Source: Macrocystis pyrifera (Eukaryota; Sar; Phaeophyceae; Laminariales; Laminariaceae). From it: 64,000 nucleotides of DNA. Position numbers and translations under genes: made by a program. Below the pieces are notes generated by a model, which was given only the letters and a program-made list of their open reading frames with translations, was not told where the DNA came from and made no database searches. The stretch covers positions 25,364,539 to 25,428,538 of the forward strand of contig JASSKH010000001.1 of NCBI GenBank assembly GCA_031763025.1. Reading direction: 5' to 3'. Below are positions 1-64,000 of this stretch, piece after piece (positions within the stretch are counted from its first letter, which is position 1; every line of letters starts with the position of its first letter).

Positions 1-502
1 TCACCACAACAGCCTAACACTCGTCGTGTATACCACCCCGAAAACAAACAACAACAAAAACACACGCCACGGCCACTATCCGACAAGGAAAATCAAAAAC
101 AGGAGCGAGCGTAGACCAGTTCGGGCCTTTTGCTGCACACAACGTTAAGCAAGCGGAACGGTCGCGCGGCGAGTAATCGATATCCTTTGCGCGGGTGTGG
201 CTCCTTCCCTCTCCCCCCCCCAAAAAATACATATTTATAAAAAAGGTAACACCCGCATTAAGAACCTTCGTACCCGCCCTACATGCCCCCTCCAAAACAT
301 GCCAATAAACCATCCAAACCCTAACGTCTACCGGAACCCCTCCGATCTCATGACTCCGTTAAGACTCGCGACTAGTACTCGTAGAACGAAACTTCCCCCC
401 GCCCCCACCCCAGATCGGACGGATAATTCGCTTCCAGGAGACCAACCATCCATCCATCCGCACGAGCGGGAGTTCCTACACACTCCGCGAGCGTTTTGGG
501 TC

Positions 503-507
<5 letters not shown>

Positions 508-549
<42 letters not shown>
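508..549 (+). repeat. (CAG)n tract near left edge
   Basis: About 14-15 CAG units after TTTGGGTCA. It could be a Gln/Ala/Ser run in an exon of an unseen gene, but no other gene evidence is found in 1-1390. Confidence 0.7.
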
Positions 550-552
<3 letters not shown>

Positions 553-923
553 GCATGGTCGGTGCCGCTGGCACGAGCGGGTCGTCAATCTCTCCCTCCT
601 AGGCCAGCCCACAGTAGTGTCGGTTGCCCGCTAAACATAGTGCCGGTGAATTCGCTTGACACGGGTGGGATTGTTCCCCATCCCACGTCCTACTCTCTCT
701 CAACAGAATACCAGGTACCCGACAAAACCGATACGGTCGCTGCACATGAAAAAAAAAATGCGCCCCCAAGGAACTCGCGCACCCCAGGTCTAACACGGGG
801 GGGGGCATAACAATCAGAACTCTCAGTAAGCCCTAAGACTACACATATTTCCCCATTTTTATGAACTATAGTACCTGGCATGGTTTTTCATACTATGTTC
901 TCCTGTAACAGCGGCCCTGTTTA

Positions 924-995
924 GCACTGCAGTCCCGTGTTGGGGACAAACCACTCTAATTCCAAGTAGTTTGTCCCCAAAACGGGACTGCAGTG
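924..995. mobile_element. MITE-2 fold-back element
   Basis: Arms CACTGCAGTCCCGT and ACGGGACTGCAGTG with inner GGGGACAAAC/GTTTGTCCCC; about 72 bp, commonly flanked by AACCCTTT/AAGGGTT text. Confidence 0.75.
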
Positions 996-1390
996 TTGGT
1001 AAAAGGGTCAAGAGCTCACCCTCAGACTCCAAAACTCATCTCTCGAAGAGCTTTGCTCTTCGTTGTGACGATCAGGCAACCTTTCTCTCGCTTTTTTTGT
1101 TTTCTACCACGCCGTTCTCGACACGGGCGAGAGAGTGTCACAAGCGCAAAAACCTGCCCGTCGGTGTAGCTTCGAAGCTCTCGCCAACAAATATTTCTGA
1201 GTCTTCCCAGAGCGCCCCCCCCCCCCACCCCCCCCCACCCCCTGCCTCCCGCCTCAACACCTCTCCCATCGGTTCTCAATCTTCTTCCCCTTCCCCTTAA
1301 ATTTCTCCCGCCCCCTCCCTCGCCCCCCAACTTTTACATGTCAACACGCGACCCGTTTCCTCCTACCCCCCCCCGCCTCTTCCCCGCCTC

Positions 1391-1449
1391 CGTGTCGAAC
1401 GGCATACGTGGTCAATGGTCAAATGACTGAGGCAAGCAACAAATGAGTA
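1391..1449 (+). mobile_element. Family A (LINE 3' end) fragment
   Basis: Matches the last ~60 nt of the LINE (GGTCAATGGTCAAATGACT, then GCAAGCAACAAATGAGTA), followed by C-runs. The 5' side is C-rich (1363-1380). Confidence 0.75.
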
Positions 1450-1472
1450 TCCCCCCTACACCCCCCCTATAT

Positions 1473-1975
1473 TATATACCTGGTATATATAGGTTGGGTT
1501 GGCGTCGGTTGGCGACGACGCTGTAAACACGCCTCTCACTGCGTGAGCTAGACAGCCAGGGTACCGTTTCTTAGTTTTTGGTACCACGACTGGTGGTCAA
1601 GTTAGATCATTTTTGTGCGGGGAGAACCTTCACTCCGCACAAGGGGGATGCTCGTATCACGCAGTGTGTATATGGTGGGGCACCCACGAGGCAGTTACAT
1701 GGTAAAACCCATTGCCGTCTCTGGAAGTGGCCACACCAGAAATTAAATCAATTCATTGATGCTGTCATCCATATGCAAGAAAATCCGCTTCTAAAGCAGT
1801 TCTTAGTAGGATGCAGCTCACCCTTCATGCGACTCGCCCAACACTTCACGGCGCTTCACGCTTGGTGCAAGCAATGTCTGCCTGGTTGGTGAAAACCCGA
1901 CGTGCTCCGTCCCGGCATTGTAGGGATGCGAGGGTATATAGTCATATGACTACGGCCATGCACGATAGTGAGTAC
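1473..1975 (+). mobile_element. Family B retroposon, long copy
   Basis: About 500 nt long and alignable over its whole length with 26439-26966 and over most of it with 37135-37545. It ends in GATAGTGAGTACA followed by C18+. No convincing protein is encoded and it is best read as a non-autonomous element. The last ~70 nt align with the LINE 3' end (shared GTGCTCCGTC, GGGATGCG, ATGGTCA, GACTA, ATGAGTAC). Smaller family B pieces not listed separately lie at 7490-7523, 15243-15300 (minus), 18605-18640, 58058-58095 (minus) and 59582-59640 (minus). Confidence 0.75.
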
Positions 1976-2009
1976 ACCCCCCCCCCCCCCCCCCCCCCTC
2001 TTCCCCGCC

Positions 2010-2070
2010 TCCGTGTCGAACGGGATACGTGGTCAATGGTCAAATGACTAAGGCAAGCAACAAATGAGTA
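2010..2070 (+). mobile_element. Family A fragment with giant poly(C) tail
   Basis: The same 3' 60 nt of the LINE, ending CAACAAATGAGTA at 2070, then a C tract to 2206. A C20-class tract flanks its 5' side (1976-1998). Confidence 0.8.
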
Positions 2071-2098
2071 CCCCCCCCCCCCCCCCCCCCCCCCCCCC

Positions 2099-2181
<83 letters not shown>

Positions 2182-2206
2182 TACCCCCCCCCCCCCCCCC
2201 CCCCCC
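2071..2206 (+). repeat. Poly(C) tract of ~133 C in 136 nt
   Basis: Interrupted only by A at 2099 and TA at 2182-2183. It directly continues the family A terminus and so is read as its tail; real length may differ because such tracts are hard to sequence. Confidence 0.85.
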
Positions 2207-2401
2207 TCCACGCTTTGGCGCCGCGACCGCGCACGCCGGGCGCACATGCATGCGCGTTCATAAAATAGATCTTCCAGAGGAACCTCCGGGAGCGTACCAG
2301 TAGCACTCACAGCCAAGCCCGACTCATCAGCGGTGTTGCGCCAAAAGACCAACACGTTTTCAAGCACAGCGGCCGCGCCTTCCGGTACGCACGCACGAAC
2401 G

Positions 2402-2436
<35 letters not shown>

Positions 2437-2445
2437 CCCCCTCGC

Positions 2446-2521
2446 CGCTCCGTCCCGGCATTGTACATAGGGATGGGAGGGTCTGTGGTCATACGGCTAC
2501 GGTCATGCATGACATGAGTAC
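2446..2521 (+). mobile_element. Family B 3' fragment
   Basis: CTCCGTCCCGGCATTG to ATGACATGAGTAC, with a C34-class tract on the 5' side (2402-2445, broken by a few G/T) and a C-rich 3' side. Confidence 0.75.
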
Positions 2522-2529
2522 ACTCCCCA

Positions 2530-3491
2530 CCCCCCTACCCCCTCCGTAAAAAAAAAACAAGAACGGGACGTTTCTGTGACCCCCCTATTTTCATAAAATA
2601 CGACAGATGTCAAATATATAGCCGGTACGGGCAAAGGAAGCGTTCTTCAGTCATGCCAAAGCTTCACGTCCCCTCCGCGCCGAAAAAAAAAGGGTTTCCA
2701 TCACCTCTGCCACGTTAGCCCTTTGCGCCAACGCCCATGCGTGCAGCGCCGACTACCATCATCATCGCCACTACCACCACGACTGCCGCAACGGTGGTGG
2801 ACCGAAGCGGTAGTCTGTCGGCCAAAACCTCGGGCGCCGCATGGTTTGATATTTCTATGTTGTAATTTTGATCTGACTGACGTATCACCACACCCTGCAA
2901 AGCCACAACCACCCTCTCCAGAGACAAACCGTACGAGTGCTGCAAGTCGATATAGTCCGGCGTCCGCGTCTCATGCCAACGTATCAGGGCTAAAACAACT
3001 GGGTGAGGCCGCGCCATTCATGACGGTTGTCTCTTTCTCGCCCACTCTCTCGTCTTGCTCCATCGTTTCTCTCTCTCTTTCGTTTCGTTTTTCCTCGTTT
3101 CGTCGTACTCTCGTCACCCTCTGTCTCTCCTCCCCTCTTGTGTATCCCGCCCATCTCACCCAAACTACCAGTAAACCACGCCCAGTGCCAAAACTTGTTT
3201 CTACCTAGCCGCCATATGGTATGAAAAAAAAAAAACACCGCCTCTTCACGCCCCCCCCCCCCCCCCCCTCCCTACCCCCCCCCCCCCCCCGGCGTGTTTG
3301 AAACAACTGCGGGGGGGAGGGTGGGGTGGGGGTGGGGTGGAATTAACTCCCTACGTTACACCGCCTTCCAACACCCCTACTTCGTAAAGCGAAACAAAAC
3401 TAACATCAACACTGCACCGCACCACGCCGCCGCGCATCACCACGCCTGTGACTAATAATAATACCGCCGCTAGCCTCTGGCGTGGCGGGTG
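2530..3491. other. Downstream of START gene, no gene recognised
   Basis: Holds C-tracts at 3251-3290, a G-rich stretch at 3311-3340 and pyrimidine-rich text at 3030-3150. It may include the START gene 3' UTR. No exon or named repeat supported. Confidence 0.4.
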
Positions 3492-4777
3492 TCATGCGGG
3501 TGCGGCCGCCTCAGTCCCCGCCGCGGCCGCGAGGGCCGCGATTTCGACGTTTTGTATGAAGTCTATGGCGTTTTTTTCGTCGACACGCGGTCGGCGATCA
3601 TCACGGGCACTCCGTTGGAGACGATGTGGTTTACCTGGCGCAAAAACAAGAGGGGAAAACACACACACACGCATGTGAGCGAGTGAACCTTAAGCGACGA
3701 AGCAACAGGCAAGAAGCAAGGGCGAGCAAGCAACCAAGCGCAGGAAAGTTGTCCGCTAGCGTAAGCAACCGTACGCCAGTGCACCGTGAAAAAAACACCC
3801 CAGATGACACACCCCGTGGGACAGGGAATATCTCGCAGCGGACACACACGCACACGACCAGAATGATGGCTCAGGGAATATCTTGCAGCGGAGCTCACCA
3901 CTTATTCGAGATTTGGTCTGATTGGCTCAGGGTCGGGCTTAGAGTTGGTCTGATTGGCTCACTTACGGTTATAGGGTTAGGGTTGGTCTGATTGGCTAAG
4001 TTAGGGTTAGGGTTAGGGTTGGTCTGATTGACTCAGTTAGGGTTAGGGTCAGGGTTGGTCTGATTGGCTTAGGGTCAGGGTTAGGGTTGGTCTGATTGGC
4101 TTAGGGTCAGGCTTAGAGTTGCTCTGATTGGCTCAGGGGTAAGGGTTAGGGTTAGTTGCTACTCGTCTCGTCCACAGTGCGTGTCAATCCATTTTCTCGG
4201 ATAAGGATGGTAGGCGACCCTCATATCTCTTGCAGGCCTTCGCTCGGCGTTTGTACTCTCTCCGTTGCCGAGAAAACCAGCTAAGAAAAATCGTCCGAGG
4301 GGGGGTGTGTTATCTTATCACCCGGTGTGATAGGCGGGCGTGGGAAAGCACGGCTGCGGCAGAGGCCGCTCGCCACTATCTGGTATACGCTCGTTAAAAA
4401 AAATATATATGTCCCTGTGTTTCCTTCGTTTTTTTCTCTGTGCCCGAAGTCCCATCACCACTCCTGCCGTCGGGATTTTCGTCGTTACCCGGTCCTTACC
4501 GTCGTCATTTCGGTTCGAGTCGGGTCCCCCTCAGCTGGCCGGAGGATGGTAACACCGAGCAGGATCTCGCTTCTCACGTGTCCCTCCAGCAGCGGCGCCT
4601 GCCCGCGCGAGGAGAAGGAGGAGGACGAAAGGGGAAGGGGAGTGGCAAACGCAAAAACGACAGCAGATGTTGTGTTTTCAAATTAGTAATGGGCGACGGC
4701 GATGATGCTGATTGACGTATATACAACGGCAACGATGGCGACAGCAGCGATTTTTACAACAACAACAACAACAATAT

Positions 4778-4822
<45 letters not shown>

Positions 4823-7800
4823 AAACAAAAACCACCACCACCATCGCCAACGATGACAACAGCAAAACCATCACAGCAGCAACACCACCACCACCACCAA
4901 CTCGTCACCACCCACCAGCAACACCGATATCATCAACAACACCATCAGCCAACACGAAACCGCAATCACCACCACCACCACCGCCAAAATGCAACAACCG
5001 TACAACCGCAACGCACAGCACCGCCCTCGGTGTCTTCGTTCCCCTCCTGCCTACGTACCTCAGGGTGTTCCGTCGCGCGGGTGATGAGCATAAACGCGCC
5101 GTCGTCGAGAGCTTGCATGTGCATCAGGGTGCAGAAGTCGTGCAGCTTTTTCGTGAGGGGCGGTTGGGCCTTGTTCCACACGATTTTCGTGTGCGGCCCG
5201 AGGTGCTCGATGTCGGTCCTGCCCACGCTGTATCTGTTGTGCCGAGGCCGGATCGAAGCATAGGGGTATGTGGATACCATGTCCCCGGAACCAACACGCC
5301 TACCCAAATAGTCGAGTATCGACTACGAGTCGTAAGTAAGCAAGACGGCAAGCACAACCACGCGCAACACAAGACATCACACTACACATATGTACGTACG
5401 TACAAACACACGTGTGCACAAGACACGCAAAATACGTTGATAAAAAAAATCAGAAAACATCAGCTGTTGAGATCGAGGATTTGGTCGAAACTCGTGATCA
5501 TATCTGTAAGCTGTGTGTGATACTACAGTAGATACTACTGATATTCCGATCGCGCGTACTGTGGGCTCTATGATACCTCATGCAGGATATAATACATATA
5601 TATATATCCTTCATTGGTGGGTATACAAACAAGCACATGTGTGTACAAGACACGTATCATACCGTTTACCACGCAAGATAACACGCCTCCCCTCCGAGAC
5701 GATTTTCAAAACCGATTCGCTTCAAACCATGCCTTAGGGGGGGCAACAACAACGACAATGGCAGCTTCGGAAATAACTCGTCTATTAATATTACGGGGGG
5801 CCATAGTAAACAGGACCAAATAATGTTAGTAAAAATAGGTAAATATATAGGTTTCTGTGTGTGCCGTAGGTCCTACATACTATGGACCCCCGTACTAGTA
5901 GATACTTGGATATTTCCATAGACGCGTCGCTCGGCGTTAAAAATATGTTCCCATTGTCGAGGAAACCAGCTTGGCAAATCGTCAGAGGGGGTGTGCTATC
6001 CTATCCCCCTAGTGTGATACGGTATGTATATATCAACACGCGTGCGTTTTCGCTCTTGTGCTTCTCGGGCAGCACATAAATACAAGTTGGGGCGCCTGAC
6101 CCCGGTTGTAGCCTCGTAAAACATGCCAACAAGACGTACATAACCAAAAACATGTGCCGACCCCCGCGAGTGCGCCCGACATTTCTAATGCAGATACAAA
6201 GTGTGCGGAGAATCGGCGGGGTTATACATCTTGCTTGTAGGCAGGGGGCGGGGTGTGTGCCCGACCGACATGGAACACACGGAATAGCGAGTAAGTACCG
6301 AATGACGTACCGAATAAAGTGCCGACGAAGTGCCGACGGAATACCGAGCGAAATATAAAACGAACTATCGAATAAAGTACCGAACGATCCACCGAACAAA
6401 GTGCTCAACAGAGCACCAACGGAATACCGAACGAAGTACCGAAAGAAACACCAAACAAAGCACCGATGGATTACCGAACAAATGAACGAACGCAGTAATA
6501 ACGAACGACGTACCGAGCGAAGGTATCGAGCGAAATACCAAACTGATTACCAAAACGGACCTGTTGTATTCCGACACGCGGGTGGAGTCGACGATCATCC
6601 CCATCACTTCCTCGGCCGAGCCGTCGATGATCCCGCGCGCCTTGACGCAAGGATACTTGTAGCCGTACTCGTCCTTCAGGCCAGGCAACAAGCGAATCAT
6701 CCACCAGCGGCAAAAGCGAGCAAGCATCACGAAACCTCAAGTCTGGTCAACATGCTCACGCGCCCGTGGTAAGAGCAGGCGGTTCTTCTGCTGTTGCAGC
6801 GGGAGCGACGGGTTAAACTGACACACGACACGTATTCTAAAACGTGCAAGTGTGGTGAGCTTAAGCTTTGTTTTTACCAATCTACCGGAGGATTAAAAAA
6901 ATGAGCAAATTTATAAATCAGCGGTAACTAAGGAGCGACACAAGAAAGAAGCAAAACAGACGAAAAATGACTATCGATAACAAACACCGGGCTGGGGACG
7001 AAGCGACAAAAAATACGCGGTAACGATTGGTAAGAAACGGCAAAATAAGAGCGACAAAGAACACTACTATAGATTAAGCGACAACGAAGAAACGACAAAA
7101 CGTTCAAGCAACAAGTCGACGCTTTCATCCATATATACAAGAAATTCCGCCCCTCGAACGGTTCTTAGCAGGATGCAGGTCGCCCTTCATGCGACTCGCC
7201 CAACACCTGGCGGCGCTTCGCGATTGGTGCAAGCAATGTCTGCGTGGTCGGTGGAAGCCCGACGTGCTCCGTCCCGGCATTGTGAAGACGCGAGAATCTG
7301 TGGTCTTGCGACTACGGCCATGCATGACAATGAGTACCCCCCCCGGCATGGAAAAAACGAAATGAGGACCCAAATGTTGGAAGGATCTCTAAAATGAGTA
7401 GGAATTGAGTCCCGTCTCGAAAGTCATGCGTAGTAAATGGTCAAAAGACTCAGGCAAGCAACACAACGAAGACACCGCCCCCTCCCCGGTCATACGACCA
7501 CGGCCATGCATGATAATGAGTACAGCCCCTTTCCCCTCCCCCGTCCCCCCCCCGGTTGACGGGGCCCTGCGTACCCCTAACCTTACCTTGGGAAAGTACT
7601 TCTTCCACACCGTGACACCATTGCGTACGGTAACCTCCTCCCACCCCGGCGTACCCAACGCTCGCTCCGCGCTCTCCTGCTCGTCAATAATACACAATAT
7701 ACAACGAACCGAAGCGCAACATCAATAGAAACCGAATGCACACGAAGTGAAGCGAAACGAAATTAAAAGACCAAAACGGAACGGAAAGGAACCGAACGAA

Positions 7801-10800
7801 ACGCAAAACGAAACAAGCTGAAATAAAAGTACCACAACTTACCACCACCACCACCACTACCATCAACCATACCACCACCACACACCCCCCACCACCACCA
7901 CCGCCACAATCTACCACCACTACCGCTCGCTACCATCCACCGCAAACCACCACCACCACCACACACACCACCCCAACACAACACACTACCGCCGCCACAC
8001 TACCACCACCGCCATCATCCCCCCCCCCCCCCCCCCCCCTCCAAGCCACCACCACCACCACCACCACCACAATTACAACGCCCCCCCTCCCCCCCCAACA
8101 ACCAACACCACCAACACCACCACCAGAAATCAAGAAGAACAAGCCCTACGTACCTGGGCCAACTGCAGCTCGGCAAGGTACCGCACCGTGCTGTCCGACT
8201 CGGCGGCCTCCTCTGCCTGCTGCCCCCCCCTGTTGACGATTGACGAAAACGCGTCTCCAGCTCGTCGAGGGATGTCCTGCGTAACCGAACAAGGCGTTTT
8301 TCCAGGAAGAAATGCGCAGGCAGTAGCCGACGGGGGGATAAGGGGGCGGGGGTTGGAGTTGGGACAAGCATGGACATGGGGGGTTGGGTGGAGGGAAAGG
8401 GAAATGGTGGGGATGGGGGTGAGGATGTGGGTGGCGTTATTCGTAAGGGTGAGGGTGGGTGTGGGTGTGCGGGGGGAGATAGGTGAACACCAAAAACCGA
8501 GATGGACGAGGAAAAATGTTGTGGAGCAAGAGGCGGGGGGGGGGGGGGGGGGGGGGGGGCGTACTCATTTGTTGCTTGCCTTAGTCATTTGACCATTGAC
8601 CACGCATCCCTTTCGAGACGGAGCACCGTTCCTACTCCTAATAGAGACACCTCCAACAATTTGGCGCTCATTACGTTGTTTCCATAAATTACATAGAAAC
8701 TTTTTGCTAATCTTATCCCCTTCCTGTTCGGCCTCCTGTGGCCACCATCTATCTCCTAGGATAGCGATCGTTTTCTCGCTGCTATCCATTGTATCAAACT
8801 CCTCCATGTCACATTCGTCTATTTTCCTCATCTCCTCTTCTAACACATCCCGTTCCTCCTTGCATATTTCACATTCTCCTACTATGTGAGTTCTACTCTC
8901 TATTGCTTTGCCACACGGGCACATCTGTGCGTCTACTTCCTCCTCTTCCCGGCTGCTGGTGTACCTCTTTCTTCTTTCTGGCAGGTCCAGGTCCCCTACA
9001 CGAAATCGCAGTTTCAGCGTTTTCGCGAAGTCCATTGGGCCATGCAAATACGTTTTCATTCCTATTCCTTCCCTCAATCCCCCGTATATCTCTGAAGTGT
9101 TTTTCCGATTCCACCTTGTTTCCTAGCGCTAGCCTTTCCCTTCTTTCTATCCTCTCTTCTACTTCTGCCTTGTACCTCCCAAACTTCCCGGCGGACATCA
9201 TCTCTACTTGGTTTCCCCCTAGATCCTTCCATACTTTCTCAACTACGCCATCCCACCTTATTCCAGCTCGCCCTTTTGATACTTTCTCCCATACAGCTCT
9301 ATCAACTATGGCTGGCAACCTCTTTTTTGGCATGTTCTTTACTTTATATTGCCAGTTCAACTTTCTCATGTCTCTATTTGTCTTGAGTGGGCGCATTCCC
9401 AGTTCTGCTCTTAATACTGTATTACTAGTCGTACTTGAGCATCTTAGGATTTTTTTAGCTGCTGTCATTTGTACTGTTTCCAACTGTTTTACGAGTTTCG
9501 CGTTCCCTTCCCATACTTCTCCTGCATATTCTAGCTTTGGTACTATCACATTAATCAAAGATACATCCCTTAATCCTAATGTCAAGGTTCGGGTCTGTTA
9601 GGATCGCATCCATCTTGCCTACTTGTGCCTTACCCTTTCCTATTACTTTTGCTATATGTGCATCCCAAGAGCAGTCTTTTGAGATCTCTACGCCAAGGTA
9701 TATATACTGGTCTACCATCGGTAGTTCATCTTCTCCCCACTTCCAACTGAAATTTACCGGGTTTACCTTATCTTCGTTGCAAACAACTACTGCGCATTTC
9801 TTGACGTTCGCCGTCACCCTCCATTTCCTGGTGTATCCTAGCGCCTTCTCTATTTGTTTCTGCAATCCTTCGGGTGTTTCTGATATCCCCACGAAGTCAT
9901 CCGCAAACATCAATCCCGACACCGTATCTTCCCCTACCGTGACTCCCTGCCTTGCTCCCTCGACCGCTACTATCAGGTCGTTAATATACATCTTGAAAAA
10001 GTTAGGTGACAACGTACATCCCTGTGCAACACCTTGTAAAATATCAACATACTTCGATATTTCCCCGTCCAGCATCACATCACTTCTCGCACATTCCGTC
10101 ATCTTTTTCATCATTCGGGGGGGGGGGAGTACAGCGATGAGGCGTGTGCCAAAGGGAGGGAAGGGCGACTGTACGGTACGTAGTGTAAAGCGTGAAGCCC
10201 CGCTACCGACAGCGCTTAATATCTCCAAGCAAACGCGCAGCAATACTTCGTTGCGGTGACCGCGACCACCGTGTCCACGCGCTCTTCGATACGCCTCTCT
10301 CTCTTTCCCCGTATATACCCCCCCCCCCCCCCGCCCCCGTTTCTATGGTCATATGACTACGGCCATGCACGATAATGAGTACACCTCCCCCCCCCCCCCC
10401 CCCGCCCCCGCCCCTTCACGCACATACACATACGCCTGCACATACAATACGCGCAGAAAATCCCCCTGGCCTATAGTATAACACGTGTATCCCTCATGAG
10501 GACACACAGCTCCTGTACGTACGAAGTACACGCGTTTGAAGTACAATAAGCACGATCACACCCACTTGTACGCATGAGTTTCGACGAAACCGTCAATCTC
10601 AGAGCCGGTATGTCTTCTAAAATCAAGACACAGCAGTAGTACCCTATACAAAAGGCTGTCGCCAGGCAGTCGCGCAGGAGGAAGTTCGTACGTAATCGTC
10701 GAAAACTTGTTGCGAAATAGTTTTGGAGGGTCGTATGTTAAGTGTTTACGAAACTCGGTCGTTGGACGTGCGATCGTAAAATCGGCCTCAGCCAAGTCGA

Positions 10801-13228
10801 AAGCGGTCCCAACATTTTGGCGCCGTCGACAAAAAATATGCAGGTAATGAAAACCCCTATCAGCTCGAAATTACAACAACAAAAAACGTAGACGTACTTG
10901 GAAAGGCTGCGCCACGTTGTTCAGCACGACCCCGAGTCCATCGGTAGCATAGACCAGTCTGCTCCTCAGCTCGTCCAGGGCTCCATCCCGTCGAAACCCC
11001 CTTGTCCCACGACTTCTGTTGTTGCCCTTCCTACGCCGGCCCTCCCCTCGTCTCCGCGCATCGGCCACTACATCGCCCACTACAGCCTTTTGCGCCAGCG
11101 CGGTGATCTCGCCAAGCCTGGGGGGGTGGGGGGGGGGGGGGTGGGGGGAGGGGTGTATTCATGTCATGCCTGACCGAGTCGAAAGACCATACGTAGACCC
11201 TCGCATCCGTACCATGCCGGGGACGGGGGAGGGGGTTTGGGGGGTGCTCTCGCCAAGCTTGGGAGGAGTCGTCGGGGGTTTGGAGGGGAGCGGGGAAGGA
11301 GGGGTATGGAGAGTGAACTCGCCAAGTCTGGGGGGAGAGGGTGGTGGGGGTAAGGAGGGAGCGGGTATGGTGTGCGATCTCGCCAAGCTTCGGGGGTCGC
11401 GGGGGGGAGGCGGGGGAGGGCGTACTCATTTATTGCTTGCCTTAGTCCTTTGACCATTGACGATGCATCCCTTCCGAGGCGGAGCGCTTCGGGGGGGGGG
11501 GGGGGGGGGGGGCTGGCTGTGAGACCCCCTTCGAGGTGACCGTTGATTAGTGCCACGTAAGCCGTCCGGCAACTCACACCTCACACATGGTGACGACAGT
11601 TACAAATATCCTGCTGCGCGAATTCCTCGCGACAGCTTTCTTATTTCTACAGCGCTTACTTCAGTACAGTATCGGCCCTCTCACAAGAAACCTGAAATCG
11701 GGCTCAGGCTGACTTTCTTATACCGGGGGCGCGCGAAAGCACACTTTCTTATGATGCGTTTTCTATTTTTGGTCCTCCCAGACGACGTTTTCCCGACAAT
11801 TCGTGGTACCAGATAAACCTGGTGGTGCGCAATGATTTGAGTGTGCCTTGAGCCCAGGTCATCCACAGGGAGGGGGTAAACTTTCTATTACGGGGAACCA
11901 TAGTTAACAGGACCTACGGTACACACAAAAAACTATATATTTACCTATTTTTTACTAACAATATTTGGTCCTATTTACTATGCTCCCCCGTAATAGCACA
12001 AACTGCAGTCCCGTTTTAGGGACACACCAGTCTATTTTTAAGTAGTTTATCCCCAAAACGGGGACTGCAGTCGTTTGAAGGGTTAAAAGCATAAATAGTA
12101 GGCACGGACTCAAGTAGTAGGTCATAGCCTGAGAACTTTCTCGTTTATTTTTTGGAAATTTTCAGGCTTTGCTTCCTTGTAAAAGCTACCTTCTTATGAG
12201 CGGAGGAGGTCGGCCGGTGCTGCTGTATTCTTGTATTTTCCACTCTTCACGTTTGACTTTTTCGACGAATTATATCGACGAGCGACATGTCGTTCTGGCA
12301 TTTTGTACACATGAGGCCAATTCTTATGCAGTCGGATACTATCCTGCCTATTGATACGTGAATCGAAAAGGCTGGTTTCTTATCGGATTGTACACGTGAG
12401 AATGAATTTCAACCCATACTTGCGTGATCATCGTATCATACCAGCTCATATGTACCTGGCTAATAGAACGGGCAGGGAGGTGCGCAATGGCCCGGTGAGG
12501 CGCTTTGCCTATCGATCTCGAGTTGCACGTACGCAGCGTACATGATGACGAGTCAAGCGGGAAGCGAGCGGGGGGTGTGCCTCGACGCCTCGACCGAGGG
12601 TTCGCCCTAGGAGCCTCCTCGCCTCAAGAGAGGGAGGGAGGGATGGTCGAGACAAGACCATATTGCAGAGAAAGGAAATAATTTAAAAACCAATGTACGT
12701 GGCGAGCCTGCCGTGTCGTTCGGCTCTACGTACTCGTGCCGATAGGAAAGGAATAAAAAAAAATGAAGAAATGGGCTGCCCTACCTCCTGCTGCTGACTG
12801 TACTGCTACAGCAGTACACACACCTGGTTTACGTCCAAGTACAGCAGAAAAACGCAGAAAGCCAAACCGTCAAACCGTCAAAGGTCGGAAGACCACACCC
12901 GCCCCGCACCTCTGTGAACACAGCTGGGGCGTACGGGCCGTGCAACTGCCGACTACCACTGCTGCTGCTGCTGTTACTGGCTCTGCTGCTGGTTCGGCTG
13001 GGCGTGGCAATACGGAAACTTCGCCTGAGCTCACCGTTCTTCTGCGCGCTCTTCTGGCAGCGTTGGTGTCACAAGGACCAGGTCGTCTTCTACGACAGCA
13101 GAGCCGGACGAAGCACCACCCGTCGCTTGCCAGAGAGGAAGGTCGGGATACGCTGCTGGTACGAGGAGGAGGGCTGCGGGTGCCGCGATGAGCTGGCCGA
13201 TCAAGCTGAGCAGCACTCGAATCTGCAT
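3492..13228 (-). CDS. START-domain lipid-binding protein, 8 exons
   Basis: Exons on the minus strand: 13228-13035, 11117-10898, 8276-8154, 7676-7587, 6673-6561, 5233-5059, 4598-4500, 3634-3563 (or to 3492). Phases agree at every junction and all introns are GT-AG. The protein is about 361 aa as given. Residues 1-35 hold a hydrophobic N-terminal segment that looks like a signal or transit peptide; residues 66-138 include an Arg-rich stretch; from about 185 onward is a START domain with the family hallmarks GVTVWKKYFPK, YPCVKARGIID, VDSTRVSEYNRYSVGRTD, KIVWN, HDFCTLMH, ITRATEHPE, HVRSEILLG and VNHIVSNGVPVMIADR. START domains bind a single lipid or sterol in a hydrophobic tunnel; the ligand here is unknown. 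Exon 8 reads into TAG at 3563 just after an A7 run; a reading one base longer would continue AIDFIQNVE to a TGA at 3492, as the family expects. Intron 2 carries the LINE. The family call is firm, the exact exon 3 acceptor less so. Confidence 0.85.
3935..4160 (+). repeat. TTAGGG-containing tandem array
   Basis: Units of roughly 30-45 nt pair GGTCTGATTGGCT with one to three GTTAGGGTTAGG blocks. Lies in START intron 7, so it is interstitial. Confidence 0.8.
4757..4990 (+). repeat. CAA/CAG/CAC trinucleotide tract
   Basis: Compound microsatellite in START intron 6; it generates long poly-Gln, Ala and His readings that are not exons. Confidence 0.75.
5789..5897. mobile_element. MITE-1 copy
   Basis: About 109 bp palindromic element with TIRs like TTACGGGGGACCATAGTAAA, an interior AAAAATAGGTAAATATATAG, and TA at both ends, compatible with a TA target duplication. 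Non-coding; family assignment (Tc1/mariner- or Harbinger-like) is open. A decayed copy also lies at about 844-908. Confidence 0.8.
7118..7336 (+). mobile_element. Family B, 3' half
   Basis: Starts at GACGCTTTCATCC, about 220 nt from the usual terminus, ends ATGAGTAC then C8. Lies in intron 4 of the START gene. Confidence 0.75.
7370..7463 (+). mobile_element. Family A fragment, decayed
   Basis: Begins at AAATGTTGG, carries GTCCCGTCTCGAAAG and ends AAGCAACAC; its tail is degenerate C-rich text. Confidence 0.6.
7845..8095 (+). repeat. (CCA)n and poly-C low-complexity tract
   Basis: In START intron 3, just downstream of exon 3's donor. Confidence 0.7.
8535..8559 (-). repeat. Poly(C) tail of the LINE (25 nt)
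   Basis: Uninterrupted G run on the plus strand, equal to C25 directly after the sense-strand terminus of the LINE with only GTACG between stop codon and tail. Confidence 0.85.
8561..10116 (-). mobile_element. LINE (non-LTR retrotransposon), 5'-truncated, RT and C-terminal zinc motif (family A)
   Basis: The minus strand encodes the C-terminal part of a LINE ORF2. The reverse transcriptase domain starts inside the palm (LQGVAQGCTLSPNFFKMYIND) and has the catalytic GLMFADD box at about 9895-9915; the thumb region continues with YIYLGVEIS. A Cys/His motif (CPCGK...HIVGECEIC) lies at about 8875-8935. Endonuclease and the RT N-terminus are missing, so the copy is 5'-truncated. The frame changes twice, near 9565 and near 9065, so it is dead. 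The stop codon is at 8567-8565 (sense TGA inside ATGAGTAC) and is followed immediately by the tail: 25 G on the plus strand at 8535-8559, that is poly(C) in sense. A run of 11 G (10117-10127) flanks the 5' side. It lies in intron 2 of the START gene in the same orientation. Confidence 0.9.
11107..11395 (-). repeat. Tandem copies of START exon 2 acceptor edge
   Basis: The true edge (11107-11121, acceptor CAG then GCTTGGCGAGATCACCG in sense) is echoed at 11246-11265, 11315-11335 and 11374-11395, each with CTTGGCGAG-type text behind a C-rich tract. Period is about 60-70 between the three intronic copies. Confidence 0.75.
11421..11492 (-). mobile_element. Family A fragment
   Basis: Minus-strand 3' terminus (GTACTCATTTATTGCTTGCC on plus). 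G-rich tract (11400-11420) on the tail side and a 23-nt G run on the 5' side, so C-tracts flank both ends in sense. Confidence 0.75.
11886..11995. mobile_element. MITE-1 copy next to MITE-2
   Basis: Full length; MITE-2 follows 6 bp later. Confidence 0.8.
12002..12071. mobile_element. MITE-2 copy
   Basis: ACTGCAGTCCCGTTTT and GGGGACTGCAGT arms. Confidence 0.75.
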
Positions 13229-13476
13229 GGTTCGTGGCGTCTGTCCGCCTCGGGCTGCGACAGGCAATGAATGCTGCCGGCGTCGTTTCTGTCTCGAATA
13301 AATGTCTCCGCCAAAAAAAAACGACGAAAAAACCCCAAAAATTAAAAATTACGCGAGTGCAGCGTCAGAACCGACCCCATTTTAGAATAGTGCCAGTAAA
13401 ATACAGTGGAAACCCTAGTTTGAATTTGGACCAGCGCGACCGCGACTCACCCTTGCCAGGCTTGCCCGATACCATC
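13229..13476. promoter_or_regulatory. Shared divergent upstream region of START gene and AlkB gene
   Basis: Only 248 bp separate the two inferred ATGs, which point away from each other. The interval must hold both 5' UTRs and at least part of both promoters. I see A-rich stretches near 13312-13350 but no clear TATA box. That it is a bidirectional promoter is inference from geometry. Confidence 0.45.
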
Positions 13477-13909
13477 ATGGCCGAGGGTTCGACATCGCGC
13501 AAAAGAGGTCGAGAGCTTAGCTGTGAAGGCGGTATCAGCAGCAGCCGCCATGGTAGCAGCAGCAGCAGTAGCAGCAGTAGCTACAGCATTTGCGCGACGA
13601 CGCATCAAGAACAAATCCCGGCAGCAACGGTGGTAGCGGCAGCAGCAGCAGCAGCAGCAGGAGTAACAGCAGCAGCAACAACAGCGGTGACAACGACAGC
13701 AACGAGAAATCCCGCAGGCAATAATCCTGATAACAGCAGTACCTTGCTGCGAAAGGGAATGGTGATCCTCAAGGGGTTCGTGTCCGAGCAGGAGCAGAGG
13801 GAATTGGTGGTGAGATATGGTAGATAGACCTGGTGCGAGTGCTCGATGTGCTGTCGTGTTTGACGACAGATAGATAGAATCAGCCGCCGGTGGTGTGTAC
13901 TGCTGCTGC

Positions 13910-13969
<60 letters not shown>

Positions 13970-16900
13970 ATGCGTAAAACGCTCGACTGCACTGCTGTTG
14001 GTGCTTCTTGACGATATCATCAGAGTATATACTGCTGTTGTCGCTCGAGTTGCAGCATTGAACGCATGGGGCTGCTATCGTAAGTTGCAACCGGGCACGA
14101 AAACACAAATCTTAACGTCTGAATGAAGCAAGTCCCCAAAGGCGGTTGTGTTCGGTCCAGACATCGTATGATGAGCTCTCTCGCACGCACGTGGAGCTTT
14201 CTGGAGAGCCTCGAGCTACGACACAGAGTGACGGAGTACAGCAGTAGCAGTACAGCAGTAACACTGCTGCTGTTCGTGCATGTTGAGCATCACGTCTTTT
14301 TGCTGGTGTAGGGTAATGCATAGGGCTTGGCTCCGGGCGAACGAATAGCAAGGGATACATAATATACGCACAGAGGGAACAGTAGTAAAAATAAGAAAAA
14401 TGGTACACCTCGAAACAGACAAGGTGTGAGCCGTCCTCTTCCCGCGACAGAAGCAGGCGCTCTCCTTTGGCTACAACGAAGCATGGATGTGGGTGGGTGA
14501 CGCTGAGTGACCTACCCCCCCCTCCTGCTCGTCTGGCCCCACCACGCCTCCCCCTCATCCCCTGGTCGGTGAAGACCCGACGTGCTCCGTCCGGGCATTG
14601 TAGGGATGCGAGGGTCTATGGTCATACGACTACGCCCATGCATGACATGAGTATACCCCCCCCGCCCCCCCCCCCCCACCAAAATGTTGGAGGTGTCTCT
14701 ACTACAGCAGGGAGTAGCAACGGTGCTCCGTCTCGAAAGAGATGTGTGGTCAACGTCAAATGGCCAAGGTAAGCAACAAATGAGAACCCGACGTGATCCG
14801 TCTCGGCGTAGTAGCGATGCGAAGGTCTATGGTCATACGTCTTTGGTCATGCGTGATGTCGAGTACCCCCCCCCCCCCCCCCCCCCCCCCCCGCCCCGCC
14901 CCCTTCCGGGGCAACGTTAACGTTTCGGCAGGCCCACGTTGGTCGACTGGGCGAGAAAACAGACGGCGGGTTCTACTCGTGCACCAATGAGAAGACGAAG
15001 CGCATGAAAATGGTGAGGATTTCCGGGTCAGAGCTCAGAGAGCCGCCTGTGCGAGGCTGAAAAAAAAAAACGTGTAGGATAGAATGTAACCGTCGGCATG
15101 TGGTTCCAGTAATACGAAACGGGCTTTTTAGAAGGATGCCGAAAAAAAAAAAAACTATTGCGACGAGCTCTAACGGGAGCCGTCTCAACGCTAGGCACTG
15201 CTACTACGAGGCCAGACAGGGATGGGGATTGGGGGGGGAGGGAGGTACTCGATGTCGTGCATGTTCTTAGTCGTGTGATCATAGACTCTCGTACTCACTT
15301 GGTGCTTGCCTTTGTCATTTGACTATTGACCACGCATCTCTTTCGAGACGTAGCACCCTTCCTACTCCTAATTGAGACATCTCCAACAGTTGAGCGCTCA
15401 TTACGTTGTTGGGAATGGGGGTGGCGTGGCGGGGGGGGGGGGGGGGGGGCGGGGGCGTACTCCTTTGTTGCTTGCCATAGTCATTTGACCGTTGACCACG
15501 CATGCATCCCTTTCGAGACTGAGGGGTGAAATTCGCTCGTCGTGGTCCTGCGTGCGTTTCGTTTCGCGCTCTTGGATTGTTCTGGGGGGCTCTTGCTTAC
15601 CCTGGCAGTAGTTTGTACGTCGGAACACTAAAAATGAAATTCCGGGATTTATCATCAGGAAGGCTCAACAGCAGGGCAGAAAAATTGGAGTCAGGATTGG
15701 GAGGAGGGGGTGGAGGGGGGAAGGGCGGGCGTGGGGGGCGAGGGGGGCGTGTCATGTTTTGGGTTTTTGTGCTGGACGAGCCCCTCCCTTGGCCAGCGAA
15801 ACTAGCAAACGGACACAAAATAGATAAATTACCCCCGAGCATCGACACGGATGTGTTTCGGTTGCGTTTGCAGCATGTATGTACAGAGAAACTCGGACGA
15901 CACAATAAACGGGGGAGAGAAATATAGGCAATAACATATACCAGGTATATATATATGATGGAATAAAACATGGGTCTATGGGGCGAACGTGCCGACGACG
16001 CCAATGTGGGGCGGACGCCCAGGACAGGTTTATCTTCTTGCGCGATTGTTGTGTGGAAAACACGCCGAGGTGGGTCAGTACCTCGGGTCTACACGGCACG
16101 GGATGAAAGCCCGTGGGGCGCAAGCTTGAAGTTGTGTGTGACGAGGCGGTACTATCCGGGGGAAGGGGGCCCTGGTATCCACAGCTCGCTCACAAACCAG
16201 CAATGTTCGCTTTTTTTTCGTGTTTTTGGGACGAAATGTAAGGCAGGCTGATGGCTTATTTTTTAGACGAGTTATTCACAGCAGTACCGCAAGTACGGTC
16301 ACTGGAATAAAGCACGCGCCAGCTGGGAGGCTCAACTGACATGATACATGGTCGATGCTCAACTTTGGAACAGCCGAGTGGTACTTGTAACCCCTACAGC
16401 GGTATCGTTGCGTGCAGCGACACTGATTGGCATCGGGGCAACGCCCAGGCAAAGTTTCCGATAGAGTGCTCGTCACGGTGGTTGCCCCGACTCACCTGTT
16501 TGTGCTGTTCACCATTCAACGAAGCGTTGCGTTGTGTACAGCCGACCTCATCTGCCACGAGAGCAGCGCGTTGTGACGGAGGAAACGATCATATTATGAA
16601 CGGCCCTGCACTCCCGTTTTGGGGACGAGACACCCGAATTCTGAAGTAGTATGTCCCCCCGGAATGGGTATTCAGCCCAAAAAGGGTTGTAGCCCTTCTG
16701 TTACGGGGGACCGTAGTAAATAGGACCTACGGTACACACAAAAAATATACATATTCACCTATTTTTTATACCAATATTTGGTCCTGTTTACTACGGTCCC
16801 CCGTAGTAGTCATGCTTGAGTTCGTACGCATGTACTTGTTTTGATCTTCTTTTTTTGTTTGTCTGTTTGTTTGTTTTGTTGTTTTATCGCAGATGAACCT

Positions 16901-19900
16901 GGGCCTTAGGACCGATGGACGGAGGCACGTGCTGGATATCCCACAGGCATGGACAGGGCTTGCCGCAAGGGTGAGTGCGAGGGGATATGGGTGGACAATG
17001 CAAGATAATGCGCTCGGCCTTGCAACCACCTTGAAAAACACCGCCCACGAACGCTTTTGTTCATATTACGGGGGGGCCTAGTAAATAGGACCCAATTCTG
17101 TTAGTAAAAATAGGTAAATATATAGGCTTTTGTGTGTACCGTAGGTCCTATTTACTATGGTCCCCCGTAATAGTCAATGTTGGCATCCCCGTGTTCCTCT
17201 ATTTTTTTGTGGGGGCGTTTCTGTTGTTTCTCTCGAAAAAGGATCCACTCGCTCCGTCTTGTCGAACGACGCCAGGGCGAGGCAAGAGCTGCGCTATCAA
17301 CTGCCACGTGTGAGTGATCGACGCAACCAGTAACAAGCACAAAACTGCTTTAGATTGTTATGGTAGTTTTTTTCGCAAATTCTTATGCATTGGGCCTCTG
17401 CTGACAGAACGCGGCGCTCACTGCATGCAGTGATTACAGCGTTACTCTGTAGGCGTCCACTATTATTGCGGGGGTCCATAGTTAATAGGACCTATGGTAT
17501 ACATAAAAACCTATATATTTACCTATTTTTGCTAACAATATTTGGTCCTGTTTACTATGGTCCCCCGTAATAACAACCAAACGCGGATACTGGTTATAGG
17601 TTCAAAATATTGGAACAACAATGGTATGACACATCACGGTACTGCTGTGTCTACATAGTGATTGACACAGGGCATGTAATTGTGTTCAATGTTGCTCCGA
17701 AATCTTCGGTGTGTACGAGATTACAACTACAGCAACACAGCGGTGTTGCTGTAGTTTTGACGTGTATAGCTATTTCGGGGGTCCATAGTTAACAGGACCT
17801 ATGGCATACATAAAAACCTATATATTTAGGTATTTTTACTAACAATATTTGGTCCTGTTAACTATGGTCCCCCGTAAATAGCACACACGGCTGGGAAAAC
17901 ATGCAAACATGTACGTAAGCCGACGTTCTTGGTGTTTACTATACGCGGGACCATAGTAAACAGGACCAAATATTGTTAGTAAGAATAGGTAAATATGCAG
18001 GTTTTTGTGTGCACCGTAGGTCCTACTTAATAGGGTCCCCCGTAATACACGAATTAGCAAGAATACCAGGGACGCTTCGTACTGCTGTAGTTCCAAGTAG
18101 GAGATCGTCTCAAACACATGTGCGATATGTCTGCTGGGCTCGGAGAGGGCTCCACTTCCCTCGACGAATAAGATTACGAGCTTGGAAAACTTTGCCTCTG
18201 TAGCCACGAAACAGTTTTCAGCGTACATCGTGCATTAACATACTAAGTTATCAAAAACAAATTGTGTTGTTTTTTTTTTTGTCACGAAACAAAAATCACG
18301 ACATTAGCCGCCGACGATATTTTGATCGTTGATAATTTTACCACTACGCTCCTCTTGGCGGCACTGCTGTCGCATTTACGGCCTCGATTTGGCTGCGTCC
18401 TTGGCCACTACAAGCATGCGCACAGCCGGCGGCAGGTCGTTAGCCCGCCGCAGCGAAACCCCCTTGTATTGCGTGCGATGTCGGTGAACCTTTGTTTTTT
18501 TTCACCGGTCATGCTGTTGTTTTTATATATTTCGTTTCAATTTCGTTCCGCTTGGTTGCGTTCCGTTTTATGCTTAGTTGGTGCTTCCCCACCCCCAACC
18601 CCCCCGACTACGGCCATGCGCGATAATCAGTATACCCCCCCTCCCCCCCGACACGCGCCTTCTCTCGACGAAAACACTCACACAAAAAAAAAAACGCTTT
18701 TTCAACCATTTTTTTTTGTCCTCTGCCCGCCTAACGGACCTGTTGACGGTTTCGGCTCTCGTGTTTTGGTTGCTTCTATTTTGGGGGTCCATAGTTAACA
18801 GGACCTATGGTATACATAAAAACCTATATATTTACCTATTTTTACTGACAATATTTGGTCCTGTTTACCATGGTCCCCCGTAATAGTCTCGGGTCCGGGT
18901 TTGGGTTCGCTCCGACGGCCCCAAAGACCGAATCCCCCCCAAAGCATCCCACCCGGTGTGTGTGACTGACGGGCGACGCGTGCTACCTGAATAGGTGCCG
19001 CAAAAAAGGGTTGAGTCCGCACAGTGGTGGTGCTCGTCTTCTTGACAACGGTAAAAAAAAGGGGTATGCTGAAAAAGTCGAACATTAAAAAAAAGCGCAA
19101 TTTTTGGAAGTCTCTACGTACGTACGTAAGTTTGTAATAGACTCCCACGTTTTTTGAGGAGCTCGATCCTCCACCCAGCAGCCGACCGTGATGAAAAAAA
19201 TTGCAAGCTGTAAGTAAGGCCGATGTGCAATCCCATGGGCTATATACGTGTAGGTGCTCAGTCTTAACCTCTTCAAAACTTCACCCACGTTTTCTGGCGG
19301 GGAGAAATGCTTGGAATTAGTGCGGGATGATTTCTGGCAGGTCTGAAAAGGCTATAAGACACGCGAAGCGTATTTTTTTCGGGTATAGAAATCACACCGG
19401 ATGCAAGTATTTTCGGCAGGCTCTGAACTCCTCAGAAGCTGAGGAGCCCCGCCACGCCGGAGTGACAAATATCAAGGCATTGTCGCGCCTTGGTACCAAG
19501 CAGTGTTTACTTGGGGGGGTTTTAATGGTGCGCCTGAAGCCGAGCCTCCCGACCCGAATCCTTGCCCTAAACCCTAACTCTAGTGTATGCCAGTGATCAG
19601 TGCTCGGATGCTGTGCTTGCTTCGGCTTCGGCTGGCTCGCGTGCTGTGCCTGGACAGGCTCTGACACGTTTTACGATAGAGGTAGCACATTTTCCGCTAA
19701 AGCGTTTTCTGAATGACGGGGTTCCTTAACCCGAAATCGTCGTCGGAATACAAATATTGTTTCGAAAAAGGACGTTTTTGTATACTTGGGTCATGGCGTT
19801 ATTCATCGGGATGCAATTTGATGTTTTGCTGAAGTCAGTTTTCGGGTGAGAGGTATGGAGCTCCTTAAGGTCAAGTGAGGAGCCTCGGAAAATTTAGGGT

Positions 19901-20629
19901 GAACCTCTATCGTAGAACTCCTCCTCTATAGGTCCATTTTGGCCGGCTCGGGGTGCTGTGGCTTGGAAAGACTCTAGGCTCACTGAACCTCCTAGAGTAT
20001 ACCTTCACCAATCAGAGCGCGTAAATAGCTACCTCAGGAAGATGCGGTATCGACACGTGACTACTACTGGGAATATTTGTCCTCGAAAGTAAAACCTCCA
20101 CATCGTATATAGCACGGCTCGGATCTTGTGTGGCCAATCAGAACACCCGGTCCCGGCAGGGTACGGATGGTAAGCAATGAGGGCCCTATTTGTTTTAGTC
20201 GGGGGAGTGACGGTTCCTGGTTAAATAAAAAAAATCGTCACATGCCGCCGTAATGGCAGCGCCTCACTCCTTCTTTACGTTTGGTTTTGCTTTTGCCCGC
20301 TCTGACTCGGCGTGCGCCGTATTCTTGTCACCCTTTTGCTTTGCTGTCGGTGCCTTCTACTTCTTTGGACGGATGGATGGTTGGGTGGATGGATGGATGG
20401 ATGGGTGAATGGACGGATGGATGGTTGGATGGTTGGACGGGTGGATGGATGGATGGATGGATGGATGGATGGATGGATGGATGGATGGATGGATGGATGG
20501 ACGGATGGATGGATGCATGGATGGACGGATGGATGGATGGACGGGTGGACGGGTGGATGGATGGACGGATGGATGGATGGATGCACGGATGAATGCACGG
20601 ATGGATGGTATGATGGATGGGTGGACGGG

Positions 20630-20660
<31 letters not shown>

Positions 20661-21069
20661 ATGGGCGGATGGGTCAAAGCAGGCGTGTCGCCTGGCGGCT
20701 CGAACGGACCCGTCGATCCCCATCCTTCGCCCGGACATGTGCGTGGTGAACCACTATACCGCCGCTTCGCGCCTCGGGTGGCATCAAGGTATGTACTGTA
20801 GGATGATTTTTTTTTGTGCTTTTTTACTCGTACAGTAGTTGATTTCGGGCGGGGTGTGCGATACTATGATACACCTGCGCCGGTCGCCTGTTTGGTTTGG
20901 TATCTTCCACGTGGTCGGCCTCCGCAGCGTTCTTCGCCTTCATCAATCAATTAGCAGTGGCTACTGGAGCCGTCGACCTTCACCCCCTCCTTCTCCCGGC
21001 ATTGTACATAGGGATGCGCGGGCCCATGGTCATACGGCTACGACCTTGCATGACACGAGTACCCACCCC

Positions 21070-21112
<43 letters not shown>

Positions 21113-21647
21113 TTCTCCCCGCTCAACGATTCATTCGACGCTGTCATCCGCATGCGAGAATGTCTGCCTCACGAAGGGTTCTTAGTTCACAGGATGCAAC
21201 TCACCCTTCATGTGACTCGCCGAACACCTCACCTCCCGACGCTTCGCGCTTGCTGCAAGCAATGCCGGCCTGGTCGGCAGAAACCCGATGTGCTCCGTCC
21301 CGGAGTTGTGGGGAGGCGAGGGTCTATGGTCATACGACTACGGCCATGCATGACAATGAGTACACCCCCCCCCCCCCCCCTTCCCCACTCCCCACCCCCC
21401 CCCCTATCCTCGCCCCCCTCACGACAATGCGAGCTCGCATCCCCCCCCCCCCCCCTCACCCGCGCGCCTTATGCTTGTGCGATGCTTGCATCTTCTCCGC
21501 TCTTCATGTCAACGCTCGCGGAACAGACCTTTTCAGCGCTCGAGATCCTGGTTTGCCGGTGGTGTCTCTCTCCCTCGTAAGTTGGGGTGCTTGGTTTGGT
21601 TGGGTTTAATCGGCTCTGGTTTGGTTTGGTTTAGGTGGCTTTAATGG

Positions 21648-21689
<42 letters not shown>

Positions 21690-23595
21690 CGATGATGATG
21701 ATGATGATGATGATGATGACGATGATGATGATGATGATGATGTTCTCACGTTAGCTATTACGGGGGACCATAGTAAAAAGGACCAAATCTAGATAGTAAA
21801 AATAGGTAAACATAGAGGTTTTTATGTATACCATAGGTCCTATTAACTAAGGACCCCCGTAGTAGTTTCCCTGAAATCCATACTGTAGTCACAAAACAGG
21901 CTGTAACAAAAAGTGCACCTCGATGGGAGAAAACAAACAAGTACGAAGTAGTGCGCACGGCAGTATCATTCCAGTTCGTAAGGGAAACGGGTTTGGGTTT
22001 GGTTTGATTGGCTTAGGTTTCTTTTTTACAGTTGTTTGGTTTGATTTGTTTTGGATTTGTCGTGTTTTGGTTTGGTTTGTTTTGGATTTGTCGTGTTTTG
22101 GTTTGGTTCGACTTGGTTTTTTTTGCTTTGGTTTTGCTTTGGATTGTATCGTGTTGGTTTTGGTGTTCCTTGCTTCGCGCAAGGTCGCGGCCAGCTATCG
22201 TTTATCGTGGCCCCGCCCGCCGCTTGTCTGTGGCCGTGAGGAACGGGGTCTGGACGAGACGGTAAAGCGGAAGACGTGCACAGGCAGCACAGGGACATAA
22301 CGCCTGTACGCCTAAACCGCTCTTTTTGGACTTACAACTTCTGCCTTGCCGAGGGTCGTCCGAATTTCTCTGAGCTGTGGCTTCGAACTCGATGTGCTCA
22401 GTCACAAAAGTGGGAAATTATGTACCAGGTGTTGTGCCGAATTATGGTGTTTCGCCCCTTCTCTCGCGCTGAACGCCCACCTTTTCTTGCCCACCTCCCG
22501 TGTAGTATATGACAACAACGTATTGAGCGCCCCAACGGTTGGAGGTGTCTGTGTTAGGAGTAGGAAAAGTGCTCCGTCTCGAAAGGGATGTGTGGTCAAT
22601 AGTCAAATGACTTCCTGAGGCAAGCAACAAATGAGTACGCGCTCCCCCCCCCCCCCCCCTCCCCTTACAGCCCCCTCCCCGGTCTCCCCCCCCCCCCCCC
22701 CCCCCTCCTCCTCCTCCCTGCCTCCTTCCAATGCTATCAGAAGCCCAGCTTCTTGGCGGCCCCGCCGACTATACAGTGTATATATATTTACATCATTCAA
22801 CTACTTCGTATAATCGTACCACCACCTTGACAGGTGAAATCAATGAAGTCGATGTTAAAATCGATGCTAACATCAAAGGCTAAAATATAAAATCGATGCT
22901 AACATCGATGCTAATATCGATGCTAACATCAATGCTATAATCTGAAATCGATGCTGACATCAACAATGCTAAAATCGATGCTACGATACTAGCATTCGGT
23001 GTTAAAATCGATGATAGAAATGGATTCTAAAATCGATGATGAAAATGGATCCTAAAATCGATGCTGAAATCGATGAAATCGATGATAACATCGATGCTAA
23101 AAGTCGCATGATAAAATGGATCCTAAAAACTATACTAAAATCGATGATAAAATCGATGATGAAATCGATGCTAAAATCGATGCTAAAATCGATGTTGAAA
23201 TCGATGCTGAAATCGATTATGAAATATGCGATGAATCCGATGAACAGGGGCAGCCGGCGGCGGCGTTTTTGTACCGGATCTCGTGGAAGAAAACCGCGGT
23301 TGTGAAATCGGTGACGCTTGAGAGCGGAGACGCACTCGTATTTGGCGGCCGGTCAAGGGGGATCATCCACTCCGTCCCTGGAATTGGCACGGCCTCTGCC
23401 GCCGTTGCCAAGGCTGCGTCGAAACCCGCAACTTTTCCCGCGAGCCGAAAGTCCTCGGCTCTCGCGAGGGGCGTCGAGGGCAAGGGGCAGGGAGAGGGGA
23501 GGACGGAAGGGGAAGGGAGCGAGGGGGGCGGGGGTAATGGTCCGTGTGTCGTGCCAGATTGCGGCCGATACAACTTAAATTTCAGGGAGCTGTAG
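13477..23595 (+). CDS. AlkB-type 2-oxoglutarate/Fe(II)-dependent dioxygenase, 6 exons, complete
   Basis: Exons: 13477-13809, 14932-15012, 16893-16970, 20683-20788, 21527-21576, 23248-23595; all phases agree and give 331 aa. AlkB-family enzymes oxidatively demethylate alkylated bases in DNA or RNA. Residues 1-90 are low complexity (Ser and Ala runs from CAG-type repeats). [18 protein letters not shown] opens the fold, then [25 protein letters not shown] and the Fe(II) site: H198 and D200 in WHQD (the codon for D200 is split by intron 4), distal H257 in GIIHSVPG, and the 2-oxoglutarate-binding R323/R329 in RYNLNFR at the C-terminus. N187 and Y189 match the NxY motif. All catalytic residues are present, so it is likely active. 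A Gly/Glu-rich insertion (about 285-313) sits before the last strand. The sequence resembles bacterial AlkB and ALKBH1-like proteins more than ALKBH2/3, but orthology is not settled. Introns hold many repeats; intron 3 has five copies of MITE-1. Confidence 0.92.
13898..13969 (+). repeat. (CTG)n tract in AlkB intron 1
   Basis: About 24 units with one CCG near the start, 90 bp after exon 1, whose coding part has CAG-type runs. Confidence 0.85.
14561..14655 (+). mobile_element. Family B 3' fragment
   Basis: CCTGGTCGGTGAAGACC to CATGACATGAGTA with a C-tract after it. The next element (14680-14784) starts just beyond that tract. Confidence 0.7.
14680..14784 (+). mobile_element. Family A fragment
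   Basis: Starts at CAAAATGTTGGAGGTGTCTC, matching the LINE from its VGGVSIRSRN codons to ASNK-stop. No tail, because family B begins directly after it. Confidence 0.7.
14785..14865 (+). mobile_element. Family B 3' fragment
   Basis: AACCCGACGTGATCCG to GATGTCGAGTAC, followed by about 27 C. It is the last of three elements placed head to tail in AlkB intron 1. Confidence 0.7.
15284..15400 (-). mobile_element. Family A fragment
   Basis: Minus-strand copy running from GTACTCACTTGGTGCTTGCC to the AATGAGCGCTCAACTG region (sense); in AlkB intron 2. Confidence 0.7.
15459..15522 (-). mobile_element. Family A fragment
   Basis: Tail side is the G-rich tract 15431-15458. It abuts the preceding minus-strand copy, giving two LINE ends in tandem. 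Confidence 0.7.
16607..16676. mobile_element. MITE-2 copy, diverged
   Basis: CTCCCGTTTTGGGGACGAG left arm; right arm degenerate. Confidence 0.65.
16699..16808. mobile_element. MITE-1 copy next to MITE-2
   Basis: Full length, preceded by MITE-2 at 16607-16676; AlkB intron 2. Confidence 0.8.
17064..17172. mobile_element. MITE-1 copy
   Basis: First of five copies in AlkB intron 3. Confidence 0.82.
17464..17572. mobile_element. MITE-1 copy
   Basis: Second copy in AlkB intron 3, inverted arms intact. Confidence 0.82.
17771..17880. mobile_element. MITE-1 copy
   Basis: Third copy in AlkB intron 3. Confidence 0.82.
17941..18047. mobile_element. MITE-1 copy
   Basis: Fourth copy in AlkB intron 3, only ~60 bp after the third. 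Confidence 0.8.
18777..18885. mobile_element. MITE-1 copy
   Basis: Fifth copy in AlkB intron 3. Confidence 0.82.
19680..19930. repeat. Dispersed repeat, copy 1 (~245 bp)
   Basis: Shares TCTGAATGACGGGGTTCCTT, TGTTTCGAAAAA and GGAGCTCCT blocks with 25525-25760. No coding sense seen; AlkB intron 3. Confidence 0.7.
20366..20675 (+). repeat. (GGAT)n satellite ending at AlkB exon 4
   Basis: About 310 bp of ATGG units with scattered ACGG/GTGG variants, reaching to within 10 bp of the exon 4 acceptor. Confidence 0.85.
20996..21061 (+). mobile_element. Family B 3' fragment
   Basis: CCCGGCATTGTACATAGGG to ATGACACGAGTAC, the same ACATAGGG subtype as 2446-2521; a C40-class tract follows. Confidence 0.7.
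21129..21363 (+). mobile_element. Family B, 3' half
   Basis: Begins ATTCGACGCTGTCATCC and ends ATGAGTACA then C17. It sits right behind the C-tract of the previous copy, in AlkB intron 4. Confidence 0.75.
21648..21742 (+). repeat. (GAT)n microsatellite
   Basis: About 31 units with two GAC variants; AlkB intron 5. Confidence 0.85.
21756..21864. mobile_element. MITE-1 copy
   Basis: In AlkB intron 5, just after a (GAT)n tract. Confidence 0.8.
22531..22638 (+). mobile_element. Family A fragment
   Basis: From GCGCCCCAACGGTTGGAGG to AAATGAGTACG with C-tracts to about 22702; in AlkB intron 5. Confidence 0.72.
22830..23246 (+). repeat. AAATCGATG-type array ending at AlkB exon 6
   Basis: Units of 9-15 nt (AAAATCGATGCT, AAATCGATGATG) over ~400 bp, ending at the exon 6 acceptor GAACAG. 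Confidence 0.85.
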
Positions 23596-24790
23596 TTTAG
23601 TTAGCTATTGATGGCGGTGTCTTGTGTTTTGCGCGTGGAGAATGTGTGTCTTAAGCTTTCGCAGCATTAGATCATAGAGTGTGTAGTGGCGCTCAGCTTG
23701 TGTAGCATCGATGCAGCGCGTGTAGCCTAGATAGCTGTACTGTAGCGTATCGTGGCGTGTGCGGTGTGCTTGTAAGAGCTTGCGTAGCATAGCTGCAGCG
23801 TGTAGAGTGTGCTCAGCGCGTGTAACATGCAAGTAGCGGTGTGGCAGAAGTACGCGTTGCGTGTGGCGCGTGACGTAAGAGGAAGAAGGCTGACGAAACC
23901 GTCGTATTATTCCTGTGGTCATCCGAGGATATCCTGGGTACATCCCCGGGTATCATAGGTGGATATGGATTGTGCGGATGATATATTAAGTGGATATGGT
24001 CTACAGGGGACATCTTGGATACAACCCCGGGTTTCAATGAAACCTAGGGATGTCTCCAATATGTTCCCTGTGTAGACCATATCCATGCGCTATAGATAGC
24101 GCTGGGAGGGAAGGCGGGCGGGCGGGGGCGGGGAATCACCAGTCAACGATCGATTGGGCCCGTGGTATCACGAGACGAGTGTAGTCCGCAAGCCAGAAAG
24201 GCGGATAGACCGATGACTAAACCTGCCGGGCGGATGTTCGTGCTTGTTGCTTCGTAGGGTTCGCGTCGCTCGTTCGATTAAGGCTGGGCTTGGCTGGGTT
24301 CGGCGTGCCTCGGCTCGGCCGCCCCTCGTCCCGCCTTTACTACTGCACCTCGGAAATCGTTTCTAGTCTCCGACTATTATTCGACAATTAAGGATCGTTA
24401 CTACGTCTCGAAGGACCTTTTGTCCTCTGTTCCCGGATTTATGTATATACATTTATTTCTTGATTCCCGAATATTATGTGAATGCAAAGCGTTCCTGGTA
24501 TTTCGATATTTTGCCCTCTGTTAAAAGTTACGAATTGTGACAAAACGCCTCCGTATCTTGATACGAAAAAAAAATCACGAATCGCGAAAATCTGGAAAAT
24601 CTGGAAAAACGAGCTTTCCGATAACAACGGTCCCATACTTAACTGTACCCAGCCCAGGGTAATCCTTATAACAACACCCTCTAGGAACCCAGGAATTATT
24701 GCTATGATATTGCTGTACCACACAACTCGGGGAGTGGGGGTAGGTGCGGTCTTACCGACCGGTTAGTGTGACCGCGCAGCAAGCGAGTAG
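23596..24790. other. AlkB downstream region, no gene recognised
   Basis: Probably contains the AlkB 3' UTR. A fold-back (GGATATGGTCTACA and TGTAGACCATATCC) lies at 23990-24085. 23610-23880 is GTGTAG-rich low-complexity text. Nothing else supported. Confidence 0.45.
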
Positions 24791-24791
24791 G

Positions 24792-25077
24792 TTTTACAAT
24801 CTGTGAGCTCGGATCTTTAGCAGGGGTGCTTTTGACTTAAACAATTGCGTAGCGCGGTCTGCACTTCGGAAGAATCGTCCGTGGTTGAGAAATTTCCTGG
24901 TTCGATGCAAACGCGGCTCATAAGCCGCGTTTATGATCAGTTTTGGCCCGTTTTGGCTGCGGTTTGGGGTCAGGGGTTGGGGTTGGGCCGGGTCTTCGCC
25001 GGTACCTCGATCCCAACAGGAACCAAAATACCTGAACAGCCTACCAACCTGAAGATCCGAGCTCACAGATTGTAAAA
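24792..25077. mobile_element. Non-autonomous TIR DNA element, 286 bp
   Basis: Perfect 26-bp terminal inverted repeats (starting TTTTACAATCTGTGAGCTCG). No ORF fits a transposase. No clear target duplication. Perfect arms suggest a young insertion in the AlkB-Rieske intergenic region. Confidence 0.75.
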
Positions 25078-25402
25078 GGATCTCCAGCAAGCAGCAGCAG
25101 CAGCACGAGTACGATCATGCTGCTCCGAGTGTTATAACAAGATGCTTGCATTGCTGGTATTCGTTCGAACCCTGAAAATGATCGGCCGCGTACCTACGTA
25201 GCCTGCTTCCTTCTGTGCGGCCAGCCAACGCTGTTCGTTACCGTCGTTTTGATGCCGTCGAGTGTTGGTTCCCTCCTCATGTCCCGAAGGGGTTAAAACA
25301 TGAAGAAAAAAAAAAAACACGGGAAAAAAACGAAAAAGAAAGAAAAAAACACAAAAAAAAGTTCACGTCGGACGGACAGCTCATCGATTTCCACCCAGTG
25401 AC

Positions 25403-25489
25403 GTATACCACTCTGTACCTGAATGTAAGGAGCTTTTGCACGCTAATATTCAATCAAAAGTGTCCCTATATTCAGGGACAAAGTGGTAG
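25403..25489. mobile_element. MITE-3 fold-back element
   Basis: About 80 bp with ends TACCACTCTG and CAAAGTGGTA and an inner AATATAAGG-type arm. Other probable copies: 25758-25835, 33940-34020, 34873-34955, 39808-39890, 40075-40155, 42541-42625, 53550-53625, 53651-53735, 57290-57375, 62190-62300. Arms are diverged between copies, so family unity is moderately supported. Confidence 0.6.
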
Positions 25490-25524
25490 ATGTTTCGGAC
25501 GCGTTCTACAATATAGGTATTAAT

Positions 25525-25760
25525 AGCACATTTTCGCTCAAATGTTTTCTGAATGACGGGGTTCCTTAGCCCAAAATCGTCGGAATCCCAATCTTGTTTC
25601 GAAAAATGACGTAGTTGTCTGCTTGGGCCGTGGGATTATTCATCGAGCTGCCACTTGATTTTTGCTTAACTCAGTTTCCGGCAGAGGTGTGGAGCTCCTC
25701 AATCAAGTGAAGAGCCTCGGGAAAATTAGGATGAACGCCTGTCATAGAGAACCTCCTCTG
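25525..25760. repeat. Dispersed repeat, copy 2
   Basis: Second copy of the repeat at 19680, flanked on both sides by MITE-3 copies. Confidence 0.7.
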
Positions 25761-25960
25761 TCCCTGAATATAAGTATCTATTGTGTACTATTATTCAATA
25801 AAAAAATGTCCCTATATTTATGGAAAGAGTGGTAGATGTTTCAATTCGAGTATACTTCTGACCTGTATGATCTAGCTCGTGTTGCCGGTGGGAGCCGTAA
25901 AATCTGCCCGATCTACAACAGGCAGCAGCGCATGATCCCTGCCTTGTATTAGATACGTAC

Positions 25961-26069
25961 AATTACGGGGGACCATAGTAAATAGGACCAAATATTTTTA
26001 GTAAAAATAGGTAAATGTGTAGGTTTTTATGTATGCCATAGGTCCTATTAACTGTGGACCCGCGTAATA
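25961..26069. mobile_element. MITE-1 copy next to MITE-2
   Basis: Intergenic; MITE-2 starts ~33 bp later. Confidence 0.8.
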
Positions 26070-26101
26070 AACAGATCCTGCACAGCGTCTCTCAACCCTT
26101 T

Positions 26102-26166
26102 TTAGTCCCGTTTTGGGGGACAATCTACTTGGGAAGTTGATCGGTTTGTCCCCCAAAACGGGACTG
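26102..26166. mobile_element. MITE-2 copy
   Basis: TTAGTCCCGTTTTGGGGGAC with matching right arm. Confidence 0.75.
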
Positions 26167-26438
26167 ACTGCGGTTGTAAGAGGTTAGTTAGGATGTATAC
26201 CCGGTACATGGTTCAGATCGTGATTTATTTGTACGAGGCGTGAAACCTTCGCTTCTTCCTTACGGTAAACAGCAGCAGCAACAGCAGCGGCAGCGGCAGC
26301 GGCAGTGGCAGCACGAGTACAGATGGTCAGAAAACTGCAACAAGATTTGACCCATCTCTGGCCCCAAAAAGCCGAGTGTAACGTTTGTTTCCGTATACTG
26401 GTAGGAACACGCAGGAGAACCCTCCCCCCCCCCCTGCC

Positions 26439-26966
26439 GTATATTATGTACCTGGTATATATATACAGGTTGGGTTGGTGTCGGCTGACGACGACGCTGT
26501 AAAACACGCCTCTCACTGGGTGAGCTAGACAGCCAGGGTACCGTTTTTTTTTTTTTTTTTTTTTGGCGGTGACCACGGCTGGCGGTCAAGTTAGATCATT
26601 TTTGTGCGGGGAGAACCTTAACTCCGCACAAGGGGGATGATCGTATCATGTAACGTGTATTTGGTGAGGCACCCATGGGGCAGTTACATGGTAAACCCAT
26701 TGCTGTCTCTGGAAGTGGCCACAGCAGAAATTAAATCAATTCATTGATGCTGTCATCCATATGCAAGAAAATCCGCCTCACAAGCGGTTCTTAATAGGAT
26801 GCAGTTCACTCTTCATGCGACTCACCGAACACCCCTCGGCGCTTCGCGCTTGGTGCAAGCAATGTGCGCCTGGTCGGTGAAAACCCGACGTGCTCCGTCC
26901 CGGCATTGTAGGGATGCGAGGGTCTATGGTCATACGATTACGGCCATGCATGATAATGAGTGCATG
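26439..26966 (+). mobile_element. Family B, longest copy
   Basis: Starts near TATATTATGTACCTGG and contains an internal T21-class run (26545-26564) not shared at that length with the copy at 1473. Ends GATAATGAGTGCATG then C16. Intergenic between AlkB and Rieske. Confidence 0.75.
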
Positions 26967-27301
26967 CCCCCCCCCCCCCCCCGCCCTGCGCCTTGAACTG
27001 GAATTCCGGGCGCAGATTCCCTCCGAAGACAAGGGGGGAGGAGCACAGAAACAACGAAAACAATAAAAAAAAACGCAAAAAAAAAAAAGCTCGACGAACA
27101 CAGTAGTGGTCCCTCTTTAGTGCCGGCTGCCCTATATAGTGCCGGTGACGTCGCTTGGCACAGATGGGATCGACCATTGTGGTAGTCAGTGTGCGGAGTA
27201 GTTAGTGCCGGTTGGTTGCCGCTATAACAATATCCCTTGTTCGGGTTATATAGTATCAGTGCGCAGAATGATTAGTTAAAATTGTCCTGTTGACCCGGGC
27301 A

Positions 27302-27689
27302 GCATCCAGGGGAGCCGCTGGCCTATATCTTTGACAAGGAATCACATATAGAATACGCGCGCTCGGTTTATCACAATAATTTTTTTTATAAATTTTGAAA
27401 TACGTCAGCTGTGAGTTCGACTGATTAAATAGTTGATACTCAACTTTGCAAGCTGCGTAATACGCCTCGTCTATATTCCATTTTTACCGAATTTTACAAT
27501 TATTGTGATAAACCGAGCGCGCGTATTCTATATGTGATTCCTTGTCAAAGATATAGGCCAGCGGCTCCCCTGGATGCTTGTAAAATTCGGTAAAAATGGA
27601 ATATAGACGAGGCGTATTACGCAGCTTGCAAAGTTGAGTATCAACTATTTAATCGGTCGAACTCACAGCTGACGTATTTCAAAATTTAT
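27302..27689. repeat. Interleaved inverted repeats A-B-A'-B'
   Basis: A 27302-27379, B 27388-27499, A' 27500-27577, B' 27578-27689. A' is the exact reverse complement of A over 78 nt; B' that of B over 112 nt with one mismatch that I find. A related diverged B' copy lies at about 43305-43430. Confidence 0.9.
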
Positions 27690-27699
27690 AAAATAGTGT

Positions 27700-27965
27700 C
27701 GGTTGCCGCTGAAGATAGTGCCGGTTGCTGATATAGATAGTGACGGTATCGGTGACTGGGTCATACCAGGTATATAGAGGTACAGTAGTAGCGATCCTGT
27801 GCCGGGTGCCCGCTATATATAGTGCCGGTGACGTCGCTTGACACAGATGGGATTGACCATTGTGGTAGCGTGCGGAGTAATTAGTGCCGGTTGGTTGCCG
27901 CCATATTAGTGCCGGTATTGTTGCCTGCCGCATATCATACCGGGACTTACATGAGACGGACCACC
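27700..27965. repeat. Dispersed repeat with GTGCCGGTTG blocks
   Basis: Related text in inverse orientation at 52415-52640 and a shorter one at 27118-27285 (TTAGTGCCGGTTGGTTGCCG). It brackets the interleaved inverted repeat. No function seen. Confidence 0.6.
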
Positions 27966-28199
27966 ACTGCCATCGCAGACGCATCGCTCCATGCGTGCCT
28001 GCACGATCCCCGTCGTCGAAAAAGCTCTTCTGGGAACTTCGTTCGAGAGGGGGGGTGTTTTTTAGGGGCGTGTCTGACCAGGGTATACGGTAAGCATGTG
28101 GCAACGCCGCTGAACACGTGCGTGGACGGGAGAGTACAGAGGCGTTCACGTTTCGCGCGTGTGCCTTGGCGCGTGTTCCGGAGGAGTTGATTTGTTTTT

Positions 28200-30172
28200 T
28201 TTTTTTCCGCTTCAGATGAAAAACAAGGACCAGGGGTTCGAGGGCAGGAAGCTCGTCGGCAAAAGCCCGGAACCAAGGCAGTTAGCAAGGCAGGAAGCAA
28301 GCAAGCTCGCCAGTAAGGCCATCAGCAAGTACATAGGCTCGCGAGCACATTCTCAAGCAAGCTCACGAACAAGCTCACGAGCAAAACTTTCCAAGCAAGC
28401 TCACAAGGCCACAAGCAAGTCGCAAGCAAAAGCTAACAAGCAAAATCACAAGCAAGCTCACGAGGCCATAAAAGTTGATAAGCTCGGAAGCAACACGCTT
28501 GCAAGCAGAAACAAAATCCTTCAAGGGTCCATCGCGTTCCCTATGATCAGATAACAGCGGGCAAGAAACGTCTTAGTGATGCCCTTTAGTGAAAGCTAGG
28601 ATCGGAGAGAGACTGCACTGTTGGACGTTGTACATCTCCCGCGTTTTTTTTCAAATCTCCGAGTTCCGAAAGGCAGACCTTGTGATATTTTCCGATTCCC
28701 GAATGGCAGTTGTGATATTTGATGGGCTGCTCCGCGCTCAAACATATACCTGACGCTTTCAGCTCAACCCCCGCACCCCCCCCCCCCTCTCTGAAGGCCT
28801 GCCTCCAAATACGGGGAGTTGAAGCGCACACGGGGACGGGGTAACAACAAGAAAAATTACCGAGAAAAAAATTCCTCATCCCCGTCCCCTCCCTCCCCCC
28901 CCAAAACCACCACCATCACGGCGGCCAGCACCAACCACACCACAACCCCGCCCACCCCACAAACAAAATTGGAGAAACGAAAAAACGACGCGGCAAAAGC
29001 GCGAAAACCGCGCGCGAGCGGAAGGCCGCCTAGAAGGCGTCCCACCCCCAGCCCCAGGCTATAATATAAGCCGCCGTCAAGAGTTTTCGCCTCCCCCCGC
29101 CCCCCCCTCTCCCTAGCCGGGAGTGGCGGAGGAGGCGGTGGTTGCTGCTGCTGCCGCCGCTCTTGCTGCCGGTCCTTCTCCTGCTCTCGTGCCCGCGGTT
29201 TTTTCCGTCCGACAAGCTTTTTGTCCCCCATCCCCCATCCTCGATCGCCCACCCCACCCTGCTTCTGAATCGAAGCCCCGAATGCCTTCGTTTGTTTTAC
29301 TCGGCACCCTTTCGGACGAATCGATCCGACCCACCCTACGTAGGGCCAGGGTTTTGACCTCTCCTCCAGTTATCTCCCCTGCCCCCCCCCCCCCCGCGCC
29401 TACGCAGGCCGGGTGCGCTCTCCGCCAACTCCCTCCAACGCTTATTTTCCAAAGCGGGTTTCGTCAAAAACAAAAAGTGAAAAAAAACGCCGTACCCCGC
29501 GCGGCGGTTATAGCTCACGCGGCGCGCGACAAGACAGGGGAAAGAGAAAATGGTGACGGTATGGTGGTGGGGGGAGGGGGGGGGGGGGCGTAGTCATTTC
29601 TTGCTTGCCTCAGTCATCTGACCATTGATCACGCATCCCTTTCGAGACTGAGGACCCCGGGGGACATTAATGATCCCCAGTGGGGGCGCCGCCCCTCTCC
29701 CCCCGCCCCGCCCCCACCTTTCATCCACCCCCTCCTCCCCCCCAAAACAAAGGCATGATTCCTCGCCCGGTCAAGTGCCTCCTCGCTCCCTCCACCTCCG
29801 CTCCCCCCCCTTCCCCGGATCCCGCGCGGTGTTTTGATCCTTCAGCTGCCTTTGCTACGTAGCAAAAAACACAAAAAAAAAACAAAACTTGGGCACCACG
29901 TTTGTCCGTCCGCTATGATAGCGAAAGGCGGCAGCAGAAAACAATCCTCCCCCCCCCCCCCCCCCCCCGCTTTTCTTGCCTCCTTTTTATTTCTCCCTCC
30001 CCTTTCTCCCCCCCCCCCCCCCACTTCCCCGTCCCCTGGCCAGTCACGCCAACGCTTGGAAACCCCAAACCCAAACCGAATAGCGTAGCATAGAATTACA
30101 TCGTCATAGCATAGCATGGAGGCGCGTCACAACGTGGTGACGGGTGGGGGGTGGGGGGCTCGTTGGAAAAAC
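28200..30172. other. Intergenic, low-complexity, no gene recognised
   Basis: 28250-28480 is built of GCAAGCAAGCTCAC-like units; 28750-30060 has several C-tracts (29379-29396, 29949-29969, 30007-30022). One family A fragment at 29590. The Rieske 3' UTR should lie just left of 30173. Confidence 0.4.
29590..29655 (-). mobile_element. Family A fragment
   Basis: Tail-side G run at 29576-29588; carries the CCTTTCGAGAC end on its 5' side. Confidence 0.7.
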
Positions 30173-33100
30173 CTATCCCACCAAGATGGAGGTTTTGGTG
30201 ATAAACTTGTAAGGAGGGATTTCAAGGTTGAGGGGTGCGGGCCCCTTGCGGATGCGCCCTGCCGTGTCGTAGTGCGACCTGGGGGGCACGTGTGTACAAG
30301 GTTTTGTCGAAAATCCATGACGACAAACAATGGGGCGTTTGAGAGAGGGGAGGGGAGGGGACGGGGACGGGGGGGGGGGGGCGGGGCAGGGAGAGGGGAG
30401 GGGAGGGAGGGAGAGACGGAGGGAGGGAGGGAGGGAGGGAGGGAGGGAGGGGAGAAGGGAGGGACAGAGGGAGAGAAGGAGGGATACTCACAATTAATGC
30501 GGCAAGAAACAAGAAAAAACGGTATCAAGAAAAAACGAGTTTACCAGAGCTGTACACGGTTCGGACCAAATCTTGCGGGTCAGGTCGGGACCCGCGATAG
30601 TTGACAATCTCCTGACCTGACCCGACCCGACCCGTGAGAGTCCAAAAAAATTCCTAACCCGTGGGTCGGGTCTTGTGTGACCCGTGCAAAATCCTCTGGA
30701 TTTTACGAGGGCGAGTCCAGTCTAGACTTTGGTCCATACTCCTTCCGGGCACGTACATCATGTACCAGGCACTAACCGTGGTTAGTATTGTTGCTGTTTG
30801 AACTAATCGCCAAAGGTTACATTGTGGCCACAACACACTCCACTTAAGGTCACAAGACACCCCACTTGAGGTCACAAGACCCCCCACTTAAGGCCACAAG
30901 ACACTCCACTTAAGGCCACGAGACACCGCGCTTAAGGTCATAAGACACCCCACTTAAGGCCACAAGACACCCCACTAAAGGCCACCAAGACACCCTACTT
31001 AAGGCCACCAAGACACCCCACTTAAGGCCACCAAGACACCCCACTTAAGGCCACCAAGACACCCCACTTAAGGCCACAAGGCACCCTACTTAAGGCCACC
31101 AAGACACCCCACTTAAGGCCACCAAGACACCCCACTTAAGGCCACAAGACACCCCACTTAAAGCCATAAGACGCCCCACTTGAGGTCACAAGACGCCCCA
31201 CTTAAGGCCACAAGACACCCCACTCAAGGCTCCAATTAATCTGGAGTGGGAAGGGAATACCATGCTGAGGGGGGACAAAAAATCTGACGACATGGAAAAA
31301 AAAAAAAAAACGATTATAAAAAAACACGCGCACATAAAAACGCTAAACAAAAAAAGACGAAAAAGAAATCAACGCGCGCACCCGTGACACGGGCAGAAGC
31401 TTCCGTTGTAATCTCCCGTGTCCGGCAGGGGTACGCAGCCCAAGTGCGTGCAGATGCCGATCACCACCATAAACTCCGGCTTCAGGCACCGATCCTCGTC
31501 AGTCTCCTGATCGCGGAGGTCCTCCATGTGCACGTTCGCCTTTTCATCGTGTGCAAAGAAACACGAAACAAAAAACACAACACACGAAAAAAAGGGGAAG
31601 AAAATTAGGCTGCTGCTGAGAGAAAGTTGAGGGCAACCAACCACCGGCCCGTCCACGGATCAGACGCGAACAATGGTTGTTGTTGCTTTTGTTGTTGTTA
31701 TTGTTGTTGTTGTTGTTGTGTCTCGCTGTTGTTGTTGTTGTTGCTGTTGTTGTTGTCGTCCTGGTTGTCCTCGTAATAACTGCTCTCCAAAAAGAATTGA
31801 AAGCCCCCGTGAGAAAAAAACCGGCTCCAAAAATCATGGCGGGGGGTGAGGAACAACCAAAAACAAAATCCAAGAGAAAATTAAAGCGATTGCATTACAA
31901 TCAAACCGAAGGGACTCAAAACACACGGAAGCGAAAAAAAAATGCCAATAAATGCCAAAAAATGCCAAAAAAAATGACAAAACAAAAAGTGCAGGAAAAC
32001 GAAACTCCCTGATCGATTGACAAACGAATGCGACCTCGGGACCAAAAAAACAAACAAACGATATGGAAGACATAAAAACACTTCCATCGTCCCCGGTGGC
32101 TTGGTAGGTGGTCCGCGTGGCTATCAAGATCAATTTCGTGGGTTCAAGTCTCACCGAGTGCATGCTCGTAGGGACTTTTTCTTGCACAAAAAATTGATTA
32201 GCGGAAAGCGCGAGAGCGTGAGTTAGCTACATTCGATGAAAATCGACGAGCAGTGTGGGAATGCTGAACCCTATGCGCGACAAAAAATAAAGGTACGTAC
32301 CGGGGGGGAAAGGGGACGACACCTGTGACCACGGCTTGTCCAGAAGATCGCTGAGGGTAAAACCTCCTATTAATACGAGATAGGCTGGAAAGTAAAAGTG
32401 ATATTAAAAAAAAAAAAAAAAAAAGGACCACAAGCAGCCCAGGCCGCACCTCCCTCTCGATCATTGCGTCGTCCCGCCGCTTGATGAACACCGGCTTTCC
32501 GCGCCACTTGAAAATCACGCTCGTCCCTGCGTCGATCCCGAGGGCGTAGGAAACACATGACAGAAAGAAAAAACACGACCACGGTGGGGGGGGGGGGGGT
32601 ACTCATTATCATGCATGGCCGTAGTCGTACGACCATAGACCCTCGCATCCCTACAATGCCGGGACGGAGCAGGGGGGGGGTTAGCGAGGGGCAGGCGGTG
32701 AGTAGGGGGTGGAAGCCACCTTTTCCGTAGGCGGGATATCAAACACACCGTCACCGCCATTGCTGACACCCGGGTGATACAAAAAAAAGTCGCCTCCCCT
32801 CGACCCTCTAGGAACGTAGGTATAGCGAGCCCAAAAAGAGAAAAGATAAATCAGTGCGTGAAACACATTTGACGCCGGTACAGCGAGCCTGAAAAAAAAA
32901 AAGATCATCAGTGCGCAGTACGTAGCACAACTTATGATTTTAAATCTGGTCTTTTATTGGCTACGGAGAAATTAAAAAAAAACCCATGGTTCTCCGTTAA
33001 TAGCGACGGAAGTGACAGTTTTGAGTTGGCGAAACAGAGAAGGAGAAGCACAGTCGCGCTCATTCCTATAGCCCCTGCCTCTCGCGCATGGATATCCGCG

Positions 33101-36100
33101 CGAGCAAAGCTGAGGTACACGATCGAATGGGACGGCATCGCTTGCTTCTGTTGATGGTAGGCCAAAAAACTATTTTCGGACTATCGCGGCTGTAGCGACC
33201 AAATCAAACGACGAACGAGGTCTTACATACTGTCTAAGCACAACAAGAGCATGCCGGAGTACTCCAGCCGAACCCTCCCACCCTTCCCTCCCAAAATATT
33301 TCGAAGCTGACATCCAATGCAGGGAAGCCCAACTACAAAAAGCGGTTCGTAGTGATAGATGCGGCTCATCCACCCTGCAAGCCATTAGCCCCAACACCTC
33401 ACGGCGCTTGGCGCATGGCGCGAAAGCAGTATCTGTCTGATCGGTGAAAACCCGACGTGGTCCGTCTCGACACTACAGGGATCCGAGCGTCAAGGTCATA
33501 CGACTACGGGCATGCATGGTATGAGTACCCTCCCCCCCCCCCCGGCCCGCCAACCCCCCTCCCCAACCCCAGCTCCTCCAAGTCCTTCCCTAACCCTAGT
33601 CCAACCTCCTTCACCACCCCCGCCCGCTGCCCACCCCCAGAAACTCGCGTTCCCGTTTTCATTTTGGCGTGAACAAACGATGCATTATTGATGCTCTCTC
33701 TATATCTCTCACCCATTTCGATGTCCTTAAGCTCGAATTCAGCCGTGGCAAGGGCCATGACGTCTGCCGCCGGTTCCCACGAGGCCAGGAACTGCGGTCG
33801 GTCGGTTCGAAAAAAAACGAAACGACACCACAAAAAACAGGTGGGTTGGTCGGTTATTGTATCGCGAACAAAAAACAATCGTGATACCAGCATATTATAC
33901 TCTGGATGAAAATGCAAGGACTGCTTGGGCTTCGTTTTCACACCACTCTGGGCGGAAATATAATGACTTCTTATACACTAATATGGAGATCAAGCGGCGC
34001 TAATATTTACGGCCAGAGAGGTAATGTTTAATGCCTAAATGCTTCTTACATTTTTCCGTCCAGTTTTAGTACGCAGGAAAGGCAAAACCGGAAAAAACCC
34101 TCTTTCTGCTGGCTAGAAAAAAATTCTTCAACTCTTAATTCCAAGCGATATAAAATTCCAAATACTCTGTCCCCCAAAAGGAGGGCGAGCATATAGTTGT
34201 AAGAGGCGTTCGTTCTTATGGGGGGGCCTACAATGGGTACTCCGATTTAAGAGAGGTTGTACCGAAATGAGAGCATTCGGGGGGTTTCAAGACCGGTAAA
34301 AATCGGCATATCCCGCCTATATATATATCTTAGATAGATAACAAAACCTATCTGTTGCCCACTACAGGCACGAGCGTTGGGTACCCGGTATCACGGTGGA
34401 CCATACTTAATAGGACCTCCGGTACACACAAAAACCTATATTGCTTACCTATTTTTTTCTACCAATATTTGGTCCTATTTGCTGTGGTCCCCCGTAATAG
34501 TAGTTCATTAACCCTTTCTAGAACTGCAGTGTTCTTGCTTATTTCGGGAAACAAAGCAGTCGAATTCCGAGCGCTTTGTGTCCAACACGGGGCTTCCACG
34601 TCTCACAAGGGTTAATGAGCGCCTGTTGTTTTTTTTTTTTTTTTTTTTTTTCAGAACGAACTCTGATGCGTGTGAGCGTAGTCGGCTACCTGATTTCGGG
34701 GTCCATCGTGTGCTCTGATTGCTATTTGTATGACCCCCCGCAATCGACCCGTAATAGGGGTGGGGGTTGACTGACTTCACAATAAGTCGCCGACCAGGTA
34801 AGGGCTGTCTTTGGTAATACAGGTGGTAGCGCGCCGCGATTTGCAGAGCTGGAGCTCTGCGTCTTCGTACGCAACCACTCTGAGAGGAAGTACGAGGCCC
34901 GTTTCGTATTCATTTTTATTGGTAAAAACGGTGGTAATATTTCCGGTCAGAGTGTTATGTGTGTATCTATCTGACTGGCGCTTATGTGGCTCGAACTGCG
35001 ATTGCTACTATCAATATTAATATTGATGATGCATGTCTCAAGTCGGTGATCGATACACGCGTTGGCTTACTTCGCCACGCGACAAACAAAAAATCACCAT
35101 GTCTCGAGAGATAAGGACCGTTTCGACTACACATATTGAATCCAAACGGTCATTATATATCGGGACAAGAGTTGTCATAACCTACCCGCGAAGTTTCAGC
35201 CAGCCACGGCACGCCTTACTCACAGCCCTGACATGCCCACCGCTTAATACGGAACCAGAGATGGGCGACCATAAGAAACGGTTGTACTGTAGGTTGGCCT
35301 TTACCGATCGACTACGAGTAAAGTGGGCACGCACGCAGCAAGCAGTGCGAGAGTAGGATTATAAGCCCTGTCCGTGTCGTGCAGCTCCTAGCATTTGTAC
35401 AAACGTTTCCCGCATTTGTACAAACTCCTTCCAACCGCTTTTTCCAGGGCTCTTCACGGGGAAGGGTTTTTTCGAAATCTCACGGGTCGGGTCGGGTCGG
35501 GTCGGGTCGGGTCAGGATCATATCGAACTATCTCACCGATCGGGTCGGGTCTAGGTATCGGGTAGGGTCACCCTGACCCGACCCGACCCGACCCAACCCG
35601 CGAGGCTTGATCCCCCCCCGCGTGAACAGCCCTGGTCTTTTCCGTGTCTGTTACAATCATACTCGACACAAGGCCACGTCTTGCGGGAGTTTGCTCACAC
35701 CTTGAGAAGGATAAGACGCGCGGTGGAAGCGTACAGGAAACGAGACGCCCCCAGCATGAAGTACGTAAACTCTCGCTTGCCCGGGTCGCCCTTAGCCACG
35801 CGGTCCTTCTCGAAGTACCCGTCCTGCAAACGGGATTTTGTATGGCAGAGGAGGCGTAGGGAAAAGGGGTAGGCGGGAATGTGGGGTACAATGTGAGTTG
35901 GTGGGCACGCGGTCCTTCTCGAAGTGACCGTCTTGTCAGGGGTTTTGTAAAACAGGGGGAGGGATAGGAGGGGTGCAGGGGGGCGGTAGTAGTACTTAAG
36001 TGATACGCGGTAGAGGGTAACCGTTCTGTCGAGGGTTTTTGTATGGAAGAGGAGGGGTAGGAAAAGGGATGCAGGGGGGAGGTGGGGTAGAAAGTGAGTG

Positions 36101-39100
36101 ACATGCCGTCCTTCTCGAAGTAACCGTCCTGTAGGGTTTTGATATAACAGGGGAGGGATAGGGGAGTAGCGAGGGGTAGAGGGGGGTGGGAGGGGGTACT
36201 CAGGCAACAAGCGGTCATTCTCGACGTTGAAGTCCTGTCGGGGGTTTTGTGGAGAGGAGATATATCGAAAAAGGGAGGGGTAGGGGGGGGGGGGGGGGGT
36301 ACTCGTACTCAAGTGATACGCGGCCAGGGTAGGGCTGGGCAATAAGGGACGCGTCGGCAATGTCGTCTTGTTGAGGGTTTGAGCGCAAGAGCGAAACCGC
36401 GGCGCCTCATTCTGTCTGCCCACAGGGGGAGGGGGGGGGGGTCAGCGCGGGAATAACGCTGTGGACAGCTTCTGGCATGCCATATTGTCACGAAAAAATA
36501 CCATGGATGCTGGTACCCGCCCCGTCTTCCTCGAACTCCCTCGCCTCAACGCTTCTGACCCAATCCTAACCGGAAAGATAAGGGCAAGTCGAGTCAAGCC
36601 AAGCCAAGCCAAGCTGAGCACGGCCAAGCCAACCCAAGACCGAAGCGAGGCATCTCTCACCTGGTTGGTGAGGTCATCTATTTGGCCGGCCTGCCCGATG
36701 TAAGAAGCGGGCACCGAGCTCGGCGCAGCAGGAGTCAATGCCGAGAAAGAGCGGCTCGCCACTGCGGTAACCAAAAACAACAAGAAAAGGTACAGAACAC
36801 GCCCAGGAAACGGAAGGCGGGGACGGGGGCGGGGGTGAGGGACGACGACGGGCGGGGGCGGGACAGGGGTGGAGCCGGAGTCGGGGGCGGGGAGAGGGGG
36901 AGAAATATGGTGAACAGTTGGCGACGGAGAACGTGCATCATCGAACAAAGAAAGTCTCCCGTGAAAGACGTGGACATATACTTTGACAATCCGAGTTGCA
37001 CTTTAAACGTTTTCGTCTTGCCGCCATCTCGAAAGGGATGCGTGTCAATGGCCAAATGTCCGAGGCGTAAAAAAAAAAAATTAGTACGCCCTCCCCCCCC
37101 CCCCCGTTCCCCCCCGTATTTGGTTTCGTTTTGTTCTTTCGGCGGTAAACACGGCTGGCGGTCGAGGTGTGTCATTTTTGTGCGGGGAGGACCTTAGCTC
37201 CGCACAAGGGGAATTATCGTATCACTTAGTGTGTATATGGTAAGGCCACCACAAGGTAGTTCCATAGTACACCCATTGCTGTTTCTGCAAGTGGCCACGT
37301 GAGAAAATAAATCAGTCCATTGACGCTGTCATCCATCCATATATGCAAGAAAGTACGCCTGAAGAGCGGTTCTTGAAAAGATGCAGCTCACCCTTCATAC
37401 GACTCGACCAACACGTCACAGCGATTCACGCTTGGTGCAAGCAATGTCTGCGTGGTCGGCGACAACCCCAGGTGCTCCGTCCCGGCATTGTAGGGGTGCG
37501 AGGGTCTCATGGTCATACGACTACCGCCATGCATGATAATGAGTACCCCCCCCCCCCCCCCCCCGACTCGCCCAACACCTCACGGCGCTTCGCGCTTGGT
37601 ACAAGCAATGTCCGCCTGGTCGGTGACAACCGGACGTGCTCCGTCCTGGCATTGTAGGGATGTGAGGGTCTATGCTCATGCGACTATATACGGCCATGCA
37701 TGATATGAGTACACCCTCCCGCCCTCTTCCCCACCGTCCAACAAAGAGAAGGAGGCGGGGGGCGGGGTCGGGGGGGGGAGGGATATTGCGTACCAGTATC
37801 AGGTACAAAAGATTGGCGACGGAAAACGTGCGACAAAGAAAAACGTCTCCTTGAAGGAGACAGTGAGTGAGTGAGTCACACTCCACTAGAAACGCCCCAG
37901 AGGCTTCGTTCGTGCCCCGCCCCGCCCCGCCCTTCTCCCTTCCGCGAACGCTACGCAGCTCTACCTAGCCCTGCGGTGAGCCTATAGCTTTACCATCCTC
38001 GCCTCGCCTCGCCCCGCCCCCCACCCCTCCCTCGATTTGAAACAGTCGAATCGACGGATCGCGGCGAACAGATTGCCGAGCAGTATGGAAACAGAAGGCA
38101 TTAGGCCGAAAACGGAAGCCAACAAAACATAGCGCCAAGCAGTGCCCGGGCGCCGAGCGTCGGAAAGAGCTCCCCCCCCCCCCCCCCCCCTCACGAAATT
38201 AAAGGCGCCAGGTACCAGGTACAAGGTAAGGGAGAGGCGGGGGGGGGGGGGGGGCGACGACGGCTGCGGCTGTTGCCTGCTGCTGCCGCTGCTGCTGCGG
38301 CAAGGCTGCTGCAAGGCTGCGGGTAGAAGGCAAGGCTGGAAGGTGAGCACCGCAAACCTCGGACACAAAACCGATTCTCACTTCATGATCTAGATCTTTC
38401 CAGGCAGATCTGTCTATTCCCCATGTTGCATGAACTACTATATAGTAGTAGCTCACGTTGCCGGTTGGACCCGTGTAATCTGCATGCTCTAGCACGTATT
38501 TTCCTGGGATGGATCTGCCCTAAAAGGCAGATAGATCCTGCACAACCTCTCACAACGGCAGGTGATGATCTACAGATGATCTACAGATCATGATCTATCT
38601 GATCTGTCCCGAGGTGGCAATCGTTGCGGCTACAAGGTTGCGGCAAAAAGGGCAAGGTCGGGAGGCAGGGCTGGAAGCTGGAAGGCGAGGCCGCGAGGCA
38701 AAGGCTGCGGCTACTACTGTACAGGCCAAGGCCGCAAGAATAAGGCTGAAAGCGAAAAACTGGATCGCAAGCCTTAACACGTCGGACAGGTCATGGTCGA
38801 TCTATCTACTGCAGGTCATCTAGATTCTCCTCGCCTGCCGTTATGAGCCGTTGCACAAAATTATGTGTAGTACAGATCCAACCCAGGAAACATGTGCTAG
38901 ATCATGCAGACTGTACGGCTCCCACCCCGCAACATGAGCTGTAGATCCCACAGATCACACAGATCAAGAACCTATCTGCGCTCTGAAATATCTAAATCAT
39001 GGAACAGGAATCGATTGTCTGTCAGAGGTAGTCGAGGCCGCAGGGTAACGCTGGAAGGTAAGGCTGGAGTGCTGCGGCTTCGAGGCTGAGGCTACAAGCC

Positions 39101-41151
39101 AAGTGCGGAAGGAAGCTAAGGGTGCAAGGCTGTGGCTACAAGACAAAAAGCTGGGAGGAAAGGCTAGAAGCCGTGGCCGGAAGGCTGCGGCGACAAGGTC
39201 GCGGCTGTACAAAATACAAGGCTGCGGCTGCAAGGCGGAGGCTACTAAGCAACGCTGAAAGGAAAAGGCTAGAATAGAAGGCAGGGCTGGAAGGCACAGC
39301 TGGAAGCTGCGGCTACAAGGCTGAGGACTACAGGGCTGCTGCTACGTACAAGGCAAAGGTGGAAGGCAGGGCTGGAAAGCAAGGCTCGTCAGGCAACGAC
39401 GCGGCGAGATAAAACGAAAACACGAGAGCTGTGCGTAAATAGACCTTGGCCCAGCTCCGACAAAATGGTTGAAATGTAACTTGACTATAAACCCCAACCC
39501 TAACACTAAAACCGTACCACCGACCGCCTGGGAAATTTCACCAGGATTGTTCGCGGGTCTGGTCGAACCTCGCGGGTCAGATCGGGTCGGGTCGGGCAAG
39601 GGTCACCCCCGACCCGACACGTGAGAGTTTGAAAACCTCCTGACTCGAGCCGAGCCGAGCCGAGCCGAGCCGACCCTAGCCGTGAGATTTCAAAAACAAA
39701 TTGGCGCGACCCGAGGGTCGGGTCTTGACCCGTGAAAGGCTTGGAATTTCACGGAAACATTGAAACGAGGAGTTACGAGCACTGCTGTGACCAAGTCGTA
39801 AACGCTACCAGTTTGATCGGAAATATAAGGTACTTTCGTACATATTTTGCCAATTAAAATGTGCCTTATATTTTCGATCAGCCTGGTACGTACGTACGTC
39901 GTTCGTACTGGCTGCACAGAGTGGGAAACAAAGCAATGGAAAAAGTCTTAGATATCGACCAAGATATTACGTACCCCTGGGTCAATGATATGGTGTAGAG
40001 TATAGAAAACGGAGAACTTGGCAAGCGGCTGGAGGATCGAAGGCTGGAGACGTTTTGTTTTAGAATCGTGCAGTACCACTCCGACCGGAAATATAAGGGC
40101 GGTGTGGGCTTCATATTCATACCCAGACGGTACGTACATTTCCGACCACAGGGACCTACCATTAATATTGAAATAGTATCGGATGCCGCATTTTGCTGGC
40201 GTGTCCAGAAAAGGATGACCTCGAGTAACAGAATACCTGGTAGAGTTCGCACCACAGGTACGATACACCGGTATGCAATAGCACGTGATACAGAAGTAAA
40301 CAGCAATACCACTCCTTGGACCTATTGTTAGTATTATGAGCAACACCAGCAGCGGCAGCAGCAGCGGAGAGCAGTGAGCAGCATACCAGGCATACCGGTA
40401 CGGGCAATACGAGCAACTATTCTGCTATTCTTGTTTTGCTGCTGATAATTATGTATGATGGGTCAGTTCATCACCACACCCGCGACACACTCGACGAGAG
40501 AGTCGAGACCAAAGGCATTTTCATCATTTGGGACAGCAGTAGTGTTCCCGTCGCCAATCGCCAAGCGAAGCCAAGCGAACCAACCCGCTGTGCTAGTTAC
40601 CCTCGGGGAGTGGAGAAAAGGAGAAAAACTATTAATAAACGTTCCGAGACGCCGAACTCTCCGAGCCACTCGCGCAAGACCTCTTCTTCCACCTCTCCTA
40701 CCCACCCAGTCTATGAAGCTCACCGCTTGCTTCGTCGACTTGTTCCAGCCGGGCACGAGGGGAGAGGAAATTCCACACTCTACGTACAAGTAAGATGCGT
40801 TGTGGGACCTTTAGCTTTAGCAGCGGAACAGAAGGCAGCAAAAGATGACGATCACTACGGCGCACCATGAGGGTAAGTCAAAAGGGTAAGAACCCCATTC
40901 GCCATTCTCGCCACCCGACAAAATGCACTCAGCCCCACCTCCCGAAGACAAAGCGATCACGCAAGAGCAATCGCGTACGAAGCGAGAATCAAGGTCTCTC
41001 GAAAAAAAAGCGTCACTCTCTGCACCCCCCCACTTTCTGAAATAATTACGTAAATACCTGCTGATACTGCGCGTGGTGCCACCGTGGTCGGTGCTGCCGC
41101 TGCCCGAAAGGAGGCGGGTGCCGCCACTCTACGCACAGCGTTGCGGAACAT
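30173..41151 (-). CDS. UQCRFS1: Ubiquinol-cytochrome c reductase Rieske iron-sulfur subunit, 7 exons, complete
   Basis: Exons on the minus strand: 41151-41058, 36761-36661, 35823-35701, 33791-33713, 32526-32450, 31539-31382, 30278-30173. All phases agree and give 245 aa, close to the usual mitochondrial length. The protein carries the [2Fe-2S] cluster of complex III in the inner mitochondrial membrane and passes electrons from ubiquinol to cytochrome c1. Residues 1-45 are rich in Arg, Ala and Ser with few acidic residues (starts [20 protein letters not shown]), a typical presequence. A single membrane segment lies at about 84-108 ([19 protein letters not shown]). [13 protein letters not shown] precedes the cluster domain. 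Cluster ligands C188 and H190 lie in CTHLGC and C207 and H210 in CPCHGSHYD; C193 and C209 would form the stabilising disulfide. The end [14 protein letters not shown]...ILVG is standard. No defect is seen. Intron 1 is 4.3 kb of repeats, and the intron before exon 3 carries an array copied from that exon's edge. Confidence 0.96.
30825..31235 (-). repeat. Minisatellite, ~22 bp unit
   Basis: About 18 units of ACACCCCACTTAAGGCCACA with one- or two-base variants, in Rieske intron 6. Confidence 0.88.
31674..31765 (+). repeat. (GTT)n microsatellite
   Basis: Interrupted GTT units in Rieske intron 5, ~135 bp upstream of exon 6 in sense. Confidence 0.75.
32089..32424 (+). mobile_element. SINE with tRNA-like head and poly(A) tail
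   Basis: Head has an A-box-like TGGCTTGGTAGG and a B-box-like GGTTCAAGTCTCACC, and GTCCC/GGGAC could pair as an acceptor stem. The body is nearly identical to 44484-44807 over about 310 nt and ends GTGATATT followed by A20. It lies in Rieske intron 5, immediately downstream of exon 5. Not a tRNA gene, because extra sequence lies between the T arm and the 3' acceptor strand. Confidence 0.75.
32599..32673 (-). mobile_element. Family B 3' fragment
   Basis: Lies in Rieske intron 4 just upstream of exon 5. G runs flank both sides (32585-32598 and 32674-32681), meaning C-tracts at both ends in sense. Confidence 0.75.
33386..33527 (+). mobile_element. Family B 3' fragment, diverged
   Basis: CCCCAACACCTCACGGCGC to GGTATGAGTACC then a C-tract; several changes relative to other copies, so probably older. 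Confidence 0.65.
34389..34499. mobile_element. MITE-1 copy next to MITE-2
   Basis: Rieske intron 3; a diverged MITE-2 starts ~20 bp later. Confidence 0.78.
34520..34600. mobile_element. MITE-2-like copy, diverged
   Basis: Flanked by TTAACCCTTT and AAGGGTTAA; arms weak. Confidence 0.5.
35477..35610. repeat. (GGGTC)n inverted pair
   Basis: GGGTCGGGTCGGGTC on the left and GACCCGACCCGACCC on the right of ~50 bp. Similar pairs at 30575-30680 and 39555-39735, so a dispersed fold-back repeat. Confidence 0.7.
35800..36390 (-). repeat. Tandem array copied from Rieske exon 3 acceptor edge
   Basis: The real unit (35800-35909) spans the exon 3 start and its 3' splice site. Degraded copies at about 35910-36006, 36007-36104, 36105-36209, 36210-36318 and a remnant to 36390 repeat GCGGTCCTTCTCGAAG plus the GTCCTGT...GGGTTTTGT splice-site text (plus strand). 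Period is about 98-110 bp. Confidence 0.82.
37022..37088 (+). mobile_element. Family A fragment
   Basis: CATCTCGAAAGGGATGCG to TTAGTACGC. An A12 run replaces the AGCAACAA segment, and C13 follows. Confidence 0.6.
37135..37545 (+). mobile_element. Family B, long copy
   Basis: Alignable with 1473-1975 from the CGGCTGGCGGTC segment on. Ends ATAATGAGTAC and a C19-class tract, in which the next copy is lodged. Confidence 0.75.
37564..37709 (+). mobile_element. Family B fragment lodged in the tail of another copy
   Basis: Starts GACTCGCCCAACACC directly after the C-tract of the previous element and ends ATGATATGAGTAC. Confidence 0.72.
38220..39390 (-). repeat. AAGGCTGCGGCTACAAGG low-complexity region
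   Basis: About 1.1 kb of irregular GGCTGCGGCTACAAGGC-like units, interrupted by GATCTATCTG blocks; Rieske intron 1. Confidence 0.65.
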
Positions 41152-41602
41152 TGTGAGTTCGGGTGGGAAGCACTACCCGGCGAGCTGATCCAGCAATCCC
41201 TCCCGCGTTCACACTCTTTACCTGCGTGCGTCGAGTGGGCTTGCTTCCTGAGGTGTCGGTTCCCCGTCGGTTCTCTTTGTGCCCGCCTCGAAAATCCCGA
41301 AACCCCTTTATTCGGTTTTATTCAACCAATCAGATGTCCTCAACATTAACCCGAAATGTTTTGCGGAGCCCGAGAGAGGGGAAAAGAGACCTGGTGCATC
41401 CAAAGAACATCCCTGTGTCTGCTTTCCGCCCTGTCTGCTGCCTGCTGCGTGCATCACATAGACGAGCTGCGGAGCAGAGAAGCGTTCCAAAAAATAATTG
41501 AGGCAGCGAGTGACACGGCGACGCTAAACATATCACAGCGGAAGCACAGAGCCGCTCTAGATTGCTTGCTTAGCTTTAGCTGGGCACCCGATTTAGTGTA
41601 AC
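41152..41602. promoter_or_regulatory. Shared divergent upstream region of Rieske gene and LSM14 gene
   Basis: The 451 bp between the two inferred ATGs contains no repeat copy that I recognise, unlike almost every other non-coding stretch of this size in the window. This suggests selection to keep it free of insertions. Promoter function is inferred from position only; CCAAT-like text occurs at 41325-41332. Confidence 0.4.
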
Positions 41603-44600
41603 ATGTCGGGCGACCTCGTGGGAAGCCGGATCAGTCTCATCTCCAGGAAAGACATCCGATGGGAGGGCATCCTGGTCCAGGTCGATAGGGAGAATGCATC
41701 CGTCACGCTCCAGCACGGTGAGTCGTCCGTCGGGGAAAGGTCGCGCTGTGCGGCGCAAGCGATCTTGGAGACAGCTGTGCTATCTTGGTTGCCTCAGAGA
41801 GCAGAGTTTGGTAGGAGGCAAGGTTACAGGTTATTACTTGATTATTGTGAGCGGCATTGATGCGGCCTGTCCCGTCTCCCCACCTAGAGCCGGCGACATT
41901 GACCACGCGATCGAAAGGCGCTGGCTGCTCGCAAGCTCATGACCAGCCGCGACGGCACACCGAGGAGAAGAGGCTAACGGGGCGGGCCTGGTTAATTATA
42001 ATTTTCCGCCCGTCTGCAACGCTGCCACAACAGCAGCAGCAGTAGCAACAGTAGCAGCTGCAGCAGTAACAAAACGTGAGAAACATTTATCATAGATTTT
42101 ACGGGAAGACTGGACTGGGGAAGATGTTGCACATAAAAGACCAGTGTACTGGAATTCCTGTATTGTTTGTCGTTCTTTCGCCGTTGATGGAAAAGAGCGT
42201 CTCCATTTAGGGTTACATTTGCCACCCCCGCCCCCCCCCCCGCCGCCCCCCCGCCTGCCGCATCTCACCAACGTGTGTTGGCCCACGTTCATGGGAGAGG
42301 AAGAGAGCAGGGGGGTCACCTGTGCGTTCACACGAGGGGCTTGCGGTGGCCGCCAATGTTTGGGTCCCCTAGCGGCAGTGTTAGGTTATTTTATGTTATT
42401 TTTTCTACAGAAAAATCTGCCGCTGCTGCTGTTCCTTCCTGTTGATGTTGCTGTCTGCTACGTTGTTGTCTGGTTGCTGTTGTTGCTGCTACTATAATAT
42501 TAATACGTACTCGTCGAGCTGCTGCTCCATGTACCTGGTATATACCACTCTGTTCCGAAATATAGGGACTGGTTTCGTATTAAAATCAAATGAAAACGGC
42601 CCTTCTATTTCGGAACAGATTGGTATATGTATGCGAGTACGAGTGCCCTTCAGATCTACAGCCAGGCACAGACAGAAGTGCGCCTGCCTGTAGACGTGTA
42701 AGGACAGCTTTTAGGACTGCAGTCTCGTTCAGGGGACAAACCCACACACACGCAGCAACGATAATTCCTGAAGGCGGGCCGGGGAGAAGGGGGAGCGGGG
42801 GGGCTCCCTCACTGGTACGTTTGTCGCCGTGTTTACTGGTGAGATTCTATGCGAGAACAACGACAACTTGTATACCGGTACACTTAACACAGAAAAAGAG
42901 CACACTGCTGGGGATCTGGACTTTGGGCGTGTGTTTCTTACTTGGTTTCAGTTTGTACCACAGGTTTCGCTACCAGAGAAAAACCTTCACTCTTGACTTG
43001 ACTGACGTTGGTACTATAAATACAGCCATTATGTAGGCAGACTACTGCTGCTGTACGTTCGTACTTGCAAGTGTAAGTGTTGTCTTTCTCGTGGAGTGTA
43101 CGGACTGTATTTCCTGCATATAAAAACCCGTAGTACGGGCGATCGAAGGATCACACACAGCTTGCATAGATGAGTTTCGGCTATAATCCTCGATCTCAGG
43201 CCAGTTCTTATGCGTTCGGAAGGTCGGATTGAACAAACCGGTTTCCGATCGGAGACAATACTTGGCTTTCTTATGCTGTTGAAAGGCGCTTTTTCAATCC
43301 ATATTATAACACTTGTAAAATTCAGTAAAAATGGGATATGTATAGACGAGACGTATTACGCAGGCTGCAGAGTTGAGTATCAACTACTTAGTCAGTCGAA
43401 CTCACACCTGACGTATTTCATAGTTTTATAATCCAAGGTTTTTCGAATTTTTTTTCTACTGGACCAGAGAGTCGAAAAATCTGAGATTTTCGATCCACTG
43501 TCCGGCACGCCAGTCGGATTCATGCATCGGAAAAGTTAGAAAGTCCCGGCGCATACTGTACGAGTGTCACACCCACACACCCACGCCACAACAACACGAC
43601 ATACGACACGAAGTTAAGTCACACCACAACATCGGCGACGCTGGCTTGACTGCTGTCACGTCTGCTGCTGCTCGCCGCGAGTCAGCGTGATACATCCTTA
43701 TCTGCGCCCGTCAGCAGCACGTGTCAGCACCCGATGGCCGCCGTGCGTGGTATCGATGACCTTTTCTCAATTGCTGCGTTGGCTGTAGCTTTGGCGGCTC
43801 TCGAAGAAATCCAGCGCTGCGATGACCTCGAGGACGAGATGGAGGAGAACGCCACGTGTGAAGCTCGCACGCTGTTCGAGGAAGAAGCTCGACATCAGCA
43901 TGTATGTGTGGTTGGGCGCAGCTGCTGGAAGATGAAGACCTCTCTGACCCCAGGAGCAGTACTGCGAAGCAGTCTCGAACCGACTTCCGCCTAACCTACC
44001 CTTTCTTGGAGCTGCTGCTGTACTCAAGCTATTATTAATACGAGTAGTAGTCATTTTCTTATATCGCATCCAGAAAAAAAAACAAACACTGCTGTATATC
44101 GTATTCGATCCGACCGACGATAAGAAGGGTAGCGATTCACACTCCTGTCGGAAAAATAACCGATCGGAAACCGGCTTTTTCAATCCACGTTTCCGACTGC
44201 GTATGAATTGGCCTCTCACAACCGCTGCTGTTTTTTTATTTTTGAAAGTAAAACCAACACTGCTCGTATGAATATTAATATTAATACTACTCACTGCTGT
44301 GCAGTACATGGCATTGATTGTCCGGGAATGTAAGGATATTTCAAATGCTTGTATGAACCAGAAACGATGTTTACATTCCCGCACAGAGTGGTCAGCTTCC
44401 CACGCGCTATATTTATTAATAGCAGGAGCTCCTTCTATTATTGCCTGGTGCAGAGTACTGGTGCGCTGTTGCTGTCCCGCTGCGTCCCCGGTGGCTTGGT
44501 AGGTGGTCCGCGTGGCTATCAAAATCAATTTCGTGGGTTCAAGTCTCACCGAGTGCATGCTCGTAGGGACTTTTTCTCGCACAAAAAAATTGATTAGCGG

Positions 44601-47600
44601 AAAACGCGAGAGCGTGAGTTAGCTACACTCGATGAAAATCGACGAGCGGTGGGAATGCTGAACCCTATGCGCGACAAAAAATAAAGGCACGTACCGGGGG
44701 GGGAGAAGGGACGACACCTGTGACCACGGCTTGTCCAGAAGATCGCTGAGGGTAAAACCCTCCTACGAGTTAGGCTGGAAAGTAAAAGTGATGATTAAAA
44801 AAAAATAAGAAATAAATAGATAGGATATCCTGCTATCCTGCTACTATACGTGCTCTCGTCGTCGTATTATTTTCATACCTGATACAAAGGTATCATACGA
44901 GGTATTGTACGAGTATACCTGGTATGATACGCACAACCCCCTCTCAGGTACGTATCCCCCACGGGAGCATATGCCAGGCGAGGTTGATTATACGTGACGT
45001 TGGTTGTTGTGACCGCGCGACGACTACGACGCACCAGGTATTTCCTATTTCCCTTTTTTCCGACAGCGCACGTTTGAGATTTTGGCAACAGCTTGTACTA
45101 TTAATTCTGTATCGTCGTATATAGCCCACTTTGGAGAGAGGGAAGACGCCCTACATAGTTGCGACACCACCTTGCACTTAGACTCGTGCAATGCCACACT
45201 ACTGTCTGATTGGTGGAGGCTTTCCTTTCGGAAGGGCGTGTTTGTTTTTGTAAGCGCCACCGAAACACGCGGCGGATCCGCGCGACCGCACCTGCCGAGC
45301 CCCCCAAGGGTTGGAGTTGGGGTGGGGTCGGGTCTGGTCTTTGGTCTAGGCCGACGTTCAAGATAAGAAATGACCACAACGTGTTGCACAAGTTTTATCG
45401 GAAGTTCAATATTTCGGTATATCTAGGGTTGGGTTGGTGGAATGGCTCGAGCTAACACCGGTGTTTCTTTCTAGGAGACGAGGCCATGGCCCGTGGTTTT
45501 GGGTAAGGCGGGCATGTCATACGTATGCCAATCCTACCCCGTTGTTTGGGTATCGCGGGCATTCATATTTCCTGGTACAGCAGTAGTTGCAAGGTGGTTT
45601 TGCAATTGGGGTACGTTGGGGCTGACGTGATCTGCCCATGTGTACGATTGTCGGTCGCGCATGCATGCGTCTGCCCTCGGGGTTTGCATGGGAGCACCTG
45701 ACAACATCCTAGATATTGGTGCTCTTGCTTGTCTTGTACCGTGCGCCAGCTGCGAGTTGTGCCATGTTGCCCGATTTGCGTACCTGTACATGTTTTTATA
45801 TTTTTTCAAGCAGGTTTTATACCTGGTATAAAATGCTACCTTACGTACCAATGTAGGAGGCGTTCTCCCCTCGCCAGGCACTACTGTAGCGCCCCCCCAC
45901 TCCGTCTCGAAAGGGATGCGTGGTCAATGGTCAGAGGACGAAGGCAAGCAACGAATGAGTACGCCCCCCTACTCCCGTCGCCAGGCACAGCTCGTACGTG
46001 GTTTATTTAGCCTTACACGAAGTATGTTTACAGAGGCGTTCCCCCTCACAAGGCACTGAACAATTACCTGCAAGCCTAACCTACGCATTATCTGGGATAT
46101 TCCGTGCAGGAGGCATTGCGCCCTCACCAAGCAATACTGTTAGCACTTGAGTCGTCTACGTCGGGTTCTCCATTCAAGAGGCATCACTACTATGTCCCCT
46201 CGCCAGACACTGAACGTATCAGTCTATCACCTCGGGTACTTGATGTGAAATAGGCTTGGTGTGAAATAGGCATTGCCCCCAATCCAGCAACTACAACATT
46301 TTTCCACCTCGGTTACTGTATGCTTACGGAGGCATTTCTTGCTCACCAGGCACTAGCCACTTCGGACTAGCCTACTACCTCGGATTATCGGTGTAGGAGG
46401 CAATGTCCCCTCACCAAGGACTACGGTAAAATCGCCTAAGTGTACTTCGTATGATACATCGGGTTCTCCTCTATAACCCTTTTAAGACCCCCGACATAGC
46501 CACCGAAACGATGGTTGGTAATTTTGGTGTTTTATCAACCATCTAGGAACAGCGTGAGCCGCCCAGCTATACCGGTAGGATGATCAACTTGCGGCCGTGC
46601 CGTACGACTCCTTGCTTTTTCAACCATTGTAAACTCGGACACCGAATTTGTATCGGCCCCCAATCACGCAGTAGCCGCAGTTGCTGCAGTCGTCAGATTG
46701 ATTGTCGTCAGTTTTCTCCTGCGATAGTTCCGAGATGGGTTGAAAAAGCGTTGTCCCCTCACCAGACGCTGCACACGTTTGATTAGACTGTCACTTCGGG
46801 TGCTCTATGCCGTACCAGGCGCTACTCATATTGTGGTGTTCCAACATGGTAGCTCGGGTACTGTATGCTCAGTCTAGGCAGGCATTTCCCCCCTTTACCC
46901 TTACTATTATGGTGGTCTATAGTTAATAGGACCTACGGTACACACAAAACCCTACCAGGGTATATATTTACCTATTTTTACTAACAATATTTGGTCCTGT
47001 TAACTATGGTCCCCCGTAATATGCTCTGAATATTTATTTTACAGTGCAGCACGTCGGGCACTGTTGGGTAAGAAATATCTATCCCTCACCAAGGTCTAAA
47101 GCTCTCTATTACGGGGGTCCATAGTTAATAGGACCTATGATATACATAAAAACCTATATATTTGCCTATTTTTACTGACAATATTTGGTTCTATTTACTA
47201 TGGACCCCCCCGTAGTAGTATGTTACCTGGGATACTCTTGTCGTCGGAAGCATTTACCTTTTTGACACAGTGGCTGGGTTAGTCTATTGTCGCCTGGTAC
47301 TTCGGGTATTCTGTGTGTACGAGGGATTATCCCAGCACCAGACACCACACATTTTTGTCTTATTTTTCTCTCGGCGTGCGCAATGTGCAGCAGCAGCAGC
47401 TGCATCCTGCACAAACAAAACGGTGTGCAGGACGTGTGTCGTCAATTTCAACCTTGCACGTGGACCCAGACCAACCCAACCCCAGGCCTGACCTCAACCC
47501 TAACCCGAACCCGAACCCTTTCGGGGGCTCCAAGTCGGCAGGGGCAGTCACGCGGCTCCGCCGCGTGGCGTTTTTGCAAAAAAAAATGCCGGGCGGCGTA

Positions 47601-50600
47601 TAGACCCGCCTTGACCAATAAGACCCGCATCCTGCTCAGTGTTATGTGCGGGATGCAGCTGCACGTGGGTTGAGTCAATCTCTCGGGTATTGTATGCGTA
47701 CGGAGGCATTTTCCGTTCATCAGGCACTAAACGCTTTATTTATTAGGACTGTACCTACCGGTATCTATTACCTCGGGCGCAGTTGTTGTTGGTGGGAGGT
47801 ATTTCTCCCTCGCGAATGGCCGGGCTCTTGTAGTATCACTTGAGGCTACTATTAATAGCAGCAGGTACTCCGGAAGTTCCGCGAAACGGCATCGGTATGG
47901 GTGTACCGAATCCTGCAGACAAAATGGAGACGATATCGGTATTTTACCGATAACGGAAATACGGTATGACGGTATTCCGTTATTCATACACCCCCTTTTC
48001 GAAAGCTTATGCATCAAAACTCAGTACGGACGCGATTGTCCGGAAAGACGGTAAAAATACTGAGACAACGACCAAATAACGGTACAAAGTACCGGTATTC
48101 GATTTGGGAAATACCGTATACCAGTAAATACTGAGACAACAAAGTGTTCGTGATTTTGTTTTAAATAGAAATTTGCTTTCCTTCCGCTCAAAAGAGGTGG
48201 GTTCCCTTCCTCCTATAATTTTGTTTGTGTTTTCGGAGAAGATTCTCGAAGGTCGACTTTTACAAACCCTTTGCGCCGCGTGAGACAGGGGAGCGGGGGG
48301 GAACGGCAATCCTTTTCTTATTTTAACGAACAGCATGCAAGAGCCGGCAACGTCGGCGGCGGTAGAGTTCGTCGCAGTAGGGCCGTCGCTGTTATCCCAA
48401 GACAACGAAAAAATTGTAGCGGCACAGTTCGCGGCAGCTAGCGGCAGCTGGCGGCAGCAGCAGCAGCAACTACAAACTACAAACAACAAACAGCAGCAGC
48501 AGCTGAGCAGCAAGCTGCGGAGCTTTTTTTTTGCAATTATTTTTTGGACAGGCTGTTGTTATCGCCGTGTGCTGCTGCTGCTGCTCACTATAGACTGCGC
48601 GGGCCACCGCGCCGGCGCGCTCCGGTCCGCCCGGGTTGGGAGATCCGACGTACAGACCGCGGCGACCTCACACGGCGTCACCGCCGCTACTGCTGCTGCT
48701 GCTGCTGCTGCTACCGCAGTGTTGTGGGAGTTGAAATGATGCACGGGCTGTCATCATGCTGTCGCGCTCGACAAGCAAGGCGGTACAAGCACGAAGATAC
48801 GCGTATATAGTAGTTTCGGAACGACGCAGCCTCCACGACACCAGGTGGCCAGCGGCGGCCCGTTGAAGCAATCCAACGCCGCTCGTCTGCGTCGTACTTC
48901 ACCTGCACCTCTCGAAGCTCTTGTACTTCCAGGGATGTCGGGTTGTGTCGATGTGATACAGCAACAGGTGGCGTGTCACGCAATTCCAGGCGTGGAAGAT
49001 TCTCGGTGATGATAAGCCAATAGCATAGAGATGGAAAAAAAAATGTGCGGTACATTTCGTCAGTTTCCTACCTTCGCTGAAGTGCTTTTTGGCCCCCCTT
49101 TTTTAATAGAGTATACCGCAATTTATCGCCTTTCGGTGTTTATTTTGCAAGAATTGATTCCCCTACACACTTTCCCGCGAACGTTCTGAATACATACCGG
49201 CAAAATGCCGGTATTCGATGCGGAAAATATGGAATAAAATGCCGGTCTCGATGTCGAACGACGGCTTTTTTTTTTAGTGCCGACCGTGCTGTGTTCGACG
49301 ACAGTATCCATCACTGACTCTCGAGGCAGTAAGCACGTTAAACTTGTCAACTATCTCAGGTACTCTCATGTAAGAGGTATTCTCTCATCACTAGTTCTAG
49401 TCTAGTAACTACCAGGTAGGGGGTTTTCTGTCGAGGGGGCATTATTCCCTCGCCAGGGACGCCAGGGATTTCCGTAAAGAGCGTTGAAATCGCACAGGGA
49501 TACGATCATTTTTCAACTCTCTTTGTCTATATACAACGGCAAGGTTTGCCAAAACCGAAACAAGGTGTTTTCGGAGATATCGGGTGAAGAAGAGCCTTCC
49601 GAAAATGTGTTGTTCAACTTTTAGCACCCTTAGTACCGTTGTTGAGAGGAAACGACCGCTGAAGAACGATCGCACCGCCTCTGTGCAAAATCAACGGCTT
49701 TTTTACGGTAGCCGCTTTAGTCCCAGCGCACGTCGTGGTGGGGCCCGATCTTCGAAGCGGACCCGACCGAACCAGGGCAAGACAAGCCAAGGCATACATC
49801 GGTATTTAGGTCGTAAGATGATAAGTCGCCGCGGACAAGCAGACGTGAATACGGTTCACAGGATAACTCACCAGATAGGTCACAGAGCTTGAAGCATACA
49901 GACAGGTGGCAAAGGTAATTCACAAGGCAGGTCACAAGACGAGTCACATAACTTTGGGCATACAGGTCGCGAGGTAAGCCGCAAGGCAAGTCACAGGACA
50001 AGTCACAAGACAAGCCGCAAGATAAGACACGGAGCTTGAGGCGTGGGTCAAGACACAGACAAGCCGTGATGCCACCGATAGCCACCTTGATCACGTTTAG
50101 GCGTTAGAAGGCGTATCAGGGGACGCGTCAAGTGGGCTGTCGTTTTCTACCAGTAGTATTCATACATTCATACATAAAAGACGAATCGAAGGACGTGTCA
50201 CCTGACCCGTCTTTTCCTATTACGGGGGTCCATAGTTAATAGGACCTGTGGTATACATAAAAACCTATATATTTACCTATTTTTACGAACAATGTTTGGT
50301 CCCATTATCTATGGACCCCCGTAATAGTATTCGTGCGACAGATCTCGCCAAGGGGACACGACGGCGGCTTGTTGTGTCGACTGGACTGTCGTTTTCTACT
50401 ATTACGGGGGACCATAGTAAACGGGACCAAATATTGTTGGTATTAATAGGGAAATATATAGGTTTTGGCGTGTACCGTAGGTGCTATTTACTATGGCCCC
50501 CCGTAATATTGATGCGACAGATCACAAGCAGGCACGACGGCTTGTGAATGAGATTTTGTTTTTGGCCTCCCGTCAAAAGCGTGAGCTACGTCATGTGCCG

Positions 50601-53600
50601 TAAATCAACCAGATAGACCCAAGTCACATACCGTCCGGTCTTTTTCGATGCGGTACGTACTGGTAGTGATTTCTACTACTGGTGAAGTGGAAATACAGTA
50701 TTTGGGATACGGTGTAGATATATATATACCGCTTGTTATTTTGCTTTAGGAGCGTGATTGTAGTCGGCGTAGATAACCTTTTTACCACAAGATATTCGAC
50801 ACATATTTCTGAGTAGTTCCCTCCCGAAATGCAGCGGGGGTGTGGGCGTATAACACCCAAGAGTATCACGCCCCCTGTGGGATGCAAGAAATGTGTGCCT
50901 GGTCGGTGGAAACCCGACGTGCTCCGTCCCGGCATTGTAGGGATGCGAGGGTCTATGGTCATACGACTACGGCAATGCATGCTATCGAGTACACCCCCCC
51001 CCCCCCTGTGGGATGATTTTCTGAACCGGTTTCATCGATAACAGGGGGGGGGGGGGGGGCAACACGATGAGCGGTGAAATCTCTTCCTGGACGCATTGCT
51101 CGACGTTTGCACTCTCTTCGTTGGAAAGTTGTCGGCGCGGGGGGGCTGTGTTGGCGTGTTTACCTCGCGTGTTATACTATATACGGCGGTCTTCAACTTG
51201 GTAACTTACTTATGTTGCGACGTTCATGCTATGATACTATTTATTAATGTACCTGATGCGCTGTACCAGGTAGATAATTCACCATTTTCCTTCCGCGAGA
51301 AGTGTTTCGTTGTGATTCGCCGAAGCAACAGCGGAACCCGAACAATTTGCGGTAAGCTGCTGTACGCTGCTGTAAAAGTGCAGCAACAACGCTCGTAGTA
51401 ATGCGGCACGGCATAACTACGATTTGTTCGCCTCCGCGGTCGTTCGAGCCTACCAGGTATCTTGTAACCGCGGACTATCACGGGGGACCATAGTAAATAG
51501 GACCTACGGTACACACAAAAACCTACTAGGTATATATTTACCTATTTTTTACCAGCAATATTTGATCCTATTAACTGTGGTCCCCCGTAATAGATTTTTT
51601 TGGCGAGGAGGTGGTACGATGACAAACAACCTGAGCACAAGACCACCAACAGCAAGAGCGAACAACAAGGAAGAGATACGTACTTGGATTTAATGGAATG
51701 TGTATCCCTTCGCACATAGTTGTTGCTGCTGCTGCTGCTGCTGCTGCATGAAGCCGCAAGCTAACGCCCCCCACCCCCCATAGGGATGCGAGGGTCTGTG
51801 GTCATACATACGACTACGGCCATGCATGATATCGAGTACCCCCCCCCCCCCCCCGCCTCTCCCATGGGGTTTCCTGGTCATGGAGGCCCTCCCACGCTCT
51901 ACCCCAGCCCTCCCAAGCCACTCGCGGGACCGCATTTTTTGTCTTATTTTTTCTTCGATACGTGCGAGTAGTGTATGCGACTTGGTCCCGTTTCAACAAA
52001 ATGGTTGGTGCAAGTGGGAGTGCTGAATGAACCCTATGCGCGATGAAAATGAAGGCACGTACCGGGGGGGAGAGGGACGACACCTGTGACCACGGCTTGT
52101 CCAGAAGAAGACCGCTGAGGGTAAAACCTCCTACGTGTTAAGATGGAAGGTGAAAGTGATATTAAAAAAGTAAAAATAAAGCAAATAAATAAATACCTGG
52201 TAATACAAAAATTGCGAACACAAAACTCGAAAATTTAGCTTCGTTCCGAGATTCGACCCCCGCGCGCACGCACGCACACACGATCACGTCTCTTACTATT
52301 AATAGACGAGCCCTTTAATACACACGTAAATAATTGTACGTACAGTATTATACACCGCTCTCACATGATTCGCCGCGAGCATTTCCTTCTGTGAACACAC
52401 ACACCACGTACAGCAGGCAGTTGTGGTCCGTCTGATGCAAGTCCCGGTATGATATGCGGCGGCCAACAATACCGGCACTATTATAGCGGCAACCAACCGG
52501 CACTAATTACTCCGCGCACTGCCACAATGGTCGATCCCATCCGTGCCAAGCGAATCCACAGGCGTCATATAGCGGACAACCGGCACTACAGAAGGATCGC
52601 TACTACTGTACCTCTATATATGTACGACCTCTTGTAAAATACGTCGCCAGTTACCGCGTCTCTTGGTTATAGAAAAAGTACCTGGTACGTACCTGGTATT
52701 TAGGATTTAGGGGTGCGGGGGATGGGGGATGGGTGCTGTGCTCGCTGACATGACTTTCCACCCGTTTTTCTCCGTTTTTTTTTCCCCCCTTTTCCCTGCC
52801 CTCGAAATTCAACAGAACATTGTTTTTGGTCCCATGTGATTGACTGCTGGTCTGTCCTGTTTTTTTCTGCCATGGCTCAGACATTGAGCACCCACTGGTC
52901 ATACTTGTTGTTTATCCTTTCCCCCTTCCCTCGAAAACCAACCGATTTTTGTTCTGTTCCCTTGTGATTGGCTGCTGCTGGTCTGTTCTGTGTTCTGTTC
53001 CCTGTTCCTCCCGCGGCGGTGGAACTTTCTGTCGGCCAATCAGTGAAGAGCTGGGGCACCGAGGGACGCCAGGAGGGTGACCAGCAGATTCCCCCCTTGG
53101 ATCACCTGCATGACCGCGTAAACTTCCGCGGGGAGGACATTAAAGACCTGCACGTTCACGAGGTGGTGTGGGGGCGCATGTTTACGTGTTACGGCCAAAA
53201 GTATAAATGCGAGAATAAGCCGTTCGCCTTCTTATTTTTTCCCCCCCATTTTATAAATTTTGAAATACGTCCCCCCCATTTGTACCACTGCAAAAAAAAA
53301 TACGTTTTCACTTTAATATCCAATCAGTAGGCGGCCTTTTTATCGAGGCAACGAGACGGACAGACAGTGCTGGTTTCGTACGTACGGAAGAAGCCCACCA
53401 ACCAGAATCAACGCAGGGCGTATATGCATGTACCGGTATAGCCTTGACCACCTTGGGGTCGGTTTGTTGCACGAGTGGCTAGCTGCCCCGTGGGCGTAGC
53501 ACGCAGCGGGGCAGACCCAGCGCTGCAGGTCAATGGCGTGATACCACACTGGGCGGAAATATTCGGAAAGTTTACACACTGATATTCACACCAAGCGTTT

Positions 53601-56536
53601 CTTGTATTTCCGGTCGGGTTTATTACTACTACCGGTGGGCATAGTATTACACGCCACCCTGTCCGTAAATACAGGGACGGTTCGAGTATAAATATTCAAA
53701 TAAACGGTTCCTTACATTTTCCGGACAGAGCCGTTCTGGGCAGAACCCACGACGGAGTCACGAGCCATGTGCACCTCCCTACGTTACTAACACACCATAT
53801 AGTCATACACTCGGTCCTGATTACTCTGTTGCCCTGGAATATTGATCGATGCCTGGTAATATATTAATAGTTCGAACTTGAAAAAAAAAAGGTGCACTCT
53901 AATTCCGAGCCGTTTCGTGCCCGGAAGGGGGCTCTGCTTGTTTTCGTGACGTGATACATGGTCGAAGAAATGTACCCACGCTGTAGGGGGATGGACCCCC
54001 AAAAGGGTTTCCATTTGACTATTACGGGGGGACCATAGTTAATAGGACCTATGATATTACATAAAAAAACCTACCAGGTATGTATTTACCTACTTTTACT
54101 AACAATATTTGGTCCTATTTATTATGTTCCTTCCGTAATAGTAGGCGTTAGTGTAGGTTTTGCTTTTTTTGCAGTCAGAAACGGGGAAAAAAAAAAACCC
54201 GGCAAAAAAACGTGCGAATGGCACTCAAAACTCGCGAGCGGCAATCGAAACTTTCGAGTGAAGCGCGTTATGAGAGTGGGGAATGACGATTAGGGGGGTT
54301 TCTGGTTCACAGGAGGCGCTTCCCACCAGGGGGCTCGTTACGATTCCTCGAACTGCACCCGTATACGACTTGGTACGTTTTTTTTTTTTTTCGCGAACGA
54401 AAACATTTAACGCGCGACAGGCGTCCTTGCTGTTTCCTCAAAAGGGCGAAAAAAATGAATTCCACTGTAAAAACACTGCCCTCGCTCTTGCCCCCGACTC
54501 CGCCCCGGTGGGCCGAGCAGGTCCATGGAACCCCCGAAATGTTTTTCGCTCAGTTGCTGTTTCCGTCGTACCACAGCGGCTCTCAGAGGGTGTTGATAGG
54601 CAGCCGCGGTGCAAATATTTACCCTTTTTTTGTGGCGGCCACGCCCCTCTTGCTCTTCCTCTTCCTCTTCCTCTTCCTCTTGCTCTTCTTCGCCCTTGGC
54701 CTTCTTCGCCCTTGCCCTCGGCCTCGCCCTTTGCTCACCTGGTATATATACTCTTTGCCCTTACGCTTACGCTTTCTTTTTGTTGTTGCCCATTTCTGCA
54801 GACCGCGGAGCCCGCTACGCCCCCGCCACCCCCCCCCGCCGCAGCCGCAGCCGCAGCCGCAGCCGCAGCCGCAGCAGCAACAGCAGCAGCGGCAGCCGGA
54901 ATTGGCGCCGCAGGCGAAGCCTCAGCAGCAGCAGCAGCAGCAGCAGCCGCAACATCCTGCAGGGGAGACTTACGATACCCCTTCCCGGGGGTCGACGATA
55001 TCGCCCTCTGCACGCGTGGCCCCTGATACGGCGGCGGGAGCGCGCGGGGGGGGTGATGGTGATGATGAGGCGGGCGAGGGGGGGGGAGGGGGCGCGCCTG
55101 GCATGATGAGGGACCAGGTGGGTGGGTGGATGGATTGCGGGGGGGGGTGCGGGAGGGGGCGACGGTGTTGGTGTTGTTGTTGTTGTTGTTGCTGTTGTTG
55201 TTGTTTTGCTTTTCGCTGTTTTGCTGTTTCCTGTTGTGGTTGCTGTTGGTTTTTTGTTGTTGTTGTTTCTGCTGCTGCTGCTGCTAGCTGTTGATGTTGC
55301 CGTCGCTTGTGTTTTTTTTTTCCCACCACAAAGGGCGCTCTATCCTTTCAGGGCTGCCTTCAGTCCCATTTGGGGGACCAGCTACCTATAATCTGGGTGG
55401 TTTGTTCCCGGAACGAGACTTCAGTTCCGAAGGGTCTAATTATCAACCCTCTCTCCCCTACGAAAAGGACTTGACAGTAGTCCCCCCCCCCCCCCCAACA
55501 ACATGCGTGCGGTAGTAGAATGCTTCGTTGAAGCGCGGGGGTACGTTCCCGAATGCCGGTCGGTGAGGTGTGCCTTCGCCCTCTCCGACGTACGTCTCTT
55601 GTTGACTCCGACCCGACCAACAATATGTCGCCGCCGCAGAGAGTTTTTCACCACTGCCGAGGCGTTTCCGTTGCCTCTTGCGTGGAAAGTATTGTGCAAG
55701 CGTCGAGTGCCCCTCCATTATGGTGGTATATCAACGCGAATACCCTCCGAATGGTGAACGCCATGTTGGAAGCCGAAGGCTTGTTTTTGTTTCCGTTCAT
55801 GACGCTTTTTTTTGGTGCCGCGCCCGGTTTGAATCCCCCCTCACCCCTCGTTTTTTTTTTTTAATCTCTTGTCTTTTGGCGCAGGGCCGCAAGCCGGGGA
55901 GGTACCAGCCGCCGCACAAGAATCCCAACTGGAAACCCCCAACGACGGTGCAAAGGTACGTTTTCACTCCCCGTTTACTTTTTTTTGCGCTAGTTTCTAA
56001 AAAGCCCCCCCCTCCCGTACAAAGCTCAGATCCGGGGGGGGGGTAAACTAATCCCGGTATCTGATGATGCGTGTGCGCTCACGGTTATGACAAGTTATAT
56101 CGAGTTCGGGACTCGAAGACGACGAAGACGACGGCCGACAAACGGTGGTCTTTTTCTGGGCCGTCTACGAGTGTTGGTGCGGGCGCGCAACGGCATGAGT
56201 GGGATTGTGCTGTCCTGGCCGTGTCATGCTAATGAACAAAAGTCCTTGCATTGTAGGGTCGTACGCCAATTTTTCACCCGCCCGCCAAGCAAGCGCCAGA
56301 AAATCAATCAGTCAAGTCGGCGCTTGTCATCCCATGTGCAAGAGAGTCCGCCTCACAAGCGGCTCTTGGGTGGTGCAGCTCACCCTTCGTGCGACTCGCC
56401 ACAACACGTCATGGCGCTTCGTGCTTGGTGCAAGCAATGTCTGCCTGGTCGGTGAAAACCGGACGTGCTCCGCCCGGGCGTTGTAGGGATGCGAGGGTAT
56501 ATGGTCATACGACTACGGCCTTGCATGATAATGAGT

Positions 56537-56575
<39 letters not shown>

Positions 56576-59500
56576 GCAAGCAGTGACCGATGTTGTTGTC
56601 ATTTGTCGACACCAGTTTTTTTTTTTCTTTTTCTCGGCCTTTTCGCGCATGTCTGGTACAAACAGCGTACAGTTCGCGCATAGACACGAACCAACAAACA
56701 AACGCGCATACAAACACAATACAAGGCCCACTTGGCACAAACAAACAAACAAACAAAACGACGCGCGCGTGCAAACAAACGAACAACGCACGTTTGTCGT
56801 ATGCACATCAAAACGAAAAACTTTGGTGGCGCGCAAAAAAAAAAAACAGCACAACGCACATCTCATGCGCATAACGCATACGAACAAACACACAAGAACT
56901 ATTTTTTTTTTCGCGCATACAAACACACCAAACGCGACTATCTCGCGCATACAAACGAGACACTTAAACCTATTTTTTTTTCGCGCATACAAATACACAG
57001 CGCGCATGTCGCGCATGCGAAAGAACAGGGGCCGTGCAGGTCCCGGAGGTGGCGTGGGATCCGGCAGCACCGGAGCTTTGAAGACCCTTTTTAGCACCAC
57101 AGTCCCGTTTTGGGGACAAACTACTTGGAATTAGACTGGTTTGTCCCCCGAACGGGATTGCAAATGCCTCACACAACGGGGTGACGAACACTTTTCGCCG
57201 CATTCAAAGAAAAGCGCGAAGGCACATTTAGCGCATACGAAACAAACGCGCATACAATCACGACGCCCATTTTGGCACCCACAAACAAGTCTTATACCCG
57301 AGATAGATGTAAGCACCGTTTGGATACTGTATGTCTGATCCGAACGGTCCTTCTATCTATGGGGACATGAATTAATAGTGGCACAACACGAATCAAAACA
57401 CCCCCGACAGATTTTTTTTTTTTTATTTTCGCGCATACGAAACGCAACCCAACTTTCTCACGCGCATACAATTTGAAAAAAATGAAAATGATACACGAAC
57501 ACACGGGGCCCCTCCGGTTCCCCGAAGCCGCGCGGGGTCCGGCGCAGGAGAGAGCTTCGCCGGAACAGCAAAACCAGCTTTTAAAAAATATTCGCGCCTA
57601 TACATGCGGGCCCCCCCCCCAAAAAAAAAACAAATAAAACAAACAAACAAACAACCGAACGGACAATTTATTCCGGCGGATACAAAGCAAAACAAAACCA
57701 CCCCTCAACGGGTTTACCCCTTTTTTTCTCTTTTTTTTTTTTTTTTTTCGCGCCTGCGAAAAACACAACGCACAACGCAACATTTTTCTTACGCGCATGT
57801 ACAATTGAAAACGAAGCAGGGGCCCTCCGGGCCCCGGGAGCGGCGCTGGGTCCGGCACCGGAGCTCTGCCCGGACAGGGAAACCACTTGCTCAGCAGGCG
57901 GACGCGGGGCGCGGGGGGGGGGGGGCCGCTGGAGGAGGAGGGCGACTTCGACTTCGAAGCAGGTCTAGCCAAGTTCGACAAGGAGAAGGTGGGTTGAGGA
58001 TTTCTCGCTCGTTTGGCGGCGGGAGGGGCGGCGGGAGAGAGGGGACGGAGGTGTACGCGGTATCATGCATGGCCGTCGTCGTATGATCGGGGGAAGGGGG
58101 GGGGGGGGAGGAGGGGATACTTTTTTGTTGCTCGCCTTGATCGTTTGTCTGTTGACCATTCATCTCTTTCGAGACCAAGGGGGGTAGGGAGCTATACTCG
58201 TGTCATGCATGGCCGTAGTCGTATGCCACCAAGCGCGAAGGACCGTGATGTGTTCGGCAAGTCGAATGAAGGGCGAGCTGCATGCATCCCACTAAGAACC
58301 GCTTGTGAGGCGGACTTTCTTGCATGTGGATAACATCGTCGAATGAATTGATTTGTGTTTCGGTTTTTGGGGAGGTTGTTGCGTAGCTGAGCGCGGCCTG
58401 GGGTGGAGGGGGGGGAGGTGGAGGAGGGTTTGGATGGGATGGCTGTGTGGAGGTTTGTGTTGATGTTTTGTTTTGTTTTGTTTTGTTTTGTGAGTGCGTT
58501 TTTTGTGTGTCGGACGGTTGATCACTGGGTACCCTTTGTTATCGCTGTAGCTGTAGCTGTTGTTGTTGTTGTTGTTGTTGTTGTTGCTTTGGTTATTGCC
58601 GTTGTCACCGTTGTTGATGATGTCGAAGTTATCGTCGTCGATTTACGCTTTGATTGAGTCACTAAGGCCGGGTAAGGGTAAGGTTTGATCCGGACAGCGC
58701 CCTGACGAATTACTCACCAGTCTGTCGAGAAGCTTCCGCATGGCATGCGTGCCACCCCCGGATGATTGACAGCCGCATGCCCACGCTCGTTGAATACCGC
58801 GCTCTGCGGACAAGCCGGTCCTATCTCCGTTGTTCAAACTCTGGTGTGCTCTTTCCTTTCCCCCTCTCCCTCTCCCCCCCCCCCTCCCCCTCGTGCTTCT
58901 ACCCGCCCCCCCGCCTCCCGTCCGAAACCCCTCGCTTCTCTCCTCCCTCTCCCTCTCCCTCTCACCTCCCTCCCTCCCTCTCCTCTTCCGAAAACAACGT
59001 CTTTATTTTGCTATGTCGACACGGTTTTACTGCCAAAATGTAAACGAAACAAAACGCTGCGAGCCCAGGAGATGGCCTTGCTGGCGGGTGGCCTTTCTTC
59101 GTCGTCTTTGTACGACGGCAGCAACCCTTCATCCTCGTCCGAGGCGAACGGTGGCTCAACGATCACATCGGACACCGTATCTAACGGCATTCTTGAAGGA
59201 GGGGATACGGGTAAATCGTCCCCTACCCCCGCAGGAGAGGAGGAGGCAGCGGCGACGGCTGCGGGTGAGGTTGGGGGCGGCGAGGGAGGGGTGGGGGGAG
59301 GGGAGGAAGGAGGGGGGGGGGGGGGGGGGGGGGTTAGTGTCGGCGACGGGCGAAGGGGAGGAGGAGGCGGATGGGGCGGGAGGGGGGGCGGGGGGGGGGA
59401 GGGTCCGCCGCGGCGACAGGGGAGGCAGCAGGGGGGGGGAGGCGGAGCGGCGCCGACGGGGGTGGGGTGTGGGTGGAGCCTCCCATGGTTGTGAAGAAGT

Positions 59501-61748
59501 ATAACAAGGTGGGTGGGATGTGCGGCGGTGGTGGTGGTGGTGGTGGTGGTGGTGGGGGGTGGTGGTGGTGGGGGGTGGGGGCACTCTTCGTCATGCATGG
59601 CCGTAGTCGTATGGATATAGACCCTCGCATACCTACATTGCAGAGGAGAGTATTACACTGTCATGCGTGGCCGTAGTCGTACGACCTTGAACGCTCCCAT
59701 CTTCTACAACTCCCGGACGGAGCACGTATGGTTTTGACGGACCAGGCAGACATTGCTTGCACCGCGCCGTTAGGTGTTGGACGATTCGCATGAAGGGTGG
59801 CCTGCATATACTAGGTGGGGGAGGGGGGGGGGGAGGGGGGGGGGAGGAGGGGGAGGGGGGGGAGGGGTGGAGCTTCGGTGGCTGTGAAGTGTCACATAGT
59901 GGGTGGGATGCTAGGGGGGGGGGGGGAGAGAGGGGGGAAGCAGAACGTTTGGATTGGATTTTCGTTCATTTTTTTTGTTTTTGATTGTTGGTTCGGTTTG
60001 ACCCTCTGATCTGCTGCGGAATTACCCTGAACTGATCTCTCAAGTAGTTGTTCCGAAATAACGTTGCATCGGTGGTGAAAGAGACAGAGGGTCTACGTGC
60101 GTTTTTTTTTTGTGTGTGCTCCTGTCGGTGACTTACTGACCCTCGCCGTTTTTTTTTTTGTCGAATTTGGCAACAACCGAACAGAATTGGACTAAATCGA
60201 CCGACGCGATGTTACGACAGTATTCGTCATCCCTGATTTGTGTTCCGTGTGCGCTTTTATTGTTTATTTATGTTGTTCTTGGGTGTTGTTTATTTTTAGT
60301 TGTTCTAGTGTTTTCTCTATTGTAAGATCAAGTGCCAAAAACTTTTCTTAAGATGCTTGTTCGTTTTTCCTGAGTTTGCTTCTGCCTGTTGCAGTAGGCT
60401 TGACTCTTGCGGTAAGCGATTTCGAAACAGGAGTTTTCAACATCGTCGCAGGCTTTCTGCCGGGGACGTAAAAAAAATATCCCCTGCTCTCTCAACGAGC
60501 AATTTTTTCGAGGGGAGTCTATGGGGAGATTGGCCGATTTTGCAGCCTCGAAATTCAAACGGATGACCAACTGACCCAGTTTATGTTTTCTGTCCTGAAT
60601 CAAGCAAAAGATGTACGCGTACGAAAAAGGCTGTTTCGTACGCTTGAACCCTACTTGGGACCGAATATCGAAAACTGGGCCAGTTGGCCATCCGTTGGAA
60701 TTTCAAGCCGGCACAACTTCGCAGACTTTTTTCTGCCGGGGACGTTTCAACAAAAAGATTTCGCCCTCTCAAAAGTCTCCACGAGCTATTGGTCAATTTT
60801 CGAGAGAAATCTATTTGTAGTGGGAGTGGCCTGTTTTGCAGGCTCGAAGTTCCAAGGGATGGCCAACCGGCCCAGTTTCTGTCTTCTGTCCTGAATCAGG
60901 TGGATTGTGCGGTTACCCGATTTGGGACCGAATATCGAAAACTGGGCCAGTTGGCCATCCGTTGGAATTTGGAGTCTGCAAAATCGGCCGATCCTGCTAC
61001 TATGGATTCCTCTCGAAATTTGCCCAGAAGCTTGTTGGGAGCAGGGGACATTTTTAACGTCCCCGGGAGAAAAAGCCTGCGAAGGCGGTGAAAATCCTCT
61101 TTCGATTTCGTTTACCGTTGGAGTCACCCGTACAGCCGTCGCCCTTCTTCGTTTTGCGTTTCTGTTATTTCATACCAGTAGATGTTTTCTTTGTTTTTTC
61201 TGTCAGTATGATATGTTTATAATTGTTTCTTGACGTATATTTTGTTGTTCTGTAGTTGTCTTACAACAGTCGTCCTTCGTGTTCGTTTTTGTTGATACAT
61301 ACGCTGTTTTCATTGTTTTTTCATTGTTCTTTTTTTGTGCGTTTTTTCCCGTCAAATGTCGTTTTCATTGTTCTTTATGTGTTTGTTGTTGTAGTTGTTG
61401 TCTTAACGATCGTCCTTCTTCAGGTTCGTTTTTGTTTATATCTTGATTCTGCTGTTGGTATTATTGTTGTCTTCACAGTCTCCTTTCTTCGTTTCCGTTC
61501 TTGTGAATATGTTATTTTTGTTCTTGTTTTTTTGTGTTTCTGTTGTTGCCATTCTTGTCCTAAAACAGTCGTCCTTTTTCGACGAGATTTCGTGCGACGC
61601 CCTCGACGGGAGGGGGCGCATGCCCGGCGGAAGCGGAGGCGAACGGACGCGGAACACGGAGACCTTCGGGGCGACGAGCGTTGCCCTCGCGGCGGGAAGC
61701 AGGCGTTATGGGGGGCGGGGAGGGGGGGGCGGTTACAACGGATACTCG
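41603..61748 (+). CDS. LSM14/Scd6/RAP55/DCP5-type protein, 3' end not found in window
   Basis: Exons: 41603-41717, 53044-53162, perhaps 54521-54567, then 54802-55117, 55885-55955, 57898-57988, 59069-59508, 61569-61748, which ends in a good GTGAGC donor. Exons 1 and 2 form the divergent LSm domain (GSRISLISRKDIRWEGIL, then SWGTEGR and FRGEDIKDLHV). A Pro/Gln-rich linker with CAG tracts follows. 57898-57988 encodes the FDF motif (GDFDFEAGLAKFDKEK). 59501-59508 plus 61569-61748 encode the FFD box (KYNKSSFFDEISCD) and TFG box (RNTETFGATS), then a Gly/Arg tail. Family members act in P-bodies, binding mRNA and the decapping/helicase machinery to repress translation. Intron 1 is 11.3 kb. Phases agree except in exon 59069-59508 (440 bp), where a G22 run makes the frame inconsistent by one base, and around the tentative exon at 54521. 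Further RGG-coding exons are expected downstream, beyond 64000 or unrecognised. Confidence 0.88.
42541..42625. mobile_element. MITE-3 copy, well-preserved arms
   Basis: TACCACTCTGTTCCGAAATA pairs with TATTTCGGAACAGATTGGTA; LSM14 intron 1. Confidence 0.7.
44484..44820 (+). mobile_element. SINE, second copy
   Basis: Same head, body and A-rich tail (from 44796, then AATAAGAAATAAATAGA). In LSM14 intron 1. Confidence 0.75.
45902..45964 (+). mobile_element. Family A fragment
   Basis: CCGTCTCGAAAGGGATGCG to GAATGAGTACG; C7 on the 5' side and C6 on the 3' side. Confidence 0.72.
46907..47021. mobile_element. MITE-1 copy
   Basis: Carries a small ACCAGG insertion beside the AT-rich centre; inside the 45.8-49.5 kb array. 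Confidence 0.75.
47107..47218. mobile_element. MITE-1 copy
   Basis: Second copy inside the array, 86 bp from the first. Confidence 0.8.
49845..50055 (+). repeat. GTCACAAGACAAGTCAC-type array
   Basis: Imperfect 14-17 bp units (AGGTCACA, AAGTCACA, AAGCCGCA) in LSM14 intron 1. Confidence 0.65.
50219..50326. mobile_element. MITE-1 copy
   Basis: LSM14 intron 1. Confidence 0.8.
50400..50508. mobile_element. MITE-1 copy
   Basis: LSM14 intron 1, 74 bp after the previous copy and in opposite orientation as judged by the central text. Confidence 0.8.
50880..50992 (+). mobile_element. Family B 3' fragment
   Basis: GGATGCAAGAAATGTGTGCC to GCTATCGAGTACA then C13; in LSM14 intron 1. Confidence 0.7.
51476..51592. 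mobile_element. MITE-1 copy
   Basis: Has the same ACTAGGTATATATTT-type centre as 46907-47021, suggesting a subfamily. Confidence 0.78.
51779..51837 (+). mobile_element. Family B 3' fragment
   Basis: Begins at CATAGGGATGCGAGGG right after a CCCCCCACCCCCC stretch and ends GATATCGAGTAC with C15. Confidence 0.72.
52016..52190 (+). mobile_element. SINE, 5'-truncated copy
   Basis: Only the 3' half (GAACCCTATGCGCG onward, then GACGACACCTGTGACC) and an A-rich tail. Confidence 0.7.
52415..52640. repeat. Dispersed repeat, inverse copy of 27700-27965
   Basis: CAACCAACCGGCACTAATTA and GTCCCGGTATGATATGCGG match the intergenic copy on the other strand; LSM14 intron 1. Confidence 0.6.
54020..54140. mobile_element. 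MITE-1 copy, diverged
   Basis: ACCAGGTATG-type centre and an altered right arm (TTCCTTCCGTAATA). Confidence 0.75.
55357..55430. mobile_element. MITE-2 copy, diverged
   Basis: CTTCAGTCCCATTTGGGGGA and CGGAACGAGACTTCAG arms. Confidence 0.6.
56300..56537 (+). mobile_element. Family B, 3' half
   Basis: From AAATCAATCAGTCAAG to ATAATGAGTAC followed by about 36 C; in an LSM14 intron. Confidence 0.75.
56647..57480 (+). repeat. CGCGCATACAAAC array
   Basis: Dozens of TCGCGCATACAAAC-type units at irregular spacing, interrupted by MITE-2 and a MITE-3-like copy; LSM14 intron between 55955 and 57898. Confidence 0.7.
57095..57162. mobile_element. MITE-2 copy
   Basis: CACAGTCCCGTTTTGGGGAC and GTCCCCCGAACGGGATTG; inserted in the CGCGCATAC array. 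Confidence 0.75.
58120..58180 (-). mobile_element. Family A fragment
   Basis: Tail-side G-rich tract 58091-58115, 5'-side G6. Lies between two minus-strand family B pieces. Confidence 0.65.
58198..58351 (-). mobile_element. Family B fragment with internal deletion
   Basis: Contains the terminal CATGCATGGCCGTAGTCG (plus-strand text) and the more 5' AAGAACCGC...ATGTGGATAACATCG part, lacking the segment between them. Confidence 0.6.
59658..59812 (-). mobile_element. Family B fragment
   Basis: Carries CCGGACGGAGCACG and CCAGGCAGACATTGCTTGCA on plus text. G-rich tracts flank its 5' side (59816-59868). Confidence 0.65.
60540..60975. repeat. Duplicated fold-back repeat
   Basis: Two tandem fold-backs whose right arms share AAAACTGGGCCAGTTGGCCA (60669 and 60940 regions) and whose left arms are its inverse (GACCAACTGACCCAGTTT at 60563). 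The related CTGCCGGGGACGT block recurs at 60459 and 60735. LSM14 last visible intron. Confidence 0.7.
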
Positions 61749-61869
61749 GTGAGCTGCTTGTAGTGAACATGACTATTTTTGTACTTGCCAGCACATTTAT
61801 ATTGTTGCACATCCTTTGCGGCGGAAGAGGATCTAAATCATGATAGTGTCCAAGGTTACACTGCTGTTC

Positions 61870-63590
61870 CACACGGCGACGAGCGTTGTCCCCGCGGTGG
61901 GCAGCAGGCGTTATAGGGGGCGGAGAGGGGGGGAGGGGGCGTAACGGTTTGTTGCTCGCCTTCGTCAATAGACCAGAGGGGCGGGGGGGAGGCGGGTTAC
62001 TCGGTATCATGCATGGTCGTAGTCATGTGGCCATAGACCCACGCATCCCATAGCCGGGACGGAGCATGTCGGGTTTTCACCGCCCAGGCATACGTTGGGG
62101 AGGGGGGGGGGGGAGGGAGCATGTCGGGTTTTCACCGACCAGGCATACGTTGGGGAGGGGATGGGGCGGTTACAACGGTTACTCGGTGAGCTTGCGTCTT
62201 GGGTGCTACTCTCACCGAAAATCTCCGACCGAGAGTATACCTCCCATTTGGACTCTGGGGTCAATGTCAAACAAGTGACTATATTTCCGGCCAGAGTTGT
62301 GCGAAATGACACCCAATTAAAACACCCCCCCTAGATGAGCGTGGGTTTCCACGTTGGCTTTTCTCGACGAGGTGGACAGTGGAAGAACGCCGAGCGATGA
62401 TGCGTCTACTGGACTAATGTCGACGATATATTTTTTTCCGAAGCCACCTTCCCGCTCGTTCTGGACAAAAATCGTGGTGAAAATTCGATCCTGAGGGCGT
62501 GTTTCCTTGCGTGTTGTACGCTTAACACGGTAACATATTCATTATCTGGTATATAGAGGTACGCGCTACTGCTCTAGTTCTAGCGACACTAAGGGAAACA
62601 AAAACGACAAGGAATCTCATACTAGTATACCGTATCATATGACACACGGGTGAATTCCACCTTTGGGCAACAAAACAATGAATATTCATGCCTCGAAAAT
62701 CACAGCACGGAGCTTATCCACGTGACCGCATCAATGTTTTCAAGGGGAATACATCTCCGTGAAGCTAGTGTTTGGTGTGCGAGCTGCAGTACGTGAGATA
62801 TGGGAATTGTTCGTTTCTTGGGCAGGCGTTGTTGCATACCTGGTAGGGATTTAAGGCGTCTGTACGAAAACCCCTGCGATTCTCCTTCGAGCCTTAAATC
62901 GGCCAATACGCGAAATATTTCGACACTATTAATAGACGTGTGGAAATGATCGCATCACAACAAGTGGAAGACGTCCATGATACTTGCTTCGTTGTACGAG
63001 CCGTATAAGCCTTTTTTTTAAGAAACGCCTACCTAAGTACTTGAACAATGCACTGAGCTCTTGGAAACCCTAGGGGAACTCTTTACTTTCACGGAAGTAA
63101 CTTTTGCACCGTCGTAGAAAACGACTTGATAGACGAAATTTGGCAGAGGTGGCGTTCTTCATGGCCATACGAAAAAAAAAAAAAACGTCACTTGGGCTTT
63201 TTCTATTTACTTATTTTTTCGTCCGTAAGTTTCGGTCAAAGTTGCCGAAAAATAGAAATCAAAAACCCGAAATGTGCCTCCTCAAGGAAGAAAAATCTCT
63301 TTTGAAAAAAGGCTATGTGTGTCGTTTTTTCGTATGGTCATGGAAAACAACCCTGCCAAATTTCGTTTTCCAACTCGTTTTATACAAGGGGTGCAAAAGT
63401 TTGAAGCCGAAAAGCTTCAGTTTCGAACCAGCTCGTAGTATACCAGTGGTATGTATGATACTGTAATATACTTGATACATGTGTACTCTGTTTCCCAACG
63501 GAAACGAGCGTTTTCCTCTCGACGGGCAGCAGGCGTTGTAGGGGAGGGGGGGGGGAGGGGGCAGTTGTAACGGTCAGTCGGTGAGCTGCT
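61870..63590 (+). repeat. Copies of the LSM14 FFD/TFG exon donor edge
   Basis: The true edge is 61668-61755 (GCGACGAGCGTTG to TACTCG then GTGAGCTGCT). Copies: 61872-61945 (no donor), 62157-62200 (TACAACGGTTACTCGGTGAG) and 63505-63590 (CAGTCGGTGAGCTGCT). Confidence 0.75.
61998..62102 (-). mobile_element. Family B fragment
   Basis: TTACTCGGTATCATGCATGG to CCAGGCATACGTTGGGG. A second short piece of it (62120-62156) is joined to a copy of an LSM14 exon edge. Confidence 0.6.
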
Positions 63591-64000
63591 ATACTGAATT
63601 ATGGTAATCACTACGTACGTATTATGTAGTTTGTTTCTCAACTCGTGTCGGACAGCATCACGGTCTACGTGTAGGTCATCTACATCCTGTACCTGCGTGC
63701 CCGTGTGACACGTTTGTGAGGGGTCTGTTTTTTTTTGTTTTGTTTTTTGTGTGTAGATTCAACCCAGAAAACTTGCACTTGGTCACAATCGTTGCTCGGC
63801 GAGCTGTGCTGTACAAGAGAACGCCTCGGGACAGATAGATCGCAGACCACGATCTATCTGTCTACAGCAGATCATCTATAATAGTATTAATAGATGTTTG
63901 TTACACCTGCGGGTGTGAGTTGAGTTGTTGTGCACAGATCAAATCAGGAAATATCTGATTTTTGGTTCGTGCAGATGATACGTCTCCCAGCCGGCGACCT

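What the first reader, a model, noticed from the sequence alone, without database searches (positions are those of the whole stretch)
1391..62102. A LINE and its short partner carry poly(C) tails and sit in poly(C) tracts
Across about 35 copies of families A and B on both strands, the 3' terminus is fixed (ATGAGTAC or close) and nearly every one is followed in sense by a C-run; plus-strand copies precede C-runs, minus-strand copies follow G-runs. 5' ends vary, as in target-primed reverse transcription. Many copies also have a C-tract directly on the 5' side (2010, 2446, 10343, 11421 minus, 14680, 18605, 32599 minus, 37564, 45902, 51779, and the LINE itself at 10117-10127). Known LINE/SINE tails are poly(A) or short A-rich repeats; some LINEs target microsatellites. 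I know of no described poly(C)-tailed, poly(C)-targeted system. Each insertion would create new target, explaining nested clusters and the C/G homopolymers throughout the introns. Mechanism is inference.
Basis: partly seen in the sequence, partly recalled or inferred. Interest (0 to 1): 0.88.

Follow-up and report, generated by a model that had tools for sequence, protein, structure and literature searches.

The report
Kelp retrotransposons with poly(C) tails
A brown-alga (probably giant kelp) genome carries thousands of copies of a jumping element and its short hitchhiker that end in runs of C instead of the usual runs of A and that prefer to land in existing C-runs, often in each other's tails.

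Summary
The window lies in a 537-Mb, 223-sequence assembly, matching giant kelp by size and count. Family B is the 3' end of an APE-endonuclease LINE whose stop codon lies inside the terminal ATGAGTAC, so there is almost no 3' UTR. Family A is a ~530-bp non-autonomous partner sharing the last ~65-75 nt. Of 3,856 exact B ends 3,131, and of 3,363 exact A ends 2,414, are followed at once by NCCCC. Of 125 copies with both flanks, 118 have a C-run of at least 5 on the 3' side and 84 on the 5' side (no G-run there); random 40-mers give 5%. Of 15 target-site duplications placed, 12 follow a pre-existing C-run of 5 or more and 11 have a tail run longer than it. All 14 abutting pairs share orientation. 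Best reading: target-primed reverse transcription in which a G-tract primer pairs with an element-borne C-tail; tails become new targets. How the RNA gets its C's is not shown. I found no description in print, but supplements of the key Ectocarpus paper were not readable here.

The parts
8561..10116 (-). 5'-truncated LINE copy; ORF pieces 9551-10116, 8893-9597 and 8568-9092 in different frames; stop codon TGA at 8565-8567 inside the terminal ATGAGTAC
   Evidence: RVT_1 E 1.3e-10; three-frame reading; homologues end in the same way
8535..8560 (-). 3' tail of the LINE: G then C25 in sense
10117..10127 (-). C11 tract (in sense) directly 5' of the truncated LINE
26435..26963 (+). near full-length family A copy (~530 bp); C11 at 26424-26434 on its 5' side, C16 at 26967-26982 on its 3' side
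1469..1975 (+). full-length family A copy just behind the C-rich end of B copy 1388-1450; tail C22 at 1977-1998
2009..2071 (+). 63-nt family B copy in the tail of the A copy ending at 1975; followed by C28, A, C82, TA, C23
1388..1450 (+). 63-nt family B copy, C9 at 1366-1374 on its 5' side
50883..50992 (+). family A copy with target-site duplication CCCCCTGTGGGATG at 50871-50884 and 51002-51015; target C5, tail C13
11422..11485 (-). family B copy with target-site duplication CCCCCGAAGC (sense) at 11486-11495 and 11387-11396; target C22
37129..37546 (+). family A copy behind B copy 37024-37087; its C19 run (37546-37564) is followed by a further A copy, 37564-37712
14561..14866 (+). A-B-A nest in one orientation; ends in C27
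58053..58354 (-). A-B-A nest in one orientation
15245..15523 (-). B-B-A nest in one orientation
20985..21363 (+). A copy with C42 in its tail, next A copy 21129-21363 starts behind it
56272..56538 (+). family A copy with C36 at its 3' end; 5' flank not C-rich at the border called
7070..7337 (+). family A copy with C8 at its 3' end; 5' flank not C-rich (counter-example for the 5' tract)
32599..32671 (-). family A copy with C-runs on both sides
51781..51839 (+). family A copy with C-runs on both sides
45900..45962 (+). family B copy with C7A on the 5' side

Best explanation
A LINE with an APE-type endonuclease (family B is its 3' end) and a ~530-bp non-autonomous partner (family A) move by target-primed reverse transcription. 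SHOWN: shared 3' end; fixed terminus ...ATGAGTAC followed by one base (mostly G in B, A in A) or directly by a C-run; LINE frame running to that terminus; 5' truncation; target-site duplications of variable length that mostly follow a C-tract present before insertion; tail runs mostly longer than the target run; nested insertion behind tails in one orientation. INFERRED: the endonuclease nicks the G-strand of a C/G tract; the G-ended 3' hydroxyl pairs with a C-tail at the RNA's 3' end and primes cDNA synthesis on LINE and partner RNA, whose shared last ~65-75 nt the protein would recognise; the tail is carried by the RNA (copied from the source element's own tail) or lengthened by slippage of the reverse transcriptase. 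Every insertion leaves a new C-tract facing the same way, a target for the next.
For: Genome counts, reversed-pattern controls 0: A end 3,363, then NCCCC in 2,414; B end 3,856, then NCCCC in 3,131. 125 copies with both flanks (window 36, random sample 24, A-slices 45, B-slices 14, LINE loci 6; the 15 from the C7 pattern dropped): 3' C-run of 5 or more 118, 5' C-run 84, 5' G-run 0; random 40-mers 5.2% and 4.1%. Leaving out copies whose 5' flank looks like another copy's end, 73 of 108 have the 5' C-run (base: all 140). Duplications of score 7 or more: 14 of 140 against 1.7 in shuffled pairings; 3 of the 14 are doubtful (two tandem repeats in L073, a distant match in L075). With four added by eye or (L033, L065, L097, L094) 15 were placed: a C-run of 5 or more in the 25 nt before the duplication in 12, tail run longer than that run in 11 (14; L033, C10 before and C22 after). 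L077 and L098 have no target run of 5 and still tails with C17 and C22. Abutting copies, gap up to 80: 14 same orientation, 0 opposite. EN and RT: PF03372 E 8e-11, PF00078 E 1.4e-29, both above cut-off. Of 239 listed homologues, 47 reach the end motif: 40 end exactly there, 5 run past it into Pro/Ser-rich, hence C-rich, coding (P0020, P0128, P0148, P0153, P0158), 2 stop short; their contigs are mostly unnamed ENA ones.
Against: 41 of 125 copies have no C-run of 5 in the 40 nt upstream. Duplications were placed in about a tenth of copies, some by eye, and in L065, L088 and L097 5-20 nt lie between the duplication and the called border. The tail run is shorter than the target run in 3 of 15 and equal in 1. 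Two A copies lying in other repeats have no C-tract at the 5' border, and no clean empty site was found. At gaps of 81-500 nt, neighbours are 6 same, 2 opposite. No RNA data. The shared 3' end shows no convincing fold (1 of 7 predicted pairs with a two-sided change; z-scores -0.68 and -0.05). 65 of 115 C/G runs of 10 or more do not abut an annotated copy. 28% of exact A ends and 19% of exact B ends are not followed directly by NCCCC, though the 40-nt measure is met by nearly all.
Confidence: 0.78

Rival explanations
1. The C-tail is only the 3' half of the target tract: the RNA ends at GUACG or GUACA without C's, and insertion into the middle of a C-tract leaves C's on both sides.
For: 12 of 15 placed duplications follow a C-run; copies with C-runs on both sides are common.
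Against: The tail is more constant than the 5' tract (118 against 84 of 125). Tail runs exceed the target run in 11 of 15, and L077 and L098 have long tails without a target run of 5.
Confidence: 0.2
2. Short C-ends at insertion, expanded afterwards by replication slippage into long C-runs (microsatellite birth from an element end).
For: Run lengths vary widely (median longest run in 110 nt 12 for A and 14 for B, maximum 106), and some tails carry interruptions.
Against: Slippage explains length, not the C-tracts before the duplications or the one-way nesting.
Confidence: 0.25
3. C-runs are a general feature of this genome's non-coding DNA, and the elements sit in it by chance.
For: C/G runs are frequent, and 65 of 115 of the long ones do not abut an annotated copy.
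Against: Random 40-mers 5%, control repeat 3 of 90 flanks, 84 C-runs against 0 G-runs on the 5' side.
Confidence: 0.02
4. Assembly artefact of long-read homopolymer errors.
For: The giant-kelp assembly is from PacBio reads (passages of PMC10498591), so exact run lengths and some frame shifts are doubtful.
Against: Existence of the runs does not depend on exact length; five homologous proteins from public contigs read into C-rich coding at the same point, although some of these contigs could be from the same species.
Confidence: 0.01

Closest known systems
RTE-X LINEs RTEX-1/RTEX-2_Ec32 and the ~600-bp partner RTEX-N1_Ec32 of Ectocarpus (PMC12477816; abstract, first part of section 5, and passages seen)
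   Same: Brown alga; abundant LINE with a non-autonomous element of similar size sharing its 3' end, 5' region of unknown origin; Ectocarpus proteins P0034, P0051, P0062 are 53-68% identical to the LINE piece here in the alignment (60-70% local)
   Different: The parts seen say nothing of C-tails or C-tract targets; its sequences, figures and supplements were not available
RTE-1 to -3 and RTEX-1 of Saccharina japonica (PMC4421812; passages seen)
   Same: Kelp LINEs, some described as recently inserted and likely active
   Different: No mention of tails or targets in the passages found
Stringent-type LINE/SINE pairs such as eel UnaL2, ending in TGTAA repeats (PMC3747384; passages seen)
   Same: LINE and partner share the 3' end; terminal repeats attributed to template slippage
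   Different: There the repeat contains A; here it is C alone, and a C-tract is also the preferred target; a conserved hairpin was not shown here
Microsatellite-targeting non-LTR elements, e.g. Togen (TG)n and some HERO families (PMC4640811; passages seen)
   Same: Insertion into simple repeats
   Different: Togen is related to NeSL in the restriction-like-endonuclease group; here the endonuclease is APE-type and the tract a C homopolymer, which is also the tail
L1 and Alu with poly(A) tails (poly(A) use in PMC3747384; T/A-rich target recalled)
   Same: Logic of a homopolymer tail pairing with a homopolymer primer
   Different: C/G in place of A/T; LINE and partner here share 3' sequence

Membership tests
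Non-LTR retrotransposon (LINE) | Reverse transcriptase domain | tested here: met
   PF00078 E 1.1e-30 and 1.4e-29
Non-LTR retrotransposon (LINE) | 5' truncation and variable-length target-site duplications | tested here: met
   17,967 against 1,148 loose candidates for pieces of similar length; duplications 14 of 140 against 1.7 shuffled
APE-type LINE | N-terminal endonuclease/exonuclease/phosphatase domain | tested here: met
   PF03372 residues 77-229, E 8e-11, 42.5 bits against cut-off 24.5; PF14529 stays below its cut-off
RTE-X clade | Position in an RT phylogeny with RTE-X references | not tested
   No reference set on hand; the label is inferred from the Ectocarpus and Saccharina papers
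SINE in the strict sense (family A) | Small-RNA-derived head with RNA polymerase III promoter | tested here: not met
   No tRNA by ARAGORN; 34 Rfam matches in the window, all below gathering score; run of T inside full-length copies. A and B boxes were not searched for
LINE-dependent non-autonomous partner | 3' end shared with the LINE | tested here: met
   Alignment of 20 A and 15 B ends
Stringent 3'-hairpin LINE/SINE pair | Conserved 3' stem-loop | tested here: inconclusive
   A short hairpin fits both families but 1 of 7 predicted pairs shows a two-sided change
Microsatellite-targeting LINE | Insertions in one kind of simple repeat | tested here: met
   As a preference only: 84 of 125 5' flanks, 12 of 15 placed duplications

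The most novel reading that the evidence does not exclude
A LINE/partner system whose RNA ends in a poly(C) tail that replaces poly(A) both as the recognition end and as the pairing partner of a G-tract primer cut by the element's own APE endonuclease, with the protein-coding frame running to the last bases of the element, so that each insertion makes the target of the next and seeds C-homopolymers through a kelp genome.
Probability: 0.55. Interest if true: 0.85.

Novelty: new variant of a known kind. Interest (0 to 1): 0.74.

Why it matters
LINE tails named in the papers seen here are poly(A) or A-containing repeats. A C-tailed, C-tract-preferring LINE/partner pair would show that tail and target can be exchanged together, a direct test of the idea that tail-primer pairing guides target-primed reverse transcription. 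It would also give a source for part of the C/G homopolymers in a kelp genome and a case of a non-autonomous element that spreads by a shared 3' end with no small-RNA head found. Thousands of copies in one assembly, with relatives in other brown algae, make it open to comparative and biochemical tests.

Tried and rejected
Exact-pattern scans of viral contigs for both ends gave 0 hits; a protein scan of viral contigs found no relative. A pattern scan of genome contigs gave 3 bacterial hits that I take for chance. No head for family A by ARAGORN or Rfam. Conserved RNA fold of the shared end: inconclusive. A first automatic search for duplications with strict tail trimming found 7 of 51 at score 5 or more against 1.35 expected; it was replaced because the trimming swallowed C-containing duplications. 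Empty sites within the fetched DNA: two candidates looked at, neither clean. The idea that full-length A copies carry a 5' C-run of their own (L088 has C8 between duplication and body) was left as unproven; a target C-tract explains most such copies. The genome-wide count of A 5' ends preceded by C could not be made (server busy). Papers: 9 searches were answered. 'poly C tail' with 'retrotransposon' gave 0 papers; in the other searches no listed paper showed a poly(C)-tailed LINE or SINE, but lists were capped (for example 15 of 6,081), the library is open-licence only, and supplements could not be read.

Full report
What the window is. The window is placed at C189:25,364,539-25,428,538 of an assembly of 537,376,219 bases in 223 sequences. 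The LINE's protein relatives that carry an algal name are from Ectocarpus and Sphacelaria. The giant-kelp paper reports 537 MB, 35 scaffolds and 188 contigs, that is 223, from PacBio reads of a haploid female gametophyte (passages of PMC10498591). I therefore take it for Macrocystis pyrifera; no tool named it.

The elements. Family B is the 3' end of a LINE: the copy at 8561-10116 (minus) has RVT_1. Another copy (L099) has a frame of 1,020 residues, open to the left edge of the stretch and broken some 730 nt before the 3' terminus, with an APE-type endonuclease (PF03372, E 8e-11) and RT (E 1.4e-29). The LINE frame ends ...VVNGQMTKASNK with the stop TGA inside the terminal ATGAGTAC. Of the 239 homologues listed by two searches (120 best of 225 and of 1,083; one protein is in both), 47 reach this motif: 40 end exactly there (36 in K), 5 run past it into Pro/Ser-rich coding, 2 stop short. 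Family A is ~530 bp when full length and shares the last ~65-75 nt with B. No tRNA was found, and the 34 Rfam matches are all below gathering score. In kind and size this matches the RTE-X LINEs and the ~600-bp RTEX-N1 partner of Ectocarpus (PMC12477816, first part of section 5), whose sequences I could not compare.

The tails. Genome-wide, 3,363 exact A ends and 3,856 exact B ends were counted; NCCCC follows at once in 2,414 (72%) and 3,131 (81%), with 0 matches to the reversed patterns. Some A ends lie in a tandem array and small contigs hold duplicates, so copies are not all independent. For 140 copies both flanks were read (158 three-prime ends found; the rest lacked a border or flank). 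I drop 15 that came from the C7 pattern (selected for a tail; among those loci three pairs are duplicates). Of the remaining 125, 118 have a C-run of 5 or more within 40 nt 3' and 84 within 40 nt 5'; none has a G-run 5'. The A- and B-slices are consecutive listed exact matches, hence young copies; in the window and random sample together the figures are 54 of 60 (3') and 37 of 60 (5'). Random 40-mers: 5.2% C, 4.1% G. The control repeat has 3 of 45 and 0 of 45. Of the seven copies without a 3' C-run, three run straight into another copy and four have C-rich sequence with shorter runs (my reading).

Target tract against tail. Duplications that join the two flanks occur in 14 of 140 copies at score 7 or more, against 1.7 in shuffled pairs; three of the 14 are doubtful. 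With L033, L065 and L097 picked by eye and L094, 15 were placed. The 25 nt before the duplication hold a C-run of 5 or more in 12 (L033). Examples: C8 TTCCACG before and C13 TTCCACG after the LINE piece of L054; CCCCCTGTGGGATG at 50871-50884 and 51002-51015 in the window (checked); C10 ATGCTCCAA before and C22 A ATGCTCCAA after the 3.5-kb, 5'-truncated LINE of L033. So in these the C-tract was there before the element. The tail's longest run exceeds the target's in 11 of 15, equals it in one and is shorter in three; L077 and L098 have long tails and no target run of 5. This points to C's brought by the element on top of a target preference.

Nesting. In the window and the 200-kb sample, 14 pairs of copies lie within 80 nt of each other and all 14 share orientation; at 81-500 nt it is 6 same and 2 opposite. 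This is expected if the tail, which has a direction, is the target. Of 115 C/G runs of 10 or more, 50 abut an annotated copy in register; the others are unexplained or mark copies not annotated.

Mechanism. Shown: LINE machinery, shared ends, 5' truncation (17,967 loose candidates for the C-terminal piece, 1,148 for the EN/linker piece, 150 scored in each), duplications mostly behind C-tracts, C-tails. Inferred: nicking of the G-strand, pairing of the G-ended primer with C's at the RNA end, copying. Not known: how the RNA gets its C's. Slippage is a candidate, since one end shows GTAC doubled (L052) and a form of A has a doubled ATCGAGTAC end. In B, 13 of 40 copies are 60-69 nt long, a truncation hot spot that I cannot explain.

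Prior art. Nine paper searches were answered; 'poly C tail' with 'retrotransposon' gave no paper, and no listed paper in the others showed a poly(C)-tailed LINE or SINE, with capped lists. The Ectocarpus and Saccharina papers do not mention C-tails in the parts I saw. Supplements, figures and Repbase were not available, so priority is uncertain. Terminal repeats and slippage are described for UnaL2, and microsatellite targets for other clades (passages of PMC3747384 and PMC4640811).

Verdict. A real, abundant, strand-specific pattern; a new variant of a known kind (LINE with dependent partner), with an unusual tail and target.

Noticed in passing
G000 C125, about 1,506,507 to 1,656,057: Exact A ends recur at steps of mostly about 11 kb (1,506,507; 1,517,366; 1,528,519; 1,555,547; 1,566,549; 1,577,697; 1,588,557; 1,599,721; 1,610,869), as in a tandem array carrying an A copy in each unit.
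   Followed up: no
LINE, 60-69 nt from the 3' end (window 1388, 2009, 45900, 11485 minus and others): 13 of 40 B copies are 60-69 nt long, a truncation point around GTGCTCCGTC; a pause site or a mini-element.
   Followed up: partly
L012 6794 minus, L014 2150, L014 4242, L052: Some copies have a doubled terminus (GTACATCTCTCCTATCGAGTACACCC or GTACGTACGCCC), which suggests slippage or template jumping at the RNA end.
   Followed up: no
P0003, P0240, P0247, P0249: Public proteins named Parasphingorhabdus, Reichenbachiella, Ekhidna and Algoriphagus match pieces of the kelp LINE at 79-95% identity: probably kelp DNA in bacterial assemblies.
   Followed up: no
window 17464-17572 and others: A family of ~110-bp MITE-like repeats in both orientations, 45 copies in the window plus 200-kb sample, used here as a control.
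   Followed up: partly
window 30787-31274: Tandem repeat with a 22-bp unit in two blocks.
   Followed up: no
L004/L009, L005/L011, L006/L010: Pairs of loci with near-identical flanks (about 95-100% identity), at least one of each on a small contig: duplicate or allelic stretches in the assembly.
   Followed up: no
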